DNA of 64,000 bases, taken from Psychrobacillus glaciei (lineage in GTDB: Bacteria > Bacillota > Bacilli > Bacillales_A > Planococcaceae). The notes below the pieces were generated by a model. That model made no database searches. It was not told the DNA's origin and saw only the letters and a list, made by a program, of their open reading frames with translations. Location of the stretch: assembly GCF_008973485.1 (NCBI RefSeq), contig NZ_CP031223.1, forward strand, positions 2,480,001-2,544,000. The letters run 5' to 3'. The translations under genes and the position numbers were made by a program. Shown piece by piece: positions 1-64,000 of this stretch (the stretch's first letter is position 1; each line of letters opens with the position of its first letter).

Positions 1-767
1 AAAGATTCCATAGAAATAACGATTAAGTTTCGACCATCAGCAAGACCAAACATTTTGGCATTAGGTTCCGCCTGATTTGATCGAACATAGTTATTTACCT
101 CCACAAGTTCACTACCATCTGCAAGCGCTCTTTGTGCATGCGATTTCGATTGAATATATAGATCATATAAATGGTAGTTGTATGGTCCTAAATTTTTCAC
201 TAACATTTCTCTATCAAAACTTCTCGTAAGAAGTTGTGGTCTTTCGATTTCAGACAAACCTAAATTTAAAAACAACACTGCTGCAGCTAGGACAAAATAT
301 GCTCTTCTAACAGCTGGTTTAACAAGTGAAATTTTCTGACCAATTTTTAACCATTTTAAAGCAATGATAAGAATTGCAACATCTGTAAAATAGAAAATAT
401 CTGTAAAATTAATACTAGATTTAGCAGAGTTTCCTAAATCGCTAAAGTTATTTGTCTGAAACAATACCGGAATTGTAATAAAATCCGTAAAAAATCGATA
501 AAAAACTACATTGACATATAACACTATTGATAGAATGATGCTTGTTATAACAATATATCTATTTCTAGCTTTTGCACCCTTGAAAAATAGTGATAGCCCA
601 AAAATAAACAAAAGAAAACTAAGCGGATTTATAAATAATATAAATTGTTGCATTATATTCTCTATTTTCAAGTCAAAGCTTGTATGATAAACCACATAGG
701 TTTTAATCCAAGTAGCCACAATAGCAATTACAAGAATTGAATGTGTCGGCCAGTTTTTCTTCATCAT
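1..767 (-). CDS. ltaS: Lipoteichoic acid synthase family protein (LtaS/YqgS type), N-terminal part
   Basis: The gene runs off the left edge, leaving 255 complete codons from the N-terminus. LtaS-family enzymes polymerise glycerol phosphate from phosphatidylglycerol onto a membrane anchor, outside the cell. The visible part has the family's five hydrophobic helices, with the typical opening WIKTYVVYHTSFDL and a conserved FINPLSFLLFIFG. It then reaches the start of the extracellular sulfatase-like domain (NLIVISMES), where E254 matches the Mn ligand Glu of LtaS. The catalytic Thr lies outside the window. The start ATG at 767 has GGAGG eight bases upstream; a second ATG follows directly. Next to yqgQ and yqgN the position fits the yqgS paralogue of B. 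subtilis, but which paralogue it is remains inference. Confidence 0.85.
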   Translation of the reverse strand, partial: MMKKNWPTHSILVIAIVATWIKTYVVYHTSFDLKIENIMQQFILFINPLSFLLFIFGLSLFFKGAKARNRYIVITSIILSIVLYVNVVFYRFFTDFITIPVLFQTNNFSDLGNSAKSSINFTDIFYFTDVAILIIALKWLKIGQKISLVKPAVRRAYFVLAAAVLFLNLGLSEIERPQLLTRSFDREMLVKNLGPYNYHLYDLYIQSKSHAQRALADGSELVEVNNYVRSNQAEPNAKMFGLADGRNLIVISMES

Positions 768-987
768 GCCTACATCCTCCCCTCTTTACACTTTTTATAA
801 TATGAGAAAAAGTAACAGAGTATATCTTAATCCTTTCTTTACAATAAATCAACAGAGATAAAATGGTTAAACTATATAATTTTTCACATGTATTATTTTC
901 ATACCCATTATTAGACGGCTGTAAACAAAGGAAGTTTCATTTTATAAAAAAAAGAAAAGCAACAGATAAGAATGAATCCGTCGCTCG

Positions 988-1182
988 TTATCTTTTATAT
1001 TTATTTTGCTCTTGCCTTACTATCAATATCGCAATCTGAAAGTCCTTTGCTTCGATCATTTGCATCTTATATAATTCTTTTATTTCATCTTCCATCATTT
1101 CTAAGTCCGCTAAACGATCTTTCGTATATATATATATTCCAAATCGTTTTAAAAGTTGCATTACATCATATACTGTTTTCAT
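988..1182 (-). CDS. yqgQ: YqgQ family protein (DUF910)
   Basis: Small 64-residue soluble protein of the YqgQ family. It has the typical pattern YDVMQLLKRFG, then IYTKDRLADLEMMEDEIKEL, and a predicted helical, charged C-terminus. The function of the family is unknown; B. subtilis YqgQ has been described as a possible single-strand nucleic-acid binder. It starts four bases after the yqgN stop, and its ribosome site (GAAGAGGT) lies inside the last yqgN codons, so the two genes are probably co-transcribed and translationally coupled. The rhomboid and glucokinase genes that flank yqgQ in B. subtilis are absent here. The family assignment is from sequence pattern and synteny. Confidence 0.75.
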   Translation of the reverse strand: MKTVYDVMQLLKRFGIYIYTKDRLADLEMMEDEIKELYKMQMIEAKDFQIAILIVRQEQNKYKR

Positions 1183-1186
1183 CTAA

Positions 1187-1768
1187 TTATACCTCTTCAC
1201 GATTTAATTGACATGGAATTATTTGACAATTAGTAATTATTTTATTCACTGGCAAGTCAAAGTTGCCTCGCTCCACAGCTTCACACACTTGAAAATCAAA
1301 TGCTAGAGAAATTGTTTGACCGTAATATGCAGATAAAAACCGATCATAATACCCTCCTCCATAACCAATTCGATAACCAGTTGGTTCATATACAATGCCA
1401 GGCACAACAAGCAAATCAATATTATTAGGATATACAGATGTTGTTAAAAGCGGATTAGGCTCTAATAACTGCATATAAACTGTTTCTAATTGTTTAAAAC
1501 TTTCCAACTTATAAAAAGTCATAGTTCGATCTTTAGGGTTACATTTAGGAACTACCACAGTTTTTCCTATCTCCCAAAGCTTCTTTATTATTCCTTCCGT
1601 GTCCACTTCTGGAAAAGCGGAGATGGTTAAGCCGATGGTGGATGCTTGGTTGACATCTTCTTCAATAAGAAAGCGATTTTTTATCTGTTCTGAGTATGTA
1701 TGATATAATTTGTTGTCTAGTGTTGCTAGTCTAGTTTTCATTTCATCTCGTACTTCTTTTTTCGTCAT
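1187..1768 (-). CDS. yqgN: 5-formyltetrahydrofolate cyclo-ligase
   Basis: Converts 5-formyl-THF to 5,10-methenyl-THF with ATP, returning the stored folate form to one-carbon metabolism in the cytoplasm. The hallmark C-terminal motif GYRIGYGGGYYDRFL is at residues 131-145, and VVPKCNP near 72-78 fits the substrate/ATP region. Length is 193 aa, normal for the family. An upstream in-frame start would add residues overlapping rpmG and its terminator. ATG 1768 (MTKKEVRDEM) has a clear GGAGGGG ribosome site eight bases away and is chosen. It lies after rpmG and before yqgQ, the same order as in B. subtilis. Confidence 0.92.
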   Translation of the reverse strand: MTKKEVRDEMKTRLATLDNKLYHTYSEQIKNRFLIEEDVNQASTIGLTISAFPEVDTEGIIKKLWEIGKTVVVPKCNPKDRTMTFYKLESFKQLETVYMQLLEPNPLLTTSVYPNNIDLLVVPGIVYEPTGYRIGYGGGYYDRFLSAYYGQTISLAFDFQVCEAVERGNFDLPVNKIITNCQIIPCQLNREEV

Positions 1769-1794
1769 GCCTTCCCCTCCATATAATTCCATAG

Positions 1795-1826
1795 AAAAAA
1801 ACCAAAACCGAAATTGGTTTTGGTTT
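1795..1826 (-). terminator. Rho-independent terminator after rpmG
   Basis: On the minus strand an 11-bp stem AAACCAAAACC / GGTTTTGGTTT closes a short loop and runs directly into a T tract. It sits between the rpmG stop and the yqgN ribosome site, so yqgN is probably expressed by read-through or its own promoter. Confidence 0.85.
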
Positions 1827-1832
1827 AAGTTA

Positions 1833-1982
1833 TTATTTAGTTTCTCTATGAAGAGTCGATTTCTTTTCACGTGAGCAATATTTTTTAAGTTCAAGACGTT
1901 CTGGATTGTTACGCTTGTTTTTCTTAGAAATATAGTTGCGCTCTCCGCAATCTGTACAAGCTAATGTAATATTAACGCGCAT
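1833..1982 (-). CDS. rpmG: 50S ribosomal protein L33
   Basis: L33 is a small protein of the large ribosomal subunit near the E site. The 49-residue product starting [15 protein letters not shown] and ending TLHRETK matches the Bacillus RpmGA type in length and sequence. It keeps the first zinc-ribbon pair (C9, C12) and C36, but the fourth Cys is replaced (CSRE), so it is a degenerate, probably non-zinc form. A longer reading frame exists, but ATG 1982 is the family start and has GGGAGGG upstream. An extended -10 promoter lies 70 bases upstream. L33 paralogues are often tuned to zinc supply, which is notable given the zur locus in this window. Confidence 0.93.
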
Positions 1983-2048
1983 GGTTGTCCCTCCCACTCT
2001 TTTACAGGATGAAATATAAAATCTGAGCATGATTTATACGACTAATCC

Positions 2049-2057
2049 ATTATAGCA
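2049..2057 (-). promoter_or_regulatory. Extended -10 promoter for rpmG
   Basis: On the minus strand TGCTATAAT is a perfect extended -10 (TGn plus TATAAT), about 67 bases before the rpmG ATG. The -35 region is poor, as expected for an extended -10 promoter. Confidence 0.6.
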
Positions 2058-2121
2058 TATAAACAAATAAAATCCACAGTTTAAGAAAAGAATTTTTTCA
2101 AATTTTTTTGGGATATGTTAG

Positions 2122-2127
2122 TATAAT
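2122..2127 (+). promoter_or_regulatory. Probable -10 box for the 2160-2993 gene pair
   Basis: A perfect TATAAT sits 33 bases before ATG 2160 and about 70 bases from the divergent rpmG -10. No good -35 is seen at 16-18 bases, so support is moderate. Confidence 0.45.
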
Positions 2128-2159
2128 AAGAGGAAGTTATTAAGTAAGAGGTGAATATT

Positions 2160-2510
2160 ATGGACTACTCAATCATCATTATGGTTATCGGTATTATATT
2201 AATTATTGTTTCATTTTTCGTAAAAGATTCTGTCAAGAAAATGGAGACAGAAATGGAAGACCTCTCTTTTACATTATATCAAGAAACAAGTGCTCTAAAA
2301 AGGAGACTAAAAATGGTAGAAGAAGAATTATTAATGGAACCAACCAAAATAGCTCTACCCGCAAAACAAAAAACAAAATCTGTCATTCATGACATTATAA
2401 AAAGCCAAGTACTGGAATTACACAAACAAGGTTATTCTTTACCAGAAATAAGCAAAAGATCCTCCTTAACTGTTGAAGAAGTGAAATCAGTTATAGGCGG
2501 TGGAAAATAA
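2160..2510 (+). CDS. Membrane-anchored protein with coiled coil and HTH-like C-terminus
   Basis: Not recognised by name. The 116-residue product has one N-terminal membrane helix (about residues 3-22), a charged helical segment (about 25-60) that looks like a coiled coil, and a C-terminal stretch with a helix-turn-helix-like pattern (VLELHKQGYSLPEISKRSSL, then TVEEVKSVI). The last part resembles small resolvase or sigma-like HTH tails, suggesting a membrane-tethered DNA-binding or partner-binding protein; this is inference. A GTG at 2151 is in frame, but it is part of the AAGAGGTG ribosome site, so ATG 2160 is chosen. The stop codon abuts the ATG of the next gene, so the two form an operon. 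Confidence 0.75.
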   Translation: MDYSIIIMVIGIILIIVSFFVKDSVKKMETEMEDLSFTLYQETSALKRRLKMVEEELLMEPTKIALPAKQKTKSVIHDIIKSQVLELHKQGYSLPEISKRSSLTVEEVKSVIGGGK

Positions 2511-2993
2511 ATGAAGAGAGCATCCATCCGTTCATTGGGCATTGGGTTATTTCTTGCTGGTGCCGTATTTCAAATTCAACATCTATCCATATCAGGTGAA
2601 ATTAAATCCTCGCATGCGATAAATGAAGGAGCATATGATAAGTCCCAAGCAGAATTGAAAATTGTTAAGCAACAGCTTGCTCAGCTCCAACTAAACTTAG
2701 AGAACGTAAAAAAAGAAAACAGTACAGTAGTTAACGCAAAAAATGAGGAAAAAGAAGATAAAGAATCCCCTTCTAAAAAAAGCACTTCTAATTCTATTTT
2801 AATAGTGCAACCTGGCATGAATTCAAGAGAGATTAGTTCCGAATTAGAAAGCACTGGTATCATTCAAAATAAACAAGATTTTGAAGACTATTTAGATGCC
2901 CAGAATTTAACTGGGCGCATTCAAATCGGGGAATATGAATTGGATTCTTCTTTGACGATGAAACAAATTGCTGAAAAAATTACGAAAAAATAA
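2511..2993 (+). CDS. Membrane-anchored protein with MltG/YceG-like C-terminal domain
   Basis: A 160-residue protein with a short N-terminal membrane helix or signal anchor (about residues 8-24), a helical coiled-coil region (about 42-72), a charged low-complexity linker, and a C-terminal domain (about 96-160). That domain has the pattern LIVQPGMNSREISSELESTG, then FEDYLDAQNLTGRIQIGEYEL and SLTMKQIAEKIT, which resembles the LysM-like substrate-recognition subdomain of endolytic transglycosylase MltG. The catalytic part of MltG is missing, so a role in binding peptidoglycan is more likely than cleavage (inference). It starts directly after the preceding stop (TAAATG), and its own stop is the first base of a dispersed repeat. 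Confidence 0.75.
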   Translation: MKRASIRSLGIGLFLAGAVFQIQHLSISGEIKSSHAINEGAYDKSQAELKIVKQQLAQLQLNLENVKKENSTVVNAKNEEKEDKESPSKKSTSNSILIVQPGMNSREISSELESTGIIQNKQDFEDYLDAQNLTGRIQIGEYELDSSLTMKQIAEKITKK

Positions 2994-3165
2994 GAAAAAC
3001 GGAAACATCCTTTAAGTGCATCTTGTCTTTACTGTTTCCAGAGTGCTTTGGGCGAAACATCACCTACACTAATAACGTTAGAGTAATGGATCGTGAAGTG
3101 ACTGCGTCACTGCACGATTTATTTTTTCTGTAATCTTGTGGCGGATGTTTGTCCGTCTCCCTTTT
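2991..3165 (+). repeat. Dispersed modular repeat, copy A (truncated)
   Basis: First of seven related + strand copies. It begins TAAGAAAAAC, with the TAA also being the stop codon of the gene before. It carries the shared blocks CCTTTAAGTGCATCTTGTC, GTGCTTTGG, ACACTA, a hairpin ATCGTG..AGTGAC / GTCACTG.CACGAT followed by TTATTTTTT, and TAATCTTGTGGCGGATGTTT. It ends after the GTCCGTC block and lacks the second half. The hairpin and T run probably terminate the + strand operon. The rest of the gap up to 3281 shows only a weak hairpin near 3245-3268. Confidence 0.8.
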
Positions 3166-3281
3166 GTATTAGTTGAAATCAAGGTACTTTTGATTTGGAT
3201 AATTAAAGACAAGATCCTCGCCTACTTATATTCACATGTTCAAGTGATAACTTACAAGTAAATCACAATAATAAAGATACA

Positions 3282-5264
3282 TTAAAGAGACTTCAATAGA
3301 ACATCTACAGCTTCTTTAATATCTTTTTCACGAATAATTTCCATAACATCACGTTCAGTAAGGTCAGATTGCAAACCGGTAGCTTTCTTTCCATTAAAAT
3401 CTACATTCACCTCAGTACCTTTACTAATATCTAGTGTATATGTTTGACCATTGACCTCTTGATTATAGGAAAAAGAACCGAGATATTCTAGATTTTCATG
3501 ATAATTAAGCTGATATGTCATCCCATTAACTTGGATTGGCTTTTCTATTTGCCCATCATCATATTTTTCTCCTATGTCCTTCTTTATAGAAATGTGTAAA
3601 GTATTATTAGGATATTGTTTCTGTAAGTAATATTTTAATGAAATGTATTGAATGTCTTCCTTCGATATTTCTTTCTCATATATTTTATCTGCTTCTAAAC
3701 TAAATACATCTATTTCTTCATCATTGGAATTAAACACCATGATTTCTTTTAAGTTATATTCTTTAAAAGTATTCTTATATTTAATATCCGGATATAAAAA
3801 AGAAAATTCTTTTAAATTATTGAATGTGTAAAACTGATGATCTATCAATCTATAGTGATCTAGATTTTCACTATTTTTCGAGATAACGACTTTATATTCA
3901 TTGTATTTCAGCTTTTCTTTTTCTTTTTCATACATTTTTTCCATCTCTTTAAATTCCTCTAATTCAGCCTCAGAAAACTCCTCATTTGAATAGACAACTT
4001 CCTTGTATTCATATGTTCTGTTGTCATGGTTAATCACAAATTGGGCTACCACTTCACTAACCTGCTCTAAAAACGGAAAGTTAATCTTATCTATTGTATC
4101 TGATGGACTATGTATGAAATCCATTATTTTCTGACTTCCTAGACTTACTGCATTTATATTTTTAGATAAAAACGAAGCGTAATCGCTTACAAGCCCCTGC
4201 GAAGTATCAACTTCCACTGGTAAGTCATTATTCTTAAAGTGAATAGTTACATCATCTAGCAATTCCTGCATCGCTTCCTCTCCACCGGCAAGGAGTTCAA
4301 TGGGGGCGTCATATATAGCATCTAGGTTAACATTAATAAGATGTTTATACTCCTTTTTCAATATATCCGTATAGTGCTTACTACCTTGTAAACCTGATTC
4401 TTCGCCATTGAAAGCTACAATCACAATATCCTTTTGAAATTTACCATTCTTTTCAGTGTATTTACTTAGCTTTTTCGCTACATCCAGTAAAATAGCCACT
4501 CCTGATGCATTATCAATAGCACCTCGATAAACCGTGTCGTTCACTTTTCCTACATGGTCAAAATGAGCGGAGAGCACAACTGCATTCGTTGAATCATTCC
4601 CAGGAATTTTGCCTACAACATTATAAGCTTGAATTTCCTCCAACTCGGCACGACTTGTTATTTCCAGTTGCCCTTTAGATTCTTTCTTTAACATTTCATA
4701 TGTGTCTTTATTTATTTGAATAAATGGTTTTTTCATATTGTTTACATTTAACATTCTTTTAAAAGAGTCTTCCACAAGCAATATCCCTGAAACTTTGTCG
4801 TGTACCTGTTCAAAATTTTCTCGATTTTCCAACACAATAAAGGAATTCTCTAGTTCTGGATCATGGATATCAAACGTAAATGGAAAACTCTCCTTATAAT
4901 TTGTGAAACCAGACCTTTCTAGAAAATCTATACCACGTTGAAGTTCAACTATTCTACCATCCTCGGTCTTTATGTTAATCTCAAATTTTATTTTTTCTGG
5001 ATCATAGTATTGATGAGGATAAGCCTGCAAATAATTATTTTCTTTAAACGGCACTAAACCAATTTCTTTAAACTTTTCTTCTATAAATTGAACAGCCCTA
5101 TTGTTACCTGTTGTGCCTGTCAATCTACCTTCCATTTCATCCGATGTAAAAACTTCAACAAAATCTTTTATATCATTATTTTCTTGATTCAATATTGCAA
5201 TATTGTCAGAACAACTACTTAAAAAGATTAATATAGCGATTAATGGTACGAATTTTTTTAACAT
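3282..5264 (-). CDS. M28 family metallopeptidase, lipoprotein
   Basis: Secreted, membrane-anchored zinc aminopeptidase. The signal peptide ends in the lipobox LSSC with C18 as the lipidated residue. The M28 catalytic domain (about 205-415) shows all expected ligands: H234 and D236 in SAHFDHVG, D251 in AIDNASG, E288/E289 in FNGEESGL, D315 in NLDAIYD and H385 in FIHSPSDTIDK. Before it, about 130-200 looks like a PA-type insert. The last about 240 residues have no domain I recognise; they are Lys/Glu-rich with predicted beta content and may bind substrate or cell wall. ATG 5264 has AGGAAGGTGG upstream. The gene is monocistronic between repeat copy A and the pho terminator. Substrate unknown. Confidence 0.88.
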   Translation of the reverse strand: MLKKFVPLIAILIFLSSCSDNIAILNQENNDIKDFVEVFTSDEMEGRLTGTTGNNRAVQFIEEKFKEIGLVPFKENNYLQAYPHQYYDPEKIKFEINIKTEDGRIVELQRGIDFLERSGFTNYKESFPFTFDIHDPELENSFIVLENRENFEQVHDKVSGILLVEDSFKRMLNVNNMKKPFIQINKDTYEMLKKESKGQLEITSRAELEEIQAYNVVGKIPGNDSTNAVVLSAHFDHVGKVNDTVYRGAIDNASGVAILLDVAKKLSKYTEKNGKFQKDIVIVAFNGEESGLQGSKHYTDILKKEYKHLINVNLDAIYDAPIELLAGGEEAMQELLDDVTIHFKNNDLPVEVDTSQGLVSDYASFLSKNINAVSLGSQKIMDFIHSPSDTIDKINFPFLEQVSEVVAQFVINHDNRTYEYKEVVYSNEEFSEAELEEFKEMEKMYEKEKEKLKYNEYKVVISKNSENLDHYRLIDHQFYTFNNLKEFSFLYPDIKYKNTFKEYNLKEIMVFNSNDEEIDVFSLEADKIYEKEISKEDIQYISLKYYLQKQYPNNTLHISIKKDIGEKYDDGQIEKPIQVNGMTYQLNYHENLEYLGSFSYNQEVNGQTYTLDISKGTEVNVDFNGKKATGLQSDLTERDVMEIIREKDIKEAVDVLLKSL

Positions 5265-5420
5265 ACGGATCCACCTTCCTCTAAAATCTCATAAATTACC
5301 ACATATTAGTAATTATATAATTAGGAAAATATAAATACAATGGATATATTGACATTTTTCCCAGTTTTTTTAGATAATTATAATATTACAGAAACATTTT
5401 TTTGCGGTTAGTCTAAAGAG

Positions 5421-5460
5421 AAAAAAGGCAGTCTCAAAAGTTTTCACTTTCGGACAGCCT
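5421..5460 (-). terminator. Terminator of the pst-phoU operon
   Basis: Minus-strand hairpin AGGCTGTC..GACTGCCT, one mismatch in the stem, followed by TTTTTTCTC, starting seven bases after the phoU stop. It is a typical Firmicutes operon terminator. Confidence 0.8.
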
Positions 5461-5466
5461 CTATTC

Positions 5467-6126
5467 TTAATTATTCAATTCATAATGCTTTCCTTTTAAT
5501 AAAAACAATACTCGCTCTGCCATATTTGTCGCATGATCCGCCGATCTTTCCAAATAACGACATACGAATGAGAGTTGTGTAATTTGACTAAGTTGTGCTG
5601 GTTGCTCTACTCCAACAGATAGAAGTGTTTTAATCGCATGACCATACATTGCATCTATTTCATCATCTAGTTTTGCAATTTTCTTTGCTTCCTCGATATC
5701 TTCATTCATAAAAGCGTCTAAAATCTGCTTTAACATTGCAATTGTTTTAACACGCATTTCATCTAATAAGTGAATCGGAGCAATATGCTCGTCTTTTCCA
5801 ATTCTAATTGTTTCTTTTGCAATATTTACAGCATAATCACCAATTCGTTCCATATCCGATGCTGCTTTTATCAGTACCATTAATCTTCGTAAATCAGTAG
5901 CTACAGGTTGTTGTTTGGCAATAAGTAAAATAACCCGGTCATTAATTTCTTCATCCATTCGATTAATATGGATATCATTATTAATAACTGTAAGGGCACC
6001 TTCAATATCGCTTGCTAATAAATAATCTATGGATTCATTTAGTGTATTAATGGCCATATTACTTAATTCAAGCATCAAATTCTGCACTTGATGCAATTCC
6101 GCGTTGAATTTCTCTCTACCTACCAT
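5467..6126 (-). CDS. phoU: Phosphate signalling protein PhoU
   Basis: PhoU links the Pst transporter to the PhoR sensor and restrains phosphate uptake; it acts at the membrane as a metal-binding helical bundle. The 219-residue product has the two tandem three-helix repeats with DIHINRMDEEINDR and SDMERIGDYAVNIAKE in the first and KLDDEIDAMYGHAI and YLERSADHATNMAERV in the second, the last two being the usual metal-cluster motifs. A longer frame overlaps pstB, but ATG 6126 (MVGREKFNAEL) is the family start and has AAAGGAG upstream. It is the last gene of pstSCAB-phoU. B. subtilis itself lacks phoU in its pst operon, so this arrangement differs. Confidence 0.95.
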   Translation of the reverse strand: MVGREKFNAELHQVQNLMLELSNMAINTLNESIDYLLASDIEGALTVINNDIHINRMDEEINDRVILLIAKQQPVATDLRRLMVLIKAASDMERIGDYAVNIAKETIRIGKDEHIAPIHLLDEMRVKTIAMLKQILDAFMNEDIEEAKKIAKLDDEIDAMYGHAIKTLLSVGVEQPAQLSQITQLSFVCRYLERSADHATNMAERVLFLLKGKHYELNN

Positions 6127-6145
6127 CTTTTTCCAACTCCTTTCG

Positions 6146-6946
6146 TCATCCGAAACGTCCTGAAATATAGTCTTCTGTTCGTTTATCTCTTGGTGTAGAA
6201 AAAATAACATCCGTTTGATCAAACTCCACCACTTCCCCGTTTAAGAAAAAGGCTGTTTTATCTGAAATACGAGCAGCTTGTTGCATATTATGCGTAACAA
6301 TTATAATAGAGTAATCCGTTTTCAATTCTTGAATTAGTTCTTCCACTTTAAGAGTAGATATTGGGTCAAGCGCTGATGTCGGTTCATCCATTAAAATGAC
6401 ATCAGGTTCTATCGCTAGACACCGAGCGATACAAATACGTTGTTGTTGACCGCCCGAAAGGCTGTATGCATTTGTGGTCAAACGATCTTTTACTTCATCC
6501 CAAATAGCTGCTCCTCGTAAACTTTTTTCTACAATTTCATCAAGTATCTTTTTGTTTTTAATACCGTGAATTCTTGGTCCATATGCAATATTATCGTAGA
6601 TTGACTTTGGAAATGGATTTGGCTTTTGGAAAACCATACCTACTTTCGTACGTAATTCTTCTACTCCGTAGTCCGCATCAAAGATATTACGTTCACGATA
6701 TAAAATTTTCCCCGATGTTTTAACAGTTGGTACTAATTCCACCATTCGATTTAATGTTTTAATATAAGTAGATTTACCACAACCAGATGGTCCAATAATG
6801 GCAGTTACTTCGTTTTCTTTAATCTGAAGGTCTATATTTTTTAAAGCGTGGTGGTTCCCATACCATAAATTTAATTGTTGTGTACTGTAAACAGTATTCG
6901 ATAAATCTTCATTTACAACGGATGTATTTTCGATAACTTGTATCAT
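6146..6946 (-). CDS. pstB: Phosphate ABC transporter ATP-binding protein
   Basis: ATPase of the PstSCAB high-affinity phosphate importer, on the cytoplasmic face. Walker [10 protein letters not shown] is at 52-60, the signature LSGGQ at 163-167, Walker B ILMDEP at 184-189 and the switch His at 219. [11 protein letters not shown] and [12 protein letters not shown] are PstB-specific. Length 266 aa is slightly long because of an N-terminal extension of about 20 residues. ATG 6946 has GGGGGA upstream. Only one pstB is present, whereas B. subtilis has two in tandem. It lies 20 bases before phoU. Confidence 0.96.
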
Positions 6947-6973
6947 CTTTTTTCCCCCAGCTCCAAAATTAGT

Positions 6974-7852
6974 TTAGTACCTTTTTTGAAATTTATTTCG
7001 AATAAGAACGGCAATTGAGTTCATGATTAATAAAAACATCATTAATACAAGAATCCCCGCAGCAGCGACATGTTGAAATTCTGCTTGTGGTCTTTTAGAC
7101 CAATCATAAATTTGCATTGGTAGTGCAGTGAATTGGCTCAGCAAATTCTCCGGTAAAAACTGAATAATTACAGGTATACCGATTACTACTAGAGGAGCCG
7201 TTTCCCCAACTGCACGTGACAGGGCCAAAATTGCACCAGTTAAAATTCCGGGAATAGCAGAAGGCAAGACAACTCTCGTGATCGTTTGCCATTTTGTTGC
7301 ACCCATTCCATATGAAGCTTCCCGAACATCTTTAGGTACTGAGCGAATTGCTTCTTGAGCACCAACGATTATTACAGGTAGTATCAATAAACTCATTGTA
7401 AATCCTGCAGCTAAAATACTATTTCCAAGGGATAAAGTACGAACGAAAATAGTCAAACCGAGTAATCCAAATACGACAGAAGGTACACCAGAAAGGTTTG
7501 AAATATTCATCCGAATAAAGTCATTGAGTTTGTTTTTCTTTGCATATTCCTCTAAATAAATTGCAGTACCTACACCTAATATTAACGAAACAGGTGCCAC
7601 AACACCCATTAACCATATGGAACCAACTAAAGCAGCCTTAATACCAGCCTTTGCAGGAAAACGAGAACCAAAATTCTTGAAAAATTCTGGTGTTAAATAG
7701 CCAATTCCTTGAGTAGTTATTCTGTAAAATAGAATGGCAAGTATGACTAATGCAAATAAAGTTGCGAAGAAAAATAGTGTTTTAAATACACGATTTGTAA
7801 TAAGTCGCCTATTCATTCTTTTTACTACTGATTCTTGATTTACATATTTCAT
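6974..7852 (-). CDS. pstA: Phosphate ABC transporter permease PstA
   Basis: Second membrane subunit of PstSCAB, forming the phosphate channel with PstC. The 292-residue product has six membrane helices, the YLEEYAKKN motif shared by PstA proteins, and the coupling-helix EAA loop REASYGMGATKWQTITRVVL. A longer frame runs into pstC; ATG 7852 (MKYVNQES) has GGGAGGA upstream and follows the pstC stop by one base (TAAGATG), so it is chosen. The tight spacing indicates translational coupling. Confidence 0.95.
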   Translation of the reverse strand: MKYVNQESVVKRMNRRLITNRVFKTLFFFATLFALVILAILFYRITTQGIGYLTPEFFKNFGSRFPAKAGIKAALVGSIWLMGVVAPVSLILGVGTAIYLEEYAKKNKLNDFIRMNISNLSGVPSVVFGLLGLTIFVRTLSLGNSILAAGFTMSLLILPVIIVGAQEAIRSVPKDVREASYGMGATKWQTITRVVLPSAIPGILTGAILALSRAVGETAPLVVIGIPVIIQFLPENLLSQFTALPMQIYDWSKRPQAEFQHVAAAGILVLMMFLLIMNSIAVLIRNKFQKRY

Positions 7853-7853
7853 C

Positions 7854-8801
7854 TTAATATTCCTCCCGATACTTTTTCGAAATAACGTGAGCAATAAAGT
7901 TCATCAATAGTGTAAATATGAACAAAGTAAATCCTACGGAATATATAGAGTAATAGATAGTCGTTCCATATCCCGCATCTCCAGACGACACCTGAACTAT
8001 ATATGCGGTCATTGTTTGAATAGAATCCGTCACATTAAAATCAAATTTTGGAGTAGAACCTCCAGCTAATGAAACAATCATCGTTTCCCCAATTGCACGT
8101 GATATAGCTAGTACAACGGAAGCAATAATTCCCGATAAAGCAGCTGGTAATACTACTTTTAAAGCAACCTCTAACTTGGTAGACCCCATTGCAAGTGCAC
8201 CTTCACGTATAGATTTAGGAACGGATGACATGGCGTCTTCTGATAACGATGCAATCATAGGTAAAATCATGATGCCTACAACAATACCTGGGCTTAATGC
8301 GTTGAATATTTTTAATCCAGGAATAATTTGTTGTAGTAACGGTGTTACAAAAGTTAAAGCAAAGAATCCATAAACGATTGTTGGTATACCTGCTAAAACT
8401 TCTAAAATTGGTTTAATAATTCTTCTAGTGTTATCACTTGCATACTCACTTAAAAATACAGCAGAAGCAATACCGAATGGAACAGCTACGATAATAGCAA
8501 TTAAAGTCACTTTTAAAGTTCCTGCTATTAAAGGAAGAATTCCAAATAGTTGTTCTGTATTAGCAAATGGAAACCATTCTGTTCCAAAAAGAAAATCTGT
8601 AATCCGAACTCTTGAAAAAAATATCCCTGTCTCCACGATTAGTGTAAAAACGATACCAAAAGTCGTTAACACGGATACAGAAGCAATAAGCAAAAGAATG
8701 ATTGGAATAATCTTTTCTATCATTTTCTTGTGTTTCTTATTGCTCGATTTTGCAATTAGTTCTTGTACTGATGAATGACCAGTTAACCTTTTTTGAGCCA
8801 T
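7854..8801 (-). CDS. pstC: Phosphate ABC transporter permease PstC
   Basis: First membrane subunit of the phosphate importer. The 315-residue product has six membrane helices after a basic N-terminus, FLFGTEWFP (a PstC signature), the YLxEYA-like FLSEYASDN, and the EAA loop REGALAMGSTKLEVALKVVL. The frame opens further upstream, but ATG 8801 (MAQKRLTGH) has GGGGGAG seven bases away. It follows pstS after a short gap that holds a hairpin, so its expression may be set below that of pstS. Confidence 0.95.
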   Translation of the reverse strand: MAQKRLTGHSSVQELIAKSSNKKHKKMIEKIIPIILLLIASVSVLTTFGIVFTLIVETGIFFSRVRITDFLFGTEWFPFANTEQLFGILPLIAGTLKVTLIAIIVAVPFGIASAVFLSEYASDNTRRIIKPILEVLAGIPTIVYGFFALTFVTPLLQQIIPGLKIFNALSPGIVVGIMILPMIASLSEDAMSSVPKSIREGALAMGSTKLEVALKVVLPAALSGIIASVVLAISRAIGETMIVSLAGGSTPKFDFNVTDSIQTMTAYIVQVSSGDAGYGTTIYYSIYSVGFTLFIFTLLMNFIAHVISKKYREEY

Positions 8802-8833
8802 AGTGACTCCCCCTTTTACCAAACGAAAGAAAA

Positions 8834-8853
8834 GAGTAGCAAGCCTGCTACCC
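8834..8853 (-). terminator. Attenuator-like hairpin between pstS and pstC
   Basis: On the minus strand GTAGCA-GGCT-TGCTAC (6-bp perfect stem, tight loop) is followed by TCTTTTCTTTCG. It may partly terminate or stabilise the pstS mRNA so that the binding protein is made in excess of the permeases, as is known for many binding-protein operons. Confidence 0.6.
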
Positions 8854-8879
8854 GTCTCTTTACTTTTCAGATTGACCTT

Positions 8880-9851
8880 TTATTTTAAAGTTTCTAAATC
8901 AGCTAACCCTTTTTTGTAATCAGCATCTGGTAGTTTTACATATCCAACTGCTTCAGCCATCTCTCCGGCATTTTCAAGTGTATACTTCATGAAATCGAAT
9001 GCTGCTGCATTGTCTTTTAAAGCACTATTTTTTGCATAAACAAATAGTGGACGAGATAATGGTGCATATTCCCCAGATTCGATCGTTGCATTTGAAGGCT
9101 CAACCCCACCAACTTTTACTACTTTCAGACTATCTTTGTTAGCTAAATAATAAGCATATCCAAAGTAACCAATGGCGTTTTTATCTCCTTGTACACCTTG
9201 TACTAATACGTTATCGTCTTCAGAAAGCGTAGCTGCTTTTACCAAATCTGCTTTTTTAAGTACCACTTCATCGAAGTAATCATATGTGCCTGAATCTGTT
9301 CCTGGTGAGTAAAATACGATTTCTTCGTTCGGCCATTTTGGATTTATATCAGACCATTTTTTCTTTGTACCGTCTTCCGTCCACATTTTTTGTAGATCTT
9401 CCATTGTTAAAGAGTCAACCCAATTATTATCTTTATTCACTACTAATGAAATACCATCATATGCAATTTTAAATTCAGTGAAATCAATACCTGCAGCTGC
9501 AAGTTTTTCTTTTTCTTCATCTTTAACTGGACGTGATGCGTTTGAGAAATCTGTTGATCCTGCGATGAATTTTTCGAATCCTCCACCTGTACCAGACACT
9601 CCAACTGTAACTTGAACTTTATTTTGTACTCCTGCATATTCTTCCACAATTGCTTCCATGATAGGTGCTACTGTACTTGAACCATCACCAGCTACTTTAC
9701 CTTCAATTGCTACTTCTTTCGTTCCGTCAGTGGAAGCTCCTTGTGTAGCGGTACTTTCAGTTTTTGATGTGCTTGAATCATTTCCACAAGCTCCTAGTGT
9801 TAATACTGATCCTACCATTGATGCCATTATTAAGTACTTCCAGTTCTTCAT
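8880..9851 (-). CDS. pstS: Phosphate-binding lipoprotein PstS
   Basis: Extracytoplasmic phosphate receptor of the Pst importer, anchored by lipid. The signal peptide ends in LTLGAC with C22 as the lipidated Cys, then a Ser/Thr-rich linker. Phosphate-contact motifs are visible: AGDGSSTVAP (54-63), VSGTGGGF (85-92) and SPGTDSGTYDYF (about 197-208). Length 323 aa is usual. ATG 9851 has AGGGGG ten bases upstream. It is first in the operon and is preceded by four PhoP-box repeats, so it should be induced by phosphate starvation. Confidence 0.96.
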   Translation of the reverse strand: MKNWKYLIMASMVGSVLTLGACGNDSSTSKTESTATQGASTDGTKEVAIEGKVAGDGSSTVAPIMEAIVEEYAGVQNKVQVTVGVSGTGGGFEKFIAGSTDFSNASRPVKDEEKEKLAAAGIDFTEFKIAYDGISLVVNKDNNWVDSLTMEDLQKMWTEDGTKKKWSDINPKWPNEEIVFYSPGTDSGTYDYFDEVVLKKADLVKAATLSEDDNVLVQGVQGDKNAIGYFGYAYYLANKDSLKVVKVGGVEPSNATIESGEYAPLSRPLFVYAKNSALKDNAAAFDFMKYTLENAGEMAEAVGYVKLPDADYKKGLADLETLK

Positions 9852-9898
9852 CTGGTATAGCCCCCTAAAGTTTTGTTTCTATTTCTCTTACAAGGTTT

Positions 9899-9952
9899 AC
9901 TATAAAGGGTAGATGTTGAGTCGATGTGAATGTATTGTAAAGCTTTTGTAAA
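9899..9952 (-). promoter_or_regulatory. PhoP-controlled promoter of pstS
   Basis: On the minus strand four hexamers occur at exact 11-base spacing: TTTACA, TTTACA, TTCACA, TCAACA (+ coordinates 9947-9952, 9936-9941, 9925-9930, 9914-9919). This matches the PhoP box layout known in B. subtilis (TTAACA-like repeats 4-6 bases apart). A -10 TATAGT follows at 9899-9904. No proper -35 is present, as expected for activator-dependent initiation. Confidence 0.85.
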
Positions 9953-9970
9953 TTGAGTAGTGTGTGAAAA

Positions 9971-10350
9971 TAAGAAAAGCGCAAGTGTCCTTTAAGTACA
10001 TTTTGTCTTCACTATTTCTAGAGTGTCTTGGACAAGACATCAGCTACACTAATACCGTTGGAATTTTTGTGGATCGTGAAGTGACTGCGTCATTGTATGA
10101 TCCATTTTTCCAATAATCTTGTGGTGGATGTTTGTCCGTCGCCATCTTGAAATAGGTAGTGACCTGTTGCAGTAGGTTTGGTTAATGAGAAAATAAATCC
10201 TTTCCTATTCTTATAAAAGCGGACGAAGATGCAATTTCGTCCACTCAGCACTTCTTTATTCATGGATGCTATCTATTTTTTCAGGTTCCACCAACTCTAA
10301 TCATCTACAAAATGAATTATGTATACTTTATTAATTAGAGATAAAAGGAA
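9971..10350 (+). repeat. Dispersed modular repeat, copy B
   Basis: Near-complete copy: TAAGAAAAGCGCAAG head, terminator-like hairpin GGATCGTGAAGTGAC / GTCATTGTATGATCC with ATTTTTCC, GTGGTGGATGTTTGTCCGTC block, AATGAGA, second hairpin GCGGACGAA / TTCGTCCAC with GATGCAA loop, then a CATCTAC to GTATACT tail. It is followed directly, head to tail, by copy C. It lies upstream of the PhoP site in a gene-free region. Confidence 0.85.
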
Positions 10351-10825
10351 TAAGAAAAGCGCAAGCGCCCTTTAAGTGCACCTTGTCTTCTCTATTTCTA
10401 GAGTGCTTTGGACGAAACATTTGCTAGACTATTACCGCGGGAATTTTTGTGGATGGAGAAGTGACTGCGTCACTTCTCCATCCACTTTTTTTCGATAATC
10501 TTGTGGCGGATGTTTGTCCGTCACCTTCTTGAAATTTGTAGAGACAAGGTGCGTAAGGTTAGGTTAATGAGAGATTAGATACTTTCCTATTCTTTTAAAA
10601 GCGGACGAAGATGCAATTTCGTCCGCTCAGCGCTTCTTTATCAATGAATACTACCTATTTTTTCAGGCCCCACCAATTCTAATCATCTACCCGCTGATTC
10701 ATGTATACTGTGTACGATAAAAGTAAAAACGTATAGGAAATCCTGCTTAAGGAAGACACCATTAAAATCACTTCAAGTCGTTGTGCATACTGGATTTCTA
10801 GTATTTCAATTTCATATACTTTCTT
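10351..10825 (+). repeat. Dispersed modular repeat, copy C (longest)
   Basis: Best preserved copy. The first hairpin is a perfect 17-bp stem, GTGGATGGAGAAGTGAC / GTCACTTCTCCATCCAC, plus seven T; the second is GCGGACGAA / TTCGTCCGC. After GTATACTGTG it continues with a less conserved tail (CATACTGGATTTCTAG, then TTCATATACTTTCTTA) that is shared only with copy E at about 28640-28685. The full element may therefore be about 470 bp. Confidence 0.85.
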
Positions 10826-10845
10826 ATTAGGAACTACTCACTTAA

Positions 10846-10990
10846 TGGATTGTAGTGAAAGGTAGCGACTCCAGACGGAGGCCAACAGGATGTTGGTCAT
10901 GAAGGCGTTGCCACACGATGTGGCACTCTTAGCCTTCGTTCCTCGTCGCTCACCCCGCGGAACGCGTCCACCTGAAACGAAAATCCGCGG
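10846..10990 (+). repeat. GC-rich intergenic repeat, copy 1
   Basis: GC-rich island in AT-rich DNA. It starts TGGATTGTAGTGAAAGG, then GCGACTCCAGACGGAGG, and ends CCGCGGAACGCGTCCACCTG plus AAAATCCGCGG. It shares these ends with the copies at 46243-48023 and 48320-48460. Similar GACTCC...GCGGAAAGCGTCCGCC repeats are widespread in Bacillaceae genomes (recalled knowledge). The centre differs between copies and contains local hairpins such as CCAACAGGATGTTGG. Confidence 0.75.
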
Positions 10991-11568
10991 TATTATATAA
11001 TTCTTTAAAGTACTATGAACGCTGGTTTCGCAGTACGATAATCCATATACTTTCTTATCTTTTCAAAAAAAGATAACTGCCTAGTAAGTTGACAAATACA
11101 CTTATCAGCACTTACCGTATATATCTCCGTTTAAACACTCATTATAATGACCCAGTTCAGTATTCCTACAAAGCATCAGCGCACGTGTTTATTAACGAAA
11201 AATATCCATTCTTGGATTGCATTGGATTGAACTATTAATTCACCATTAACGATATGTCTGCGTGCGGTAATCGTGTTTTAGTCATTCATCCCTCTCTCTT
11301 TTGCAGGCACACATAAACCAAGTGCCAAATATTTTGGGAAAGAATTTCATAGAATAAGCAGCCAAAGATGCAATTTTGACAGCCCAGCGCTTCACTAAAG
11401 TGTTTCCGCCTTTTCGATTTGAAAATAAGTATCACTTTTTTACACAGCATCTCTATATGAATCGTATTACTTAGCAAAAATAAGTAAGTAATACATGGTA
11501 AAAAAGTGTGAAATTCCCGAAATTGCATCTTCGGTAACTTGCAACTTCCGTAGAACGGTAGCTATTCT
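10991..11568. other. Gene-free region with repeat remnant and nested inverted repeats
   Basis: I see no credible gene here. At 11361-11395 there is a decayed piece of the modular repeat (AAAGATGCAATTTTGACAG, then CAGCGCTTC). At 11433-11508 a nested palindrome has outer arms CACTTTTTTAC / GTAAAAAAGTG and inner arms GTATTACTTA / TAAGTAATAC. The only open frame (80 codons, minus) covers this repeat debris and has no family features. Confidence 0.5.
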
Positions 11569-11615
11569 AAAAAAAACGGAACATCCTATTAAACTTTTAG
11601 GATGTTCCGTTTTTA
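11569..11615 (-). terminator. Terminator of pbpA
   Basis: Long perfect stem on the minus strand: AACGGAACATCCTA / TAGGATGTTCCGTT followed by eight T, starting just after the pbpA stop. The A run on the other side means it could act in both directions. Confidence 0.9.
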
Positions 11616-11619
11616 GTTA

Positions 11620-13857
11620 TTATTTAGTCTGCGTCTCTTCTTCATCTATTTTATCGTTTGTAAAAGCAGGTTTAATAGTAGGAGTCGCAGTTGAATCATT
11701 TTCTTTTAATGCTTCATTTTTTTGTTGAATTTTAAAATACTCGTCTACTAACTCCCTTGCGATAGGTGTAGCAAAACTAGACTTGTAGTTAGATTCAAGC
11801 GAAGCACTAGGAATAACTAGCGCATATGCTATTTCCGGGTTATCAAATGGCGCAAAACCAATATGCGTCAAATTAACTGTACTAAAAGTTCTGCCTTTCT
11901 CGACATCCCTATAGAAGGATTGTGCAGTTCCTGTTTTCCCAGCTCCATTAAATTGAGAGCTTCCAAACGCTGTATGTGCGGAACCTTTACTTCCATAATA
12001 CACTAATTGCATGGCAGAACGAATATGTTCAATTTCAGCCGTTGTATTGTCAATTGTATTTAATACATTTGGTGTAAACTCTTTCACTACTCCTCCAAGT
12101 TGTTCTCCGTCAGTGGATGGCTCTCTTATTTCCTTCACCACATGGGGTTGAATTCGACTTCCACCATTTGCAAGAGTGGCAGCATATTGGGCAAGCTGTA
12201 AAGGTGTGTACGTATCATATTGACCAATCGCAAGGTCAAGCAATTTCCCCATCTCCAGTCCACCTTCTACACCTGTCACTTCACCTGGTAAATCAATTCC
12301 TGTTCGAACACCTAAGCCTAATTGTGCATAGCCATTTCTCATTTTCTGAAAAGCATCTATTCCAAAATTAATCCCTTGGTTTGGCTGATAAACTCTACCA
12401 GCAATGCTATATGCAGTTTTAAACATAAATACATTGGAAGAACGTTCAATTGCTTCTGAATCACTGAGTAGAATTCTTCCTGATCTATTAAATACCGAGC
12501 TCTTTGGTGCGGAACCTTTAATACGAATAGGTTCATCAACAAATTTTTCTCCAATTTCAATTGCTTTTTCTCGGTAGCCAGTTAGCAAAGTTCCAGGTTT
12601 TACCGTTGATCCTACTTCATAAGCAGTAGTAAATGAACCAAAAGCATAATCCCTAACTTTTGGCTTTCCTGTTACAGGATCATTTACGACTTGCTTCCCG
12701 ACTAAAGAAAGAACCTCACCAGTATATGGATTCATCATAATAAAAAATGCTCTATCTAAATACTTCGTTCCAGGAATTTGTTTCAATCTCAAAAGTTCTT
12801 TTTCGAGGATTTCTTCTTGAGCAATCTGTACTTCACTATCCATTGTTAAAACTAAATCTTTCCCCGGCTTACCTTCATCAACAGTTTGAGTATCTATTAC
12901 TCTTCCTTTTCCATCTGTAATATTCTTCACTATACTTTTTTTGCCCTGAAGTACTTCTTCGTATTGTTGTTCAATATAACTTTTTCCGACTCGGTCATTC
13001 CTAGAATAGCCTCTTGATAAGAAATAATCGAGCCTTTCTTTTGGTATCCCTTCTTTTGGTAGCGAGGCCGTACCTAATATCGCTAGCGGAGAAGTATATA
13101 CTCTTCTCCAATCGGTAGTTGTATTAACTCCCTTTAAATCACTTAATCTCTCAGATACTCGAGCAAATTCTTCTACCGTAACTTCTTCCGAAATTTCTCC
13201 TGGTTTTATTTCTTTATTAGCGACTTCCCCCCCTTTAATAATTTGTGGGGACAGCGCGTAGCCAGCAACCATTTCACGATAAATTGCAATGACTTGCATC
13301 TCTTCTTGCGTAAATGAATGTAATTCCTCTTCTGGTATTCTACTTCTTGTTAAACGATTAGCTTCAATATTCTTTTCTTTTGTTGATAAGTTTTCATCTG
13401 TTTCAATTTTTTTACGTTCCTCAGCAGATACTAACTCTAATGCTTTTTCTTTATTTTTCCAAAGCCAAAAGTCTTGTAAATCACTTTTAGTAATTGCTTT
13501 TGGATTCTTTTGAATGAGCTTACTTAACTTTTTAGCTATCTCGTACATTTCATCTGATTTCGTCGTTTGCATTTTTGTATAAGTAATGGCACGCTGTGGC
13601 TCATTATCTACAAGAATTCGTCCTTCACTATCAAAAATACGCCCTCTTGGTACACTTGTATTAACTGCAACTTCTTCCGTACGTTCAAGTTTTAACTTAT
13701 AGTCTTCCCCTTTTACAATTTGTAAATAACCTAATCGCAAGATTAATAATGTAAACAAAAGGAAAATAGAAAAGAAAAGTATATTCATGCGAAAAGTTAT
13801 ATTAGCTCTTTGTTTAGCTTTTACACTTTGTGCACGTTTATTGGGAGTTTTTCGCAT
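11620..13857 (-). CDS. pbpA: Class B penicillin-binding protein 2 (transpeptidase)
   Basis: Bitopic peptidoglycan transpeptidase acting with a RodA-type polymerase in cell-wall elongation. The 745-residue product has a basic cytoplasmic tail, one membrane helix (about 24-45), a PBP dimer domain with the SVPRGRIFDSEGRIL motif, an insertion typical of Gram-positive PBP2, and the transpeptidase domain with catalytic S417 in STVK, SSN at 473-475 and KTG at 641-643. A GTG three codons upstream is in frame but overlaps the AGGTGATC ribosome site, so ATG 13857 is chosen. Its place between pst genes and sodA matches yqgF (pbpA) of B. subtilis. Confidence 0.93.
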   Translation of the reverse strand: MRKTPNKRAQSVKAKQRANITFRMNILFFSIFLLFTLLILRLGYLQIVKGEDYKLKLERTEEVAVNTSVPRGRIFDSEGRILVDNEPQRAITYTKMQTTKSDEMYEIAKKLSKLIQKNPKAITKSDLQDFWLWKNKEKALELVSAEERKKIETDENLSTKEKNIEANRLTRSRIPEEELHSFTQEEMQVIAIYREMVAGYALSPQIIKGGEVANKEIKPGEISEEVTVEEFARVSERLSDLKGVNTTTDWRRVYTSPLAILGTASLPKEGIPKERLDYFLSRGYSRNDRVGKSYIEQQYEEVLQGKKSIVKNITDGKGRVIDTQTVDEGKPGKDLVLTMDSEVQIAQEEILEKELLRLKQIPGTKYLDRAFFIMMNPYTGEVLSLVGKQVVNDPVTGKPKVRDYAFGSFTTAYEVGSTVKPGTLLTGYREKAIEIGEKFVDEPIRIKGSAPKSSVFNRSGRILLSDSEAIERSSNVFMFKTAYSIAGRVYQPNQGINFGIDAFQKMRNGYAQLGLGVRTGIDLPGEVTGVEGGLEMGKLLDLAIGQYDTYTPLQLAQYAATLANGGSRIQPHVVKEIREPSTDGEQLGGVVKEFTPNVLNTIDNTTAEIEHIRSAMQLVYYGSKGSAHTAFGSSQFNGAGKTGTAQSFYRDVEKGRTFSTVNLTHIGFAPFDNPEIAYALVIPSASLESNYKSSFATPIARELVDEYFKIQQKNEALKENDSTATPTIKPAFTNDKIDEEETQTK

Positions 13858-13949
13858 GGGGATCACCTACTTTTATCAAATTCGCATTAGCTTAATTGGG
13901 GCAAGATCTTCTATCTGGCTCGCCAAAATGCTTTCCTCTAGCAAGAGGC

Positions 13950-13975
13950 ATTAACTTTATTCCATTAAAGTTAAT
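13950..13975. promoter_or_regulatory. Inverted repeat in the pbpA leader region
   Basis: A 10-bp inverted repeat ATTAACTTTA / TAAAGTTAAT with a 6-base spacer lies about 95 bases before the pbpA start. It could be an operator or an mRNA hairpin; the sequence is AT-rich, so chance is possible. Confidence 0.35.
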
Positions 13976-14002
13976 AAATTTCGCTATATGTTAGTGTAAC
14001 AT

Positions 14003-14037
14003 AAAAAGCACACACTTTTTGACGAAAAAGTGTGTGC
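14003..14037 (-). terminator. Terminator of sodA
   Basis: Minus-strand stem GCACACACTTTTT / AAAAAGTGTGTGC with a CGTC loop, then TTTTTATG. It is 21 bases after the sodA stop. Confidence 0.9.
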
Positions 14038-14058
14038 AAAGTTTCTTTTTTTATGAAA

Positions 14059-14667
14059 TTATTTTGAAGCAGCGTATCTTTTTGATACTTCATCCCAATT
14101 TACTACATTCCAGAAAGAAGAAATATAGTCAGGACGACGGTTTTGGTAATTTAAGTAGTAAGCATGTTCCCAAACGTCTAAACCTAATAATGGAGTTTTA
14201 CCTTCCATGATTGGTGAATCTTGGTTAGCTGTAGATGAAAGGTCTAGCTCTCCATTAACAACTGATAACCATGCCCAACCTGAACCAAAGCGAGTTGTTG
14301 CTGCTTTAGCGAATTCTTCTTTGAAAGCATCAAAGCTACCAAATTTTGCATCAATTGCTTCCGCTAATTCACCAGTTGGATTTCCGCCACCGTTTGGTGA
14401 AAGGATTTGCCAAAATAATGAATGGTTAGCGTGTCCGCCGCCATTGTTGCGTACAACTGTTTTAATATCTTCTGGTACTGCATCTAAGTTAGCGATTAAT
14501 TCTTCTACAGATTTGTTTTCTAAGTCTGCTTTTCCAGAAACCGCATTGTTTAAATTAGTAACGTAAGTATTGTGATGTTTCGAATGATGAATATTCATCG
14601 TTTCTTTGTCGATATGTGGTTCAAGTGCGTCATATGCATAAGGTAATTCTGGTAGTTCATATGCCAT
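14059..14667 (-). CDS. sodA: Superoxide dismutase (Mn/Fe)
   Basis: Cytoplasmic enzyme converting superoxide to hydrogen peroxide and oxygen. The 202-residue product carries the four metal ligands H27, H82, D164 and H168 ([18 protein letters not shown]), and [11 protein letters not shown] around the second His. Length and the opening [20 protein letters not shown] match Bacillus SodA, which uses manganese; metal preference cannot be settled from sequence alone. ATG 14667 has AGGAGG upstream. It has its own terminator, and the sodA-yqgC order is as in B. subtilis. Confidence 0.96.
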
Positions 14668-14714
14668 TATTGTTTCCTCCTAAAGAATATTTTAGAAAAT
14701 TCTTTCCATGTATT

Positions 14715-14743
14715 AGCGTATCAAATTAACGGAAAACGTTCAA
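14715..14743 (-). promoter_or_regulatory. Possible sodA promoter
   Basis: On the minus strand TTGAAC and TACGCT are separated by 17 bases, about 48 bases upstream of the sodA ATG. The -10 is weak, so support is moderate. Confidence 0.4.
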
Positions 14744-14786
14744 TTAAAATCGACTAAAATTATATATCTCATACTTTTGACTGAAA

Positions 14787-15269
14787 TTATACGAAGATAA
14801 TAAAGATTACTAACATCACCGTCAAGATAATTATTTTAACTACAGAAGAAGTGAGGAATCCAACTAAAGAACCGATTCCCGATTTTATCGCTTGTTTTAA
14901 CCCTTTTCTTGTAAATATTAGTTCAGCTAACACTGCACCTAGAAAAGGTCCAAGTAAAATACCAGCCACTGGAATAACAAATGGTCCGACTATTAAGCCA
15001 ATTGTACTTCCCCACATTCCAGCTTTTGTGCCACCAAATTTTTTAACACCGAATGCATTCGCTGCCATATCTGCACTAAAAAGTAGCACAACAAATAGAA
15101 GTTGAATTACCCAAAATAGCCAATTCAATTCTGCGAAAGAGAAAAATAAGCCATAAATAATATAACCAAATACCATAAAGACTACAGATGGGATTATTGG
15201 ATAGAAAGTTCCGATAAATGCAACCATAAAACTTGCGACGATAAGTATCCAACCAATGATTTCTATCAT
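14787..15269 (-). CDS. yqgC: DUF456 membrane protein YqgC
   Basis: Integral membrane protein of 160 residues with about four to five hydrophobic segments and the glycine-rich motif GPFVIPVAGILLGPFLGAVLAE typical of DUF456, around 95-116. Function unknown in the family. The start ATG overlaps the stop of the upstream cotransporter gene (ATGA), and no independent ribosome site is evident, so it is translationally coupled to it. In B. subtilis yqgC also neighbours sodA. Confidence 0.85.
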   Translation of the reverse strand: MIEIIGWILIVASFMVAFIGTFYPIIPSVVFMVFGYIIYGLFFSFAELNWLFWVIQLLFVVLLFSADMAANAFGVKKFGGTKAGMWGSTIGLIVGPFVIPVAGILLGPFLGAVLAELIFTRKGLKQAIKSGIGSLVGFLTSSVVKIIILTVMLVIFIIFV

Positions 15270-16897
15270 ATTCGCTTACCTAATATGGCATCTGCAACAT
15301 TTACTGCATGATCACCAACCCTTTCTAAATTACTCAACATATCGACAAAAATTACTCCTGCATGGCCAGAACATAGTCCTTCATTCAATCGAATAAAATG
15401 ATTTTTCCTAAATTGTCGCTCCATTCGATCAATCTCATCTTCCTGTTCTATAACCTCTCTTGCAAGGCGATCACTATTTAAATCCAAAGCTTCTATAGCT
15501 TTTTTTACAGTATTTATGGTTAACAAAAACATCTCTGAAATATCCTCCAATGCGTCTTTTGTTAGTTGAAAGCGATGCTCGTCATGATAATCAATTAACT
15601 CAATAATATTTTCAAAATGATCGCCTATTCTTTCAATATCTCGAACCGTTGCCATTAACATAAAATGTCTGCTTGAATCTTGTCTCGATAATGGTTGGGA
15701 AGATATCTTTACTAGGTAGTTTATAATTTTCGTTTCCAAGTGATTAATCGCATCTTCTATGTGATAAGCTTCTTGGGCATCCTGTTTATTTCTAAAGGTT
15801 AAATAGTGAAATGTTTTTTCTAAACCTTGGACACTAAAATTACCCATTCGCAAAATTTCTTCTTTCGCTTGTCCAATTGCTATGGATGGTGATTCTTCTA
15901 TGAAATCATCCTCTAAATGTTTTGTTTTGTATTTTGTCGAGAAATCTTCCCCAGGTGACAACTTCGTCAAAAAGAATACCCAAGCACCAATTAAAGGAAA
16001 CTGAAGAATAACGTTCACCACATTAAATGTCCCATGCGCTAATGCTATTTGCATTTTATTCTCCAATGAAAATACCCCAGATACCCATTCCATAAACAAA
16101 GTAAATGGGGTTAAAAAAATTAGAAACACAATGGTACCGACTATATTAAATAACACATGGGAAGCTGCTGCTCTTTTAGCGCTAGCTGTTGCTCCCAATG
16201 AAGCTAAGATGGCAGTAATAGTCGTCCCAATATTATCGCCAAACAAAATCGGTAAAGCACCCTTTAATGAAATTAAGTGTTCAGCATAGAATCCTTGTAA
16301 AATCGCAACAGAAGCACTCGAGCTTTGAATGAACACGGTCATTATCGTTCCTGCTACTACTCCTAGTACAGGATGATTGCTTACATTTAGAGTCATCTCT
16401 GTAAATGAAGGTAGATGTTGTAAAGGACTCATGCCTTTCATCATTAATTCAAGTCCTAAAAACAAACCACCTAAGCCGAATAAAACTTCTCCTACATTAT
16501 GTACCATTTTCCTTTTGAAAAAAAAGATTAAAAACGCCCCAATTGCCATGATTGGAAGTGCATAATCTCCTATTTCAAAACCTATAACAAAAGCTTTTAT
16601 AGTTGTGCCTATATTCGCTCCCATAATGACACCTATGGATTGTCGCAAAGTCATAAATCCAGCGCTAACTAAACCTATCACAATTACGATCGTCCCAGCA
16701 CTAGATTGTATTAATACCGTAAATAATATACCTGCAATAACTCCCGTAAGGGGATTCGTTGTATAGCGGTCCAGTAAATCTCTTAATCTATCTCCAGCGG
16801 TTTTTTGTAAGCCATCGCCCATGTATTTAATGGCGAATAAAAAGATACCTAGTCCACCAAAAAATTCGAAAAGCATTTCTTGCCAATTGAGATCCAC
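15266..16897 (-). CDS. Na/Pi cotransporter family protein with C-terminal PhoU-like domain
   Basis: Sodium-dependent phosphate transporter of the NptA/PNaS type. The membrane part (about 1-310) contains the two inverted QSS repeats (LIQSSAGTIV near 62-71 and FIQSSSASVAIL near 190-201) and GANIGTT / GDNIGTT pairs. The soluble tail (about 345-543) is a PhoU-like helical domain (VRDIERIGDHFENI, NLERVGDHAVNVA). Such fusions move phosphate at low affinity; direction cannot be read from sequence. The start is GTG 16897, preceded by AGGAG at 11 bases. It overlaps yqgC by four bases. Together with the nearby pst operon this gives two phosphate systems within 12 kb. Confidence 0.9.
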   Translation of the reverse strand: MDLNWQEMLFEFFGGLGIFLFAIKYMGDGLQKTAGDRLRDLLDRYTTNPLTGVIAGILFTVLIQSSAGTIVIVIGLVSAGFMTLRQSIGVIMGANIGTTIKAFVIGFEIGDYALPIMAIGAFLIFFFKRKMVHNVGEVLFGLGGLFLGLELMMKGMSPLQHLPSFTEMTLNVSNHPVLGVVAGTIMTVFIQSSSASVAILQGFYAEHLISLKGALPILFGDNIGTTITAILASLGATASAKRAAASHVLFNIVGTIVFLIFLTPFTLFMEWVSGVFSLENKMQIALAHGTFNVVNVILQFPLIGAWVFFLTKLSPGEDFSTKYKTKHLEDDFIEESPSIAIGQAKEEILRMGNFSVQGLEKTFHYLTFRNKQDAQEAYHIEDAINHLETKIINYLVKISSQPLSRQDSSRHFMLMATVRDIERIGDHFENIIELIDYHDEHRFQLTKDALEDISEMFLLTINTVKKAIEALDLNSDRLAREVIEQEDEIDRMERQFRKNHFIRLNEGLCSGHAGVIFVDMLSNLERVGDHAVNVADAILGKRI

Positions 16898-17020
16898 GTA
16901 CTAGTCAACTCCTATTTTACACTCTGTCCATCTATCTTCTATTATGATTAAATTATAAAGGAATTGTAAAGTGAATCTAGCTATTCTTTATATTTTCTTA
17001 ACAAAAACGTTCGAATTACT

Positions 17021-17050
17021 TTGTTTTCTATGACAAACAGGTGATAAAAT
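17021..17050 (+). promoter_or_regulatory. Probable sigma-A promoter for the 17072 gene
   Basis: TTGTTT and TAAAAT are separated by 18 bases and lie 22 bases before ATG 17072, divergent from the Na/Pi gene. Confidence 0.5.
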
Positions 17051-17071
17051 GTAGAAGAAAGGGTGAATTTG

Positions 17072-17572
17072 ATGAATTTATTTCAGCTATTTAAAGCAAG
17101 TTTACATAACCCAAAAAAAATTGCGGCATTTAGACTTGTTCCAATTGGTAAGGTCATGCAATATATATTTACTTATGTACTGATCATTACCATGATTTCT
17201 TTTGTCCAATTCATAAATGGATTATCCGTTCAAGAAACAAATATGGAAGAGTTATTAGAATACCTTAAGGACATTAAGTGGTTAATTTATCCTTTTTCTT
17301 TTGTTTTATTATTTGTGCTAAATACTTTATTTATATTTATTCGAATTAGTATTTTTGCTTATATTGGCGTGATTATCCTTTCTATTTTAAAACGTAAAGG
17401 TGAATACCGGCATATGTGGAGAACTGCTCTTTTTGCAAGCACATTACCAATGCTTGTTTCGATCGTTTTTTCTATTTTTTATTGGTCCAGCGGTTATTTT
17501 GAACTTTCCATTTACATGATCACTTTAGTGTATTTATTTTTAGCAAGCAAATACTATCCTATAAAGCGTTAA
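17072..17572 (+). CDS. DUF1189 family membrane protein
   Basis: Integral membrane protein of 166 residues with four to five hydrophobic segments. The N-terminal FQLFKASLHNPKKIAAFRL is the conserved start of DUF1189 proteins, which are membrane proteins of unknown function in Firmicutes. An in-frame GTG at 17063 belongs to the ribosome site (AAAGGGTG), so ATG 17072 is chosen. It leads a + strand run with the LysM-like gene, ispG and the HAD gene, as in the B. subtilis yqfW-Z region. It is followed by a hairpin that reaches the next gene's ribosome site. Confidence 0.8.
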   Translation: MNLFQLFKASLHNPKKIAAFRLVPIGKVMQYIFTYVLIITMISFVQFINGLSVQETNMEELLEYLKDIKWLIYPFSFVLLFVLNTLFIFIRISIFAYIGVIILSILKRKGEYRHMWRTALFASTLPMLVSIVFSIFYWSSGYFELSIYMITLVYLFLASKYYPIKR

Positions 17573-17576
17573 CATA

Positions 17577-17616
17577 ATCCCTCCTCTCCTGCATATATTG
17601 GGACAAGGAGGGTTTT
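17577..17616 (+). promoter_or_regulatory. Hairpin pairing with the ribosome site of the next gene
   Basis: CCCTCCT at 17579-17585 is complementary to AGGAGGG at 17606-17612, which is the ribosome-binding site of the gene at 17619. The 3' arm is followed by TTTTAT. It can be read as a terminator of the DUF1189 gene, as a switch hiding the ribosome site, or both. Confidence 0.55.
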
Positions 17617-17618
17617 AT

Positions 17619-17945
17619 ATGAAAATATTCGTAGCAACTATTATGATTCTTATCACACTCTATATTATTAAAGTAGATATGTTCGAAGGTACGATTCCTC
17701 TTGCTTTTTATCCGTCGGAAGAATGTATAGAAACAATGGATTATATTTCTGTAAAAGTACATGAAGGTGATACATTGTATTCTCTTTTTTCTATGTATCC
17801 CACTAATAAATCGATTACTCATCAAGAGAGATTAGGAGACTTTTATCAATTGAACCCTCATTTAATAAATCAAACTGCAAAAGACGGGGAATTAATATTT
17901 TTACCTGTCTACTCTTCGAATGAAGCTTGCAAAAATGAAAGATAG
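17619..17945 (+). CDS. Small membrane-anchored protein with LysM-like segment
   Basis: The 108-residue product has an N-terminal hydrophobic helix (about 2-17) and an extracytoplasmic LysM-like segment (VKVHEGDTLYSLFSMYP, then LGDFYQLNPHLINQ and KDGELIFLP, about 43-98), suggesting peptidoglycan binding. Two cysteines (in SEECIET and NEACKNE) flank it and could form a disulfide. It occupies the place of the LysM gene next to ispG in B. subtilis (yqfZ). The frame opens earlier, but ATG 17619 has a perfect AAGGAGGG. The ribosome site can be hidden by a hairpin. The cellular role is unknown. Confidence 0.7.
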   Translation: MKIFVATIMILITLYIIKVDMFEGTIPLAFYPSEECIETMDYISVKVHEGDTLYSLFSMYPTNKSITHQERLGDFYQLNPHLINQTAKDGELIFLPVYSSNEACKNER

Positions 17946-18029
17946 AGGTTTCTTCCTTGTAATTTCATTCCTCTGACTGATAAAATGGAGGATAGTGATG
18001 GCATAAAGCCTCAAGAAGGAGAGAATTTC

Positions 18030-19151
18030 ATGAGTGAAATAATTCATCGTTCCAAAACTCGCCCAGTTCGAGTTGGAGACTTAACAATAGGTGGAAGCAA
18101 CGAGCTATTTATCCAAAGTATGGCGACAACTAAAACACATGATGTAGAGGCAACAGTCGCAGAGATTTTGCGACTAGAAGAAGCGGGTTGTCAAATCGTT
18201 CGTGTTGCATGTCCAGATGAGCGTGCTGCTTATGCGATTGGTGAAATAAAAAAAAGAATTCATATCCCCCTAGTAGTGGATATTCATTTTGATTACAAGC
18301 TTGCACTTATAGCAATTGAACAAGGTGCAGATAAAATTCGTATAAATCCAGGTAATATTGGACGTAAAGAAAAAGTAGAAGCAGTTGTAAATGCTGCAAA
18401 AGCGAAAGGTATTCCAATCCGAATTGGTGTAAATGCTGGTTCTCTTGAAAAGAAAATTTTAGAAAAATACGGCTATCCTACCGCAGATGGTATGGTAGAA
18501 AGCGCGTTACATCATATTAAAATTCTAGAAGATTTGGATTTTCACGATATTATCGTATCAATGAAAGCATCAGATGTAAGTTTAGCAATTGAAGCCTATA
18601 CAAAAGCTTCCCAAGCATTCGATTACCCACTTCACTTAGGAATTACGGAATCCGGAACACTATTCGCTGGTTCGATTAAAAGTGCAGCAGGACTCGGTAC
18701 ATTGCTAAGTATGGGTATTGGTAACACAATGCGTGTATCCCTAAGTGCTGATCCTGTAGAAGAAATAAAAGTTGCGCGTGAACTATTAAAAGTATTTGGA
18801 CTTTCTTCTGATGCTGCAACACTTATTTCATGTCCAACATGTGGCCGAATTGAAATAGATTTGATATCTATTGCAAATGAAGTAGAAGAATATATTTCAC
18901 ATATTAAAGCACCTATTAAAGTTGCCGTACTTGGCTGTGCAGTAAATGGACCAGGTGAAGCGCGTGAAGCAGATATCGGCATCGCTGGTGCTCGAGGTGA
19001 AGGGCTTTTATTTATGAAGGGTAAAATCGTACGTAAAGTGCCAGAAGAAACAATGGTAGAAGAACTTAAAATTGAAATTGATAAAATTGCTGCAGATTAT
19101 TTTGCCAAAAAAGAACTGGAAAAACTAGAAAAAGAAAAACAACAAGCGTAA
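18030..19151 (+). CDS. ispG: 4-hydroxy-3-methylbut-2-en-1-yl diphosphate synthase (flavodoxin)
   Basis: Penultimate step of the MEP isoprenoid pathway: turns MEcPP into HMBPP using a [4Fe-4S] cluster. The 373-residue product shows a TIM-barrel part ([35 protein letters not shown]) and the C-terminal iron-sulfur part with SCPTCGR and [17 protein letters not shown]. This is the short two-domain bacterial form. An upstream ATG at 17985 lacks a ribosome site, while ATG 18030 (MSEIIHRSK) has AAGGAGAG. The next pathway enzyme, ispH, is also in this window but in a separate unit. Confidence 0.96.
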
Positions 19152-19163
19152 GGAGTTAAGTTT

Positions 19164-19742
19164 ATGGAGAATGTACGATTCGGAATAGATATAGATGGGA
19201 CAGTTACATCTCCTACTTCTTTACTTCCACATATTAATAGTGCTTTTAATTGCAATTTGCAGCTAGACGATATTAAAGAATATGATTTAACAAAAGCATT
19301 TCCGGTTGATGAAAAAGTTTTTTATGAATGGTTTAGAAAAACAGAGTCAACCATATATGCTACTTCCCCTATACAGCCAGATGCACATGCCGTGTTATCT
19401 GCATGGAAAGAAAAGTATGAATTGTTTTTCATCTCAGCTCGCGGGGACAATGTAATGGATGTTACGATTAATTGGTTTAAAGAACAAGAATTACTGTATG
19501 ATCATATCGAATTAATCGGTTCACATAACAAAATTGAAACTGCAAGAAAATACGGAGTTCACGCTTTCTTTGAAGATAAGCATGATAATGCCGTTGAAAT
19601 TCACGAAGAACTAGATATTCCGGTGATATTGTTTAACACACCATATAATCAACAACCTGCTCCAAAAGGGGTTATTCGTGTTGATAACTGGATTGAAGCA
19701 AATAAGTGGATTGAGAAAGAATTCGCATTACAAAAAACGTGA
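19164..19742 (+). CDS. yqfW: HAD superfamily 5'-nucleotidase-like protein (YqfW type)
   Basis: Cytoplasmic hydrolase of the HAD superfamily, 192 residues, with motif I DIDGTVT at 9-15 (nucleophile D9, acid D11), motif II FFISARGD near 90-97, a later lysine (HNKIETARKYG) and motif IV acidic residues FFEDKHDNAVEI. This matches the 5'(3')-deoxyribonucleotidase (NT5C)-like group and B. subtilis YqfW. The real substrate is not known. It starts 12 bases after ispG with AAGGAGTTAAG as ribosome site. The stop codon sits inside the stem of the operon terminator. Confidence 0.85.
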   Translation: MENVRFGIDIDGTVTSPTSLLPHINSAFNCNLQLDDIKEYDLTKAFPVDEKVFYEWFRKTESTIYATSPIQPDAHAVLSAWKEKYELFFISARGDNVMDVTINWFKEQELLYDHIELIGSHNKIETARKYGVHAFFEDKHDNAVEIHEELDIPVILFNTPYNQQPAPKGVIRVDNWIEANKWIEKEFALQKT

Positions 19743-19765
19743 GGACTACTCCTCACGTTTTTTTA
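19737..19765 (+). terminator. Terminator of the ispG-HAD operon
   Basis: Perfect stem ACGTGAGGA / TCCTCACGT with CTAC loop followed by seven T. The TGA stop of the HAD gene is part of the 5' arm. Confidence 0.93.
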
Positions 19766-19770
19766 TTTAA

Positions 19771-20080
19771 TAAAAACAGAGCAAGCGCCCTTTAATTGCA
19801 TTTTATCTTCACTAATTCCCGAGTGCTTTGGACTAAACCTCAGCTAGACTTTTACCTTTAAAATTAATGAGCTTGAAGTGACCGTGTTGTTTCAAGTTCC
19901 TTTTATTGGTATTTCACGAAAGACATTTGTGCGTCACCATCTTGAAATGTGCATAGAAAAGGAACATAAGGTGTAGTTAAGGAGAAGCTAAATTCCTCTC
20001 CTACTTTTTTAAAAGCGGATAAAGATGCAATTCAGTTCTCTCTGTGCTTGCTTAAAATATTTGCTGTCAATTTTTCCTTA
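19771..20080 (+). repeat. Dispersed modular repeat, copy D (decayed)
   Basis: Begins GAGCAAGCGCCCTTTAATTGCA, then CGAGTGCTTTGGACTAAACC and GCTAGAC. The first hairpin has partly decayed (GCTTGAAGTGAC / TTGTTTCAAGT), as has the second (GCGGATAAAGATGCAATTC). It is shortened at the 3' end. It follows the terminator of the + strand operon by a few bases. The rest of the gap to 20165 holds only a weak terminator. Confidence 0.75.
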
Positions 20081-20083
20081 TAG

Positions 20084-20127
20084 AAAAAAACACCACTTAA
20101 TTACTTTCATTGTTAGCAAAGTGTTTA
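20084..20127 (-). terminator. Possible terminator of the beta-helix gene
   Basis: Minus-strand AACACTT / AAGTGGTGTT imperfect stem with a large loop followed by seven T, about 40 bases after the stop. Confidence 0.5.
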
Positions 20128-20165
20128 CTCGAATATAGTCAATTAATAATCTAGTTTGGTCGAAA

Positions 20166-21473
20166 TTATCTTTTAAAAAGGTTTTTCCAAAAAGATTTCT
20201 TAACATCTGTACTCTCTTCACTCATCATTAATGCAGTTCGTTGATCCGAAATAGTTGCATTATCATTTTCCGCACTTAAGGTCGCTAGATCATCATATGG
20301 AGAACCCGTAGTTGTTCCAACAAACAGCGCAATGTCAACCTCATTCGGTGGAATTCCCCATGAATTTCCGAAGAATGTGGTAAATGCTCCGTCCACTAAG
20401 AAAGCACCTTTTGTGTTGTAAACCAAGTTATCGTTTATTACACCAGTAACATTTGGATTAATGTAAATCCCTGTTCGTAAAGAATAAAAAGTATTATTTT
20501 CTACTAAAAGATTTGTATTACCAACTTGCGGCACTACTGCACGATTCACCACCCAGCTGGACATAGGCAAGGCTTGCTCCGGACCGTATATCGTGTTATT
20601 GATTAAAGTAGTACCAGATCCACCTACTTGTATAAATTCAGCTGTATAAGGGATATCACTCGTTATAGTCAAACCGTACACTGTAGTGTTTTTTGCTTGT
20701 ATTAATATAGCTATAATACTTGCTTTTAACAAGAGCAGAGTTCCTTGCTCTCCTTTTAACGTAATCCCATCTTTATTCACGACAATTTGAGTAGTAATTG
20801 GATAGGTTCCTGCTAAAATACTTACAACCCCGTTCGGATTTACAGCTGCAATTCCCTCAGTAATAGTACCAAAAGGATTTGCTCTACTGCCATCTCCTCC
20901 AACGGAATCCACGAGCACATAAATATTATTTAGATCGACAATCTCGTTAATTGCCGTATCAAGAGCTAACTGAACACTTGCGCCCGAAAGATAGCTACGC
21001 ATTGGCTTATTACTTAGTACTTCTTCTGCTACTTGATTTTTTTGTGCATCTGTTAGATTGTTATAAGATGTAAGATCTAAACCTAAACCTAGATTTTCGA
21101 TAGCTGCTCTCATTTCGTCTATAGTGCCTGCAACGTTTACAGCATCAAGGAATTCGTTACTTCCATATATCACATAATCCGTTTCTACTTTTGTTACGGT
21201 AATAGTATCATTTGTATTCAGAAGATCATCTAACTCACTCTCCATCGTAATAAATTGAATTTTACTGTAAAGATCCCCTTCCGAAATAGTAAAGAACAAA
21301 ATACCATTTAGAAAGATATTTTGACTATCACCATAGGGTACAGTTATTGTTTCACCTGGATTTAGAGTAAAAGAAACTGTCCCATCTTGATTTACAGGAT
21401 TATTTCCTTCACGAATAAAAAGAGTTACTTGAAAGGTTGCTATACTATTGTTAATAAAAGTTTTTTCTGCCAC
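20166..21473 (-). CDS. Right-handed beta-helix repeat protein, possibly spore-surface
   Basis: The 435-residue product has an N-terminal beta-rich region (about 1-105, Asn/Thr-rich, VSFTLNPGETITVPYGDSQN), a helical region with TIDEMRAAIENLG (about 110-185), and a right-handed beta-helix (about 190-385) that opens with DGSRANPFGTITEGIAAV, the DUF1565-type entry motif, followed by repeated short strands with Asn (NNTIYG, VENNTFYS, NPNVTGVINDNLVYN). It ends in a basic amphipathic tail KSFWKNLFKR. No signal peptide or membrane helix is visible, so it is made in the cytoplasm; mother-cell synthesis for the spore surface is inference. GTG 21473 has GGAGGT seven bases away; an ATG seven bases earlier is out of frame. 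Monocistronic. Confidence 0.72.
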   Translation of the reverse strand: MAEKTFINNSIATFQVTLFIREGNNPVNQDGTVSFTLNPGETITVPYGDSQNIFLNGILFFTISEGDLYSKIQFITMESELDDLLNTNDTITVTKVETDYVIYGSNEFLDAVNVAGTIDEMRAAIENLGLGLDLTSYNNLTDAQKNQVAEEVLSNKPMRSYLSGASVQLALDTAINEIVDLNNIYVLVDSVGGDGSRANPFGTITEGIAAVNPNGVVSILAGTYPITTQIVVNKDGITLKGEQGTLLLLKASIIAILIQAKNTTVYGLTITSDIPYTAEFIQVGGSGTTLINNTIYGPEQALPMSSWVVNRAVVPQVGNTNLLVENNTFYSLRTGIYINPNVTGVINDNLVYNTKGAFLVDGAFTTFFGNSWGIPPNEVDIALFVGTTTGSPYDDLATLSAENDNATISDQRTALMMSEESTDVKKSFWKNLFKR

Positions 21474-21770
21474 TTTTCATACCTCCCTTCTTTTCTAGTT
21501 GAAGTAATATTATCTTACTATTACTAGATTTAGTAGAAAGAGAATTCCCCTTTCTCTCCTTCATAATATGTCTATATTTTGATAGATTAAGGGCGAATAC
21601 ATAGTATATCTTTCATACACTTATATAAATTGAAGTAACTTTATATAAAAAGGGGCAGTATAGAGTAACTTATCTATCCTATTTCCCCGTCCTATCGGCA
21701 ATACATTATTACTGTGGGAATTCTAAGGATTAGAAGTGGTTTCATTACATCGGTTCCTAATGCCCCTCTA
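21474..21770. other. Intergenic region upstream of the beta-helix gene
   Basis: AT-rich, 297 bases. I find no gene and no convincing sigma-A or sigma-K promoter. AGGGGCA and TGCCCCT blocks near 21655 and 21760 are complementary but far apart. Half-repeated TTTATATAAA-like tracts occur near 21625-21650. Confidence 0.4.
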
Positions 21771-21810
21771 AAAAAAATCCCGCCAAATATTTCTTTTGGC
21801 GGGATTTTTT
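21771..21810 (-). terminator. Terminator of the znuC-znuB-zur operon
   Basis: Minus-strand stem AATCCCGCCAAA / TTTGGCGGGATT followed by seven T, touching the zur stop codon. Confidence 0.92.
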
Positions 21811-22219
21811 AATGACATTCTGGACATTTTCCATAAATTTCGAATTTATGATTATCAATTTGATACGCAGGAATAGCATTTTGAAGCATTTCCATAGGAC
21901 AAAAATTGATTTCTTTAATATTGCCACAAGACATACAAATAAAGTGATGATGGTGATGATCCATTTCGCATTGCATGCGGAAATGCTTCTCCCCAGTTAA
22001 CTCCGTTTCTTCCAAAATACCAAGATCAACAAAAGTACTTAAATTACGATAGATGGTATCATAACTCATCCCCGGATGTTCAACCATCATAACATCTAAA
22101 ATATCTCTAGCTGTTATATATTTCTCTGTTTTTGAAAAAATATCTAAAATTTGCTCTCTTTTATCCGTCTTCTTATAGCCTTCTTTTTTTAGGATTTCCC
22201 AAGCTTTTTCAATATTCAT
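21809..22219 (-). CDS. zur: Fur-family zinc uptake regulator
   Basis: Zinc-sensing repressor of zinc uptake genes. The 136-residue product has the Fur winged-helix (KREQILDIF, MSYDTIYRNLSTF), a His-rich metal loop HHHHH (88-92), a structural zinc pair C95/C98 (CMSCG) and the C-terminal pair C132/C135 (CPEC). Its place behind znuB, with a Zur-type box upstream of znuC, makes Zur more likely than Fur or PerR, and matches yqfV of B. subtilis. The ATG overlaps the znuB stop (ATGA) and no separate ribosome site is seen. The regulator is the last gene of the operon it probably represses. Confidence 0.9.
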   Translation of the reverse strand: MNIEKAWEILKKEGYKKTDKREQILDIFSKTEKYITARDILDVMMVEHPGMSYDTIYRNLSTFVDLGILEETELTGEKHFRMQCEMDHHHHHFICMSCGNIKEINFCPMEMLQNAIPAYQIDNHKFEIYGKCPECH

Positions 22220-23064
22220 TGTGAGACGGCTCCCTTCATAAACATTTTTTTAAATGTAAGTGTAAGAAGTAAGATGATAATAGACGTTACCACAATTGTT
22301 CCACCTGGGGCTAAATTCATATAAAATGCGCTTACTAATCCAATAATCACTGCAAGCTCTCCAAATAGTACTGAAAAAATAATCGCCTGTTTAAAGCCTT
22401 TCGCAATTCGCATCGCTGCAGCAACTGGTAATGTCATGAGCGAAGAAACAAGTAATATTCCGACAATTCTCATTGAACCTGCTATAACTAATGCAGTAAC
22501 AATCATAAATAATATATGAATCCACTTTGCAGGTAGTCCAGAAGCCTTTGCATATTCCTCGTCAAAAGATAAGACAAACAACTCTTTATAAAATAATGTT
22601 AAAAAAACAATGACAATCAGTGCAATAAAAATAACAATCCATAAATCTTGGCGACTTACAGCTGATACAGAACCAAATAGATAGCTAAATAAATCGGAAC
22701 TAAAACCCTCTGCTAATGATATGAAAATAGCACTAAAACCCAATCCCGCGGACATAATTATCGGAATTGCTAGTTCTTCATAGTGCTTGTACATTCTACG
22801 GAGTCGTTCAATAAAAAGAGAACCTGTAACCGAAGCTACTATTCCTAAATATAATGGATTTAGAAATGCTAATACTCCTACAGATTGACTCAAGTATAAG
22901 CTACCAGCAATGCCAGCTAATGTTACATGGCTTAATGCGTCCGCAATTAAAGAAAGTCGACGCACGATGATAAACACGCCAAGTAAAGGCGCAATTATCC
23001 CAATAATTAATCCTGAAATAAATGCATTTTGCAAAAATTGATATTGAATGAAGGATTCAATCAT
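22216..23064 (-). CDS. znuB: Zinc ABC transporter permease
   Basis: Membrane subunit of a metal ABC importer of the ABC-3 family. The 282-residue product has eight to nine hydrophobic helices and the family motifs GIIAPLLGVFIIVRRLSLIADALSH near 20-45 and VGILLVSSLMTLPVAAAM near 205-222. An upstream frame extends into znuC, but ATG 23064 (MIESFIQYQF) has AGAGGAAC and overlaps the znuC stop as ATGA. Zinc specificity is inferred from the linked zur and the Zur-type box. No solute-binding subunit is encoded here. Confidence 0.92.
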   Translation of the reverse strand: MIESFIQYQFLQNAFISGLIIGIIAPLLGVFIIVRRLSLIADALSHVTLAGIAGSLYLSQSVGVLAFLNPLYLGIVASVTGSLFIERLRRMYKHYEELAIPIIMSAGLGFSAIFISLAEGFSSDLFSYLFGSVSAVSRQDLWIVIFIALIVIVFLTLFYKELFVLSFDEEYAKASGLPAKWIHILFMIVTALVIAGSMRIVGILLVSSLMTLPVAAAMRIAKGFKQAIIFSVLFGELAVIIGLVSAFYMNLAPGGTIVVTSIIILLLTLTFKKMFMKGAVSQ

Positions 23065-23828
23065 AATTGTTCCTCTTTTCGATGTGTCACTTTCCGAACA
23101 GAGTGTCCATACCACGCTTCTAATTGTTCATCACTCATTGAATCCATCTCATTTTGAAAACCATGAAAATGAATGGATTGATTGAGACAAGCGACATGAC
23201 TAATAGTTTTCGATACAGCATCCACATCATGTGTTACCAAGACAATTGTAATTTGATGTTCCCGATTTAGATGAGATAACATATGATAAAATGAGCGTAC
23301 ATTTTTACTATCTACACCTACAGTAGGTTCATCCAATATTAAAACTTTCGGATTGCTCACTAATGCTCTAGCGATAAAAACACGTTGTTGCTGACCACCA
23401 GATAACTCGCCAATATTTTTTTTTGAAAACTTTTCCATCCCCACAGAAGTCAACGCTTCACTCACTTTTGTGTCCACATTTTTAGGATACGGATGAAATA
23501 AGCCAACTTTCTTTACTAAACCACTTTTCACTACTTCTTCTACTGTGGCAGGAAAACCAGTATTAAATGCATTGGACTTTTGAGAGACATAGCCTATTAA
23601 CTCTTTCTCCTTAAACAAAGGAACAGGTTTACTAAACAGTAACACCTTACCTTTAGTAGGCTTTAACAAGCCAAGTATTATTTTTAAAAGAGTAGATTTA
23701 CCAGAACCATTGGGACCAATAATCGCTAAAAAATCTCCTTCTTCTATCTTTAAAGAAATATCTTTTAATGCCTCTGTTTGTTCATATTGATAATAAACAT
23801 GTTGTAATTGAATCAACGGTTTACCCAT
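23061..23828 (-). CDS. znuC: Zinc ABC transporter ATP-binding protein
   Basis: ATPase of the zinc importer. Walker A GPNGSGKST is at 38-46, signature LSGGQ at 142-146, Walker B VLILDEP at 162-168, and the switch His is in VLVTHDVDAV. The 255-residue length is normal. The C-terminal tail (HSVRKVTHRKEEQL) is His-containing and basic. It is the first gene of znuC-znuB-zur and has a good sigma-A promoter and a Zur-type operator in front. Confidence 0.92.
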   Translation of the reverse strand: MGKPLIQLQHVYYQYEQTEALKDISLKIEEGDFLAIIGPNGSGKSTLLKIILGLLKPTKGKVLLFSKPVPLFKEKELIGYVSQKSNAFNTGFPATVEEVVKSGLVKKVGLFHPYPKNVDTKVSEALTSVGMEKFSKKNIGELSGGQQQRVFIARALVSNPKVLILDEPTVGVDSKNVRSFYHMLSHLNREHQITIVLVTHDVDAVSKTISHVACLNQSIHFHGFQNEMDSMSDEQLEAWYGHSVRKVTHRKEEQL

Positions 23829-23845
23829 TTATATTCCTCTATTCT

Positions 23846-23866
23846 AATCAATAATCATTACGATTT
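23846..23866 (-). promoter_or_regulatory. Zur-type operator
   Basis: On the minus strand AAATCGTAAT-G-ATTATTGATT. The left half is identical to the B. subtilis Zur box consensus AAATCGTAAT-N-ATTACGATTT; the right half is degenerate. It lies just downstream of the -10, where bound repressor would block initiation. Confidence 0.75.
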
Positions 23867-23876
23867 ACAAAGTTAA

Positions 23877-23905
23877 AGTATAGAGGAAAATGATCAAAGT
23901 GTAAA
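23877..23905 (-). promoter_or_regulatory. Sigma-A promoter of znuC-znuB-zur
   Basis: On the minus strand TTTACA and TATACT separated by exactly 17 bases, about 50 bases before the znuC ATG. Confidence 0.7.
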
Positions 23906-23931
23906 TAAATTTATCTTGAGAGGATGAGAGA

Positions 23932-24198
23932 TTGGATATTTCGGGGTTTATTCATGAGCTACAAACAAGCTCTTTAAAAGACTTCAAAAAATTGGCAAAG
24001 GATTTAGATTTAAAATTATCCGATAAAGAAATAAAGGAGGTATATCCACTTCTACAAGAAATCTCTTTAACTTGGCTATTATTAGGAGTTCCAATGAATA
24101 TTCAACAAAAACTGATTAGCATCTTAGGTGAACAGAGAGCAGTTAACTTATTTCAACAACTTAAAGAAAAAGCACCCTCAATTTTACGAGAAAAATGA
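23932..24198 (+). CDS. yqfT: DUF2624 family protein (YqfT)
   Basis: Small helical protein of 88 residues, matching the DUF2624 family (B. subtilis YqfT) in length and position between nfo and znuC. No membrane segment, cysteine or catalytic motif is visible, and the function is unknown. The start is TTG 23932 with GAGAGGATG as ribosome site; there is no ATG near. It is divergent from znuC and convergent with nfo. A hairpin CCCTCA..TGAGGG covers the end of the gene (24175-24201) but lacks a T tract. Confidence 0.7.
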   Translation: MDISGFIHELQTSSLKDFKKLAKDLDLKLSDKEIKEVYPLLQEISLTWLLLGVPMNIQQKLISILGEQRAVNLFQQLKEKAPSILREK

Positions 24199-24212
24199 GG
24201 GTACAGTAATTA

Positions 24213-25100
24213 TTAAACTCTTAAAGATTCGATTGCTTTGGGATTAAATGTTTTAGAACGAAGCATCTCAATCTCTACTTTATATGGTGCTTGCTTATCT
24301 TTAGAATCCACTCCAACAAATGGCGTTTCTAAGATTTTCGGAATATGCATTAATTGAGGATGGTGCACGATATATTGTAGTGCATCAAACCCAATTTCAC
24401 CAAAACCAATATTTTCATGTCGGTCTTTTGCTGCCCCACGAACATTTTTACTATCATTTATATGAAGTACTTTTAGTCGATTAAGACCGATCAACTTATC
24501 AAATTCATTTAGGACACCATCGAAATCATTTACGACATCATAGCCCGCATCATGAATATGACAAGTATCTAAGCAAATGGAGAGCCGATGATTATTTTGG
24601 ACCCCATTAATAATTTGAGCTAACTCTTCGAAAGTTCTTCCGCACTCGGAACCTTTTCCAGCCATTGTCTCAAGTGCAATTTGTACTGGTAAGTCCTGCC
24701 CCAATACTTCATTAAGCCCTTCCACAATTCTAGCAATGCCAGCATCTGCACCAGCACCAACATGAGCGCCTGGATGCAGAACGATTTGTGTTGCTCCAAT
24801 TGCCGCAGTTCGTTCCACTTCTTTTTGTAAAAACTCTATACCTAAAGCAAAAGTCTCTGGTTTTGTTGTATTTCCTAAATTGATAATATACGGTGCATGC
24901 ACAACTATATGAGACATGCCATTTTCTTTCATATGCTGTAAGCCGGCTTCAATATTCAACTCATCAATTGGTTTTCGACGAGTATTTTGAGGTGCACCCG
25001 TATAAATCATAAATGTATTGGCACCATATGAAGCTGCTTCTTTGCTGGAAGCAAGAAGCATTTCTTTTCCGCTCATGGAAACATGAGATCCTAAAAGCAT
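24213..25100 (-). CDS. nfo: Endonuclease IV (AP endonuclease)
   Basis: Zinc-dependent AP endonuclease that cuts 5' of abasic sites in base-excision repair. The 295-residue TIM barrel keeps all ligands of the trinuclear zinc site: H68, H109, E144, D178, H181, H213, D226, H228 and E258, within the motifs [39 protein letters not shown] and DRHENIG. In B. subtilis the yqfS product has the same position next to cshB. ATG 25100 has AAGGAGG upstream, and the gene follows cshB by 12 bases, so the two are co-transcribed. Confidence 0.96.
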
Positions 25101-25112
25101 TGAAAAGCCTCC

Positions 25113-26411
25113 TTATTTTTGACGATTTTTTATACGACGTTCTTTCTTCTTAATTTTATCCATTTCCCATTTCATATTGCGTTTATAACCTGGTTTTACT
25201 TTTTTCGGTTTGCGAACCATTGCTTTTGCTTTAGCATCTATTTCATTTTCGTTTTTCGTACGATTTTTACGAGCATGTCTTTCTTTTAACTCTGACCATT
25301 CACCGTTATTTACATCACGATGATTAAATTCTATTCCCATCTTCTCTAGACGAATTAAAGCATCTTCATCAGAAGGTTCAAATAATGTAATGGCTGATCC
25401 CGTTAATCCTGCACGAGCTGTTCTTCCAACCCTATGAACGAAAAACTCCAGATCATCTGGAATTTCGTAGTTTATAACATGGCTTACCCCGGGAATATCA
25501 ATTCCACGTGCCGCAAGATCTGTTGCAACTATATATTGAAATTCTAATTCATGAACTTGTTTCATCACACGTTTACGGTCACGAGGTGATATGTCCCCAT
25601 GAACAACCCCTACTTTTAAACCGTTACCTAGCAAGTAATTGGACACTTCGTCCGCATGCTGTTTAGTATTAGTAAAAATGATTGCCAAATAAGGGTTAAT
25701 TCCTTCGATTACTTCTAACAACCGCTTTTTACGTGATTTACTTCGAACAGGAACGACAGTAAATTCGATTCCATCCGCTACTGGACGCTTTTCTCCAATC
25801 TTAATATGGGCTGGTGAATCCATATATTTCTTTAAAAATGGTTGAAGCTTTTCCGGAATAGTTGCTGAAAATACATACATTTCTAATTGCTCTGGCATAC
25901 GCGATGCAAATTGGTCAATTTCATTAATGAAACCTAAGTCGAATGCTAAATCAGCTTCATCCACTACTAGAATATTTGCAGTATGCACAAGCAAAGCCTG
26001 TTCAACCGTTAAGTCACGAAGTCGTCCTGGTGTACCTACGACAATTTGTGGTTGTGTTTTCAACTTATCAATGGCGCGGGCTTTATCCGTACCACCAATA
26101 AACAACTTCGTTTGAATTTCTGTGCCTTCTACTAACTTGTTCAACTCTTTATAAATTTGAGTTGCAAGCTCTCTTGTTGGTGATGTAATAATTGCTTGTA
26201 CTTCTTGTTTACTAGCATCTATTTTTTCAACAATTGGGATCAAAAAACTATGTGTTTTTCCTGTTCCAGTATGCGCTTGACCAATCGCACTTCTTCCCTT
26301 TAAAACTAGCGGAATTATTTCTTTTTGAATCGGCGTTGGTTCTTGAAAACCTAATTTATCAATTGCATTTTGTAAAAAAGGCTGAAAATTATAATCTGTA
26401 TATTTGGACAT
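25113..26411 (-). CDS. cshB: DEAD-box RNA helicase CshB
   Basis: ATP-dependent RNA helicase linked to cold adaptation and RNA turnover. The 432-residue product has the Q motif (FQEPTPIQKEIIP), motif I AHTGTGKT, motif II VDEAD, motif III SAT, and motif VI HRVGRTAR, followed by a long Lys/Arg-rich tail (about 370-432, KPKKVKPGYKRN) typical of CshB. A longer frame exists, but ATG 26411 (MSKYTDYNF) has GGGAGGGAC upstream. It forms an operon with nfo, as yqfR-yqfS in B. subtilis. Confidence 0.93.
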   Translation of the reverse strand: MSKYTDYNFQPFLQNAIDKLGFQEPTPIQKEIIPLVLKGRSAIGQAHTGTGKTHSFLIPIVEKIDASKQEVQAIITSPTRELATQIYKELNKLVEGTEIQTKLFIGGTDKARAIDKLKTQPQIVVGTPGRLRDLTVEQALLVHTANILVVDEADLAFDLGFINEIDQFASRMPEQLEMYVFSATIPEKLQPFLKKYMDSPAHIKIGEKRPVADGIEFTVVPVRSKSRKKRLLEVIEGINPYLAIIFTNTKQHADEVSNYLLGNGLKVGVVHGDISPRDRKRVMKQVHELEFQYIVATDLAARGIDIPGVSHVINYEIPDDLEFFVHRVGRTARAGLTGSAITLFEPSDEDALIRLEKMGIEFNHRDVNNGEWSELKERHARKNRTKNENEIDAKAKAMVRKPKKVKPGYKRNMKWEMDKIKKKERRIKNRQK

Positions 26412-26513
26412 TTGAGTCCCTCCCTCACATTTCTTTATTGTACCACGATTGTACACAAAACGTATAATTTGCATAGAATAGAAGGACTCACTTTGATGAA
26501 AGGAGATGATATA

Positions 26514-27170
26514 ATGCGCTATGAGTCTTTTTATCCGTTTTCACAATCTAGGGCGAATGACTTCTTTAATTTTAATAGTTCGCCTCCTGTGAATACTCAC
26601 CAGCCTTCACAGAGTATGTTCGGAATACCAAATAATTCAAATGGTTCACAACCAACCAACTTCTTAGGACGTCTTTTGGGAGGTTTTCAACAAGGAGGTT
26701 CAGGAGGGCAGGCTGGTGGATTCGGTGGTCCAGAAGGGCATGGAGGAGCTGGTGGGTTCGGTGGTCATGCAGGGAATGCTGGGGCTGGCGGATTCGGTGG
26801 TCATGTAGGAAATGCAGCGGCTGGAATTTTCGGTGGACCTGGAACTCAGTCTGGTCTTCAACAAGCGGCTGGTGCTGCTACAGGTAAAGCATCATCCTAT
26901 TTACAAACTGCTGATAAGTTTTTAAATACTGCCCAACAAATCACACCTATGGTAAGGCAATATGCACCAATGCTTCAAAACATGCCAGCCCTTTGGAAGC
27001 TCTATAAGGGCTTTCAATCCGTACCAAGTGCAACGGCTGCTGCCGCTGTGGCTACCACAGCAACCGCTGCTACAACTGCCGCTGCAAGTGTCCCAGCTGT
27101 TGCCCGAACAACTTCATCCGTCGTTTCAAACGGGGCTTCCTTACCACGAATATTTCAGCCACCATTTTAA
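26514..27170 (+). CDS. yqfQ: YqfQ/VrrA-like glycine-rich protein
   Basis: The 218-residue product has a polar Asn/Ser/Gln-rich N-terminus, a glycine-rich middle (about 56-112), a helical core with FLNTAQQITPMVRQYAPMLQNMPALWKLYKGF (about 130-165) and an Ala/Thr-rich C-terminus. The core motif and the position between cshB and ispH match YqfQ of B. subtilis and VrrA of B. anthracis, where it is described as possibly spore-associated. ATG 26514 has AAAGGAGATG upstream; the earlier in-frame start overlaps cshB. Function is not established. The middle holds tandem 36-base repeats, so length may vary between strains. Confidence 0.8.
   Translation: MRYESFYPFSQSRANDFFNFNSSPPVNTHQPSQSMFGIPNNSNGSQPTNFLGRLLGGFQQGGSGGQAGGFGGPEGHGGAGGFGGHAGNAGAGGFGGHVGNAAAGIFGGPGTQSGLQQAAGAATGKASSYLQTADKFLNTAQQITPMVRQYAPMLQNMPALWKLYKGFQSVPSATAAAAVATTATAATTAAASVPAVARTTSSVVSNGASLPRIFQPPF
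26745..26840 (+). repeat. In-frame 36-bp tandem repeats in yqfQ
   Basis: Two full units encode GAGGFGGHAGNA and GAGGFGGHVGNA (26745-26780, 26781-26816), with a third partial, degenerate unit AAGIFGG after. An earlier partial unit (AGGFGGPEG) precedes them. This is the same gene that carries the vrrA VNTR in B. anthracis. Confidence 0.85.
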
Positions 27171-27174
27171 AGTT

Positions 27175-27203
27175 TTGAATTCATTCAGTAGCTCCGTTAT
27201 AAT
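27175..27203 (+). promoter_or_regulatory. Sigma-A promoter of ispH
   Basis: TTGAAT and TATAAT separated by exactly 17 bases, 34 bases before the ispH ATG and just after the yqfQ stop. Confidence 0.85.
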
Positions 27204-27236
27204 ATGAGTATGCTCGTATTGAAGGGAGTTCTCACA

Positions 27237-28217
27237 ATGATTGTACAAAAAATTTCGCCAAGAGGATATTGTTATGGGGTTGTGGATGCAATGGTCATTG
27301 CACGTAACGCAGCTTTAGATACATCTCTTCCCCGGCCAATATATATTTTAGGAATGATTGTCCACAACAAACATGTAACGGATGCATTTGAAAAAGACGG
27401 TATTATTACACTTGATGGTGAAAATCGTTTAGATATTCTTTCTAAAGTCGATCAAGGAACAGTAATTTTCACTGCTCATGGTGTGTCTCCTGAGGTAAAG
27501 GAACTTGCACGTAAAAGAGGGTTAGTTTCAATAGATGCAACATGCCCGGACGTGACAGTGACACATGACTTAATTAAAGAAAAAACTGCTGAAGGGTATG
27601 ACATTATTTACATTGGGAAAAAAGGCCATCCTGAGCCAGAAGGTGCGATTGGCGTTGCACCAGATAAAGTGCATCTAGTGCAAACAATAGCGGATATCGA
27701 TAACTTAACGATTGAAACGGATAAACTTCTTGTAACAAATCAAACTACGATGTCACAGTGGGATGTCGTGGATATGATGAAAAAATTGGAAGAAAAATTT
27801 CCGCATATAGAAGTTCACAAAGAAATTTGCCTTGCAACGCAAGTAAGACAAGAAGCGGTTGCAGAACAAGCAGGCGAAGCCGATCTATTGATTGTTGTAG
27901 GAGATCCGATGAGTAATAACTCGAATAGATTGACGCAAGTTTCGGAGGAAATTGCTGGTACTCCTTCTTATCGTATCGGAGACATTTCAGAGCTTAAGCT
28001 TGAGTGGTTAGAAAACATTAATCATATAGCAGTTACAGCAGGAGCATCTACACCTACTCCTATTGTGAAAGAAGTTATCCAATTTTTAGAAAAATACGAT
28101 ACAAATGACCCTACAACTCATGATACAACGAAAAAAGTCATACCAGAAAAAATATTACCAAAAATTAAAATACCAAAACCAGTAGATAGAATAGAGCCGT
28201 ACCCAATTAATATCTAA
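27237..28217 (+). CDS. ispH: 4-hydroxy-3-methylbut-2-enyl diphosphate reductase
   Basis: Last enzyme of the MEP pathway, reducing HMBPP to IPP and DMAPP with an iron-sulfur cluster. The three cluster cysteines are seen in SPRGYCYG (C12), DATCPDVT and EICLATQ, with TNQTT carrying the proton-relay region. The 326-residue product has a C-terminal extension with Pro/Lys repeats ([17 protein letters not shown]) longer than usual. Upstream Met codons lack a ribosome site; ATG 27237 has GAAGGGAG. It has its own strong promoter and is followed after one base by repeat copy E, which probably supplies its terminator. Confidence 0.95.
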
Positions 28218-28218
28218 G

Positions 28219-28685
28219 TAAGAAAAACGTAAACGTCCTTTAAGTGCATCTTGTCTTCTCTATTTCTAAAGTGCTTTGGACGAAACATCGGCTACACTAT
28301 TACCATAGGAATTTCTGTGGATGGAGAAGTGACTGCGTCACTTCTCCATCCACTTTTTTCTGTAATCTTGTGGCGGTTGTTTGTCCGTCGCCTTCTTGAA
28401 ATATGTAAAGACATAATGCATTTGTTTTGGTTAATGAGAGAATAAATCCTTTCCTATTCTTTTAAAAGCGGACGAAGATGCAATTTCATCCGCTCAGCTC
28501 TTCTTTAATAATGGATGCTATCTATTTTTCACTAGTACCACCTACTCTAATGATACACCCACTGATTCGTGTATACTGTGGACCTTAAAACCAAAAATAA
28601 TCAAGATCAAACCCTTGAAATTATATTATGAAGCATTACTATTACTGGATTCCTAGCATCCAAGATTTATATTCTTTCGTATCTT
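28219..28685 (+). repeat. Dispersed modular repeat, copy E
   Basis: Full-length copy starting one base after the ispH stop. The first hairpin is the perfect 17-bp stem GTGGATGGAGAAGTGAC / GTCACTTCTCCATCCAC followed by six T. The second hairpin is GCGGACGAA / TTCATCCGC with a GATGCAA loop. The tail (ACTGGATTCCTAGCATCC, then ATATTCTTTCGTATC) matches the tail of copy C. I see no gene in it. Confidence 0.85.
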
Positions 28686-28686
28686 T

Positions 28687-28721
28687 TAAAAAAGGCTGCT
28701 TCCGAGGAAGCAGCTTCTTTT
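28687..28721 (-). terminator. Terminator of the trmK-yqfO unit
   Basis: Minus-strand stem GCTGCTTCC / GGAAGCAGC with TC loop, followed by CTTTTTT, directly after the yqfO stop. Confidence 0.9.
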
Positions 28722-29839
28722 TAAATAAATTGAAATGGTTCTGTAGAAAGCTTAGAAGGTATAAATGTACAAGCAAGTTTCTTTTCAATACAAGCTGCGT
28801 TCATATAATCTGCAACGCCATCTTTCATAATCTGTTCCATATGATGACCAGGATCAATCACTGCCAGATCAATTGCTTCGGCGTCTTGTGCCACATGAAA
28901 GTACATGTCCCCTGTAATAAACACATCTGCCCCTGCTCTTTTTGCTGTTTGAATGTATTTATTTCCATCCCCACCAAGTACTGCAACCTTTTGAACAAGT
29001 TTATCCAACTCTCCTACTACACGCACAAATGGGACGTCCAACTGCTTTTTCACTGTTTGTGCATATTCGTATAATCTTACTGGAGTTGGAAGCGTCCCTA
29101 TCCTTCCAAGCCCTTTTTCGTTGACTTCTGTTTCAAGTAGAAGTAAATCATATGCAGGCTCTTCATACGGATGTGTCATAAGCAAAGCTTTTAGAATACG
29201 ATTTTTTATAGAAGCAGGGAATACTACTTCCACTTTATCTTCTGTTACAATGGTAAGCTCATTCGCTTTACCAATGTATGGATCAGCAATTTCAGAAGGT
29301 TTAAACCGTCCTTCACCTTGTGAAGTGAAGCTGCAATTAGCATAATCACCGATTTGACCTGCTCCCACATTTCCCAAAGCCATTCTTACTTGTTCCGTCG
29401 ATTCTTTTGGAGTGAACACTGCTAATTTCATTAACCTTTCAGCAGTTGTTTGCTCTAATATTTTCACATTTTCAAGTTCCAATGCGTTTGCTAATAAATC
29501 ATTTACTCCACCAGTCGCAATATCGAGATTCGTATGCGCTGCATATACCGCAATATCATGCTTGATTAATTGCTCGATTAAGCTTCCTTGTGGTAAATCC
29601 GTTCGCATATGTTTCATTCCACGAAATATGGGAGGATGATGCGCAATGATTAACTCACATTGTTGCTCTATCGCTTCTTTTACTACTTTTGGATTCACAT
29701 CGAGTGTAACAAGCACTTTAGAAACTGACTTGTTCAGACTACCTATTTGAAGTCCGATGGAATCCCCTTCCACAGCAAGCGATTTAGGTGCCCATTGTTC
29801 AAATAGGGAGATGATCTGTTGACCATTTGTTTGCTTCAT
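28721..29839 (-). CDS. yqfO: Nif3-like dinuclear metal centre protein (DUF34, YqfO)
   Basis: Member of the Nif3/DUF34 family, often annotated GTP cyclohydrolase I type 2 homologue; the true activity is uncertain. The 372-residue product has the two Nif3 halves with metal-binding motifs AHHPPIF (H67, H68), AHTNLD and, at the C-terminus, ITGDMYFHVAQDA and DPGHHMEQ. The inserted middle domain (about 130-240) includes MTHPYEEPAYDL, the PII-like YqfO insertion of Bacillus. It starts three bases after the trmK stop, so the two are co-transcribed, as yqfN-yqfO in B. subtilis. Confidence 0.92.
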   Translation of the reverse strand: MKQTNGQQIISLFEQWAPKSLAVEGDSIGLQIGSLNKSVSKVLVTLDVNPKVVKEAIEQQCELIIAHHPPIFRGMKHMRTDLPQGSLIEQLIKHDIAVYAAHTNLDIATGGVNDLLANALELENVKILEQTTAERLMKLAVFTPKESTEQVRMALGNVGAGQIGDYANCSFTSQGEGRFKPSEIADPYIGKANELTIVTEDKVEVVFPASIKNRILKALLMTHPYEEPAYDLLLLETEVNEKGLGRIGTLPTPVRLYEYAQTVKKQLDVPFVRVVGELDKLVQKVAVLGGDGNKYIQTAKRAGADVFITGDMYFHVAQDAEAIDLAVIDPGHHMEQIMKDGVADYMNAACIEKKLACTFIPSKLSTEPFQFI

Positions 29840-29842
29840 ATT

Positions 29843-30535
29843 TTACAAGGACTCCTTCAATAGAGCAATTTTTATTTCGAGCTCTTCTTTCTTTTCTTGT
29901 ACTTCCGTTGATTGCGCTATTATATTTAATTGGTCTACGATTCGTTGCCATTCGTTTAGTTCATTCTCCCATTTCTTTTTATAGACTGTTGACTTTTCTT
30001 TCATCAAGATAGGACCAACTAATAGTTCTTGCTCTGTTAGCTGCATTTGACCTTTTTTAAGGGCGACAATTTCGTAAATTTTATCATTTTCTTCTAATAT
30101 GGTTTCGTTCACGATTTTCCAATTTTCTTTTATTGCCCATTCGCGAATTGCTTTTGCATGAATATTTGGCTGCAATATTAAGTTTTCTACAGATGTAAGT
30201 TTATCTTTTCCAGCTTCTAGAATGGAAGCTATAAGCGGACCACCCATACCAGCTATCGTAATCGTTTGTACATTATCTGCTTCTAGTATAACTTCTAAGC
30301 CATTTCCAAAACGTACATCTATTTGTTTTTCTAACCCTTCACTTTTCACATGCTTTTGTGCGGATTCAAAAGGACCTTTTACCACTTCTCCCGCAATTGC
30401 TTGCGTAATAATTCCTGCATGCACTAAATAACAAGGTAAATAAGCATGGTCACTTCCTATATCAGCAAGTATCGTATCTTCTTCCACAAAAGACGCTACT
30501 CTTTTTAAACGTTCTGACAAATTTTTTGCATTCAA
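29843..30535 (-). CDS. trmK: tRNA (adenine22-N1)-methyltransferase TrmK
   Basis: SAM-dependent methyltransferase making m1A22 in some tRNAs. The 230-residue product has motif I VEEDTILADIGSDHAYLP, TIAGMGGPLIASIL (motif IV region) and NLILQPNIHAKAIREW, all typical of the COG2384/TrmK family. A longer frame begins inside the cccA terminator. ATG 30556 has no ribosome site, whereas TTG 30535 (NAKNLSERLKRV) has GAGGTG six bases away and gives the family N-terminus, so TTG is chosen. It is the first gene of the trmK-yqfO pair. Confidence 0.9.
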   Translation of the reverse strand: MNAKNLSERLKRVASFVEEDTILADIGSDHAYLPCYLVHAGIITQAIAGEVVKGPFESAQKHVKSEGLEKQIDVRFGNGLEVILEADNVQTITIAGMGGPLIASILEAGKDKLTSVENLILQPNIHAKAIREWAIKENWKIVNETILEENDKIYEIVALKKGQMQLTEQELLVGPILMKEKSTVYKKKWENELNEWQRIVDQLNIIAQSTEVQEKKEELEIKIALLKESL

Positions 30536-30570
30536 TTTAAACACCTCATATTCCATTATAACAAAAATAA

Positions 30571-30610
30571 AAAAAGACCTCGATTCTTTTATAAGAATCG
30601 AGGTCTTTTT
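30571..30610 (-). terminator. Terminator of cccA
   Basis: Perfect long stem AAAAAGACCTCGATTCTT / AAGAATCGAGGTCTTTTT with a further T run on the minus strand, eight bases after the cccA stop. It can work in both directions. Confidence 0.93.
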
Positions 30611-30617
30611 ATAATTA

Positions 30618-30992
30618 TTATTTTTCACCTAAAGATTTAACCCATGCAGCCATAGCATCGATGTTTTCAGCAGGAACTAATCCAGCTGGCATTCCACCTC
30701 TACCATTAGTTAATACACCTTTAATATCATCTTCAGATAATTTAGTTGCAACTAGCGAAGGTGCATTACCTTGTCCTTCAAAATTACCACCGTGACACAT
30801 GATACATTTCCCTTGTGCAAACGCAGCAGGATCGAATTCATCCGAAGTGGCAACTTCCTCACCATTTTCAGCCGCTTCTTTATCAGCTGCTATTTCTCCT
30901 TTGTTATTCACACCCTCAATAGATAAGAAGAAAATTAGACCGATACCAAATGCCATAATTAAGATAAATGGAATAATTGGATTCTTTTTCAT
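30618..30992 (-). CDS. cccA: Membrane-anchored cytochrome c-550
   Basis: Small electron carrier exposed on the outer face of the membrane. The 124-residue product has an N-terminal membrane helix (about 8-25), an acidic linker, and a c-type heme domain with CIMCH at 63-67 and axial M101 in GRGGMPAG. This is the CccA type, with the anchor as uncleaved helix. ATG 30992 has AGGGAGGG upstream. In B. subtilis cccA sits next to sigA; here an acyl-CoA dehydrogenase and a membrane protein lie between. Confidence 0.93.
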   Translation of the reverse strand: MKKNPIIPFILIMAFGIGLIFFLSIEGVNNKGEIAADKEAAENGEEVATSDEFDPAAFAQGKCIMCHGGNFEGQGNAPSLVATKLSEDDIKGVLTNGRGGMPAGLVPAENIDAMAAWVKSLGEK

Positions 30993-31129
30993 AGTTAACC
31001 CTCCCTTTTTATACATCATTCATTCTAACATAGAATTAGTCAACACTAATATTGTACTGCATTCTTGTGAAAACGAAAAGTCCTAAAGAAGGGTTTTCTT
31101 ACATTGTGACAATTTAGACATAAATTCGA

Positions 31130-32269
31130 TTAACATCCAATATGTCTGGCAATAACCATACGTTGTACTTCAGAAGTTCCTTCACCTATTTCTAAGAGCT
31201 TAGCATCTCTCATAAAACGTTCTACTTCGTATTCTTTCATATAACCGTAACCACCATGAATTTGAACCGCTTGATCTGCAACCTCCATGGCAATTTCCGA
31301 TGCATATAATTTACACATTGAGGCCTCTTTACCAAACGCACGTCCTTGATCCTTCAACCATGCAGCTTTATGAACCATGTTTCGAGCTAATTCGATTTTC
31401 ATTGCCATATCAGCTAATTTAAATTGAGTTATTTGAAACTCAGATAGAGATTTACCAAACTGTTTCCTCTCTTTCGAATAACGTAGTGCACGGTCAAAAG
31501 CAGCTTGCGCAATACCAACTGCCATCGCACCAATACCAATTCGACCACCATCAAGGGTTACTAAGAATTGTTTAAAACCATTTCCTCGCTTACCTAGTAA
31601 GTTTTCCTGTGAAACTCGAACGTTTTCAAGTACTAATTCAGTGGTGTTAGATGCATTTAATCCCATTTTCTCGTAATTATCAATCACTGTAAATCCCTCT
31701 GCATCAGTAGGTACAATAATCGCAGAGATTTCCTTCTGTCCATCTTTCACATCTGTAATTGCAGTTAACGCCAAATGTTTTGCATAGCTGGCATTTGTTA
31801 TAAATGCTTTATTTCCATTAATTAAAAAGTCATCGCCATCTTCTTTTGCAGTTGTTTGAGTTCCTCCTGCATCGGACCCTGCGTTAGGCTCAGTTAATCC
31901 AAAAGCACCGAATGATTCCCCAGTACATACTGGAACTAAATATTTTTGTTTTTGCTCTTCTGTTCCAAATAAATTAAGTGGTGCTCCACCAAGAGAAATA
32001 TGTGCAGAATATGTAATACCAGTCGATGCACATGCACGACTTAATTCCTCTGTCACAATTGCGAAACTGACAGTATCAGCCCCTGCTCCGCCGTATTCTT
32101 CCGCAAACGGTAGGCCCATCATCCCCATGTCAGCTAACTGTTTAAAGATTTCTTTTGGAAACGCTTTTGTTTTGTCGCGCTCAATTGCACCTGGAGCTAC
32201 AACTTCATCTGCAAATTCACGAATCATTTTACGAATCATTTGCTGTTCTTGTGTTAAATCAAAATTCAT
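31130..32269 (-). CDS. Acyl-CoA dehydrogenase
   Basis: FAD enzyme oxidising acyl-CoA to enoyl-CoA in fatty-acid or branched-chain amino-acid breakdown. The 379-residue product has AFGLTEPNAGSDAGG (FAD/substrate loop), NGNKAFITNAS, DGGRIGIGAMAVGIAQAA, ERKQFGKSLSEFQ, QIHGGYGYMKEYEVERFMRD, and the catalytic base E363 in IGEGTSE. This pattern fits short- or medium-chain butyryl-CoA-type enzymes; the exact substrate is not determinable. ATG 32278 directly follows AGGGG, so ATG 32269 is chosen. It is not part of the rpoD region in B. subtilis and looks like a lineage-specific insertion. Confidence 0.92.
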   Translation of the reverse strand: MNFDLTQEQQMIRKMIREFADEVVAPGAIERDKTKAFPKEIFKQLADMGMMGLPFAEEYGGAGADTVSFAIVTEELSRACASTGITYSAHISLGGAPLNLFGTEEQKQKYLVPVCTGESFGAFGLTEPNAGSDAGGTQTTAKEDGDDFLINGNKAFITNASYAKHLALTAITDVKDGQKEISAIIVPTDAEGFTVIDNYEKMGLNASNTTELVLENVRVSQENLLGKRGNGFKQFLVTLDGGRIGIGAMAVGIAQAAFDRALRYSKERKQFGKSLSEFQITQFKLADMAMKIELARNMVHKAAWLKDQGRAFGKEASMCKLYASEIAMEVADQAVQIHGGYGYMKEYEVERFMRDAKLLEIGEGTSEVQRMVIARHIGC

Positions 32270-32384
32270 TTCTTCCATCCCCTTTGTTAAAAAAACGCTT
32301 ACATTCTTATTATACTAAAAAGAATGTAAATTCACAGTTATAAATATAACATATGGCATTAATAATAATGGGAGAATAATAGCT

Positions 32385-32948
32385 CTATAGATAAAAATAA
32401 AACAAATAAAATATGGTAAATGTAATACCAATGGCGCCAGAAATACTAAAATAAACTAACTTTTGGAGTAATCCAGAAAATAGCCAAATGGAACAGTTTC
32501 CTATGATTAAGTAGATTAATATCAATGGATAATTCATAAAATAAATTTCCCAAACTTTAAAAGAAACTGCTAACAATAAAAGAGCTGAGCACACCATTAA
32601 TAAAGGAGCGAAAATGGATTTATTTTTTACCAATTTAATAGCTATGTATAAAAATACGATAATAGTTATTCCTGAAACTACAATTGGAAGGAATACGATA
32701 GTAGTCATAAATAAGAGTGATGCCAACAAAATGGATGTAATTACTCCAAGTATAATATATAAGATGGTTTTGTTTTTTCTATCTTTCGCTAAAATCGCTT
32801 TTGATGAATTTTCCTTCTCTTCCATTCCTATATTTTCACCTTGTGCGTATAAGGCTATTAGGAAATCACAGTAGTGTTCGGGTAGCAGCTTGTTTTTCTT
32901 CCAAAATGCTATTTCATTTAATATTATTTGCTTACGCTGAAGTGACAT
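32385..32948 (-). CDS. Hypothetical multi-spanning membrane protein
   Basis: Not recognised. The 187-residue product has a soluble N-terminal part of about 55 residues (NEIAFWKKNKLLPEHYCDFL, ALYAQGE) and then about six hydrophobic helices (about 60-187). The N-terminal pattern of conserved aromatics with LLPEHYCDFL is reminiscent of short N-terminal domains of uncharacterised Bacillales membrane proteins. The start ATG 32948 follows AGGTAATG-type purines (GAGGATAGGTA). It stands alone between the acyl-CoA dehydrogenase and the repeat region behind rpoD. A possible minus-strand terminator lies upstream at 33011. Confidence 0.65.
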   Translation of the reverse strand: MSLQRKQIILNEIAFWKKNKLLPEHYCDFLIALYAQGENIGMEEKENSSKAILAKDRKNKTILYIILGVITSILLASLLFMTTIVFLPIVVSGITIIVFLYIAIKLVKNKSIFAPLLMVCSALLLLAVSFKVWEIYFMNYPLILIYLIIGNCSIWLFSGLLQKLVYFSISGAIGITFTIFYLFYFYL

Positions 32949-33010
32949 TACCTATCCTCATTTCATGTTGCAATTGTCAATAGTATAACATTTTGTAGTA
33001 AGAGACAAAA

Positions 33011-33033
33011 GACATCCTGCCATCAAGGATGTC
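33011..33033 (-). terminator. Hairpin, possible terminator
   Basis: Minus-strand perfect 8-bp stem GACATCCT / AGGATGTC followed by TTTTGTCTC. It may stop read-through from the rpoD side before the 32948 gene. Confidence 0.6.
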
Positions 33034-33071
33034 TCGTTGAACACAAAAGGTTTCGTGAATATAAAAGCATT

Positions 33072-33227
33072 GAAAAAGACGTCACTCCTACTGGAATACC
33101 GTTAGTCCTAGACCCATAGGTACGAGAGGAGGCAAAGTCAATACCCGCAGAGAGAGAGCTTTTCTTAATTATTGTACCTAAAGCTCAAGCAATGGAGGAG
33201 GCTACTTGGAAAGCGAGTGTCTTTTTC
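33072..33227. repeat. Palindromic intergenic element behind rpoD
   Basis: A 156-base segment with complementary ends: GAAAAAGAC..CACTC at the left and GAGTG-TCTTTTTC at the right. The inside is richer in G and C than its surroundings (CCTACTGGAATACCG, then ACGAGAGGAGG, AATGGAGGAGGCTAC) and has no coding potential. It looks like a small non-autonomous or hairpin-forming repeat, different from the other two families. Confidence 0.55.
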
Positions 33228-33252
33228 CAGCCTCGATTTTTCTTACTTATTT

Positions 33253-33300
33253 AAAAAAAGACTGTAGGAAAACTCAATTTTAGAGTTTTCCTACAGTCTG
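33253..33300 (-). terminator. Terminator of dnaG-rpoD
   Basis: Long stem AGACTGTAGGAAAACTC / GAGTTTTCCTACAGTCT followed by seven T on the minus strand, 30 bases after the rpoD stop. Confidence 0.95.
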
Positions 33301-33330
33301 AGAAATCCTTCATATAAGGATGACTTATCA

Positions 33331-34455
33331 TTATTCTAAAAAGTCTTTTAAACGTTTACTTCTAGATGGATGGCGAAGTTTTCGAAGTGCCTTCGCTTCG
33401 ATTTGACGAATACGTTCACGGGTTACGCCGAACACTTTCCCCACTTCTTCTAATGTTCTTGTACGCCCATCATCTAAACCAAAACGTAAACGAAGTACAT
33501 TTTCTTCACGGTCTGTTAAGGTATCCAAAACGTCTTCTAATTGCTCTTTTAAAAGTTCATACGCAGCATGGTCGGATGGAGATTGTGCATCTGCATCTTC
33601 GATAAAATCACCTAAATGCGAATCATCCTCTTCTCCGATTGGTGTTTCCAAAGAAACTGGCTCTTGTGCAATTTTTAAAATTTCACGAACCTTTTCTTGC
33701 GGCAAGTCCATCTCTTCTCCTATTTCCTCAGGAGATGGTTCTCGGCCTAAATCTTGAAGCAATTGACGTTGAACTCTTATTAACTTATTGATTGTTTCAA
33801 CCATATGCACTGGAATACGAATTGTTCTCGCTTGATCCGCAATAGCACGCGTAATTGCTTGTCTAATCCACCAAGTAGCGTACGTACTGAATTTAAACCC
33901 TTTACGATGGTCAAACTTTTCAACAGCTTTAATAAGCCCCATATTTCCTTCTTGAATTAAATCTAAAAACAACATACCTCGTCCTACATAACGCTTCGCA
34001 ATACTCACTACTAATCGAAGGTTTGCTTCCGCTAGACGTTTTCTAGCTTCTTCATCTCCTTTTTCAATACGTTCAGCTAGTGCGATTTCTTCAGATGCTT
34101 TTAATAAGTCAACCCGACCAATTTCTTTTAAGTACATACGAACTGGATCATTTATTTTAACACCTGGTGGTACACTTAAATCGTTTAAATCAAAAGTTTC
34201 TTCTTTCCCTTTCATTAAACGATCTAAATCCTCTTCATCCCCATCTTTTCGGCTCAGTTCAATTTCTTTGCCTTCCAAATGATCAATGAACTCTTCTATC
34301 TGATCAGACTCCAACTCAAAATGAGCAAGTTTTTCGGCTATATCATGGTAAGTTAACTCACCATTTTTTTTCCCTAGTTCAATCAATTGTTTTTTTGCTT
34401 CTTCTAATGATACTTCGATTTCAGTTTCTTTTGTACGTTCGGACTTGTCCGCCAT
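33331..34455 (-). CDS. rpoD: RNA polymerase primary sigma factor (SigA)
   Basis: Housekeeping sigma factor. The 374-residue product has an acidic region 1.1 (about 1-90), region 1.2 ([17 protein letters not shown]), regions 2.1-2.4 ([41 protein letters not shown]), region 3 ([14 protein letters not shown]) and the region 4.2 HTH ([20 protein letters not shown]) with the conserved end [11 protein letters not shown]. It lacks the non-conserved insert of enterobacterial RpoD, as expected for Firmicutes. ATG 34455 ([10 protein letters not shown]) has AAAGGAGG. It is 25 bases behind dnaG, forming the macromolecular synthesis operon without rpsU, which is elsewhere in the window. Confidence 0.97.
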
Positions 34456-34480
34456 AAGAATTCCTCCTTTTGATACCGGA

Positions 34481-36313
34481 TTATTTCTCAAAAGTTGCTA
34501 AAGATTTTTTTAACTGTATTGCCTCTTGAGCAAGCTGTAGAGCCTTTACCATATCAGTCATTTTCTCCGCTTCTTTTGCTTCGTGTAATTTTTGTTCAAT
34601 TTGCCGTTCTACCCGGTATTTTCTAATATGGCGCAAACAGTCCATGACTTCCTCTGTTTCATGATCTGGATCACGTTCTGAGAGCGCTGCTTCCATAACT
34701 ATTTTCTTCAGTTCTGTATCATTGATTACTTCTAAGAAGCGTTGGAAATCTCCTTCTGGATATTCTTCATAAAAACCCATTAGTCTTACATAAGCAGCTT
34801 CATAAGCATCTCTTATAAAAAATTGTTCACCAGAAATATTTCTAGCTATATCAATTACTTGAGGATTGTGGAGCATATGGGAAAGTAAAATCCTTTCTGC
34901 TCTTTCATCCGCTGTTAAAGTTCGCTTCTTTTTTTTCAATTCCGGATTTATTTGAAGAGGAGCTACAGATTGGTTTTTCGATTGCTTTGCTTTTTTCCCT
35001 TGAAGTTTCCTTAAATGCTGATAGATTGCTTCCTCTGAAACATTCGTTTCCTGCGAAATTTGTCGAATATATAAATCGCGCTCTACGGAAGAGTTTCTTT
35101 CACTCAGTATTTCCAATATTTCTTGAATATACTGCAAAGTATCATTTTCATTATTAAAGTTCTTGTCTCTTTTTAAAACAATCATCATAAAAGATAAATA
35201 GGAATGCGGTTTTTCAATAATTTTCGTTCGAAATGCCTCTTCACCAAAATTCTTTATATAATCATCCGGATCCATAGCATCTGGAATAATAGCTATCTCC
35301 GTTTGAATATTTTGAGCTTGGAGAGACGTCGAGGCTCTTTTAGACGCTTCCATACCAGCCTTATCCCCGTCATAACAAAGCGTAACATTGGATGTTAATC
35401 TGTTTAGTTTTGTTATATGTTGAGACGTCAATGCTGTACCCATTGTTGCAACACCATTAATTATACCCGCTTTTGCAGCCGCTATAACATCCAAAAAGCC
35501 TTCAAAAACGACTACATTGCGTTGCTTTCTAATATCAGGTCGAGCTTTATCTAAGTTATAAAGTACTTGGCTTTTTTGAAAAATTGGCGACTCTGGACTA
35601 TTTAAATATTTTGCCTCATTTTCGGATTTATTAAGAATTCTCCCTGAAAAGGCAATAACATGACCGCTTTCATCGAAAACAGGAAACATTATTCTCCCTC
35701 TAAAACGATCAAAATACTTCAATTCATTTTCTTTTCGGATAATGAGCCCAGTTTTCTCAATTTCTTTTAAATCCATACCTTTTCGCTCTAATAACGTTGT
35801 AAGTGCATCCCACTTTTGTAGGGACCAGCCAATTTTGTACTTTTCAATGATTTCTTTTGAAAACCCTCTTTCCTCTAAGTAATTTAATGCATTTTCCCCT
35901 TCTTCTGTATGAAGCAGTAAGTGATGAAAGTATTCACTTGCAAATTCATGTGCTTTTTTCATAATGACTACTTCTTTAGAAATGGGTGTTTTTACTTCTG
36001 AACTATTTGAGGAACTTTCTTCAATCGTTAATCCTATACGACTTCCAAGTTTACTTACCGCATCGTGGAATGAAAGATTTTCGATATCCATTAAAAAGGT
36101 AATAACATTTCCTCCAGCACCACAACCAAAACAATGGAAAATTTGTTTTTCTTGCGTTACTGAAAAAGATGGTGTTTGTTCCCCATGGAAAGGGCATAAA
36201 CCAAAATAATTTCTCCCTCTTTTCGTAAGTTGAACATATTCGCTAACTAAATCGACGATATCATTGTTATTTCTAACTTGTTCGATAAGCTCTTCTTCTA
36301 TACGATTCGTCAT
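34481..36313 (-). CDS. dnaG: DNA primase
   Basis: Makes RNA primers at the replication fork together with the helicase. The 610-residue product has the CHC2 zinc ribbon (C40, H43, C61, C64), the core and TOPRIM domain ([12 protein letters not shown] around 268, LCYDGDKAG around 315), and a C-terminal helicase-binding domain (about 455-610). A longer frame extends 46 codons upstream without a ribosome site; ATG 36313 ([14 protein letters not shown]) is the family start with GATGGTG before it. It is co-transcribed with rpoD. Confidence 0.96.
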
Positions 36314-36491
36314 TATTTCACCATCTTTACTTGCTATTTGATTTAATTCGAGAGAATTAATAAAATTCCTGCAAGAATCGACAAAATAATTCATAAAAAA
36401 AGTTTCATAGATAAAATATTCTTTTTTCCACAAATAATAATTATAAATCATTTCATTTTATTAATCTATTACTTTATTCGATAGAGAATAC

Positions 36492-36520
36492 AAAAAAACC
36501 TTTTCACAAATGTGAATCGG
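36492..36520 (-). terminator. Terminator of the ccpN-ppsR unit
   Basis: Minus-strand stem TTCACA / TGTGAA extended by weaker pairs (CCGA..AAGG), followed by seven T. Confidence 0.75.
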
Positions 36521-36532
36521 CTCTTTTTCTTT

Positions 36533-37345
36533 TTAATTATTTTTAAAGATATGATTAATAACTTCATTCGCAGTTTCTTCTACAGCTCTATTTGTCACAT
36601 CAATTACACGACAACCGATTCTTCGAACAACTTTATCAAAGTGTTTTATCTCATCATTTATCCGTTCTATTTTAGCATAACTAGCATCATCATTTAAACC
36701 AATTGCTATTAATCTTTCTTTTCGAATAAAATTGAGCTTTTCCGGAGTAATAACAAGACCAAAACATTTTGCTGGATCAATTTGAAAAAGTTCCTCCGGC
36801 GGCTCTACTTCTGGAACAAGTGGCACATTTGCAACTTTATATCTCTTATTAGCTAAATATTGGGATAATGGCGTTTTGGATGTTCTCGAAACACCAATTA
36901 AAACAATATCAGCTTGTAGCAAGCCCCTAGGATCCCTTCCATCATCGTACTTTACCGCAAATTCTATGGCTTCTATTTTTTTGAAATAGTCTTCATCCAA
37001 TTTACGAACTAATCCAGGTTCTTCAAATGGTTTTTCACCTAAACTGTTTTCTAATAAGTTAAGTACTGGACCGATTAAATCTACGGATTCTAATTGATAT
37101 TGTTTACAGCACTCTATCAGTGCATCCCTCATATTTGTTTGAACAAGTGTATACAAAATAATAGCATTCTGTTCTTTCGCAAGTTCCGTAATTTCTTTAA
37201 TATGATCTATCGAATCAATATGCGGGAATCTTTTCAATTTTGTATGCTGAAGACCAGGTCTAAATTGGCTTATCGCCGCTTTCGCTACTAATTCACCAGT
37301 CTCCCCGATAGAATCTGAGACGATAAATAGGTTAAGCATTTTCAT
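36533..37345 (-). CDS. yqfL: Pyruvate, phosphate dikinase regulatory protein (DUF299, YqfL)
   Basis: Bifunctional ADP-dependent kinase and Pi-dependent phosphorylase family that controls PPDK or PEP synthase; in B. subtilis YqfL is connected with CcpN control of gluconeogenesis. The 270-residue product has the P-loop GVSRTSKTPLSQYLA near 148-162, the opening NLFIVSDSIGETGE and KDPRGL-like GRDPRGLLQADIVL. A GTG start five codons upstream coincides with the GAGGGGG ribosome site, so ATG 37345 is chosen. It follows ccpN by 11 bases, the conserved ccpN-yqfL pair. Confidence 0.93.
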   Translation of the reverse strand: MKMLNLFIVSDSIGETGELVAKAAISQFRPGLQHTKLKRFPHIDSIDHIKEITELAKEQNAIILYTLVQTNMRDALIECCKQYQLESVDLIGPVLNLLENSLGEKPFEEPGLVRKLDEDYFKKIEAIEFAVKYDDGRDPRGLLQADIVLIGVSRTSKTPLSQYLANKRYKVANVPLVPEVEPPEELFQIDPAKCFGLVITPEKLNFIRKERLIAIGLNDDASYAKIERINDEIKHFDKVVRRIGCRVIDVTNRAVEETANEVINHIFKNN

Positions 37346-37356
37346 AGTTTTCCCCC

Positions 37357-37995
37357 TCACAAATCGTGGTCATCGGCTAATGATAGGAAAGCACGTGTGA
37401 TATTCGTTTTCGTTATTCTTCCAACTACCTCTAAACCATCTTTTCGTATCTTTACAACAGGTAATGAATCAATTTGTCGACTCATTAATTTATTTGCGAC
37501 ATCTATAATCGTATCTTCTTTCAAACAGTACGTGACATTTGGCATTCTAGTCATAATCATATGTACTGGAATTTTATTTAAATCCTGATTTCCAATACTA
37601 GTTCGCAGAAAATCTTTCCTTGAAAGCACTCCAGATAACAGTGATGTTTTATCAACTACAAATAATGACCCTACATCTTCTAAAAACATATGGCATATAG
37701 CATCATAAACAGTCATGCTTTCCTCTACAACAACAGGTATAGACTGAAAGTTTTTTACACGCATTTGAGCAATATTATCTGCAATAGATTGACTTGTTTT
37801 CTTTCCGGAATAAAAATAACCAACTCGCGGACGAGCATCTAGAAATCCAGCCATTGTTAAAATTGCAAGATCGGGTCTTAACGTAGACCGCGTTAAATGT
37901 AGTCGTTCTGCAATTTGTTCTCCTGTAATGGGGCCGTTTCCTTTTACAATGTCCAAAATCTCATTTTGCCGTTTGTTGAGTTCGATCGGACTCAC
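37357..37995 (-). CDS. ccpN: Transcriptional repressor CcpN
   Basis: Represses gluconeogenic genes (gapB, pckA in B. subtilis) in the presence of glucose. The 212-residue product has an N-terminal winged helix (NKRQNEILDIVK, ERLHLTRSTLRPDLAIL) and two CBS domains (about 75-135 and 140-205), which sense nucleotides. The start is GTG 37995 (SPIELNKRQ), which matches the N-terminus of the B. subtilis protein; the upstream TTGAGGCG is close to it. It heads the ccpN-yqfL operon and is divergent from glyS. CcpN targets cannot be read from this window. Confidence 0.93.
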   Translation of the reverse strand: MSPIELNKRQNEILDIVKGNGPITGEQIAERLHLTRSTLRPDLAILTMAGFLDARPRVGYFYSGKKTSQSIADNIAQMRVKNFQSIPVVVEESMTVYDAICHMFLEDVGSLFVVDKTSLLSGVLSRKDFLRTSIGNQDLNKIPVHMIMTRMPNVTYCLKEDTIIDVANKLMSRQIDSLPVVKIRKDGLEVVGRITKTNITRAFLSLADDHDL

Positions 37996-38057
37996 CGCCT
38001 CAAAGTGTTATACTTAATACTCAATTATTGTAGCACATAATAATACCACTATCAAAA

Positions 38058-38169
38058 TAAGAAAAGTGCAAGCGTCCTTTACAAGCAAGATGTCATTACT
38101 ATTTATAGATTGCTTTGGACGAAACATCGGCTACACTATTACGGAGAAGTTTCGTAGCGTGAAGTGACC
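38058..38169 (+). repeat. Dispersed modular repeat, copy F (head only)
   Basis: Keeps the head TAAGAAAAGTGCAAGCG, the TTGCTTTGGACGAAACATCG block, GGCTACACTATTACGG and the 5' arm of the first hairpin (GCGTGAAGTGACC), then stops. The remainder up to the glyS promoter (38170-38268) is unrelated and contains a local GACGAGC/GCTTGC-rich stretch. It lies between divergent ccpN and glyS. Confidence 0.75.
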
Positions 38170-38268
38170 ACTAAAAAATTTTAGCGCTGCGGTAAATTTA
38201 TTTGCGACGAGCTTGCAGAGGAAGGCTAGTTTTTTAAATATTTAACTTCGAGCGTTGTCGACCTATTA

Positions 38269-38297
38269 TTGCGAAGTAAACATACTCGTGTTACAAT
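38269..38297 (+). promoter_or_regulatory. Sigma-A promoter of glyS
   Basis: TTGCGA and TACAAT separated by exactly 17 bases, ending about 22 bases before the T-box leader structure begins. Confidence 0.75.
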
Positions 38298-38319
38298 AGC
38301 AACAAATAATAAAGCGTTG

Positions 38320-38497
38320 AAGAGGATTATAAGTACTGTAAAATGAGCGAGTGGTGATAGTGAAAGTCCACATTACAGGAAACGGCAACTCGGAGCTTAT
38401 GCTTTTAAAGAGGATTGTGTTGAACAATCAATCGGGGTGGAACCGCGGGTATAATACTCGTCCCCGGGCTAATTTGGCCCGGAGACGAGTTTTTTTA
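38320..38497 (+). promoter_or_regulatory. Glycine T-box riboswitch of glyS
   Basis: Leader RNA that senses uncharged tRNA-Gly. Stem I upper helix is CTGTAA (38336-38341) with TTACAG; the internal specifier loop is formed by AGTA (38332-38335) and GAAACGGCA, giving GGC (Gly codon) at 38384-38386. A stem III hairpin GATTGT/ACAATC follows (38414-38430). The T-box GGGTGGAACCGCGG is at 38435-38448, with TGGA matching a tRNA ending UCCA. The terminator ACTCGTC..CGGGC / GCCCG..GACGAGT plus seven T is at 38456-38497. The compact layout without stem II is like the B. subtilis glyQS leader. Confidence 0.93.
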
Positions 38498-38538
38498 TTG
38501 CCCACTTTAAAAGGCATTCAAAAAATGGAGGTATTTCA

Positions 38539-39921
38539 ATGACAAATTCAATGGAAAAAGTAGTAAGTTTAGCAAAGCATAGAGGGTTTGTTTTCCCTGG
38601 TTCAGAAATTTATGGTGGACTCGCAAATACTTGGGATTACGGTCCACTTGGCGTCGAATTAAAAAACAATGTTAAAAAAGCATGGTGGAAAAAGTTTGTG
38701 CAAGAGTCACCATATAATGTTGGCTTAGATGCAGCTATTTTAATGAACCCAAAAACTTGGGTAGCTTCTGGTCATATAGGAAACTTTAATGATCCTATGA
38801 TTGACTGTAAAAAATGTAAATCTCGTCATCGTGTGGATAAAATTATTGAAGATGCTCTTGATAAAAAAGGAATTGAAATGGTTATTGATGGTCTTTCATT
38901 TGAAAAAATGGAAGACATCATGCTAGAACACGATGTAGTATGTCCAACATGTGGCGCTTTTGATTACACAGAAATTCGCCAGTTCAACTTAATGTTTAAA
39001 ACATTTCAAGGCGTGACTGAGGCATCTACCAATGAAATCTTTTTGCGCCCTGAAACGGCACAAGGAATATTTGTAAACTACAAGAACGTACAACGTTCTA
39101 TGCGTAAAAAAATGCCTTTTGGTATTGCGCAAGTAGGTAAAAGTTTCCGTAACGAGATTACACCAGGTAACTTCACATTCCGTACAAGAGAATTCGAACA
39201 AATGGAATTAGAATTCTTCTGTAAACCAGGGGAAGATATGGAATGGTTTGAATTCTGGCGTAATTATTGTAAAGAATGGTTATTGAATTTAGGTGTCGCT
39301 GAAAATAGCATTCGTTTACGTGATCACTCAGAAGACGAGCTTTCTCATTATTCTAATGCAACAACTGATATTGAATATAAATTCCCATTTGGTTGGGGAG
39401 AGCTATGGGGTATTGCAGATAGAACAGACTTTGACTTAAAGCAGCATATGGAGCATTCAGGAGAAGATTTCAACTATATTGATCCAATTACAAATGAAAG
39501 ATATGTACCATATTGTATCGAGCCATCTTTAGGCGCTGACCGTGTAACCCTTGCATTCCTTTGTGAAGCTTTTGATGAAGAGCAATTAGAAGGTGACGAT
39601 ACTCGTACAGTATTGCGCTTCCACCCTGCTCTTGCACCGATAAAGGCAGCAATTTTACCATTATCGAAAAAGTTATCGGAAGGTGCTACTTCGTTGTTCT
39701 CAGAGCTAAGCAAACACTTTATGGTAGACTATGATGAATCTCAATCAATTGGTAAACGCTATCGTCGTCAAGATGAAATTGGTACTCCATTCTGTATCAC
39801 ATACGATTTCGATTCAGAAACGGACAATCAAGTAACGGTTCGTCACCGTGATTCTATGGAACAAACAAGAATGCCAATTGCTGAAGTTAAAGCATATATC
39901 GAAAGTCAATTACAATTTTAG
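38539..39921 (+). CDS. glyS: Glycyl-tRNA synthetase, single-chain dimeric type
   Basis: Charges tRNA-Gly with glycine. The 460-residue product is the alpha2 class IIA enzyme related to archaeal/eukaryotic GlyRS, with [20 protein letters not shown], zinc-binding CKKC and CPTC in the insertion, motif 2 ([19 protein letters not shown]), the [10 protein letters not shown] substrate region, motif 3 ([13 protein letters not shown]) and an anticodon-binding domain (about 360-455). B. subtilis uses the unrelated alpha/beta GlyQS at the same locus, while the B. cereus group has the single-chain form; so the enzyme type differs while locus and T-box control are kept. ATG 38539 has ATGGAGGT upstream. 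Confidence 0.96.
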
Positions 39922-39928
39922 TTTAATT

Positions 39929-39966
39929 AATCCTGATCAGACAAAAGTCTGATCAGGATTTTTGTT
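39929..39966 (+). terminator. Terminator of glyS
   Basis: Perfect 13-bp stem ATCCTGATCAGAC / GTCTGATCAGGAT with AAAA loop, followed by TTTTG. Confidence 0.93.
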
Positions 39967-40036
39967 TGAATTTGGAGAAACTTTGACAAATGACACCTTG
40001 TAGCTTAGGGTATTTTCTCTAAGTGCATGGAATTTC

Positions 40037-40181
40037 TAGGGGCATATAACTTCTCGGTAGGGGCATATAGGACAGGTTTAGGGGCTCATAAGCATCTCTT
40101 TAGGGGCGGAGGGATTTTTGTAGGTCATATAGCTTCTCTGTAGTGGCTTATAGGACTAGGCTAGGGGCATTTTGGGGCGGG
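40037..40181. repeat. Imperfect 21-bp tandem repeat array
   Basis: Seven units start with TAG(G/T) at 40037, 40058, 40079, 40101, 40121, 40141 and 40162, so the period is 20-22 bases. Typical unit: TAGGGGCATATA followed by a variable (G/A)(C/G)TTCTC(T/G)G or GGACAGG part. It lies between the convergent glyS and recO genes, has no coding potential and no clear palindrome. The rest of this 300-base gap shows nothing else apart from the two terminators. Confidence 0.8.
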
Positions 40182-40242
40182 TGAAATCAAGCACGTGGCG
40201 GTCTGCTATAAGCGGAGTTCCTATTCTTCCGTTTCACTCCAT

Positions 40243-40293
40243 GAAAAAAGATCCAAGTAGGAAGAGTTAATCTTCCGTCCCTGGATCTTTTTT
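40243..40293 (-). terminator. Terminator of recO
   Basis: Minus-strand stem AAAGATCCA..GGAAGA / TCTTCC..TGGATCTTT followed by TTT, with internal mismatches. The recO stop codon lies in the loop region. Confidence 0.8.
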
Positions 40294-41049
40294 TGGCGTA
40301 TAAAATTCTGGCGTTTTCTCCATTTGGTCAAGGAACCCTTGTGACTTTAGTCGTAAACCTACTTGCTCGCTATAAATCGTACGTACAATTTTTTTAATAA
40401 AACCCTTTGTTTCTTTTTTTAATGCCAGCTTTCCTACTTGATCAATAGGTACTGTATAAAATGTTCGAATAAGTTTGACTTGTGCTGGCGTCAGTCTTAT
40501 CAAGTATCGATCTATCGAGAAACATCGATGACATAAAAATCCAATTTGAGCAAAGGAAAATGCAAACTCGCCATCTGTTGCCCCACAATTCACACACTGG
40601 TGTAATACGGGATAAATTCCAGCAGTAGGTAGCAGTTTCCATTCAACAAATAGACTAATTGCCTCCGGGTCATAGTCTTCCGAAATGGCTTGAAGTGCCT
40701 GTTGTAAGATTGTAAATAGATGGGGTTTCGGAGATTCATCATCGATTAGCTTGTCTACTAATTCCATAATGAAGCTAGCATAAGCAGTAGTGAAAATATC
40801 TTCACGAATCGACCGCATAGAATCGATGATTTCTCCTTGTTGAAGAGTACCCATGCCTCTCCCTTGTTGTACTAAAAAATAGGCATATGTAAACGGCTGC
40901 GAAATGGAGGCTAAACGACTCGTGGGCTTTTTCGCTCCACGAGCCATTGCTGCTCTTTTTCCAAGTTCTCTAGAAAAAATGGTAACAATCTTATCCGTTT
41001 CCCCATATGAAGAAGCTCGCAAGACTATCCCCTCTACTTTTTGGAGCAA
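40267..41049 (-). CDS. recO: DNA repair protein RecO
   Basis: Recombination mediator that helps load RecA at gaps and anneals single strands. The 260-residue product has the N-terminal OB fold (KVEGIVLRASSYGETDKIVTIF, ARGAKKPTSRLASISQPF) and the C-terminal zinc-finger region with CVNC and CHRC (about 151-178). The start is TTG 41049, directly matching the family N-terminus, with GGGAAGG upstream; no ATG fits. It follows era after 54 bases; the small yqzL gene that lies between era and recO in B. subtilis is not present. Confidence 0.94.
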   Translation of the reverse strand: MLQKVEGIVLRASSYGETDKIVTIFSRELGKRAAMARGAKKPTSRLASISQPFTYAYFLVQQGRGMGTLQQGEIIDSMRSIREDIFTTAYASFIMELVDKLIDDESPKPHLFTILQQALQAISEDYDPEAISLFVEWKLLPTAGIYPVLHQCVNCGATDGEFAFSFAQIGFLCHRCFSIDRYLIRLTPAQVKLIRTFYTVPIDQVGKLALKKETKGFIKKIVRTIYSEQVGLRLKSQGFLDQMEKTPEFYTPKKDPGTED

Positions 41050-41103
41050 TCGCCTTCCCTTCCTTCTTTATCATCTGTGCAAATCTCAGCGTTTTCGAAT
41101 TTC

Positions 41104-42781
<1,678 letters not shown>

Positions 42782-42795
<14 letters not shown>

Positions 42796-43267
42796 GGCCT
42801 TCACGTTTCAAACCAAAAGCTTGTAGTATTGTTTCTTGTAGACCAAACATTACTTTTTCTTCTTCTTTCGTCCCATGATCGTAACCAAGGAGATGTAAAA
42901 AACCATGAACAGCTAAAAAGCAAAGCTCTCTTTCAAATGTATGAGCATATGATTCTGCTTGTTCGTTTGCACGGTCTACAGAAATTACAATGTCTCCCAA
43001 AAGCGTTGGGATATCCGCATCTTTTATCACTATCTCACCATCACCCATTTCTTCCATAGCAAATGAAATCACATCGGTTGGAACATCTTTTTTTCGATAA
43101 GTACGATTGATTTCTTGAATAGCATCGTTTGTAACAAACGTTACACTAACTTCACTTCCATCTTTTACTTTTTGTTGCTCTGCGGCAAATTGCAATACTT
43201 TTCCTACAAGTTCAATCGTTTGTTCAGCTAATGTATTTGTCTCATCCATTACATCAAGTTCTAGCAT
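42782..43267 (-). CDS. ybeY: Endoribonuclease YbeY
   Basis: Metal-dependent RNase for 16S rRNA 3' maturation and ribosome quality control. The 161-residue product has the zinc motif [11 protein letters not shown] (about 121-131) and the conserved [16 protein letters not shown] near 54-69. ATG 43267 has AAAGGTGG upstream. It sits between pgpH and dgkA as in B. subtilis (yqfG). Confidence 0.96.
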
Positions 43268-43285
43268 TCTATTACCACCTTTTTT

Positions 43286-45397
43286 TTATTTTGGATACTC
43301 TATTCTTGAATGAAAAATACCATTCATTGTAGTATAAAAGCTCTCCTTTATTTGCTTTATTTCACGCAAAGATAAGTCACATTCATCAAACTGTCCATCT
43401 TGAAGCTTATCTTTAATGATTGATTCGATTAGTGCATGAACTTTTTCTGCGCTTGGTTCTTTCATTGAACGAACTGCAGCCTCTACACTATCCGCAACTG
43501 AAATTATGGCATTTTCCTTTGTTTGAGGCTTAGGCCCATTATACCTAAATTCTTGTTCTTTTACTTTATCATTTTGTTCATTCGCTTTGTAATAAAAGAA
43601 CTTCAACAAACTTGTCCCATGATGTTGTTCTGCAACATCCACAATTTCTTTCGGCATTTTATGCTTACGTAGAATATTAGCTCCATCTACTGCATGAGCA
43701 ATAATAATATCACGACTTGCTTCAGGAGGTAAATTATCATGTGGATTATACCCATTCATTTGATTTTCAATAAAAAAGCCGGGCCTTTTCGTTTTACCAA
43801 TGTCATGATAATAGCAACTAACTCTCGCTAACAAGCCATTAGCTCCTATTGCCTCGCAAGCGGCTTCCGCTAAGTTTGCAACCATTACACTATGATGATA
43901 TGTTCCCGGTGTTTCTGTTAATATTTTTTTTAGTAACGGATGGTTAGGATTTGATAATTCAATTAGTTTCATAGTAGATAGGATCCCAAATGCCGATTCA
44001 AAAAAAGGCAATATTCCGATTGTTAATGCACCTGATAGAATACCTGATAATATTGCTGCTCCTATATAAAATAGTAAATCGGTTAAACCATATGTCGTTT
44101 TTGTCATTAGTAAATAAAAAACGATAAATATTATGTTAACGGATGCAACAATTAAACTGGAACGAAGGATTTGAGAATTATGCCGCATTCTTTGTAATGC
44201 AAAAATCCCTGAAATCCCTCCAAATAAAATATATAACGAGATTTCCATTTGAAATACATTCGTATAACCTTCTTGAAATATAAATCCAGCATAAGCTGCA
44301 ATAATAATGGTCGTGATAAAGGCCATTCGTTCATTAACCAAAAGGTATACGAGCATCGACACAATGGCTGTTGGAAAAATAAAAGCTATCACAACATCGA
44401 AATTGTAGGATATAAACTGTAAAACTTTCATCATTAGAACAGATACAAATAAACTAAACAGAACTACTAGTAAGGATTTCGAACTTTCGACCGTTTTATC
44501 CTTTCCATTTATCGTTTGAATATACAATACCCACATTGTTAACAATACGAATAACGCCACTCCAACGATAGGTTTATAAGAAAATTTATTTGTAAGCATT
44601 CCTAAAAGCTTCAGTTGTCTATAAACTTCCCGATCAATAATTCCACCTTTTTGAACGAGAATTTGTCCTTGTAAAATTCTTGTTGGATCAACACTTGCTT
44701 TTGCTTGCTCTAATCGTAATTCTGTTAGTTCTTTATTTTCAATGTCTGTTTCGACAATGCTAAAACGAGCGATGGATACAAGCGCATTTATATACGAATG
44801 CGAATAATTAAAGGATTTCCTAACTTTCTCCTCTAATTCTTTTTTCTGTTCCGGAACTTTTTCTAATCGAATTCTTTCACTCAAAGTCTCTTTTACAAAG
44901 GAAACTAGTGTCTCGCTAGATTGAGTTAGCGTAGTAGGACTTTGGCTAAGGAGCGCCGTTAAAGCATCTTCACTTAAATATACATTACTTGCATTATCAG
45001 CAATTTTCTCCATTTCTTTTTTTAACTTATTGAGTTGACTAGTTCTACTTTCCATTTCCTCTGCTGGGATCGCTTCTTTTTTGATTTCTATAACACTATC
45101 AAATATAGATCGAATAATCGCAACTTGATTATCCGCGGTTTCTTCTTGGAATTGATAATAAGGTTGAATTTCTGCTGCTACTTTTTCACGTTCTTGTTCT
45201 GTTTTCACACTATCTTCCATTGTTTTGACGGATCTAATGGTTTCAGGAGATAACTGAAATTCTTTAATATCATATGTATTTTCCTTTACATTCCCTATTA
45301 ACAATAAAAACATAATAATTGCAGTAATAGAAATGATAATTAAAGGGAGATGCTTATAATTGCTCCACTGCTTCATTTTCAATAAGATAGAATTCAC
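43286..45397 (-). CDS. pgpH: 7TM-HD phosphodiesterase PgpH (c-di-AMP)
   Basis: Membrane HD-domain phosphodiesterase; in Listeria the homologue PgpH breaks down c-di-AMP. The 703-residue product has one N-terminal helix, a large extracellular region (about 40-265), seven membrane helices (about 275-465) and a cytoplasmic HD domain with H..YHHSVMVANLAEAA, CYYHDIGK (HD pair), AHAVDGANIL and EQHHGTSLL. The start is GTG 45397 with GGGAGATGAG upstream; an in-frame ATG seven codons later is possible. In B. subtilis yqfF follows phoH directly; here 3.3 kb of repeats and an IS separate them. Confidence 0.93.
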   Translation of the reverse strand: MNSILLKMKQWSNYKHLPLIIISITAIIMFLLLIGNVKENTYDIKEFQLSPETIRSVKTMEDSVKTEQEREKVAAEIQPYYQFQEETADNQVAIIRSIFDSVIEIKKEAIPAEEMESRTSQLNKLKKEMEKIADNASNVYLSEDALTALLSQSPTTLTQSSETLVSFVKETLSERIRLEKVPEQKKELEEKVRKSFNYSHSYINALVSIARFSIVETDIENKELTELRLEQAKASVDPTRILQGQILVQKGGIIDREVYRQLKLLGMLTNKFSYKPIVGVALFVLLTMWVLYIQTINGKDKTVESSKSLLVVLFSLFVSVLMMKVLQFISYNFDVVIAFIFPTAIVSMLVYLLVNERMAFITTIIIAAYAGFIFQEGYTNVFQMEISLYILFGGISGIFALQRMRHNSQILRSSLIVASVNIIFIVFYLLMTKTTYGLTDLLFYIGAAILSGILSGALTIGILPFFESAFGILSTMKLIELSNPNHPLLKKILTETPGTYHHSVMVANLAEAACEAIGANGLLARVSCYYHDIGKTKRPGFFIENQMNGYNPHDNLPPEASRDIIIAHAVDGANILRKHKMPKEIVDVAEQHHGTSLLKFFYYKANEQNDKVKEQEFRYNGPKPQTKENAIISVADSVEAAVRSMKEPSAEKVHALIESIIKDKLQDGQFDECDLSLREIKQIKESFYTTMNGIFHSRIEYPK

Positions 45398-45479
45398 TTT
45401 ACTCTCATCTCCCTTATTACTTATAAATTTATTATACCTTACTTTTAGATTGATATAAAAATAATTCCAAATTTACATA

Positions 45480-45890
45480 TAAGAAAAGCGCAAGCATCCT
45501 TTAGGTGCACCTGTTCATAACCAATTCCCGAGTGCTTTGGACTAAACCTCAGCTACACTATTACCATAGTAATTTGGCTCGTGAAGTGACTGTGTCACTT
45601 CACGAGCTTTTTTTCGGTAATCTTGTGGCAGATGTTTTTCCATAGCCCCTTGAAATCTGAAGAGACATGGTGCATTAGGTATGGTTCATGAGAGAATAGA
45701 TCCTTCTCTACTCTTTTAAAAGTGGACGAAGATACAATTTCGTCCACTCGGCGCTACTATATTAATAAATGCTATCTATTTTTTTTCAGTTTCTATCAAT
45801 TCTAATCAACTACCCACTTACTCATGAATACTGTGTTACGTAAAAGTAAAAAACAAATAAGATCAAGCCCTTTAAGATTTGAAAAACAAC
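45480..45890 (+). repeat. Dispersed modular repeat, copy G
   Basis: Near-complete copy. The first hairpin is GCTCGTGAAGTGAC / GTCACTTCACGAGC plus seven T, different in sequence from copies C and E but equally well paired. The second hairpin is GTGGACGAA / TTCGTCCAC, also paired although two bases changed on both arms relative to GCGGACGAA / TTCGTCCGC. The tail CTCATGAATACTGTG and AAAAGTAAAAAAC follows. It lies upstream of pgpH, in opposite orientation to it. Confidence 0.85.
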
Positions 45891-46242
45891 ATATAAACAC
45901 TCATGACTGTTGATTATCACATTTTTTCCAACTAATACATTTTAGTTAATGTACGATTAGTTTTCCGTCTTACTATAGATAAAATGTGCAACATATAATC
46001 TAAATCGAGCCCGCTGGAATTTCGCGCTACGGTCTTCGAATAACGCTATTCACGCAGGAGTCTCATACCTTCGCGCGAAATTCAACTTTATGTAGTATTT
46101 TCAAGAAATAAAATCCAATAAGTGGATAAGCGAGATAAATCACGCGGTGAACACGACAAACGTCTCAACAGAAATTTTTAACTTGGCATATGATAACAGT
46201 TATTAAATGCGCACTATAGATATAGTGCGTCTTAGTAAACTT
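45891..46242. other. Gene-free stretch with two palindromes
   Basis: No gene seen. At 46017-46083 perfect 11-bp inverted arms GAATTTCGCGC / GCGCGAAATTC enclose 45 bases containing GCAGGAGTCTC, a decayed relative of the GC-rich repeat. At 46210-46229 a 9-bp perfect hairpin CGCACTATA / TATAGTGCG has a 2-base loop and no T tract. Confidence 0.5.
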
Positions 46243-46359
46243 CAGCAGGGATTTTCACTACAGGGAGGGCGCTTTCCGCGGGCACGGCTTCAGCCGCTTC
46301 CTTCGCCGCGCTCAGTCCAGGGTCTTCAGCTCGCGCTATTCCCGCAGGAGTCGCCTCCC
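46243..46359 (-). repeat. GC-rich intergenic repeat, copy 2, part left of the IS
   Basis: Reads on the minus strand as the 3' part of the repeat: AGCGCGAGCTGAAGACCCTG, GCGGCTGAAGCCGTGCCCGC, GGAAAGCGCCCTCC. Its 5' end was displaced by the IS and is found at 48009-48023. Before insertion the copy would have read TGGATTGTAGCGAAAGG-GAGGCGACTCC and so on, like copies 1 and 3. Confidence 0.85.
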
Positions 46360-47998
46360 CATAGCCGTGTACTTAAGAAGAATAGTAAGTTTCAAATTAT
46401 ATGCTTTTACTATTTTTCGAGAAATTTAATGTTGCAAATGAGTGTTTTGAGGTTAGAATAAGATATGTTCTAAAAAAAGAACATAACAAATAAACCCAAA
46501 ATAAAGCAGTTTCCAACTACCTTTAATTTGGATTTTTTGTGAATTTAATCAAACAAATAGAGTGTGCGGTTCTGGCTTTGTCGATTTTAAGTTGAATTTT
46601 TCTGTGGTAGGAATAAGACTCTTAAAGAACAAACTCCAGCTTCGTGCACTTTTTTTGCTTTCTAAAACGAGTCGGTTTATCATTCTAGAAATCATACGGA
46701 TCGTTAAATCTTCACTAATAAATTTATTTAATGTTTTCCAAACTACCTTTCGAATAAAACCTGTGGTTATCATGCTTAACAGCATGACAATACATTGGCA
46801 ATATACGTGGCATAACCAACGTTCCATTTTCATGTCTTTTATTTGATGGATTTTCAAATGAGATTTCCATGTTTTAAAACGAAGTTCAATCTGCCATCGA
46901 ACACGATATAACTGAGTTATTTTTTCAACGGAAATAGTAGGTGGTAAATTAGTTATGTAAATAGTTAGTCCAGAAAGTGCAGCTACATTTTCTTTTGGAA
47001 TAGAGCGGCATTTTTTTTGATAACTTCTAATTCTTTTGTTTATATTTTTTGCTTCTTGCACTTCATCATGGCGATAAATAACACAACGTGTGGGCATTTT
47101 TTTATGTCTTCCCACATAAATTTGATTCCACTCTCGATATTGTCCCCTAGGTAATGTTTTTAATTCTTCTTCCATGTATAAACGCTGATAGCGTTGGTTT
47201 TCAATAAAGGAACCATCTGGATGACGAGGTGGATCATCAACCTCTACAAAGAACTGCGAATCCATTCTAGCTCTTGAAAGATAAAAGGCTTCAGATAGAT
47301 GAATTTGTTCAAATAAATCCAAATGATAGTAACCTAAATCCTGCAAGAATAAATCCCCTTTTTCTAAACTAGCTAGTCGTTCGAATCCTGCGGGACTGTC
47401 TGCGGATTTCCCTTCATCTAAACTAAACCAAAGTAATTTCTCACTTAAGTAATCAAATTCAAATTGAATTTTAGCACCAGCATCTCTCGTTCCTTTATAC
47501 TCATTTTCATATGATTTAGGGAGTTTAAAGCTTGTACTATCAATAATTCGAATCCGTTTGTATGGGGAATCTTTCTTTAATTTCATTTCAGCCAATGGCG
47601 CCTGAAGTTGATATTGAAATAGACGGTCAAATAGGGCCTTAAAAAAGTCGACAGCTTCAGTAGTGAATCGTTTATTTAAACCTGATTTAGTAATATTTAT
47701 ATGATGGTTTTCTAAATCGTGGCATAAATTATTTAATGAGGGCTGAACAAGATTAGCATTTTGTCGAAAGACAAGTGATAAAAAGTCGGAAGCTGAAAAT
47801 TGCCGCTCCCGTTTAATAAATCCTGTTTCCTTCGCTAGTTGTTCAATATTTTTAGGTAGAAAAAGTTGAAAACATTCTTTTAAATATAAATTATGTTGAT
47901 TGTACATAAAAGCCTCCTCTAAGTTGTCGTTTTAATACTAACTTAAAAGAGGCACTTATTATGAAAAATAATTGAATTAGCTTAAGTACACGGCTATG
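46360..47998 (-). mobile_element. IS231-like insertion sequence (IS4 family), complete
   Basis: A 1639-bp element bounded by perfect 18-bp terminal inverted repeats CATAGCCGTGTACTTAAG (46360-46377 and 47981-47998) and flanked by a perfect 10-bp target duplication GTCGCCTCCC (46350-46359 and 47999-48008). The ends starting CAT and carrying ACTTAAG, the size, and the 10-bp duplication all match the IS231 group. It holds one intact transposase gene and is inserted in a GC-rich repeat. The intact ends and duplication suggest a fairly recent insertion. Confidence 0.95.
46549..47907 (-). CDS. IS4 family (IS231 group) transposase
   Basis: DDE transposase moving the surrounding element by cut-and-paste. 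The 452-residue product has an N-terminal helical region (ASDFLSLVFRQNAN, SGLNKRFTTEAVDFFKALFD), catalytic Asp in RIIDSTSFKLP (about 120) and DLFLQDLGYYHLD (about 190), and the YREK-type motif YRVRWQIELRFKTWKSHLKI (about 330-349) carrying the catalytic Glu. ATG 47907 has AGAGGAGG upstream. The frame is uninterrupted, so the protein may be active. About 190 bases between its stop and the left end are non-coding. Confidence 0.95.
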   Translation of the reverse strand: MYNQHNLYLKECFQLFLPKNIEQLAKETGFIKRERQFSASDFLSLVFRQNANLVQPSLNNLCHDLENHHINITKSGLNKRFTTEAVDFFKALFDRLFQYQLQAPLAEMKLKKDSPYKRIRIIDSTSFKLPKSYENEYKGTRDAGAKIQFEFDYLSEKLLWFSLDEGKSADSPAGFERLASLEKGDLFLQDLGYYHLDLFEQIHLSEAFYLSRARMDSQFFVEVDDPPRHPDGSFIENQRYQRLYMEEELKTLPRGQYREWNQIYVGRHKKMPTRCVIYRHDEVQEAKNINKRIRSYQKKCRSIPKENVAALSGLTIYITNLPPTISVEKITQLYRVRWQIELRFKTWKSHLKIHQIKDMKMERWLCHVYCQCIVMLLSMITTGFIRKVVWKTLNKFISEDLTIRMISRMINRLVLESKKSARSWSLFFKSLIPTTEKFNLKSTKPEPHTLFV

Positions 47999-48008
47999 GT
48001 CGCCTCCC

Positions 48009-48023
48009 TTTCGCTACAATCCA
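48009..48023 (-). repeat. GC-rich intergenic repeat, copy 2, part right of the IS
   Basis: The short end of the split copy: minus strand TGGATTGTAGCGAAA, which is the 5' end also seen in copies 1 and 3. The stretch 48024-48319 behind it has no gene and no recognisable structure. Confidence 0.8.
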
Positions 48024-48319
48024 ATAGAGCTTGCTAGTTATTCAAAGTCGGTAATTACGAATAAAAAGGGGAAGAATAAATGCTTTTCCAACTAAATATT
48101 AAAAGATGCCACAAACATAGTGGTTATTTGTTAGTACGCGTTATTGATCGTGTGTCCCATTAATACGTGTCATCCCATTCCAAGTAAACCCATTATACTG
48201 AGGGGATGGTCGCGTTCAGTAGCTAGTTTGTCAAGTTCATCCATTTATTTATTGGATTTTTTTAGACAATACTTCATAACATTTAATGGCGAGTATTGAC
48301 TGACTAGTTAGCAAATATG

Positions 48320-48460
48320 GTGGATTGTAGCAGAAGGGCGGCGACTCCAGCCGGATCAAGTGAGCTAAATGAGACTTCACAACGTACGCGTAGCAGCGGT
48401 GAAGGCTCATCGCTCACCCGGCGGAAAGCGTCCGCCCTGCAGCGGAAATCCCAGCGGCAA
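48320..48460 (+). repeat. GC-rich intergenic repeat, copy 3
   Basis: Starts TGGATTGTAGCAGAAGGGCG, then GCGACTCCAGCCGGATCAAG, CAGCGGTGAAGGCTCATCGC, and ends GGCGGAAAGCGTCCGCC plus GCAGCGGAAATCC. GGCGGA..TCCGCC forms a hairpin. It is only about 300 bases from copy 2 and in the opposite orientation, so the two flank the IS end as an inverted pair. No gene lies between it and the phoH terminator. Confidence 0.8.
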
Positions 48461-48705
48461 CTTTCTTACGACGTAATATATAAAAGAAACGAACCGAAAC
48501 ATAAATCTGTAAACCATCTTCTTTTTTCATTAAATAGAAGAAGATGGATAATTAACAGACTAGATATACACTAAATAGAGTCCCTTTACCTGATTCTTTC
48601 CTACACATACAAGGAGGATTCGCAATATATCAAATTTGTATATTCCATCTTAATCTTTAAGAGAAACGGTGGTCACTGTTTCTCTTAATATTCAATCGTT
48701 TTCTA

Positions 48706-48741
48706 GAAACAAGAACAGCAACCAATTAAGGCTGCTGTTCT
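48706..48741 (-). terminator. Terminator of the yqeZ-to-phoH run
   Basis: Minus-strand stem AGAACAGCA / TGCTGTTCT with a loop that holds the phoH stop codon, followed by TGTTTC. A second hairpin AAGAGAAAC / GTTTCTCTT without T run follows at about 48660-48687. Confidence 0.75.
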
Positions 48742-49685
48742 TCGTAAGCTTGTATAATTTTTGCGACAAGTGGATGGCGAACGACATCTCCTTGTTCTAA
48801 ATATTGAAAATGGATTCCGGATACATTCTTTAATATTTTTTCTGCAATGATTAGTCCAGATTCAGCACCTTTTGGTAAATCAATTTGGGTTTTATCTCCT
48901 GTGATTACCATTTTAGAACCGAATCCCATACGGGTAAGGAACATTTTCATTTGTGCTTTGGTTGTGTTTTGTGCTTCATCTAATATTACGAAAGCATCAT
49001 CTAATGTTCTTCCTCTCATATACGCGAGAGGGGCAATTTCAATCGTCCCACGTTCCATTAGTCGTTCCGTTTGCTCCATTCCTAATATATCATGTAATGC
49101 ATCGTATAACGGCCTTAAATACGGGTCTACCTTCTCTTTCAGATCTCCTGGTAGAAAACCTAGACTTTCACCTGCTTCAACAGCAGGACGTGTTAGAATG
49201 ATTTTTTTAACATGCGCATTTTTCAATGCCTGGGTCGCCATTACTACAGCTAAATACGTTTTACCCGTTCCAGCCGGTCCAATTCCAAATGCTAAATCAA
49301 ATCTACGTATTCCTTGTATATATTCCCGTTGTCCAATTGTTTTAGCTCGAATCGCTTTGCCCTTTATATTTCTTGCAATTTCTTCATCGTATAACCCAGA
49401 AAAATACTCAATCGTACCGTTAATACTCATCTCAATAGCGGAGGAAACATCCCGCTGATTTATATTAATCCCTTTGTGAATGACTGCGAGAAGTTGTTCC
49501 ATCAACTTTTTTGCTTCTCCCACATTTTTTTCGTCTCCAGCAATTCTTATTGTTTCTCCTCTAGTGATCAGTTGTACTTTCAGTTCCTCTTCAATAAGCT
49601 TTAGATTTTTATCTGATATGCCAAGAAGCATTACTGCTTCGGCAGTGTCTTTCAAATTAAGGTCTAATTGTGTATGTTCGCTCAT
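48726..49685 (-). CDS. phoH: PhoH-like ATPase
   Basis: Cytoplasmic P-loop ATPase of the PhoH family, linked to RNA metabolism and often beside ybeY. The 319-residue product has an N-terminal KH-like region (about 25-75), Walker A GPAGTGKT near 135-142, LTRPAVEAGESLGFLPGDL, and Walker B VILDEAQN. ATG 49685 overlaps the yqfD stop (ATGA) and has AAGGAGACG. In B. subtilis phoH continues into yqfF and yqfG; that link is broken here by the repeat and IS region. Confidence 0.95.
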   Translation of the reverse strand: MSEHTQLDLNLKDTAEAVMLLGISDKNLKLIEEELKVQLITRGETIRIAGDEKNVGEAKKLMEQLLAVIHKGININQRDVSSAIEMSINGTIEYFSGLYDEEIARNIKGKAIRAKTIGQREYIQGIRRFDLAFGIGPAGTGKTYLAVVMATQALKNAHVKKIILTRPAVEAGESLGFLPGDLKEKVDPYLRPLYDALHDILGMEQTERLMERGTIEIAPLAYMRGRTLDDAFVILDEAQNTTKAQMKMFLTRMGFGSKMVITGDKTQIDLPKGAESGLIIAEKILKNVSGIHFQYLEQGDVVRHPLVAKIIQAYEEQQP

Positions 49686-50788
49686 GCTTCGTCTCCTTGG
49701 GGTATAACTTGGGGAATCGCAATATTTTCATTTATCAAAAATAATACTTTTCCTTTTACTTTATCATTTTGAATGGTCACCTGTAAAATTTTATCCTCGA
49801 GTATTTGCGTACCTGCAGGTAGTTCATTTATAATTTTTTGATAAAGTAACGGCCGTATTAGTTTTTTCATCGATTGCTTATCCAATAAATATGATTCCTC
49901 CTCTAAATTTCTTATATATCCTGCTTCCAGATAATTTTGGAGAAGAGTAGGAAGAGATATCTCCTTCCAGTATTCAATTTTTTTATCCCCTTTTCTTTGA
50001 ACGACAAGCTTTCTATCATTTGGTTTCATCAAACTAACCTTTTGTGGAATTTCAAACTCAAGCTCAATCCAATAGTTAGCAAATACTTTCCCTTCGGCAC
50101 TTGTAATAATTCTTTTATCTCCTTGTGTGACAAAACCATTTACTAAAATATCTCCTTTGTTAACCGAGACATTTTTTTCAACAGCCCTTACTCCTTTTAC
50201 TAATTCAAAATCAGTAACAACTCCACTTCTTTTCGCAATTAGATGCGTTGGGGGTGCATTTTTTATCTCACGCTCCGACTGAATAGGAGCAAGCATGGGG
50301 GTTACAGTAAATTTGGATCCCGATTTCGTAAAATGTACCCATGAGTATTCTTTATGTTTTAGCAGTATTTTCTGCCTTATTTCTTGTTCGGAAGGTAAAC
50401 TAGACGAACGTATTTTTTCTTTAATGTTCAATACCTTCAGTTCTTCCGAGAGAAGAACATTGCTTTCTGGCGAATCTGACTCAATTTGAACACTCCATAT
50501 AAATTGCGCAAGAATCACAGGTATAATGATAAACAATACAAAACCAATAATTGAAAACGACCGAGAAGAAATTGTGCCTTCCTTCATCCTGTCTTCCAAT
50601 TGAACGGAGAGCCGCAATGACCTCCTGATCTTTCGGAAAAGCTTTAAATCTTTTCTTTTTATAGAAAAAAAGAGGTATTGATCTGAACTGTGCACTTGAT
50701 AAATACCAATATTCGCTGAAAGTAAACGCTGAAATAAAAGGTGTTGATCCGTTTTTACTGGTACTTTTACTTGTATAAGCTGTTGCAT
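49682..50788 (-). CDS. yqfD: Sporulation protein YqfD
   Basis: Member of the YqfD family, mother-cell-expressed sporulation proteins needed for efficient spore formation in several Firmicutes. The 368-residue product has an N-terminal region (1-75), one membrane helix (about 78-98, SIIGFVLFIIIPVILAQFIW), and a large C-terminal region with beta-rich blocks, including SGVVTDFELVKGVRAVEKNVSV and KGDILVNGFV (about 190-225), a barrel-sandwich-like pattern. ATG 50788 overlaps the yqfC stop by one base (TAATG) and the gene overlaps phoH. Exact molecular role is unknown. Confidence 0.9.
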   Translation of the reverse strand: MQQLIQVKVPVKTDQHLLFQRLLSANIGIYQVHSSDQYLFFSIKRKDLKLFRKIRRSLRLSVQLEDRMKEGTISSRSFSIIGFVLFIIIPVILAQFIWSVQIESDSPESNVLLSEELKVLNIKEKIRSSSLPSEQEIRQKILLKHKEYSWVHFTKSGSKFTVTPMLAPIQSEREIKNAPPTHLIAKRSGVVTDFELVKGVRAVEKNVSVNKGDILVNGFVTQGDKRIITSAEGKVFANYWIELEFEIPQKVSLMKPNDRKLVVQRKGDKKIEYWKEISLPTLLQNYLEAGYIRNLEEESYLLDKQSMKKLIRPLLYQKIINELPAGTQILEDKILQVTIQNDKVKGKVLFLINENIAIPQVIPQGDEA

Positions 50789-51027
50789 TACTGTTTTTCC
50801 TTCCTCGTAATTTTGAAATACATGAGTTCATCGACAACTATACGGAGTTGTTCCATAGATAGTGATTTGATCTCTAAAGCATTTGCTTGAATTTCTAAAA
50901 GGAAATCATCGTAAGCACAAACTAAATTGTTTTCTTTCAATCGAAGAATCGTTATTTCATAATCTAAAATAATTTCGCTAAAGTTTTCAATCATAATACT
51001 CGCATGGAGTGGAAATAGTTTATTCAA
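50788..51027 (-). CDS. yqfC: Sporulation protein YqfC
   Basis: Small YqfC/YabP-family protein of 79 residues, usually paired with yqfD. The pattern NFSEIILDYEITILRLKENN, CAYDDFLLEIQANALEIKSL and VVDELMYFKI fits the family, but it is shorter than B. subtilis YqfC because the N-terminal segment is reduced. The start is TTG 51027 with AAGGGGTG as ribosome site. This site forms the 3' arm of a long hairpin ending in a T run, and the TTG is the end of that T run, so initiation should depend on the hairpin being open. One-base overlap with yqfD. Confidence 0.8.
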   Translation of the reverse strand: MNKLFPLHASIMIENFSEIILDYEITILRLKENNLVCAYDDFLLEIQANALEIKSLSMEQLRIVVDELMYFKITRKEKQ

Positions 51028-51070
51028 AAAAACACCCCTTTACATGACTTTATGCATGTAAAGGGATGTT
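51026..51070 (-). promoter_or_regulatory. Terminator-like hairpin covering the yqfC ribosome site
   Basis: On the minus strand 16-bp arms AACATCCCTTTACATG / CATGTAAAGGGGTGTT (one mismatch, 8-base loop) are followed by six T. The 3' arm contains the AAGGGGTG ribosome site of yqfC, and the T run ends in its TTG start codon. It can stop transcripts coming from floA and also hide the yqfC start. Confidence 0.85.
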
Positions 51071-51076
51071 CATGAG

Positions 51077-51496
51077 TTATCTTTTCGATTTTGGTGGTGC
51101 AAGAATCTCCGAAAATACAATCGCTCTTACTAGTTCATCTTGGGAACTAGGCAAGATGTGGGTAATAATCGGTTTAGATACTTGCTTCTCCACTTTATTT
51201 ACTTGATGGATTGATAGTCGACCAGAAGATCTTGGAGTCCCTTGATCCCTGCTTACCACTCGCTCCAATTTTTCAACCACAACTGGCGCTGTTTTAACAA
51301 TCGGTGTTCCTCGATCCAATTGCTGTTTATGCTCTTCAATAAAATTTTTCGCAAAATCTCCTAGATCTTTAAATGGATTTTCTACAAAAGGCTTTACTTG
51401 CTGCGCTCTTTTTACCGGACTTTGGTCAGGTGTTTTTTTCTTCTTCAATAAAGTACTGACGATTAACGAAATAACTATTAATATTATACCTTCCAA
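51077..51496 (-). CDS. Small membrane-anchored protein downstream of floA
   Basis: Not recognised by name; it has the position of yqfB. The 139-residue product has one N-terminal membrane helix (about 2-17), a basic stop-transfer patch (LLKKKKTP), a polar disordered-looking region, and a conserved-looking C-terminal block DELVRAIVFSEILAPPKSKR. A terminal SEILGPP-type motif is common in small proteins next to membrane genes in Firmicutes (recalled, not verified). ATG 51496 has AAGGAGG upstream. It follows floA by 27 bases and ends at a terminator-like hairpin, so it belongs with yqeZ-floA. Confidence 0.7.
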   Translation of the reverse strand: MEGIILIVISLIVSTLLKKKKTPDQSPVKRAQQVKPFVENPFKDLGDFAKNFIEEHKQQLDRGTPIVKTAPVVVEKLERVVSRDQGTPRSSGRLSIHQVNKVEKQVSKPIITHILPSSQDELVRAIVFSEILAPPKSKR

Positions 51497-51523
51497 GGAG
51501 AAAACCTCCTTTCCCCTATATTA

Positions 51524-52525
51524 TTAGTCTTTAAGTTCCTCAGTAGAAGGTTTGTCTCCTCCGACTTTGCTAATTGAATCTCTCATGCTAGTGTCAGCTT
51601 GAATATTTTTGTAATTCATATAATCCATTACACCAATATTTCCTTCACGAAGTGCTTCTGCCATAGCTAAAGGAACTTCCGCTTCTGCTTCTACTACTTT
51701 TGAGCGCATTTCAACTACTTTTGCTTTCATCTCTTGTTCAGAAGCAACGGCCATTGCACGGCGTTCTTCTGCTTTTGCTTGAGCAATTTTCTTATCTGCT
51801 TCTGCTTGTTCAGTTTGCAGTTCTGCACCAATATTTTTACCTATATCAACATCCGCAATATCAATCGATAGAATTTCAAATGCAGTTCCAGAATCTAATC
51901 CTTTAGCTAATACAGTTTGAGATATTAAATCCGGATTTTCAAGTACTCGCTCATGACTTGTACTAGAACCGATCGTACTAATAATTCCTTCCCCAACTCG
52001 GGCAACAATTGTTTCTTCACCCGCACCACCGACTAAACGATCGATATTGGCACGAACTGTAATACGAGCTTTTGCTTTTACTTCAATCCCGTTCATTGCA
52101 ACGCCGGCGATAAATGGTGTCTCAATAACTTTAGGATTTACAGACATTTGCACCGCTTCTAATACGTCACGTCCGGCAAGATCAATTGCTGCCGCACGTT
52201 CAAACGTTAGTGCAATATTTGCACGGTGTGCTGCGATTAATGCATTAACAACGCGGTCTACATTACCACCAGCTAAATAATGACTTTCTAATTGATTAAT
52301 AGAAACGGTTAATCCAGCTTTATGCGCTTTAATAAGTGGATTTACAATGCGAGATGGAACTACTCGACGTAATCTCATTCCTACTAAAGTAAAGATACTA
52401 ATTTTAACCCCTGCTGCAAGTGCAGAAATCCATAATGCAATTGGAAAAAATGTAAAAAATACAGATAATACGATAAACGCTAAAACAATTATTACAATTA
52501 ATGTAATCATAGTACCATCAATCAT
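51524..52525 (-). CDS. floA: Flotillin-like protein FloA
   Basis: Scaffold of functional membrane microdomains, affecting membrane fluidity, signalling and secretion. The 333-residue product has an N-terminal hairpin of two hydrophobic segments (about 5-45), the SPFH/YqfA domain ([30 protein letters not shown]), and a coiled-coil tail rich in Ala/Glu ([20 protein letters not shown], about 235-290). ATG 52525 overlaps the yqeZ stop (ATGA) with GGGGAGG upstream. It is probably expressed from the sigma-W promoter before yqeZ. Confidence 0.95.
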
Positions 52526-53853
52526 TCTATTTCCTCCCCTTTTGAAACTTCTCGCACAACTATACGAGAACCCTCTACTTTTATAATGATAACATGTTTA
52601 TCTCTTTCTACAAAACTACCATCCGAAACCGCGTCTATGCGCTCGTCATGTATACGTATGGATCCGGCAGGTCTGAGAGGGGTCATCGTCACGGCGATTT
52701 TTCCAATTAACTCAAGTCTATTCTCATTCGACACATATCCTTGCTCTGTCGTTGTGGCATCTGACAAGATTATCTTGTTTAATGCTTTCAACTGTTTTCC
52801 AAAGAACTTCATTATAATCACCATTCCCACTATAGCTACTGTTAAAGCAATTAATACAGAGATACACATTAGAAAAATATTACCACCAGCTAATATGATA
52901 CTAAAAATAATAGCTGCTGCACCTAATATACCACTTATTCCTCCTGGTAAGTAAAATTCCGCAATTATTAATATAATTCCGATAACAAAAATAATAATAG
53001 CTTCATAACCAGCAAGACCTGCTACCAAATGTCCAAAAAAGAATAGCACCAAAGATATAAGTCCCATCGTTCCTGCAACACCAAAGCCTGGAGAATATAA
53101 TTCAACAATTAAACCAAGACTAGCAATAGATAGTAAGATTGGTACAACAATCGGGTTAGTTATAAATCTTGCAAGTAGTTCCGTAAAAGTTTCTTCGGTT
53201 TCAACGATTTTTGCATTAGCAAGGTTTGTTATTTCTAACAGTTCTTTTAGAGATCTTACAGTTCCGTTTGAGTAGCCAACCTCTAAAGCTTCAGAAGATG
53301 TAAGAGTTAACAACTCACCACTTGGTGCCCTGTACTTTGGAAGATGAACGGTCTCATCTGCCATTGCTTGTGCATAAATCGGATTTTTACCCGTTAACTC
53401 CGCAGCATTAATCATTTTCGCTTTCCACGCACTATTTGCTTTCTTATCAGCAGTATTTCCACTACTGTCGATTACAGCTGCCGCACCTATTGTCCCACCT
53501 GGTGACATATAAATCTCATCCGTATGAAGCGCTAAATAAGCACCTGCTGACAACGCTTCCGAGTTAATATACGCAATTTTTCGAATCGAGGTAGAGTCGA
53601 GTAAATTGACTATTTTTTCAGCGGAATCTACAAATCCCCCAGGTGTATTGATTTCTAAAATAATTGCATCAGCGCCTGCTTCTTCAGCTTCATGAATGGA
53701 TCTTTTTAAAAAAGCATATAATCCTTTTTCTACCTCTTTATAAATTGGTATTTTGTACACTATTGGAGTATCAGCAGAAGCTAATGTAGGTACCATCATG
53801 AAAAAAGTTAAAAATAATAGAAAAAAAGAAATAATGTACCGAGACAATTTCAT
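52522..53853 (-). CDS. yqeZ: NfeD-family membrane serine protease YqeZ
   Basis: Long-form NfeD protein that partners with flotillins. The 443-residue product has a signal sequence (1-27), a ClpP-like protease domain (about 30-215) with nucleophile S102 in LSAGAYLAL and candidate Lys in the 137-146 loop, a helix-rich membrane part (about 230-360) and a C-terminal OB-fold (about 370-440, [18 protein letters not shown]). ATG 53853 has GGGAGGTTAAAGG upstream. It leads an operon with floA, with a sigma-W promoter, matching the envelope-stress role known for B. subtilis yqeZ-yqfA. Confidence 0.93.
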
Positions 53854-53890
53854 CCTTTAACCTCCCTTCTTCAATATGTATATACTTGTT

Positions 53891-53916
53891 TACGGACTAG
53901 AACAAAAAAGGTTTCA
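53891..53916 (-). promoter_or_regulatory. Sigma-W promoter of yqeZ-floA
   Basis: On the minus strand TGAAAC, 16 bases, CGTA: exactly the sigma-W consensus. It starts right after the T run of the upstream terminator and is about 38 bases before the yqeZ ATG. Confidence 0.93.
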
Positions 53917-53953
53917 AAAAAAATAAACCGAGAAAATAAATTTTCTCGGTTTA
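53917..53953 (-). terminator. Terminator of rpsU
   Basis: Minus-strand stem TAAACCGAGAAAA / TTTTCTCGGTTTA followed by a T run that touches the sigma-W -35 box. The A run on the other side makes it possibly bidirectional. Confidence 0.92.
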
Positions 53954-54020
53954 CACAATTGTAAATGTTAATCATAAAGTACGTGTTTGGAACGTAGGGA
54001 TGGTTGGGATAAAAATACCA

Positions 54021-54080
54021 CTTACGTTAACGTGCAGCTTTTGATTTCTTTTTACGTTTCACGCTTGGGTTTTAGAAACC
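54021..54080 (-). pseudogene. Decayed second copy of the rpsU 3' end
   Basis: About 90 bases downstream of rpsU the minus strand again encodes [12 protein letters not shown] followed by a stop, after a one-base shift (CCCAAG instead of CCAAG). Over about 50 bases it is highly similar to the real 3' end at 54119-54170 (both carry TTTCTTTTTACGTTT). It has no start and is not translated as an S21 protein. It may be the remains of a tandem rpsU duplication or of a recombination event that also removed yqeY. Confidence 0.75.
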
Positions 54081-54111
54081 ACAGCTTCGAAGCTTTGTAA
54101 TAATAAATTAA

Positions 54112-54285
54112 TTAGAATTTACGTTTACGGGCAGCTTCAGATTTCTTTTTACGTTTTACGCTTGGTTTTTCATAAAACTCGCGCTTTCTTACCTCTTGAA
54201 TTGTACCACTTTTAGATACAGTACGTTTGAAGCGGCGAAGAGCATCTTCAAGCGATTCGTTTTTGCGAACGACAGTTTTTGACAT
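54112..54285 (-). CDS. rpsU: 30S ribosomal protein S21
   Basis: Small basic protein of the 30S subunit, 57 residues, opening [20 protein letters not shown] and ending RKRKF as in Bacillus. The frame can be extended upstream, but ATG 54285 has GGGAGGGAAAG and is the family start. In B. subtilis rpsU is followed by yqeY; here no yqeY is found and a decayed rpsU tail lies in its place before the terminator. Confidence 0.96.
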
Positions 54286-54388
54286 CTCTCTTTCCCTCCC
54301 TCCGAACACACGTCAAGCACATAACCATGTGTTATGTTCTAAAAAATTATATCGTATAGTTTCGACTTGGTCAATACTTACAACTAAA

Positions 54389-55060
54389 TTAATAATCAGA
54401 TTTACTCGTCAACCCTTGCATAATGTCCACACCAGAGCTTGCACCAATTCTAGAAGCCCCTGCATCAACCATTGTTTGTAAATCTTCTAGGCTACGAACT
54501 CCACCTGAAGCCTTCACACCAAGGTCTGTCCCAACTGTTTCACGCATAAGTTTTACAGCACCTACAGTAGCGCCACCAGTAGAAAAACCTGTAGATGTTT
54601 TTACAAAATGAGCCCCAGCTTCTTTAGATAGTTCACTTGCTTTTATTATTTCTTCATTTGTTAATAAACACGTTTCTAAAATTACTTTAACAATTGCTTT
54701 TTCTTTTGCAGCATTCACTACTGCTACTATATCATTTTTCACGAAATCAAAGTTAGCATCTTTTAATGCCCCTACATTTATAACCATATCTATTTCATCT
54801 GCACCATTTTCAATCGCATTTTTTGTTTCGAATGCTTTTACTTCTGATGTGCTAGCACCTAATGGAAATCCAATTACCGTACATACCTTCACTGGACTTT
54901 CTTGTAATAGTTCAGCACTTAGCTTTACCCAAGTAGGATTTACGCATACAGATGCGAATGTATACTTTTTTGCTTCCTCACATAATTTTTCAATTTGTTC
55001 TTTAGTAGCATTTTGTTTTAACAATGTATGGTCGATTAATGCAGCAATATTTTGTGTCAT
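54389..55060 (-). CDS. deoC: Deoxyribose-phosphate aldolase
   Basis: Cleaves 2-deoxyribose 5-phosphate into acetaldehyde and glyceraldehyde 3-phosphate in deoxynucleoside breakdown. The 223-residue TIM barrel has the Schiff-base K154 in HFVKTSTGF, the second Lys in GVKASGGVR (about 183) and [10 protein letters not shown] (about 91-100). ATG 55060 has AAAGGGGA upstream. In B. subtilis deoC is elsewhere (dra operon), so its placing between mtaB and rpsU is a lineage feature. It is separated from mtaB by a terminator. Confidence 0.95.
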
Positions 55061-55112
55061 TTATATTCCCCTTTCGGAAGTTGTCCGTACCTCTTCATCA
55101 TAATTGAAAAAA

Positions 55113-55147
55113 TAAAAAAAAGCCAGTGAGATTCTCTTCACTGACTT
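55113..55147 (-). terminator. Terminator after mtaB
   Basis: Minus-strand stem AGTCAGTGA / TCACTGGCT with one wobble, followed by eight T. It ends the hrcA-to-mtaB transcript. Confidence 0.9.
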
Positions 55148-55157
55148 TCACTTTATT

Positions 55158-56498
55158 TTAGACTAACTCTTCAACGTGATCTAATACTCGAACAAATTGA
55201 CCTTCGTTGTAAGGGTAACCAGATTTAGTGATTTTCACACGAACTAGCTTTCCGATTAAATCTTCTGAACCAGGAATAACAACTTTTAAGTAGTTATCCG
55301 TATATCCTTCAACTAAATTCGGCTTAGAATCCAATTTATATTTTTCTTCTGGAATAATTTCTAATATTTCTCCTTCAAAACGAGAAGCGTATTCTACAGC
55401 TAATTGGTCATTTAATGAGATTAAACGGTGTACGCGCTCATTTTTTACTTCTTCATCGACTTGGTCTTCCATTCTAGCAGCAGGAGTACCTGTACGCTTA
55501 GAATATGGGAAAACATGAAGCTCTGCAAAACGTTGATCTCGAATAAAATGAAAGGTCTCCATAAATTCTCCCTCGGTTTCACCAGGGAAACCGACAATTA
55601 CATCTGAAGTTATTGCTAAATTAGGAAGTGCTTCTCTTAAACGATCCAATCGATTAGCGAAAAATGCCATTGTATATTTTCTACGCATTCTTTTAAGTAC
55701 AGTATCTGATCCAGATTGAATAGGGATATGTAGATGCCTAACAATAATCTTCGAATCACGCAGAACATCAATTACTTCATCGGATAATTGGCTAGCTTCA
55801 ATTGAGCTAATTCGAAGCCTTTTAAGCCCTTTTACATTCGATTCAATATCCCTTAAAAGATGCGCTAAGTTATAGTTTTTTAAATCTTCACCGTAACCAC
55901 CAGTATGGATTCCTGTTAAGACGATTTCTAAATAACCAGCATCCACTAGTTGTTGAGCTTGATGGACAACTTCTTCTGGATCACGAGAACGCATAAGTCC
56001 GCGAGCCCATGGGATTATACAAAAAGTACAGAAGTTATTACAACCTTCTTGGATTTTTAAAGATGCACGGGTGCGATCCGTGAAGGACGGCACATCTAAC
56101 TCTTCATACACACGATTCTTCATAATATTTCCAACCGCGTTAATCGGTTTTCGCTCTACTTTGTATTGTTCAATATAATCAAGCATCTTTGTTCGTTCTT
56201 GCGTTCCAACGACAATATCGACTCCTGGAATCGCCATAATTTCAGCTGGCGACGTTTGTGCATAACACCCTGTTACACATATAACCGCATTCGGATTTTG
56301 ACGAATGGCACGACGAATGACTTGACGACTTTTTTTATCGCCCGTATTTGTAACTGTACATGTATTGATCACATATACATCAGATTGTTTTTCAAAATCT
56401 GTTCGTTCATAGCCATTCTCTTTAAATAATTGCCAAATAGCTTCTGTCTCATAATGATTAACCTTACAGCCTAATGTATGGAATGCAACGGATGACAT
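55158..56498 (-). CDS. mtaB: tRNA t6A37 methylthiotransferase MtaB
   Basis: Radical-SAM enzyme adding a methylthio group to t6A37 in ANN-decoding tRNAs. The 446-residue product has the N-terminal UPF0004 cluster cysteines (C11 in LGCKVNHYE, then NTCTVT and VTGCYAQ), the radical-SAM triad CNNFCTFC near 152-159, and a C-terminal TRAM domain. B. subtilis YqeV is the characterised homologue at this position. ATG 56498 has AGAGGTG upstream. It is the last gene of the dnaK operon. Confidence 0.95.
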   Translation of the reverse strand: MSSVAFHTLGCKVNHYETEAIWQLFKENGYERTDFEKQSDVYVINTCTVTNTGDKKSRQVIRRAIRQNPNAVICVTGCYAQTSPAEIMAIPGVDIVVGTQERTKMLDYIEQYKVERKPINAVGNIMKNRVYEELDVPSFTDRTRASLKIQEGCNNFCTFCIIPWARGLMRSRDPEEVVHQAQQLVDAGYLEIVLTGIHTGGYGEDLKNYNLAHLLRDIESNVKGLKRLRISSIEASQLSDEVIDVLRDSKIIVRHLHIPIQSGSDTVLKRMRRKYTMAFFANRLDRLREALPNLAITSDVIVGFPGETEGEFMETFHFIRDQRFAELHVFPYSKRTGTPAARMEDQVDEEVKNERVHRLISLNDQLAVEYASRFEGEILEIIPEEKYKLDSKPNLVEGYTDNYLKVVIPGSEDLIGKLVRVKITKSGYPYNEGQFVRVLDHVEELV

Positions 56499-56513
56499 CT
56501 CCTTACACCTCTT

Positions 56514-57254
56514 TCATTCATATTCATAAGAAATTGCAGCAAGCGCGTATAACGGTGCTGTTTCTGTTCGAAGTATTCTTGGTCCAAGTGAAATAGGTTG
56601 AAAATCATTTTCTAATAAGCTTTTTATTTCCGAACGATCTAGTCCACCTTCTGGGCCAAATACAATAAGTATTGATTTTTTATCATGCACCTTTTTTAAT
56701 TGCTCAGCAAATTTCTGGCGGTGTTCCAACTTAGCATCTTCTTCATCAGCAACAAATTTCACATCGTATGTTGTGCCAATTTCTAAAAGCTCTTTTAACG
56801 AAATTGGCGTATGTATGTTAGGGATAGATGAACGATGAGATTGTTCAGCTGCTTCTTTCGCAATTTTTTGTAACCGAACAATTTTCTTCTCGTTTTTTTG
56901 CTTATCCCATTTAACAATCGATCTTTTTGCTTCAAACGGATAAAGTGTGTGCATGCCGAGTTCTGTCGCTTTTTGAGTTATTAGCTCTAACTTATCTCCT
57001 TTTGGAAGACCACAAACAATTGAAACTATTAACGGCATTTCGTTTGTTTGTTCAAGCTTTTCTTCAGCTTTCAACAAGACAGATTTAGCAGATCCCTCTA
57101 CAATTGTCATTGTATATGTGCTGTTTTCAGCAACTACATATACTTCATCACCTGGTGACATACGCATCACTTGAATTATGTGATGCGCATCATCCCCAGT
57201 AATTGTTATATTATTATTCTCATCGATTTGTTCATTCGTAAAATAACGTTGCAT
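56514..57254 (-). CDS. rsmE: 16S rRNA (uracil1498-N3)-methyltransferase
   Basis: SPOUT methyltransferase making m3U1498 in the decoding region of 16S rRNA. The 246-residue product has an N-terminal PUA-like region (MQRYFTNEQI, DDAHHIIQVMRMSPGDEV), SIVCGLPKGDKLE, and the knotted SAM-binding end with VFGPEGGLDRSEI and LGPRILRTETAPLYAL. Ten bases separate it from prmA. This is yqeU in B. subtilis. Confidence 0.95.
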   Translation of the reverse strand: MQRYFTNEQIDENNNITITGDDAHHIIQVMRMSPGDEVYVVAENSTYTMTIVEGSAKSVLLKAEEKLEQTNEMPLIVSIVCGLPKGDKLELITQKATELGMHTLYPFEAKRSIVKWDKQKNEKKIVRLQKIAKEAAEQSHRSSIPNIHTPISLKELLEIGTTYDVKFVADEEDAKLEHRQKFAEQLKKVHDKKSILIVFGPEGGLDRSEIKSLLENDFQPISLGPRILRTETAPLYALAAISYEYE

Positions 57255-57264
57255 AACAATCTCC

Positions 57265-58209
57265 TTAAAGAAGCGGTTTTTTGGAAATGATTGTAACCCA
57301 GTCTTCCATCATCATAACTTCTACAATTTCAAAGCCGGATTTTTGCAATGCATTTTTTACATCTTCTTTTTTAGCAAAGATTATTCCAGAAGTTATAAAT
57401 AAACCTTCTTCCTTCACTATTGAGAATGCATCATCCGTAAATGTCATAATTATTTCCGCTAAAATATTTGCGATTACGATATCTGCTTGTTCGCTTACAT
57501 TGTCAAGTAAATTACCATGCGTCACTTCAATCAAATGCTCTACATGATTTAACACTATATTCTCTTTGGCTGAAGTCACTGCTACTTCATCTAAATCAAG
57601 TGCATGAATAGATGTTGCCCCAAGTTTTGCTGCGCCAATAGAAAGGACACCTGAACCAGTACCCACGTCGATCACTTTCGAGTTCGGTTGTACTGTTTTT
57701 TCCAAGGCTTGAAGACACATTACAGTGGTTGGATGTGTACCTGTTCCAAACGCCATACCTGGGTCTAGTTCAATTATTAACTCATCAGTACTTACTCTGT
57801 CATATTCTTCCCAAGTTGGAACAATTGTAAAACGATTAGAGATTTTCACTGGATGGTAGTATTTTTTCCAAGCAGTTGCCCAATCTTCTTCATCTACTTC
57901 TTGAACCGTTACAACATTATGTCCAATATCAATATTAAAGTTTTGTAAGTTGTTAACCGCAAGCTTGATCTCTTCTACCGTTTCTAATAGAAAGCTAGTT
58001 TCTGCTAAATAAGCTTTAACACGAACTCCATCTACTGGAAAATCATCTGGATTTAAGCTATAAATTTCACCAAATCGATCTTCCCTTTCTCTCACTAACT
58101 CTTCCGAGTCTTCAATGACTACCCCACTTGCACCAGCTTCATGCAAAATATTACTTATCGCATCTACTGCTTCGTTTGTTGTATGAATAGATAGCTCAGA
58201 CCATTTCAC
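57265..58209 (-). CDS. prmA: Ribosomal protein L11 methyltransferase
   Basis: SAM-dependent trimethylation of L11. The 314-residue product has the N-terminal substrate domain ([26 protein letters not shown]), [14 protein letters not shown], motif [14 protein letters not shown] near 176-188, ALDLDEVAV, and VIANILAEI. The start is GTG 58209 with GGAG ten bases upstream; the family N-terminus fits. It follows dnaJ by 15 bases, the conserved dnaJ-prmA pair. Confidence 0.95.
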
Positions 58210-58224
58210 TTGCGCACAACTCCT

Positions 58225-59340
58225 TTATTCACCTTTTAATGTCTTTTTAATCTTATCAAACAATGAGCTGCCTTGCTCTTCTGGAATATCTCCACTTATT
58301 TCGGCAAATTCACGAAGTAATTGTTTTTGTTTTTCCGTAAGTTTTTTCGGCGTGATTACTTTCACAATAACGTGCTGATCACCAACTCCGTACCCATGAA
58401 CGTTTTTCACACCTTTTCCTTTTAAGCGGAATTTCGTTTGTGATTGAGTTCCTGCAGGAATCTTTAATTTTACTTTACCTTGTACAGTCGGCACTTCGAT
58501 TTCGTCCCCTAGCGCTGCCTGTGCATACGTTAATGGCAGTTCATAGTAAATATCGTCCCCATCACGTTCATATCGTGGGTCTGCTTTTACACGGAATACA
58601 ATATATAAATCTCCAGCAGGACCTCCATTAATACCTGGTTCCCCTTGACCGCTTACTCGAAGTTGTTGGCCATCATCTACACCAGCTGGAATGGTAACTT
58701 TGATTTTTTTGCGTTTATTAACTGTTCCTTTACCATAGCAAGTTGCACATTTATCTTTTATGATTTTACCTGCTCCATGACAGTGGTTACATGCACGTTT
58801 TGTTTGAATACGTCCGAATGGTGTATCTTGCGTCACATTTACTTGACCTGCTCCATTACAATGTGAACATTTTTCTGGGTGTGTTCCAGGTTTTGCTCCA
58901 CTCCCACTACATGTATCACAAGTTTCTTCTTTCGCAATTTCAATTTCTTTTTCTTTCCCAAATACCGCTTCTTCAAACTCAATTGTCATGGAATATTGAA
59001 GATCATCACCTTTTCTTGGTGCATTCGGATCTCGTCTACGCGACCCACCTCCACCACCAAAAAATGAACTGAAAATATCTTCAAAACCGAAGCCATCTCC
59101 ACCGCCACCAAATCCTTGGTTCGGTCCTGCATGGCCAAATTGATCATATTGTGCTCGTTTTTGGTCATCACTTAACACTTCATATGCTTCTGATATTTCT
59201 TTGAATTTATCCTCAGCATCTGCCGCTTTGTTAATATCCGGGTGATATTGTTTCGAAAGCTTTCGATAAGCTTTCTTTATCTCATCTGGAGAAGCACTTT
59301 TAGACAAACCAAGTACTTCGTAATAATCACGCTTATTCAT
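58225..59340 (-). CDS. dnaJ: Chaperone protein DnaJ
   Basis: Hsp40 co-chaperone that delivers substrates to DnaK and stimulates its ATPase. The 371-residue product has the J domain with the HPD triad in QYHPDINK (about 33), a Gly/Phe-rich linker ([15 protein letters not shown]), four zinc-binding repeats ([32 protein letters not shown]) and the C-terminal peptide-binding domain. ATG 59340 has GGAGAGTG upstream. Part of the CIRCE-controlled operon. Confidence 0.97.
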
Positions 59341-59413
59341 CTTTCACTCTCCTACTCTTTACCTACATATAATGAATATTGTAACACGGAAAAATAATCT
59401 AGTCTAAACAGAA

Positions 59414-59446
59414 AGAAAAGCCAAAGCCGAAAACGGTCTTTGACTT
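59414..59446 (-). terminator. Hairpin between dnaK and dnaJ
   Basis: Minus-strand stem AGTCAAAG-ACCG / CGG-CTTTGGCT with one wobble and a bulge, followed by TTTCTTTC. It may partly terminate so that dnaK is made in excess of dnaJ. Confidence 0.6.
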
Positions 59447-59463
59447 TTCCCCTACCGACTAAC

Positions 59464-61305
<1,842 letters not shown>

Positions 61306-61392
61306 CTAATTTATAACTAAGTATCGTGTTATTCTGTAGAATAATTCTTGTCGAACTGATTGAAAACGCTTGTCAATCGATGTACGTCTGAA

Positions 61393-61959
61393 TTATTCGT
61401 TTACTTTAACCATAGATGGTCGAAGTATTCTATCTTTTAACTTATACCCTTTTTGTAATTCTTGAAGCACGATTCCAGAATCTTTTGAGTCGTCTTGTTC
61501 TTGCATAACCGCTTGATGGAAATTAGGGTCAAATGGAACACCTTCCGATTCAATTGGCTCAAGACCCTCTTTTGATACAGCATCTAGTAAAGTGCGATAA
61601 ACCATTTCTACACCTTTTACTAAAGAGGCTGCTTCCTCAGATGTCGTTGGAACTGCAAGTGCTCGTTCGAAGTTATCTAATACTGGCAAAATGTCTGTTA
61701 AAACAGGCTGTGCACGGTATTTATAATCTGCTTCCTTGTCTAGTTGAACTCTGCGCTTATAATTTTCAAAATCTGCTCTTAATCGAATGGACTTGTTTTT
61801 TTCTTCTTCCAATTCTTGTTTAACAAGCGTAAGTTCGTCCACTTCCAAAACTTCATCGATCGCTTCTTCCGTAGTTTCTTCTTCAGAAGTCATTTTTTCT
61901 TGATCTTCCAACTTTTCAACTTCTAATTCTTCAACTGTTTCATCTTTATGTTTTGACAT
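61393..61959 (-). CDS. grpE: Nucleotide exchange factor GrpE
   Basis: Releases ADP from DnaK. The 188-residue product has an acidic N-terminus (about 1-50), the long dimerising helix (LVKQELEEEKNKSIRLRADF), and the C-terminal beta-wing with FDPNFHQAVMQE and VLQELQKGYKLKDRILRPSMVKV. The frame opens ten codons earlier and overlaps hrcA, but ATG 61959 (MSKHKDETVEE) has GGGGGATG upstream. Confidence 0.96.
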   Translation of the reverse strand: MSKHKDETVEELEVEKLEDQEKMTSEEETTEEAIDEVLEVDELTLVKQELEEEKNKSIRLRADFENYKRRVQLDKEADYKYRAQPVLTDILPVLDNFERALAVPTTSEEAASLVKGVEMVYRTLLDAVSKEGLEPIESEGVPFDPNFHQAVMQEQDDSKDSGIVLQELQKGYKLKDRILRPSMVKVNE

Positions 61960-61972
61960 GATTGCATCCCCC

Positions 61973-63010
61973 TTATCCATGATGACCATTTAATATTCTA
62001 GATAATTCTCTTGATAAATCGGTACTCATTACATCGAGTAAAGAAACGACACGCTTATAATCCATACGTGTAGGACCAATTATTGCAATAGAACCCATTT
62101 GCTCTTCACCAATCGCATATGTTGCTGTAATAACACTACAGTCCTCCATAGCTAGATGATTGTTTTCGGAACCAATTCGGATTTGAATTCCTTTTTTATC
62201 AACAGGGAAAATACTAGGAATTTGTCTTACATGATCCATCAAGTACATAATACTTCGAGCTTTTTCTAAATCATTAAATTCAGGTTGATTCAACAGATGC
62301 ATTTTACCACCGTAGTATACTTTGTCCTCTTGCTCTATCCCCATGGACTTATTAAATGAACTTAAAAGGTTATTAAAATGTCCTACACGCTGTTTTAATA
62401 AAGAGTGTGTAACAGCTTCCAACTTTCCGGGAAGATCATGTAAATGAACTCCTATTAAGCTATCGTTTAGCAAATTAACCATTCGTTCAATATCCGATGA
62501 AGTATAGATTTCGGGGATTGAAAATACTCGATTTTCAACATGTCCACTATCTGTAACGATTATCGCAACAGCGGAATCATCCGTAAGTGGGACGATTGAA
62601 AATCGTTTTACTCGATGTTTTCTAACATCCATTCCTAGTAATATGGAGGTGTAATTCGTTAGTTCAGACAAAATCGTTGCTGATTTACGAATAATTTGCT
62701 CCGTCTCCACCATTCGTTCTTCAAACACAGATCGAATTTGCTTAATCTCGTCTTTCGATACTCGTTGTGGAGTTAACATATTGTCTACATAGTAACGGTA
62801 CCCTTTTTCAGAAGGGACACGCCCAGACGAAGTATGAGTTTTCTCTAAGAATCCCATGTCTTCTAAATCCGCCATATCATTTCGAATGGTAGCAGGACTA
62901 TATGGAACTTCCTCCTTTTTCGAAATTTGACGAGATCCAACTGGCTGAGCGGTTTCAATAAAATCATCTACCGTTACTTGCAATATTAATAATTGCCTAT
63001 TAGTTAGCAT
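61973..63010 (-). CDS. hrcA: Heat-inducible transcription repressor HrcA
   Basis: Binds CIRCE and represses class I heat-shock genes; activity depends on GroEL. The 345-residue product has an N-terminal winged helix (LTNRQLLILQVTVDDF, QPVGSRQISKKEEVPYSPATIRNDMADLEDMG, TSSGRVPSEKGYRYYVD) and a GAF-like dimer domain ending in GPTRMDYKRVVSLLDV. The frame extends over the CIRCE, but ATG 63010 has AGAGGTGATAATC. As first gene behind its own operator, it is autoregulated. Confidence 0.96.
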   Translation of the reverse strand: MLTNRQLLILQVTVDDFIETAQPVGSRQISKKEEVPYSPATIRNDMADLEDMGFLEKTHTSSGRVPSEKGYRYYVDNMLTPQRVSKDEIKQIRSVFEERMVETEQIIRKSATILSELTNYTSILLGMDVRKHRVKRFSIVPLTDDSAVAIIVTDSGHVENRVFSIPEIYTSSDIERMVNLLNDSLIGVHLHDLPGKLEAVTHSLLKQRVGHFNNLLSSFNKSMGIEQEDKVYYGGKMHLLNQPEFNDLEKARSIMYLMDHVRQIPSIFPVDKKGIQIRIGSENNHLAMEDCSVITATYAIGEEQMGSIAIIGPTRMDYKRVVSLLDVMSTDLSRELSRILNGHHG

Positions 63011-63024
63011 GATTATCACCTCTG

Positions 63025-63051
63025 TTAGCACTCGTTCATTGAGAGTGCTAA
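63025..63051 (-). promoter_or_regulatory. CIRCE operator
   Basis: Perfect TTAGCACTC-N9-GAGTGCTAA inverted repeat, identical to the consensus. It lies between the promoter and the hrcA ribosome site and thus controls hrcA-grpE-dnaK-dnaJ and the genes behind. Confidence 0.98.
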
Positions 63052-63062
63052 TACTCATATAA

Positions 63063-63091
63063 AAGGTATCAAATCTAAAGAAAACTGTCAA
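63063..63091 (-). promoter_or_regulatory. Sigma-A promoter of the dnaK operon
   Basis: On the minus strand a perfect TTGACA and TACCTT separated by 17 bases; the -10 is 12 bases before the CIRCE. Confidence 0.75.
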
Positions 63092-63106
63092 CGAATATGA
63101 TTTTAT

Positions 63107-64000
63107 TTATTGAAGAAAATATTGAAATACTTCATTTCCAACAAAACGACCACGACGAGTAAGCTTTACGTAATTATCTTCAATAACAATCAATTGTTTT
63201 CGAACAAGTTCATCTAACTGATTCCCATAAATATCTTGTAATGGCTTTCCAAAACGAATTTTAAATCTTTCTAAAGAAACTCCTGCGTTTTTACGCAATC
63301 CTAAAAACATTTCCTCTTCCATTTTTTCAACTTTCGTAACTTCTTTTTGTAGCATAATAGGTTTTTCATTTGAATCTAAGGTTTGCATATACTTCTTTAA
63401 AGGTCCGTGATTCGAATATCGATTATTATTTACATAGCCATGAGCTCCTGCTCCTAATCCTATATATTCATCATTATCCCAGTAAAGTAAATTATGCCTT
63501 GATTCTTTCCCTTTGAAGGAAAAGTTACTAATTTCATATTGATTGTAGCCCTGTTTTTGCATTTCATCCAATAAGTATCCATACATGTCCGCTTCTAAAT
63601 CTTCCCCTGGTAAAGAAAGTTTTCCTTTTGACATTAAGTTATAAAAAATCGTTTTTGGTTCAACTATCAAAGAATAAGCTGAAATATGAGGAATTTTTAG
63701 TCGAAATACTTCTTTTAAAGAATGCTTCCACTGTTCCATCGTTTGGTTTGGTAAACCATACATTAAATCCATGCTGATAGATGGAAAACCTATCTTTTTG
63801 GCATTTTCAATTACTGCATACACATGTTCGTTCGAATGTGTTCTACCAATTACTTTTAGAAGTTCTTGATCAAATGTTTGAACTCCCATACTTAATCTAT
63901 TTACTCCAGAAGTATGCATTAGTTTCATTTTTTCATATGTTAGCTCATCTGGGTTCGCTTCCGAGGTAAACTCTACAACATCTTTTAAGGGAATGTATTG
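63107..64000 (-). CDS. hemW: Radical SAM heme chaperone HemW, C-terminal part
   Basis: The frame is open to the right edge, so the N-terminus with the CxxxCxxC cluster is outside the window; about 297 codons are visible. Homologues (YqeR/HemW, often called coproporphyrinogen III oxidase-like) deliver heme to respiratory enzymes. Visible motifs are EFTSEANPDEL, GVNRLSMGVQTFD, ISMDLMYGLPNQT, ISAYSLIVEP, YEISNFSFKGKESRHNLLYWDNDEYIGLGAGAHGYV, and the HemN_C winged region at the end (EEEMFLGLRKNAGVSLERF). It is the gene before hrcA, as in B. subtilis, and the hrcA promoter starts just behind its stop. Confidence 0.93.
   Translation of the reverse strand, partial: QYIPLKDVVEFTSEANPDELTYEKMKLMHTSGVNRLSMGVQTFDQELLKVIGRTHSNEHVYAVIENAKKIGFPSISMDLMYGLPNQTMEQWKHSLKEVFRLKIPHISAYSLIVEPKTIFYNLMSKGKLSLPGEDLEADMYGYLLDEMQKQGYNQYEISNFSFKGKESRHNLLYWDNDEYIGLGAGAHGYVNNNRYSNHGPLKKYMQTLDSNEKPIMLQKEVTKVEKMEEEMFLGLRKNAGVSLERFKIRFGKPLQDIYGNQLDELVRKQLIVIEDNYVKLTRRGRFVGNEVFQYFLQ

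What the first reader, a model, noticed from the sequence alone, without database searches (positions are those of the whole stretch)
2991..45890. Seven-copy modular intergenic repeat with covarying hairpins
Copies at 2991, 9971, 10351, 19771, 28219, 38058 and 45480 share an ordered set of blocks: a TAAGAAAAGCGCAAG head, GTGCTTTGGACGAAAC, ACACTATTACC, hairpin 1 around AAGTGAC/GTCACTT, TAATCTTGTGGCGGATGTTT, GTTAATGAGAGA, hairpin 2 around GACGAAGATGCAATTTCGTC, and a GTATACTGTG tail. Both hairpins keep pairing while their bases change. Hairpin 1 outer arms are GGATGGAG/CTCCATCC (C, E), GCTCGTG/CACGAGC (G), ATCGTG/CACGAT (A). Hairpin 2 is GCGGACGAA/TTCGTCCGC (C) and GTGGACGAA/TTCGTCCAC (G). Such compensatory change points to selection on structure, so this may be an undescribed structured RNA or mobile hairpin element, up to about 470 bp long. 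No coding frame is conserved.
Basis: partly seen in the sequence, partly recalled or inferred. Interest (0 to 1): 0.82.

Follow-up and report, generated by a model that had tools for sequence, protein, structure and literature searches.

The report
Rolling-circle mini-transposons behind gene terminators
These repeats look like non-coding passengers of a rolling-circle jumping gene in a Psychrobacillus bacterium, sitting just behind transcription stop signals and nearly always pointing the same way relative to DNA replication, so they are better read as mobile DNA than as a new RNA.

Summary
The repeats are real and belong to a larger family: 147 scored copies in this Psychrobacillus chromosome, found in 19 of 19 genomes of the genus and 38 of 261 of the order. 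The 470-bp unit is part of an element of up to about 700 bp, often containing Rfam's Bacillaceae-1 and ending in ATATACTTTCTTATCTT.

Both termini resemble those of a 1.56-kb IS91-family (HUH/Y2 rolling-circle) element with a full ORF in four places of the same chromosome. Best reading: a non-autonomous IS91-type element.

Two unusual properties: the end upstream of the transposase position abuts the T-run of an intrinsic terminator, or another copy's 3' hairpin, which imitates one and so allows head-to-tail arrays. Orientation follows replication in 144 of the 149 best-scoring copies counted in five genomes and in 32 of 34 convergent gene gaps, where gene direction cannot decide it.

Covariation is strong, but G·U and A·C departures are about equal, which does not support an RNA from either strand. 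Mobilisation in trans and lagging-strand targeting are inferred, not shown.

The parts
10351..11061 (-).
   Evidence: Sequence; a copy at 53.8 kb of the chromosome is 100% identical over the first 380 bp and its right-end 112 bp also matches at 100%; alignment of long copies
10351..10373 (-).
   Evidence: Terminator-like site 10372-10355 on the - strand (the scan as a whole found 2 such sites against 1.3 +/- 0.9 in shuffles); same position in the IS91-like element
10399..10529 (+).
   Evidence: R1 match at 2490399-2490529; covariation; the tip plus T-run is terminator-like on +
10601..10626 (.). Hairpin 2 with the conserved loop GATGCAAT
   Evidence: Sequence; pair counts
10882..10948 (-). Bacillaceae-1 (RF01690) inside the unit
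   Evidence: 74.2 bits against a gathering score of 35
11045..11061 (-). Right end = 5' end in sense (AAGATAAGAAAGTATAT read on the - strand)
   Evidence: shared with the IS91-like element
28217..28685 (-). Copy E, a shorter unit of about 470 bp without Bacillaceae-1, with head and right end
28686..28720 (-). Intrinsic terminator of the Nif3-like gene (28721-29839, -) whose T-run the right end of E abuts
   Evidence: Filled/empty site comparison with 11 relatives; gene names
2989..3229 (-). Copy A, truncated
9969..10347 (-). Copy B, full core; copy C follows directly
19770..20080 (-). Copy D, degraded
38057..38169 (-). Copy F, head fragment only
45479..45852 (-). Copy G, full core; no right end recognised
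11265..11601 (.). Degraded pair of facing pieces (+ then -), like the symmetric version seen in genus g29
   Evidence: Two weak profile hits, 11265-11399 + and 11447-11601 -; compared by eye

Best explanation
The repeat is the body of a non-autonomous rolling-circle transposon of IS91 type. [Bacillaceae-1 in many copies] ... hairpin 2 ... long hairpin ... small hairpin-TTTTTCTTA-3'. A 1.56-kb IS91-family element with an HUH/Y2 transposase in the same chromosome has the same kind of ends. That transposase, or a close relative, most likely moves the non-coding units in trans as single-stranded DNA. Insertion takes place directly 3' of a hairpin with a T-run, normally an intrinsic transcription terminator. 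The unit's own 3' end is such a hairpin plus T-run, so each insertion offers a new target and arrays grow head to tail. The terminators used are nearly always those whose hairpin-T strand is the lagging-strand template, which gives almost uniform polarity relative to the origin. Shown here: similar ends, full-length transposase ORFs, terminator-adjacent junctions, one filled/empty site, polarity. Inferred: mobilisation in trans, a single-stranded intermediate, use of the lagging-strand template.
For: Partner: a 428-aa ORF matches Y2_Tnp (E 1.5e-41) and Zn_Tnp_IS91 and NCBIfam IS91 transposase (E 2.3e-90); two copies agree at 99.9% over 1563 bp; four full ORF copies in the DNA read, all codirectional with replication.

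Ends: IS and units share TAAGAAAAA + hairpin at one end and ATATACTTTCTTATCTT at the other. In another species (G008) IS-like heads occur at 5 places, each at a repeat unit, and IS-like right ends at 11; 0 in five shuffles of each.

Target: of 30 right-end junctions 16 were called head-like by script, and 9 of the other 14 pass a strict terminator test, against 66 of 3000 random intergenic positions and 0 of the 14 a hundred bases further on. At copy E six of eleven relatives have only a compact terminator; in G000 the unit lies between its T-run and ispH, with no duplication seen.

Polarity: 144 of the 149 best-scoring copies counted in five genomes; right ends 39 of 40 (by eye); convergent gaps 32 of 34, P 7e-8.

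Recent movement: a copy 100% identical over 380 bp at a distant locus.
Against: No transposition was observed. The IS and unit ends in G000 are similar, not identical: the head hairpins differ in sequence and only about the last 20 bp of the right end are the same. Five of the 149 counted copies are opposite, as are one G015 row, 5 of 33 hits in the G008 stretches and the G004 copy at the ispH site. Five of 30 junctions pass neither test. The target tetranucleotide of IS91 (GAAC/CAAG, recalled) was not shown. In genus g29 the hairpin body sits in elements with other ends, so the body is not tied to IS91 ends.
Confidence: 0.76

Rival explanations
1. A structured non-coding RNA: the covarying hairpins are kept because a transcript of the repeat folds and acts.
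For: Strong covariation; conserved T·G columns such as 39 of 47 and 39 of 46; with a + strand fold of 71 copies the raw total is 871 G·T against 389 A·C; a known candidate RNA, Bacillaceae-1, lies inside many units.
Against: In mostly Watson-Crick pairs G·T and A·C are about equal (71 and 87; 329 and 318 on +, 284 and 268 on -). Each strand's own RNAalifold structure shows a mild G·T excess (67 to 38 and 40 to 22), so neither strand stands out. Bacillaceae-1 on its Rfam strand shows 6 G·T and 19 A·C in 27 copies. Replication polarity and the filled/empty site need a mobile-DNA account anyway.
Confidence: 0.08
2. A REP-like or IS200/IS605-like element moved by the Y1 (RAYT-type) transposase of these genomes.
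For: One or two Y1 genes in each of seven genomes; IS200/IS605 elements insert into the lagging-strand template (passages, PMC6006769 and PMC5371812).
Against: The Y1 genes carry a different palindrome (TGGTGCCAGGCACCA type) upstream in most of the loci read, and the repeat's ends were not seen beside them (by eye). The IS91-like element does carry the ends.
Confidence: 0.05
3. A retroelement moved by a group II intron reverse transcriptase, which would explain the same landing site.
For: Group II introns in these genomes begin right behind terminator hairpins with T-runs in five loci read by eye, and 17 of 18 RT matches of G000 are codirectional (by eye).
Against: No group II intron match in copies B/C; the profile found the repeat's core in only one of the 20 fetched RT loci, L244, outside the RT gene; the ends match a DNA transposon.
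Confidence: 0.04
4. A functional, polarised chromosome element, for instance a terminator protecting forks from head-on transcription.
For: The tip hairpin plus T-run reads as a terminator toward the origin, and many heads lie at stop codons of head-on genes.
Against: Head-at-stop follows from insertion behind compact bidirectional terminators (empty sites). Copy numbers range from 147 to 4 within the genus. Polarity holds in convergent gaps, where a terminator would serve either way.
Confidence: 0.06

Closest known systems
IS91 family (HUH/Y2 rolling-circle insertion sequences)
   Same: The partner's transposase is a clear member; no long terminal inverted repeats; no duplication seen at the one site compared; hairpins near both ends
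   Different: The unit has no transposase; the landing site is a terminator T-run; replication polarity. The IS91 target tetranucleotide (recalled) was not shown
Miniature IS801 fragments of Pseudomonas syringae (PMC3189936, passages)
   Same: Short non-autonomous pieces moved by an IS91-family element
   Different: Those are fragments of the IS itself; here the body between the ends is unrelated to the IS and forms long hairpins. Their link to terminators or replication was not stated in the passages seen
Non-autonomous Helitrons of eukaryotes
   Same: HUH rolling-circle logic; [quoted passage not shown]
   Different: Bacterial host, no helicase domain found in the partner, other target
Group IIC introns
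   Same: Land behind terminator stem-loops (PMC7923331, passages) and, in these genomes, are mostly codirectional
   Different: Ribozyme plus reverse transcriptase; none of this in the unit. The class label for the introns here is recalled, not from a call
IS200/IS605 and REP/RAYT elements
   Same: Single-strand transposition with lagging-strand preference (PMC6006769, PMC5371812, passages)
   Different: Y1 enzyme, other ends
Bacillaceae-1 RNA (RF01690)
   Same: A match above the gathering score lies inside many units
   Different: 67 of about 700 bp; also found in both orientations

Membership tests
IS91-type element (non-autonomous) | HUH/Y2 transposase with zinc domain in the partner | tested here: met
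   PF04986, PF14319, NF033538; applies to the partner, not to the repeat
IS91-type element (non-autonomous) | Both ends shared with the autonomous element | tested here: met
   Similar, not identical, ends in G000 and G008; 0 in shuffles
IS91-type element (non-autonomous) | No target duplication | tested here: met
   One filled/empty site; one further attempt failed
IS91-type element (non-autonomous) | Tetranucleotide target at one end (GAAC/CAAG, recalled) | tested here: inconclusive
IS91-type element (non-autonomous) | Transposition with transposase in trans, single-stranded intermediate | not testable with these tools
   Needs an experiment
Classical MITE | Long terminal inverted repeats and target duplication | tested here: not met
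   Only a short TAAGAAA-like inverted match between the ends (by eye); no duplication
Group II intron | Catalytic intron domains | tested here: not met
   No match in copies B/C up to E 1
IS200/IS605 or RAYT/REP element | Y1 transposase gene with these ends | tested here: not met
   Nine Y1 loci read by eye
Structured RNA | Covariation with G·U clearly above A·C on one strand | tested here: not met
   raw total is the contrary figure
Structured RNA | Expression as an RNA | not testable with these tools
   No RNA-seq at hand
Bacillus cereus bcr repeats | Sequence match to bcr1-18 | not tested
   Only a search listing of papers was seen

The most novel reading that the evidence does not exclude
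A bacterial rolling-circle (IS91-type) transposition system chooses its targets as single-stranded terminator hairpins with a T-run on the lagging-strand template, the same choice group IIC introns make with unrelated chemistry. Its passenger ends in a terminator mimic, so each insertion creates the next target and arrays propagate themselves. The long covarying hairpin, kept across genera whose elements have other ends, may be a single-strand origin that lets the displaced circle become double-stranded (this last part is pure hypothesis).
Probability: 0.48. Interest if true: 0.75.

Novelty: new variant of a known kind. Interest (0 to 1): 0.62.

Why it matters
It offers a natural multi-genome record of where an IS91-type system lands and points to terminators on the lagging-strand template as landing sites, a directly testable idea for a family involved in moving resistance genes. 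It shows two unrelated mobile systems in one chromosome, this one and group II introns, using the same kind of site. It also warns that strong covariation, and an Rfam sRNA family such as Bacillaceae-1, can ride on mobile DNA hairpins; counting G·U against A·C is a cheap check.

Tried and rejected
Structured RNA: set aside because G·T and A·C balance and because of polarity; the raw counts that point the other way are given in the report.

Retroelement tied to the two-RT loci: the sixteen loci scanned include fifteen with group II intron matches in Rfam, L228 and L229 in nested arrangement; the core profile found the repeat in one of 20 RT loci, L244.

RAYT/REP: the Y1 loci carry other palindromes.

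Plasmid relatives of the unit (copy C) or of one g29 version: none in PLSDB.

tRNA control for the G·T/A·C test: dropped, too few tRNAs in the fetched DNA.

Second filled/empty site, at copy G: not achieved; the script stopped without a tblastn hit in nine loci. Before that, the core profile had found a hit in one of the 80 loci L061-L140, in L063.

Rfam at E<=1 on copies B/C: only Bacillaceae-1 and two weak hits far below their thresholds.

Terminator and promoter scan of 9900-11700: it marks the tip hairpin (+) and the head (-) as terminator-like, but 2 sites against 1.3 +/- 0.9 in shuffles and 4 promoter-like sites against 5.4 are not more than chance by number.

Literature: ten searches of the open PMC library listed no paper on non-autonomous IS91 elements placed behind terminators with replication polarity. 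I saw listings, and passages of seven papers, no whole text. A paper on transposon orientation cited there (Gomez 2014) is not held, so such a bias may already be described.
Full report
OBSERVATION. Repeat search and alignment confirm related sequence at all seven places. C, E and G carry all blocks and B nearly all; A is cut after about 240 bp, D is degraded, F is a head fragment. The window belongs to a Psychrobacillus chromosome: the nearest named record for the protein at 43286-45397 is P. vulpis at 80% identity. It lies at 2.480-2.544 Mb of a 4.33-Mb contig that begins at dnaA.

COPY NUMBER AND SPREAD. A search with copy E listed 57 rows: 41 long copies, all pointing to the origin, and 16 short matches, mostly self-palindromic; at most 40 candidates were scored. 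A covariance model of the inner hairpin (R1, built from 47 copies) gives 147 matches in G000, 124 in G004, 121 in G008, 98 in G015, 27 in G003 and 4 in G012, with at most 150 candidates scored per genome. In the order, 38 of 261 genomes match: 19 of 19 of this genus, 11 genomes of genus g29, 7 of g24 and 1 of g20.

STRUCTURE. In the inner hairpin 31 of 53 pairs change on both sides (1 of 500 shuffles as high), 85.7% of cells pair, and the covariation score is 0.314 against 0.146 shuffled (0 of 500) and 0.06-0.11 when slid.

WHICH STRAND? In pairs that are mostly Watson-Crick I counted 71 G·T and 87 A·C on 47 copies, and on 71 copies 329 and 318 (+ strand fold) or 284 and 268 (- strand fold). 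Contrary figures: the raw total over the + fold is 871 to 389, which includes columns that are G·T in most copies, and each strand's own RNAalifold structure has a mild G·T excess (67 to 38 and 40 to 22; raw 186 to 38 on +). Bacillaceae-1 on its Rfam strand gives 6 to 19 in 27 copies. I read this as no consistent RNA signature on either strand, with the conserved T·G columns as the best remaining argument for an RNA. Hairpins that change as blocks could also arise by template switching at inverted repeats (general knowledge, not tested).

THE UNIT IS LONGER. Full units run from TAAGAAAAACG to ATATACTTTCTTATCTT, typically about 690-760 bp where both ends are recognised, often with Bacillaceae-1 in the opposite sense; copy E is a short form of about 470 bp. 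Another copy's head may follow at once. Copy C and a copy at 53.8 kb are identical over 380 bp.

POLARITY. dnaA positions fix the replichores; the terminus was taken as the opposite point. Among the 150 rows listed (of 521 matches in six genomes), reader-sense copies point to the origin in 69 of 72 (G000), 26 of 27 (G004), 24 of 25 (G008), 24 of 24 (G015) and 1 of 1 (G003), together 144 of 149; one row, on another contig of G004, was left out. One search lists one opposite copy of G015. In 864 kb of G000 and 400 kb of G008, hits are polar in 71 of 73 and 28 of 33; as clusters with a gene on both sides, 47 of 49 and 23 of 25. Clusters at stretch ends were dropped there, including an opposite one in G008 at 3.42 Mb. 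About half of the G000 stretches, and part of those of G008, were chosen for known copies, so densities are not unbiased. ORFs of at least 450 bp are codirectional in 476 of 620 and 215 of 292, so gene bias alone would give about 75%. In convergent gaps, which offer a gene end on either side, 22 of 22 and 10 of 12 are polar (P 7e-8 for 32 of 34). Gene calls are simple ORF calls. Right ends are polar in 39 of 40 (by eye). Bacillaceae-1 copies occur in both orientations (by eye), so polarity is not a property of every repeat here.

JUNCTIONS. By eye the right end meets an A-run, then a terminator hairpin of the codirectional gene or the head of another unit. By script 16 of 30 junctions are head-like (the loose pattern also takes L260, which by eye is a hairpin terminator), 9 of the other 14 pass a strict terminator test and 5 pass neither; random intergenic positions pass in 66 of 3000, and the same 14 sites a hundred bases on pass in none. 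The head itself reads as a terminator on the - strand. At copy E, six of eleven relatives (G001, G002, G006, G008, G009, G010) have only a compact terminator between ispH and the Nif3-like gene (names); G000 has the unit between the T-run and ispH without a visible duplication. G004 and G007 have a copy at the same gene pair in the other orientation, and G003, G005 and G011 have other inserts. Head-at-stop-codon is thus a by-product of compact bidirectional terminators.

PARTNER. Following an opposite-oriented copy led to a 428-aa ORF beside the same right end. It is an IS91-family transposase with YIGRY and HVH motifs (by eye). Two copies agree at 99.9% over 1563 bp; four full ORF copies lie in the DNA read, at 851 kb, 2.685 Mb, 632 kb and 4.316 Mb, at 98-100% protein identity and all codirectional. 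Behind the IS right end stands a unit's head in three and a terminator-like hairpin in one (by eye). At 4.316-4.319 Mb the order is terminator, unit, unit, IS. IS-like heads (up to 6 mismatches in 34) occur at 5 places in the G008 stretches, each at a repeat unit by position, and IS-like right ends (up to 9 in 37) at 11; none in five shuffles of each.

MECHANISM. For IS91 the literature describes single-strand rolling-circle transposition, no duplication and two catalytic tyrosines four apart (PMC5714925, passages). Lagging-strand preference is documented for IS200/IS605, and orientation biases are mentioned for several IS families (PMC6006769, PMC5371812, passages); I found no statement for IS91. 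The step from terminator adjacency plus polarity to 'single-stranded terminator hairpin on the lagging-strand template' is inference. It is supported by analogy: group II introns in these genomes begin right behind terminators in five loci (by eye), and 17 of 18 RT matches of G000 are codirectional (by eye).

EXCEPTIONS. Three opposite copies of G000 have their head at the stop of a codirectional gene, and in two of them a head-on gene's 3' end faces the other side. They would fit terminator targeting on the rarer strand, which I did not prove. In genus g29 the hairpins often come as facing pairs about 450 bp apart, in elements with other ends in the loci read (by eye); polarity is not defined there, and the hairpin body has a history of its own.

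VERDICT. A non-autonomous IS91-type element family. The kind is known; the body, the landing site, the self-similar arrays and the polarity make it a new variant, as far as ten searches of an open-access library can show.

Noticed in passing
L228-L232 (G000 2.32, 2.35, 3.05, 3.22 and 3.56 Mb): Five near-identical group II intron copies with two RT genes each; Rfam finds two intron types in L228 and L229, as if one intron were nested in another.
   Followed up: partly
L236, L237, L238, L241, L243: Group II introns that begin (GTGYG) directly behind a terminator hairpin and T-run, the same landing site as the repeat.
   Followed up: partly
L147-L155: Y1 (RAYT-like) transposase genes, one or two per genome in seven genomes, most beside a TGGTGCCAGGCACCA-type palindrome and in similar gene neighbourhoods.
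   Followed up: partly
L310, L322, L312 (genus g29) and window 11265-11601: Symmetric elements: two long hairpins facing each other about 450 bp apart, ends near CACGTCTGTTGATTAACCAA in some loci; the window holds a degraded relative.
   Followed up: partly
window 38400-38540: T-box-like sequence (GGTGGAACCGCGGG and a terminator) by eye upstream of the gene at 38539; Rfam did not list it at the gathering threshold.
   Followed up: no
window 26711-26841: Tandem 36-base units rich in GGTGG inside an ORF, probably a glycine-rich repeat protein.
   Followed up: no
L280, L282, L288: Other, different inserts at the same ispH intergenic site in three relatives, as if this terminator were a hot spot.
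   Followed up: no
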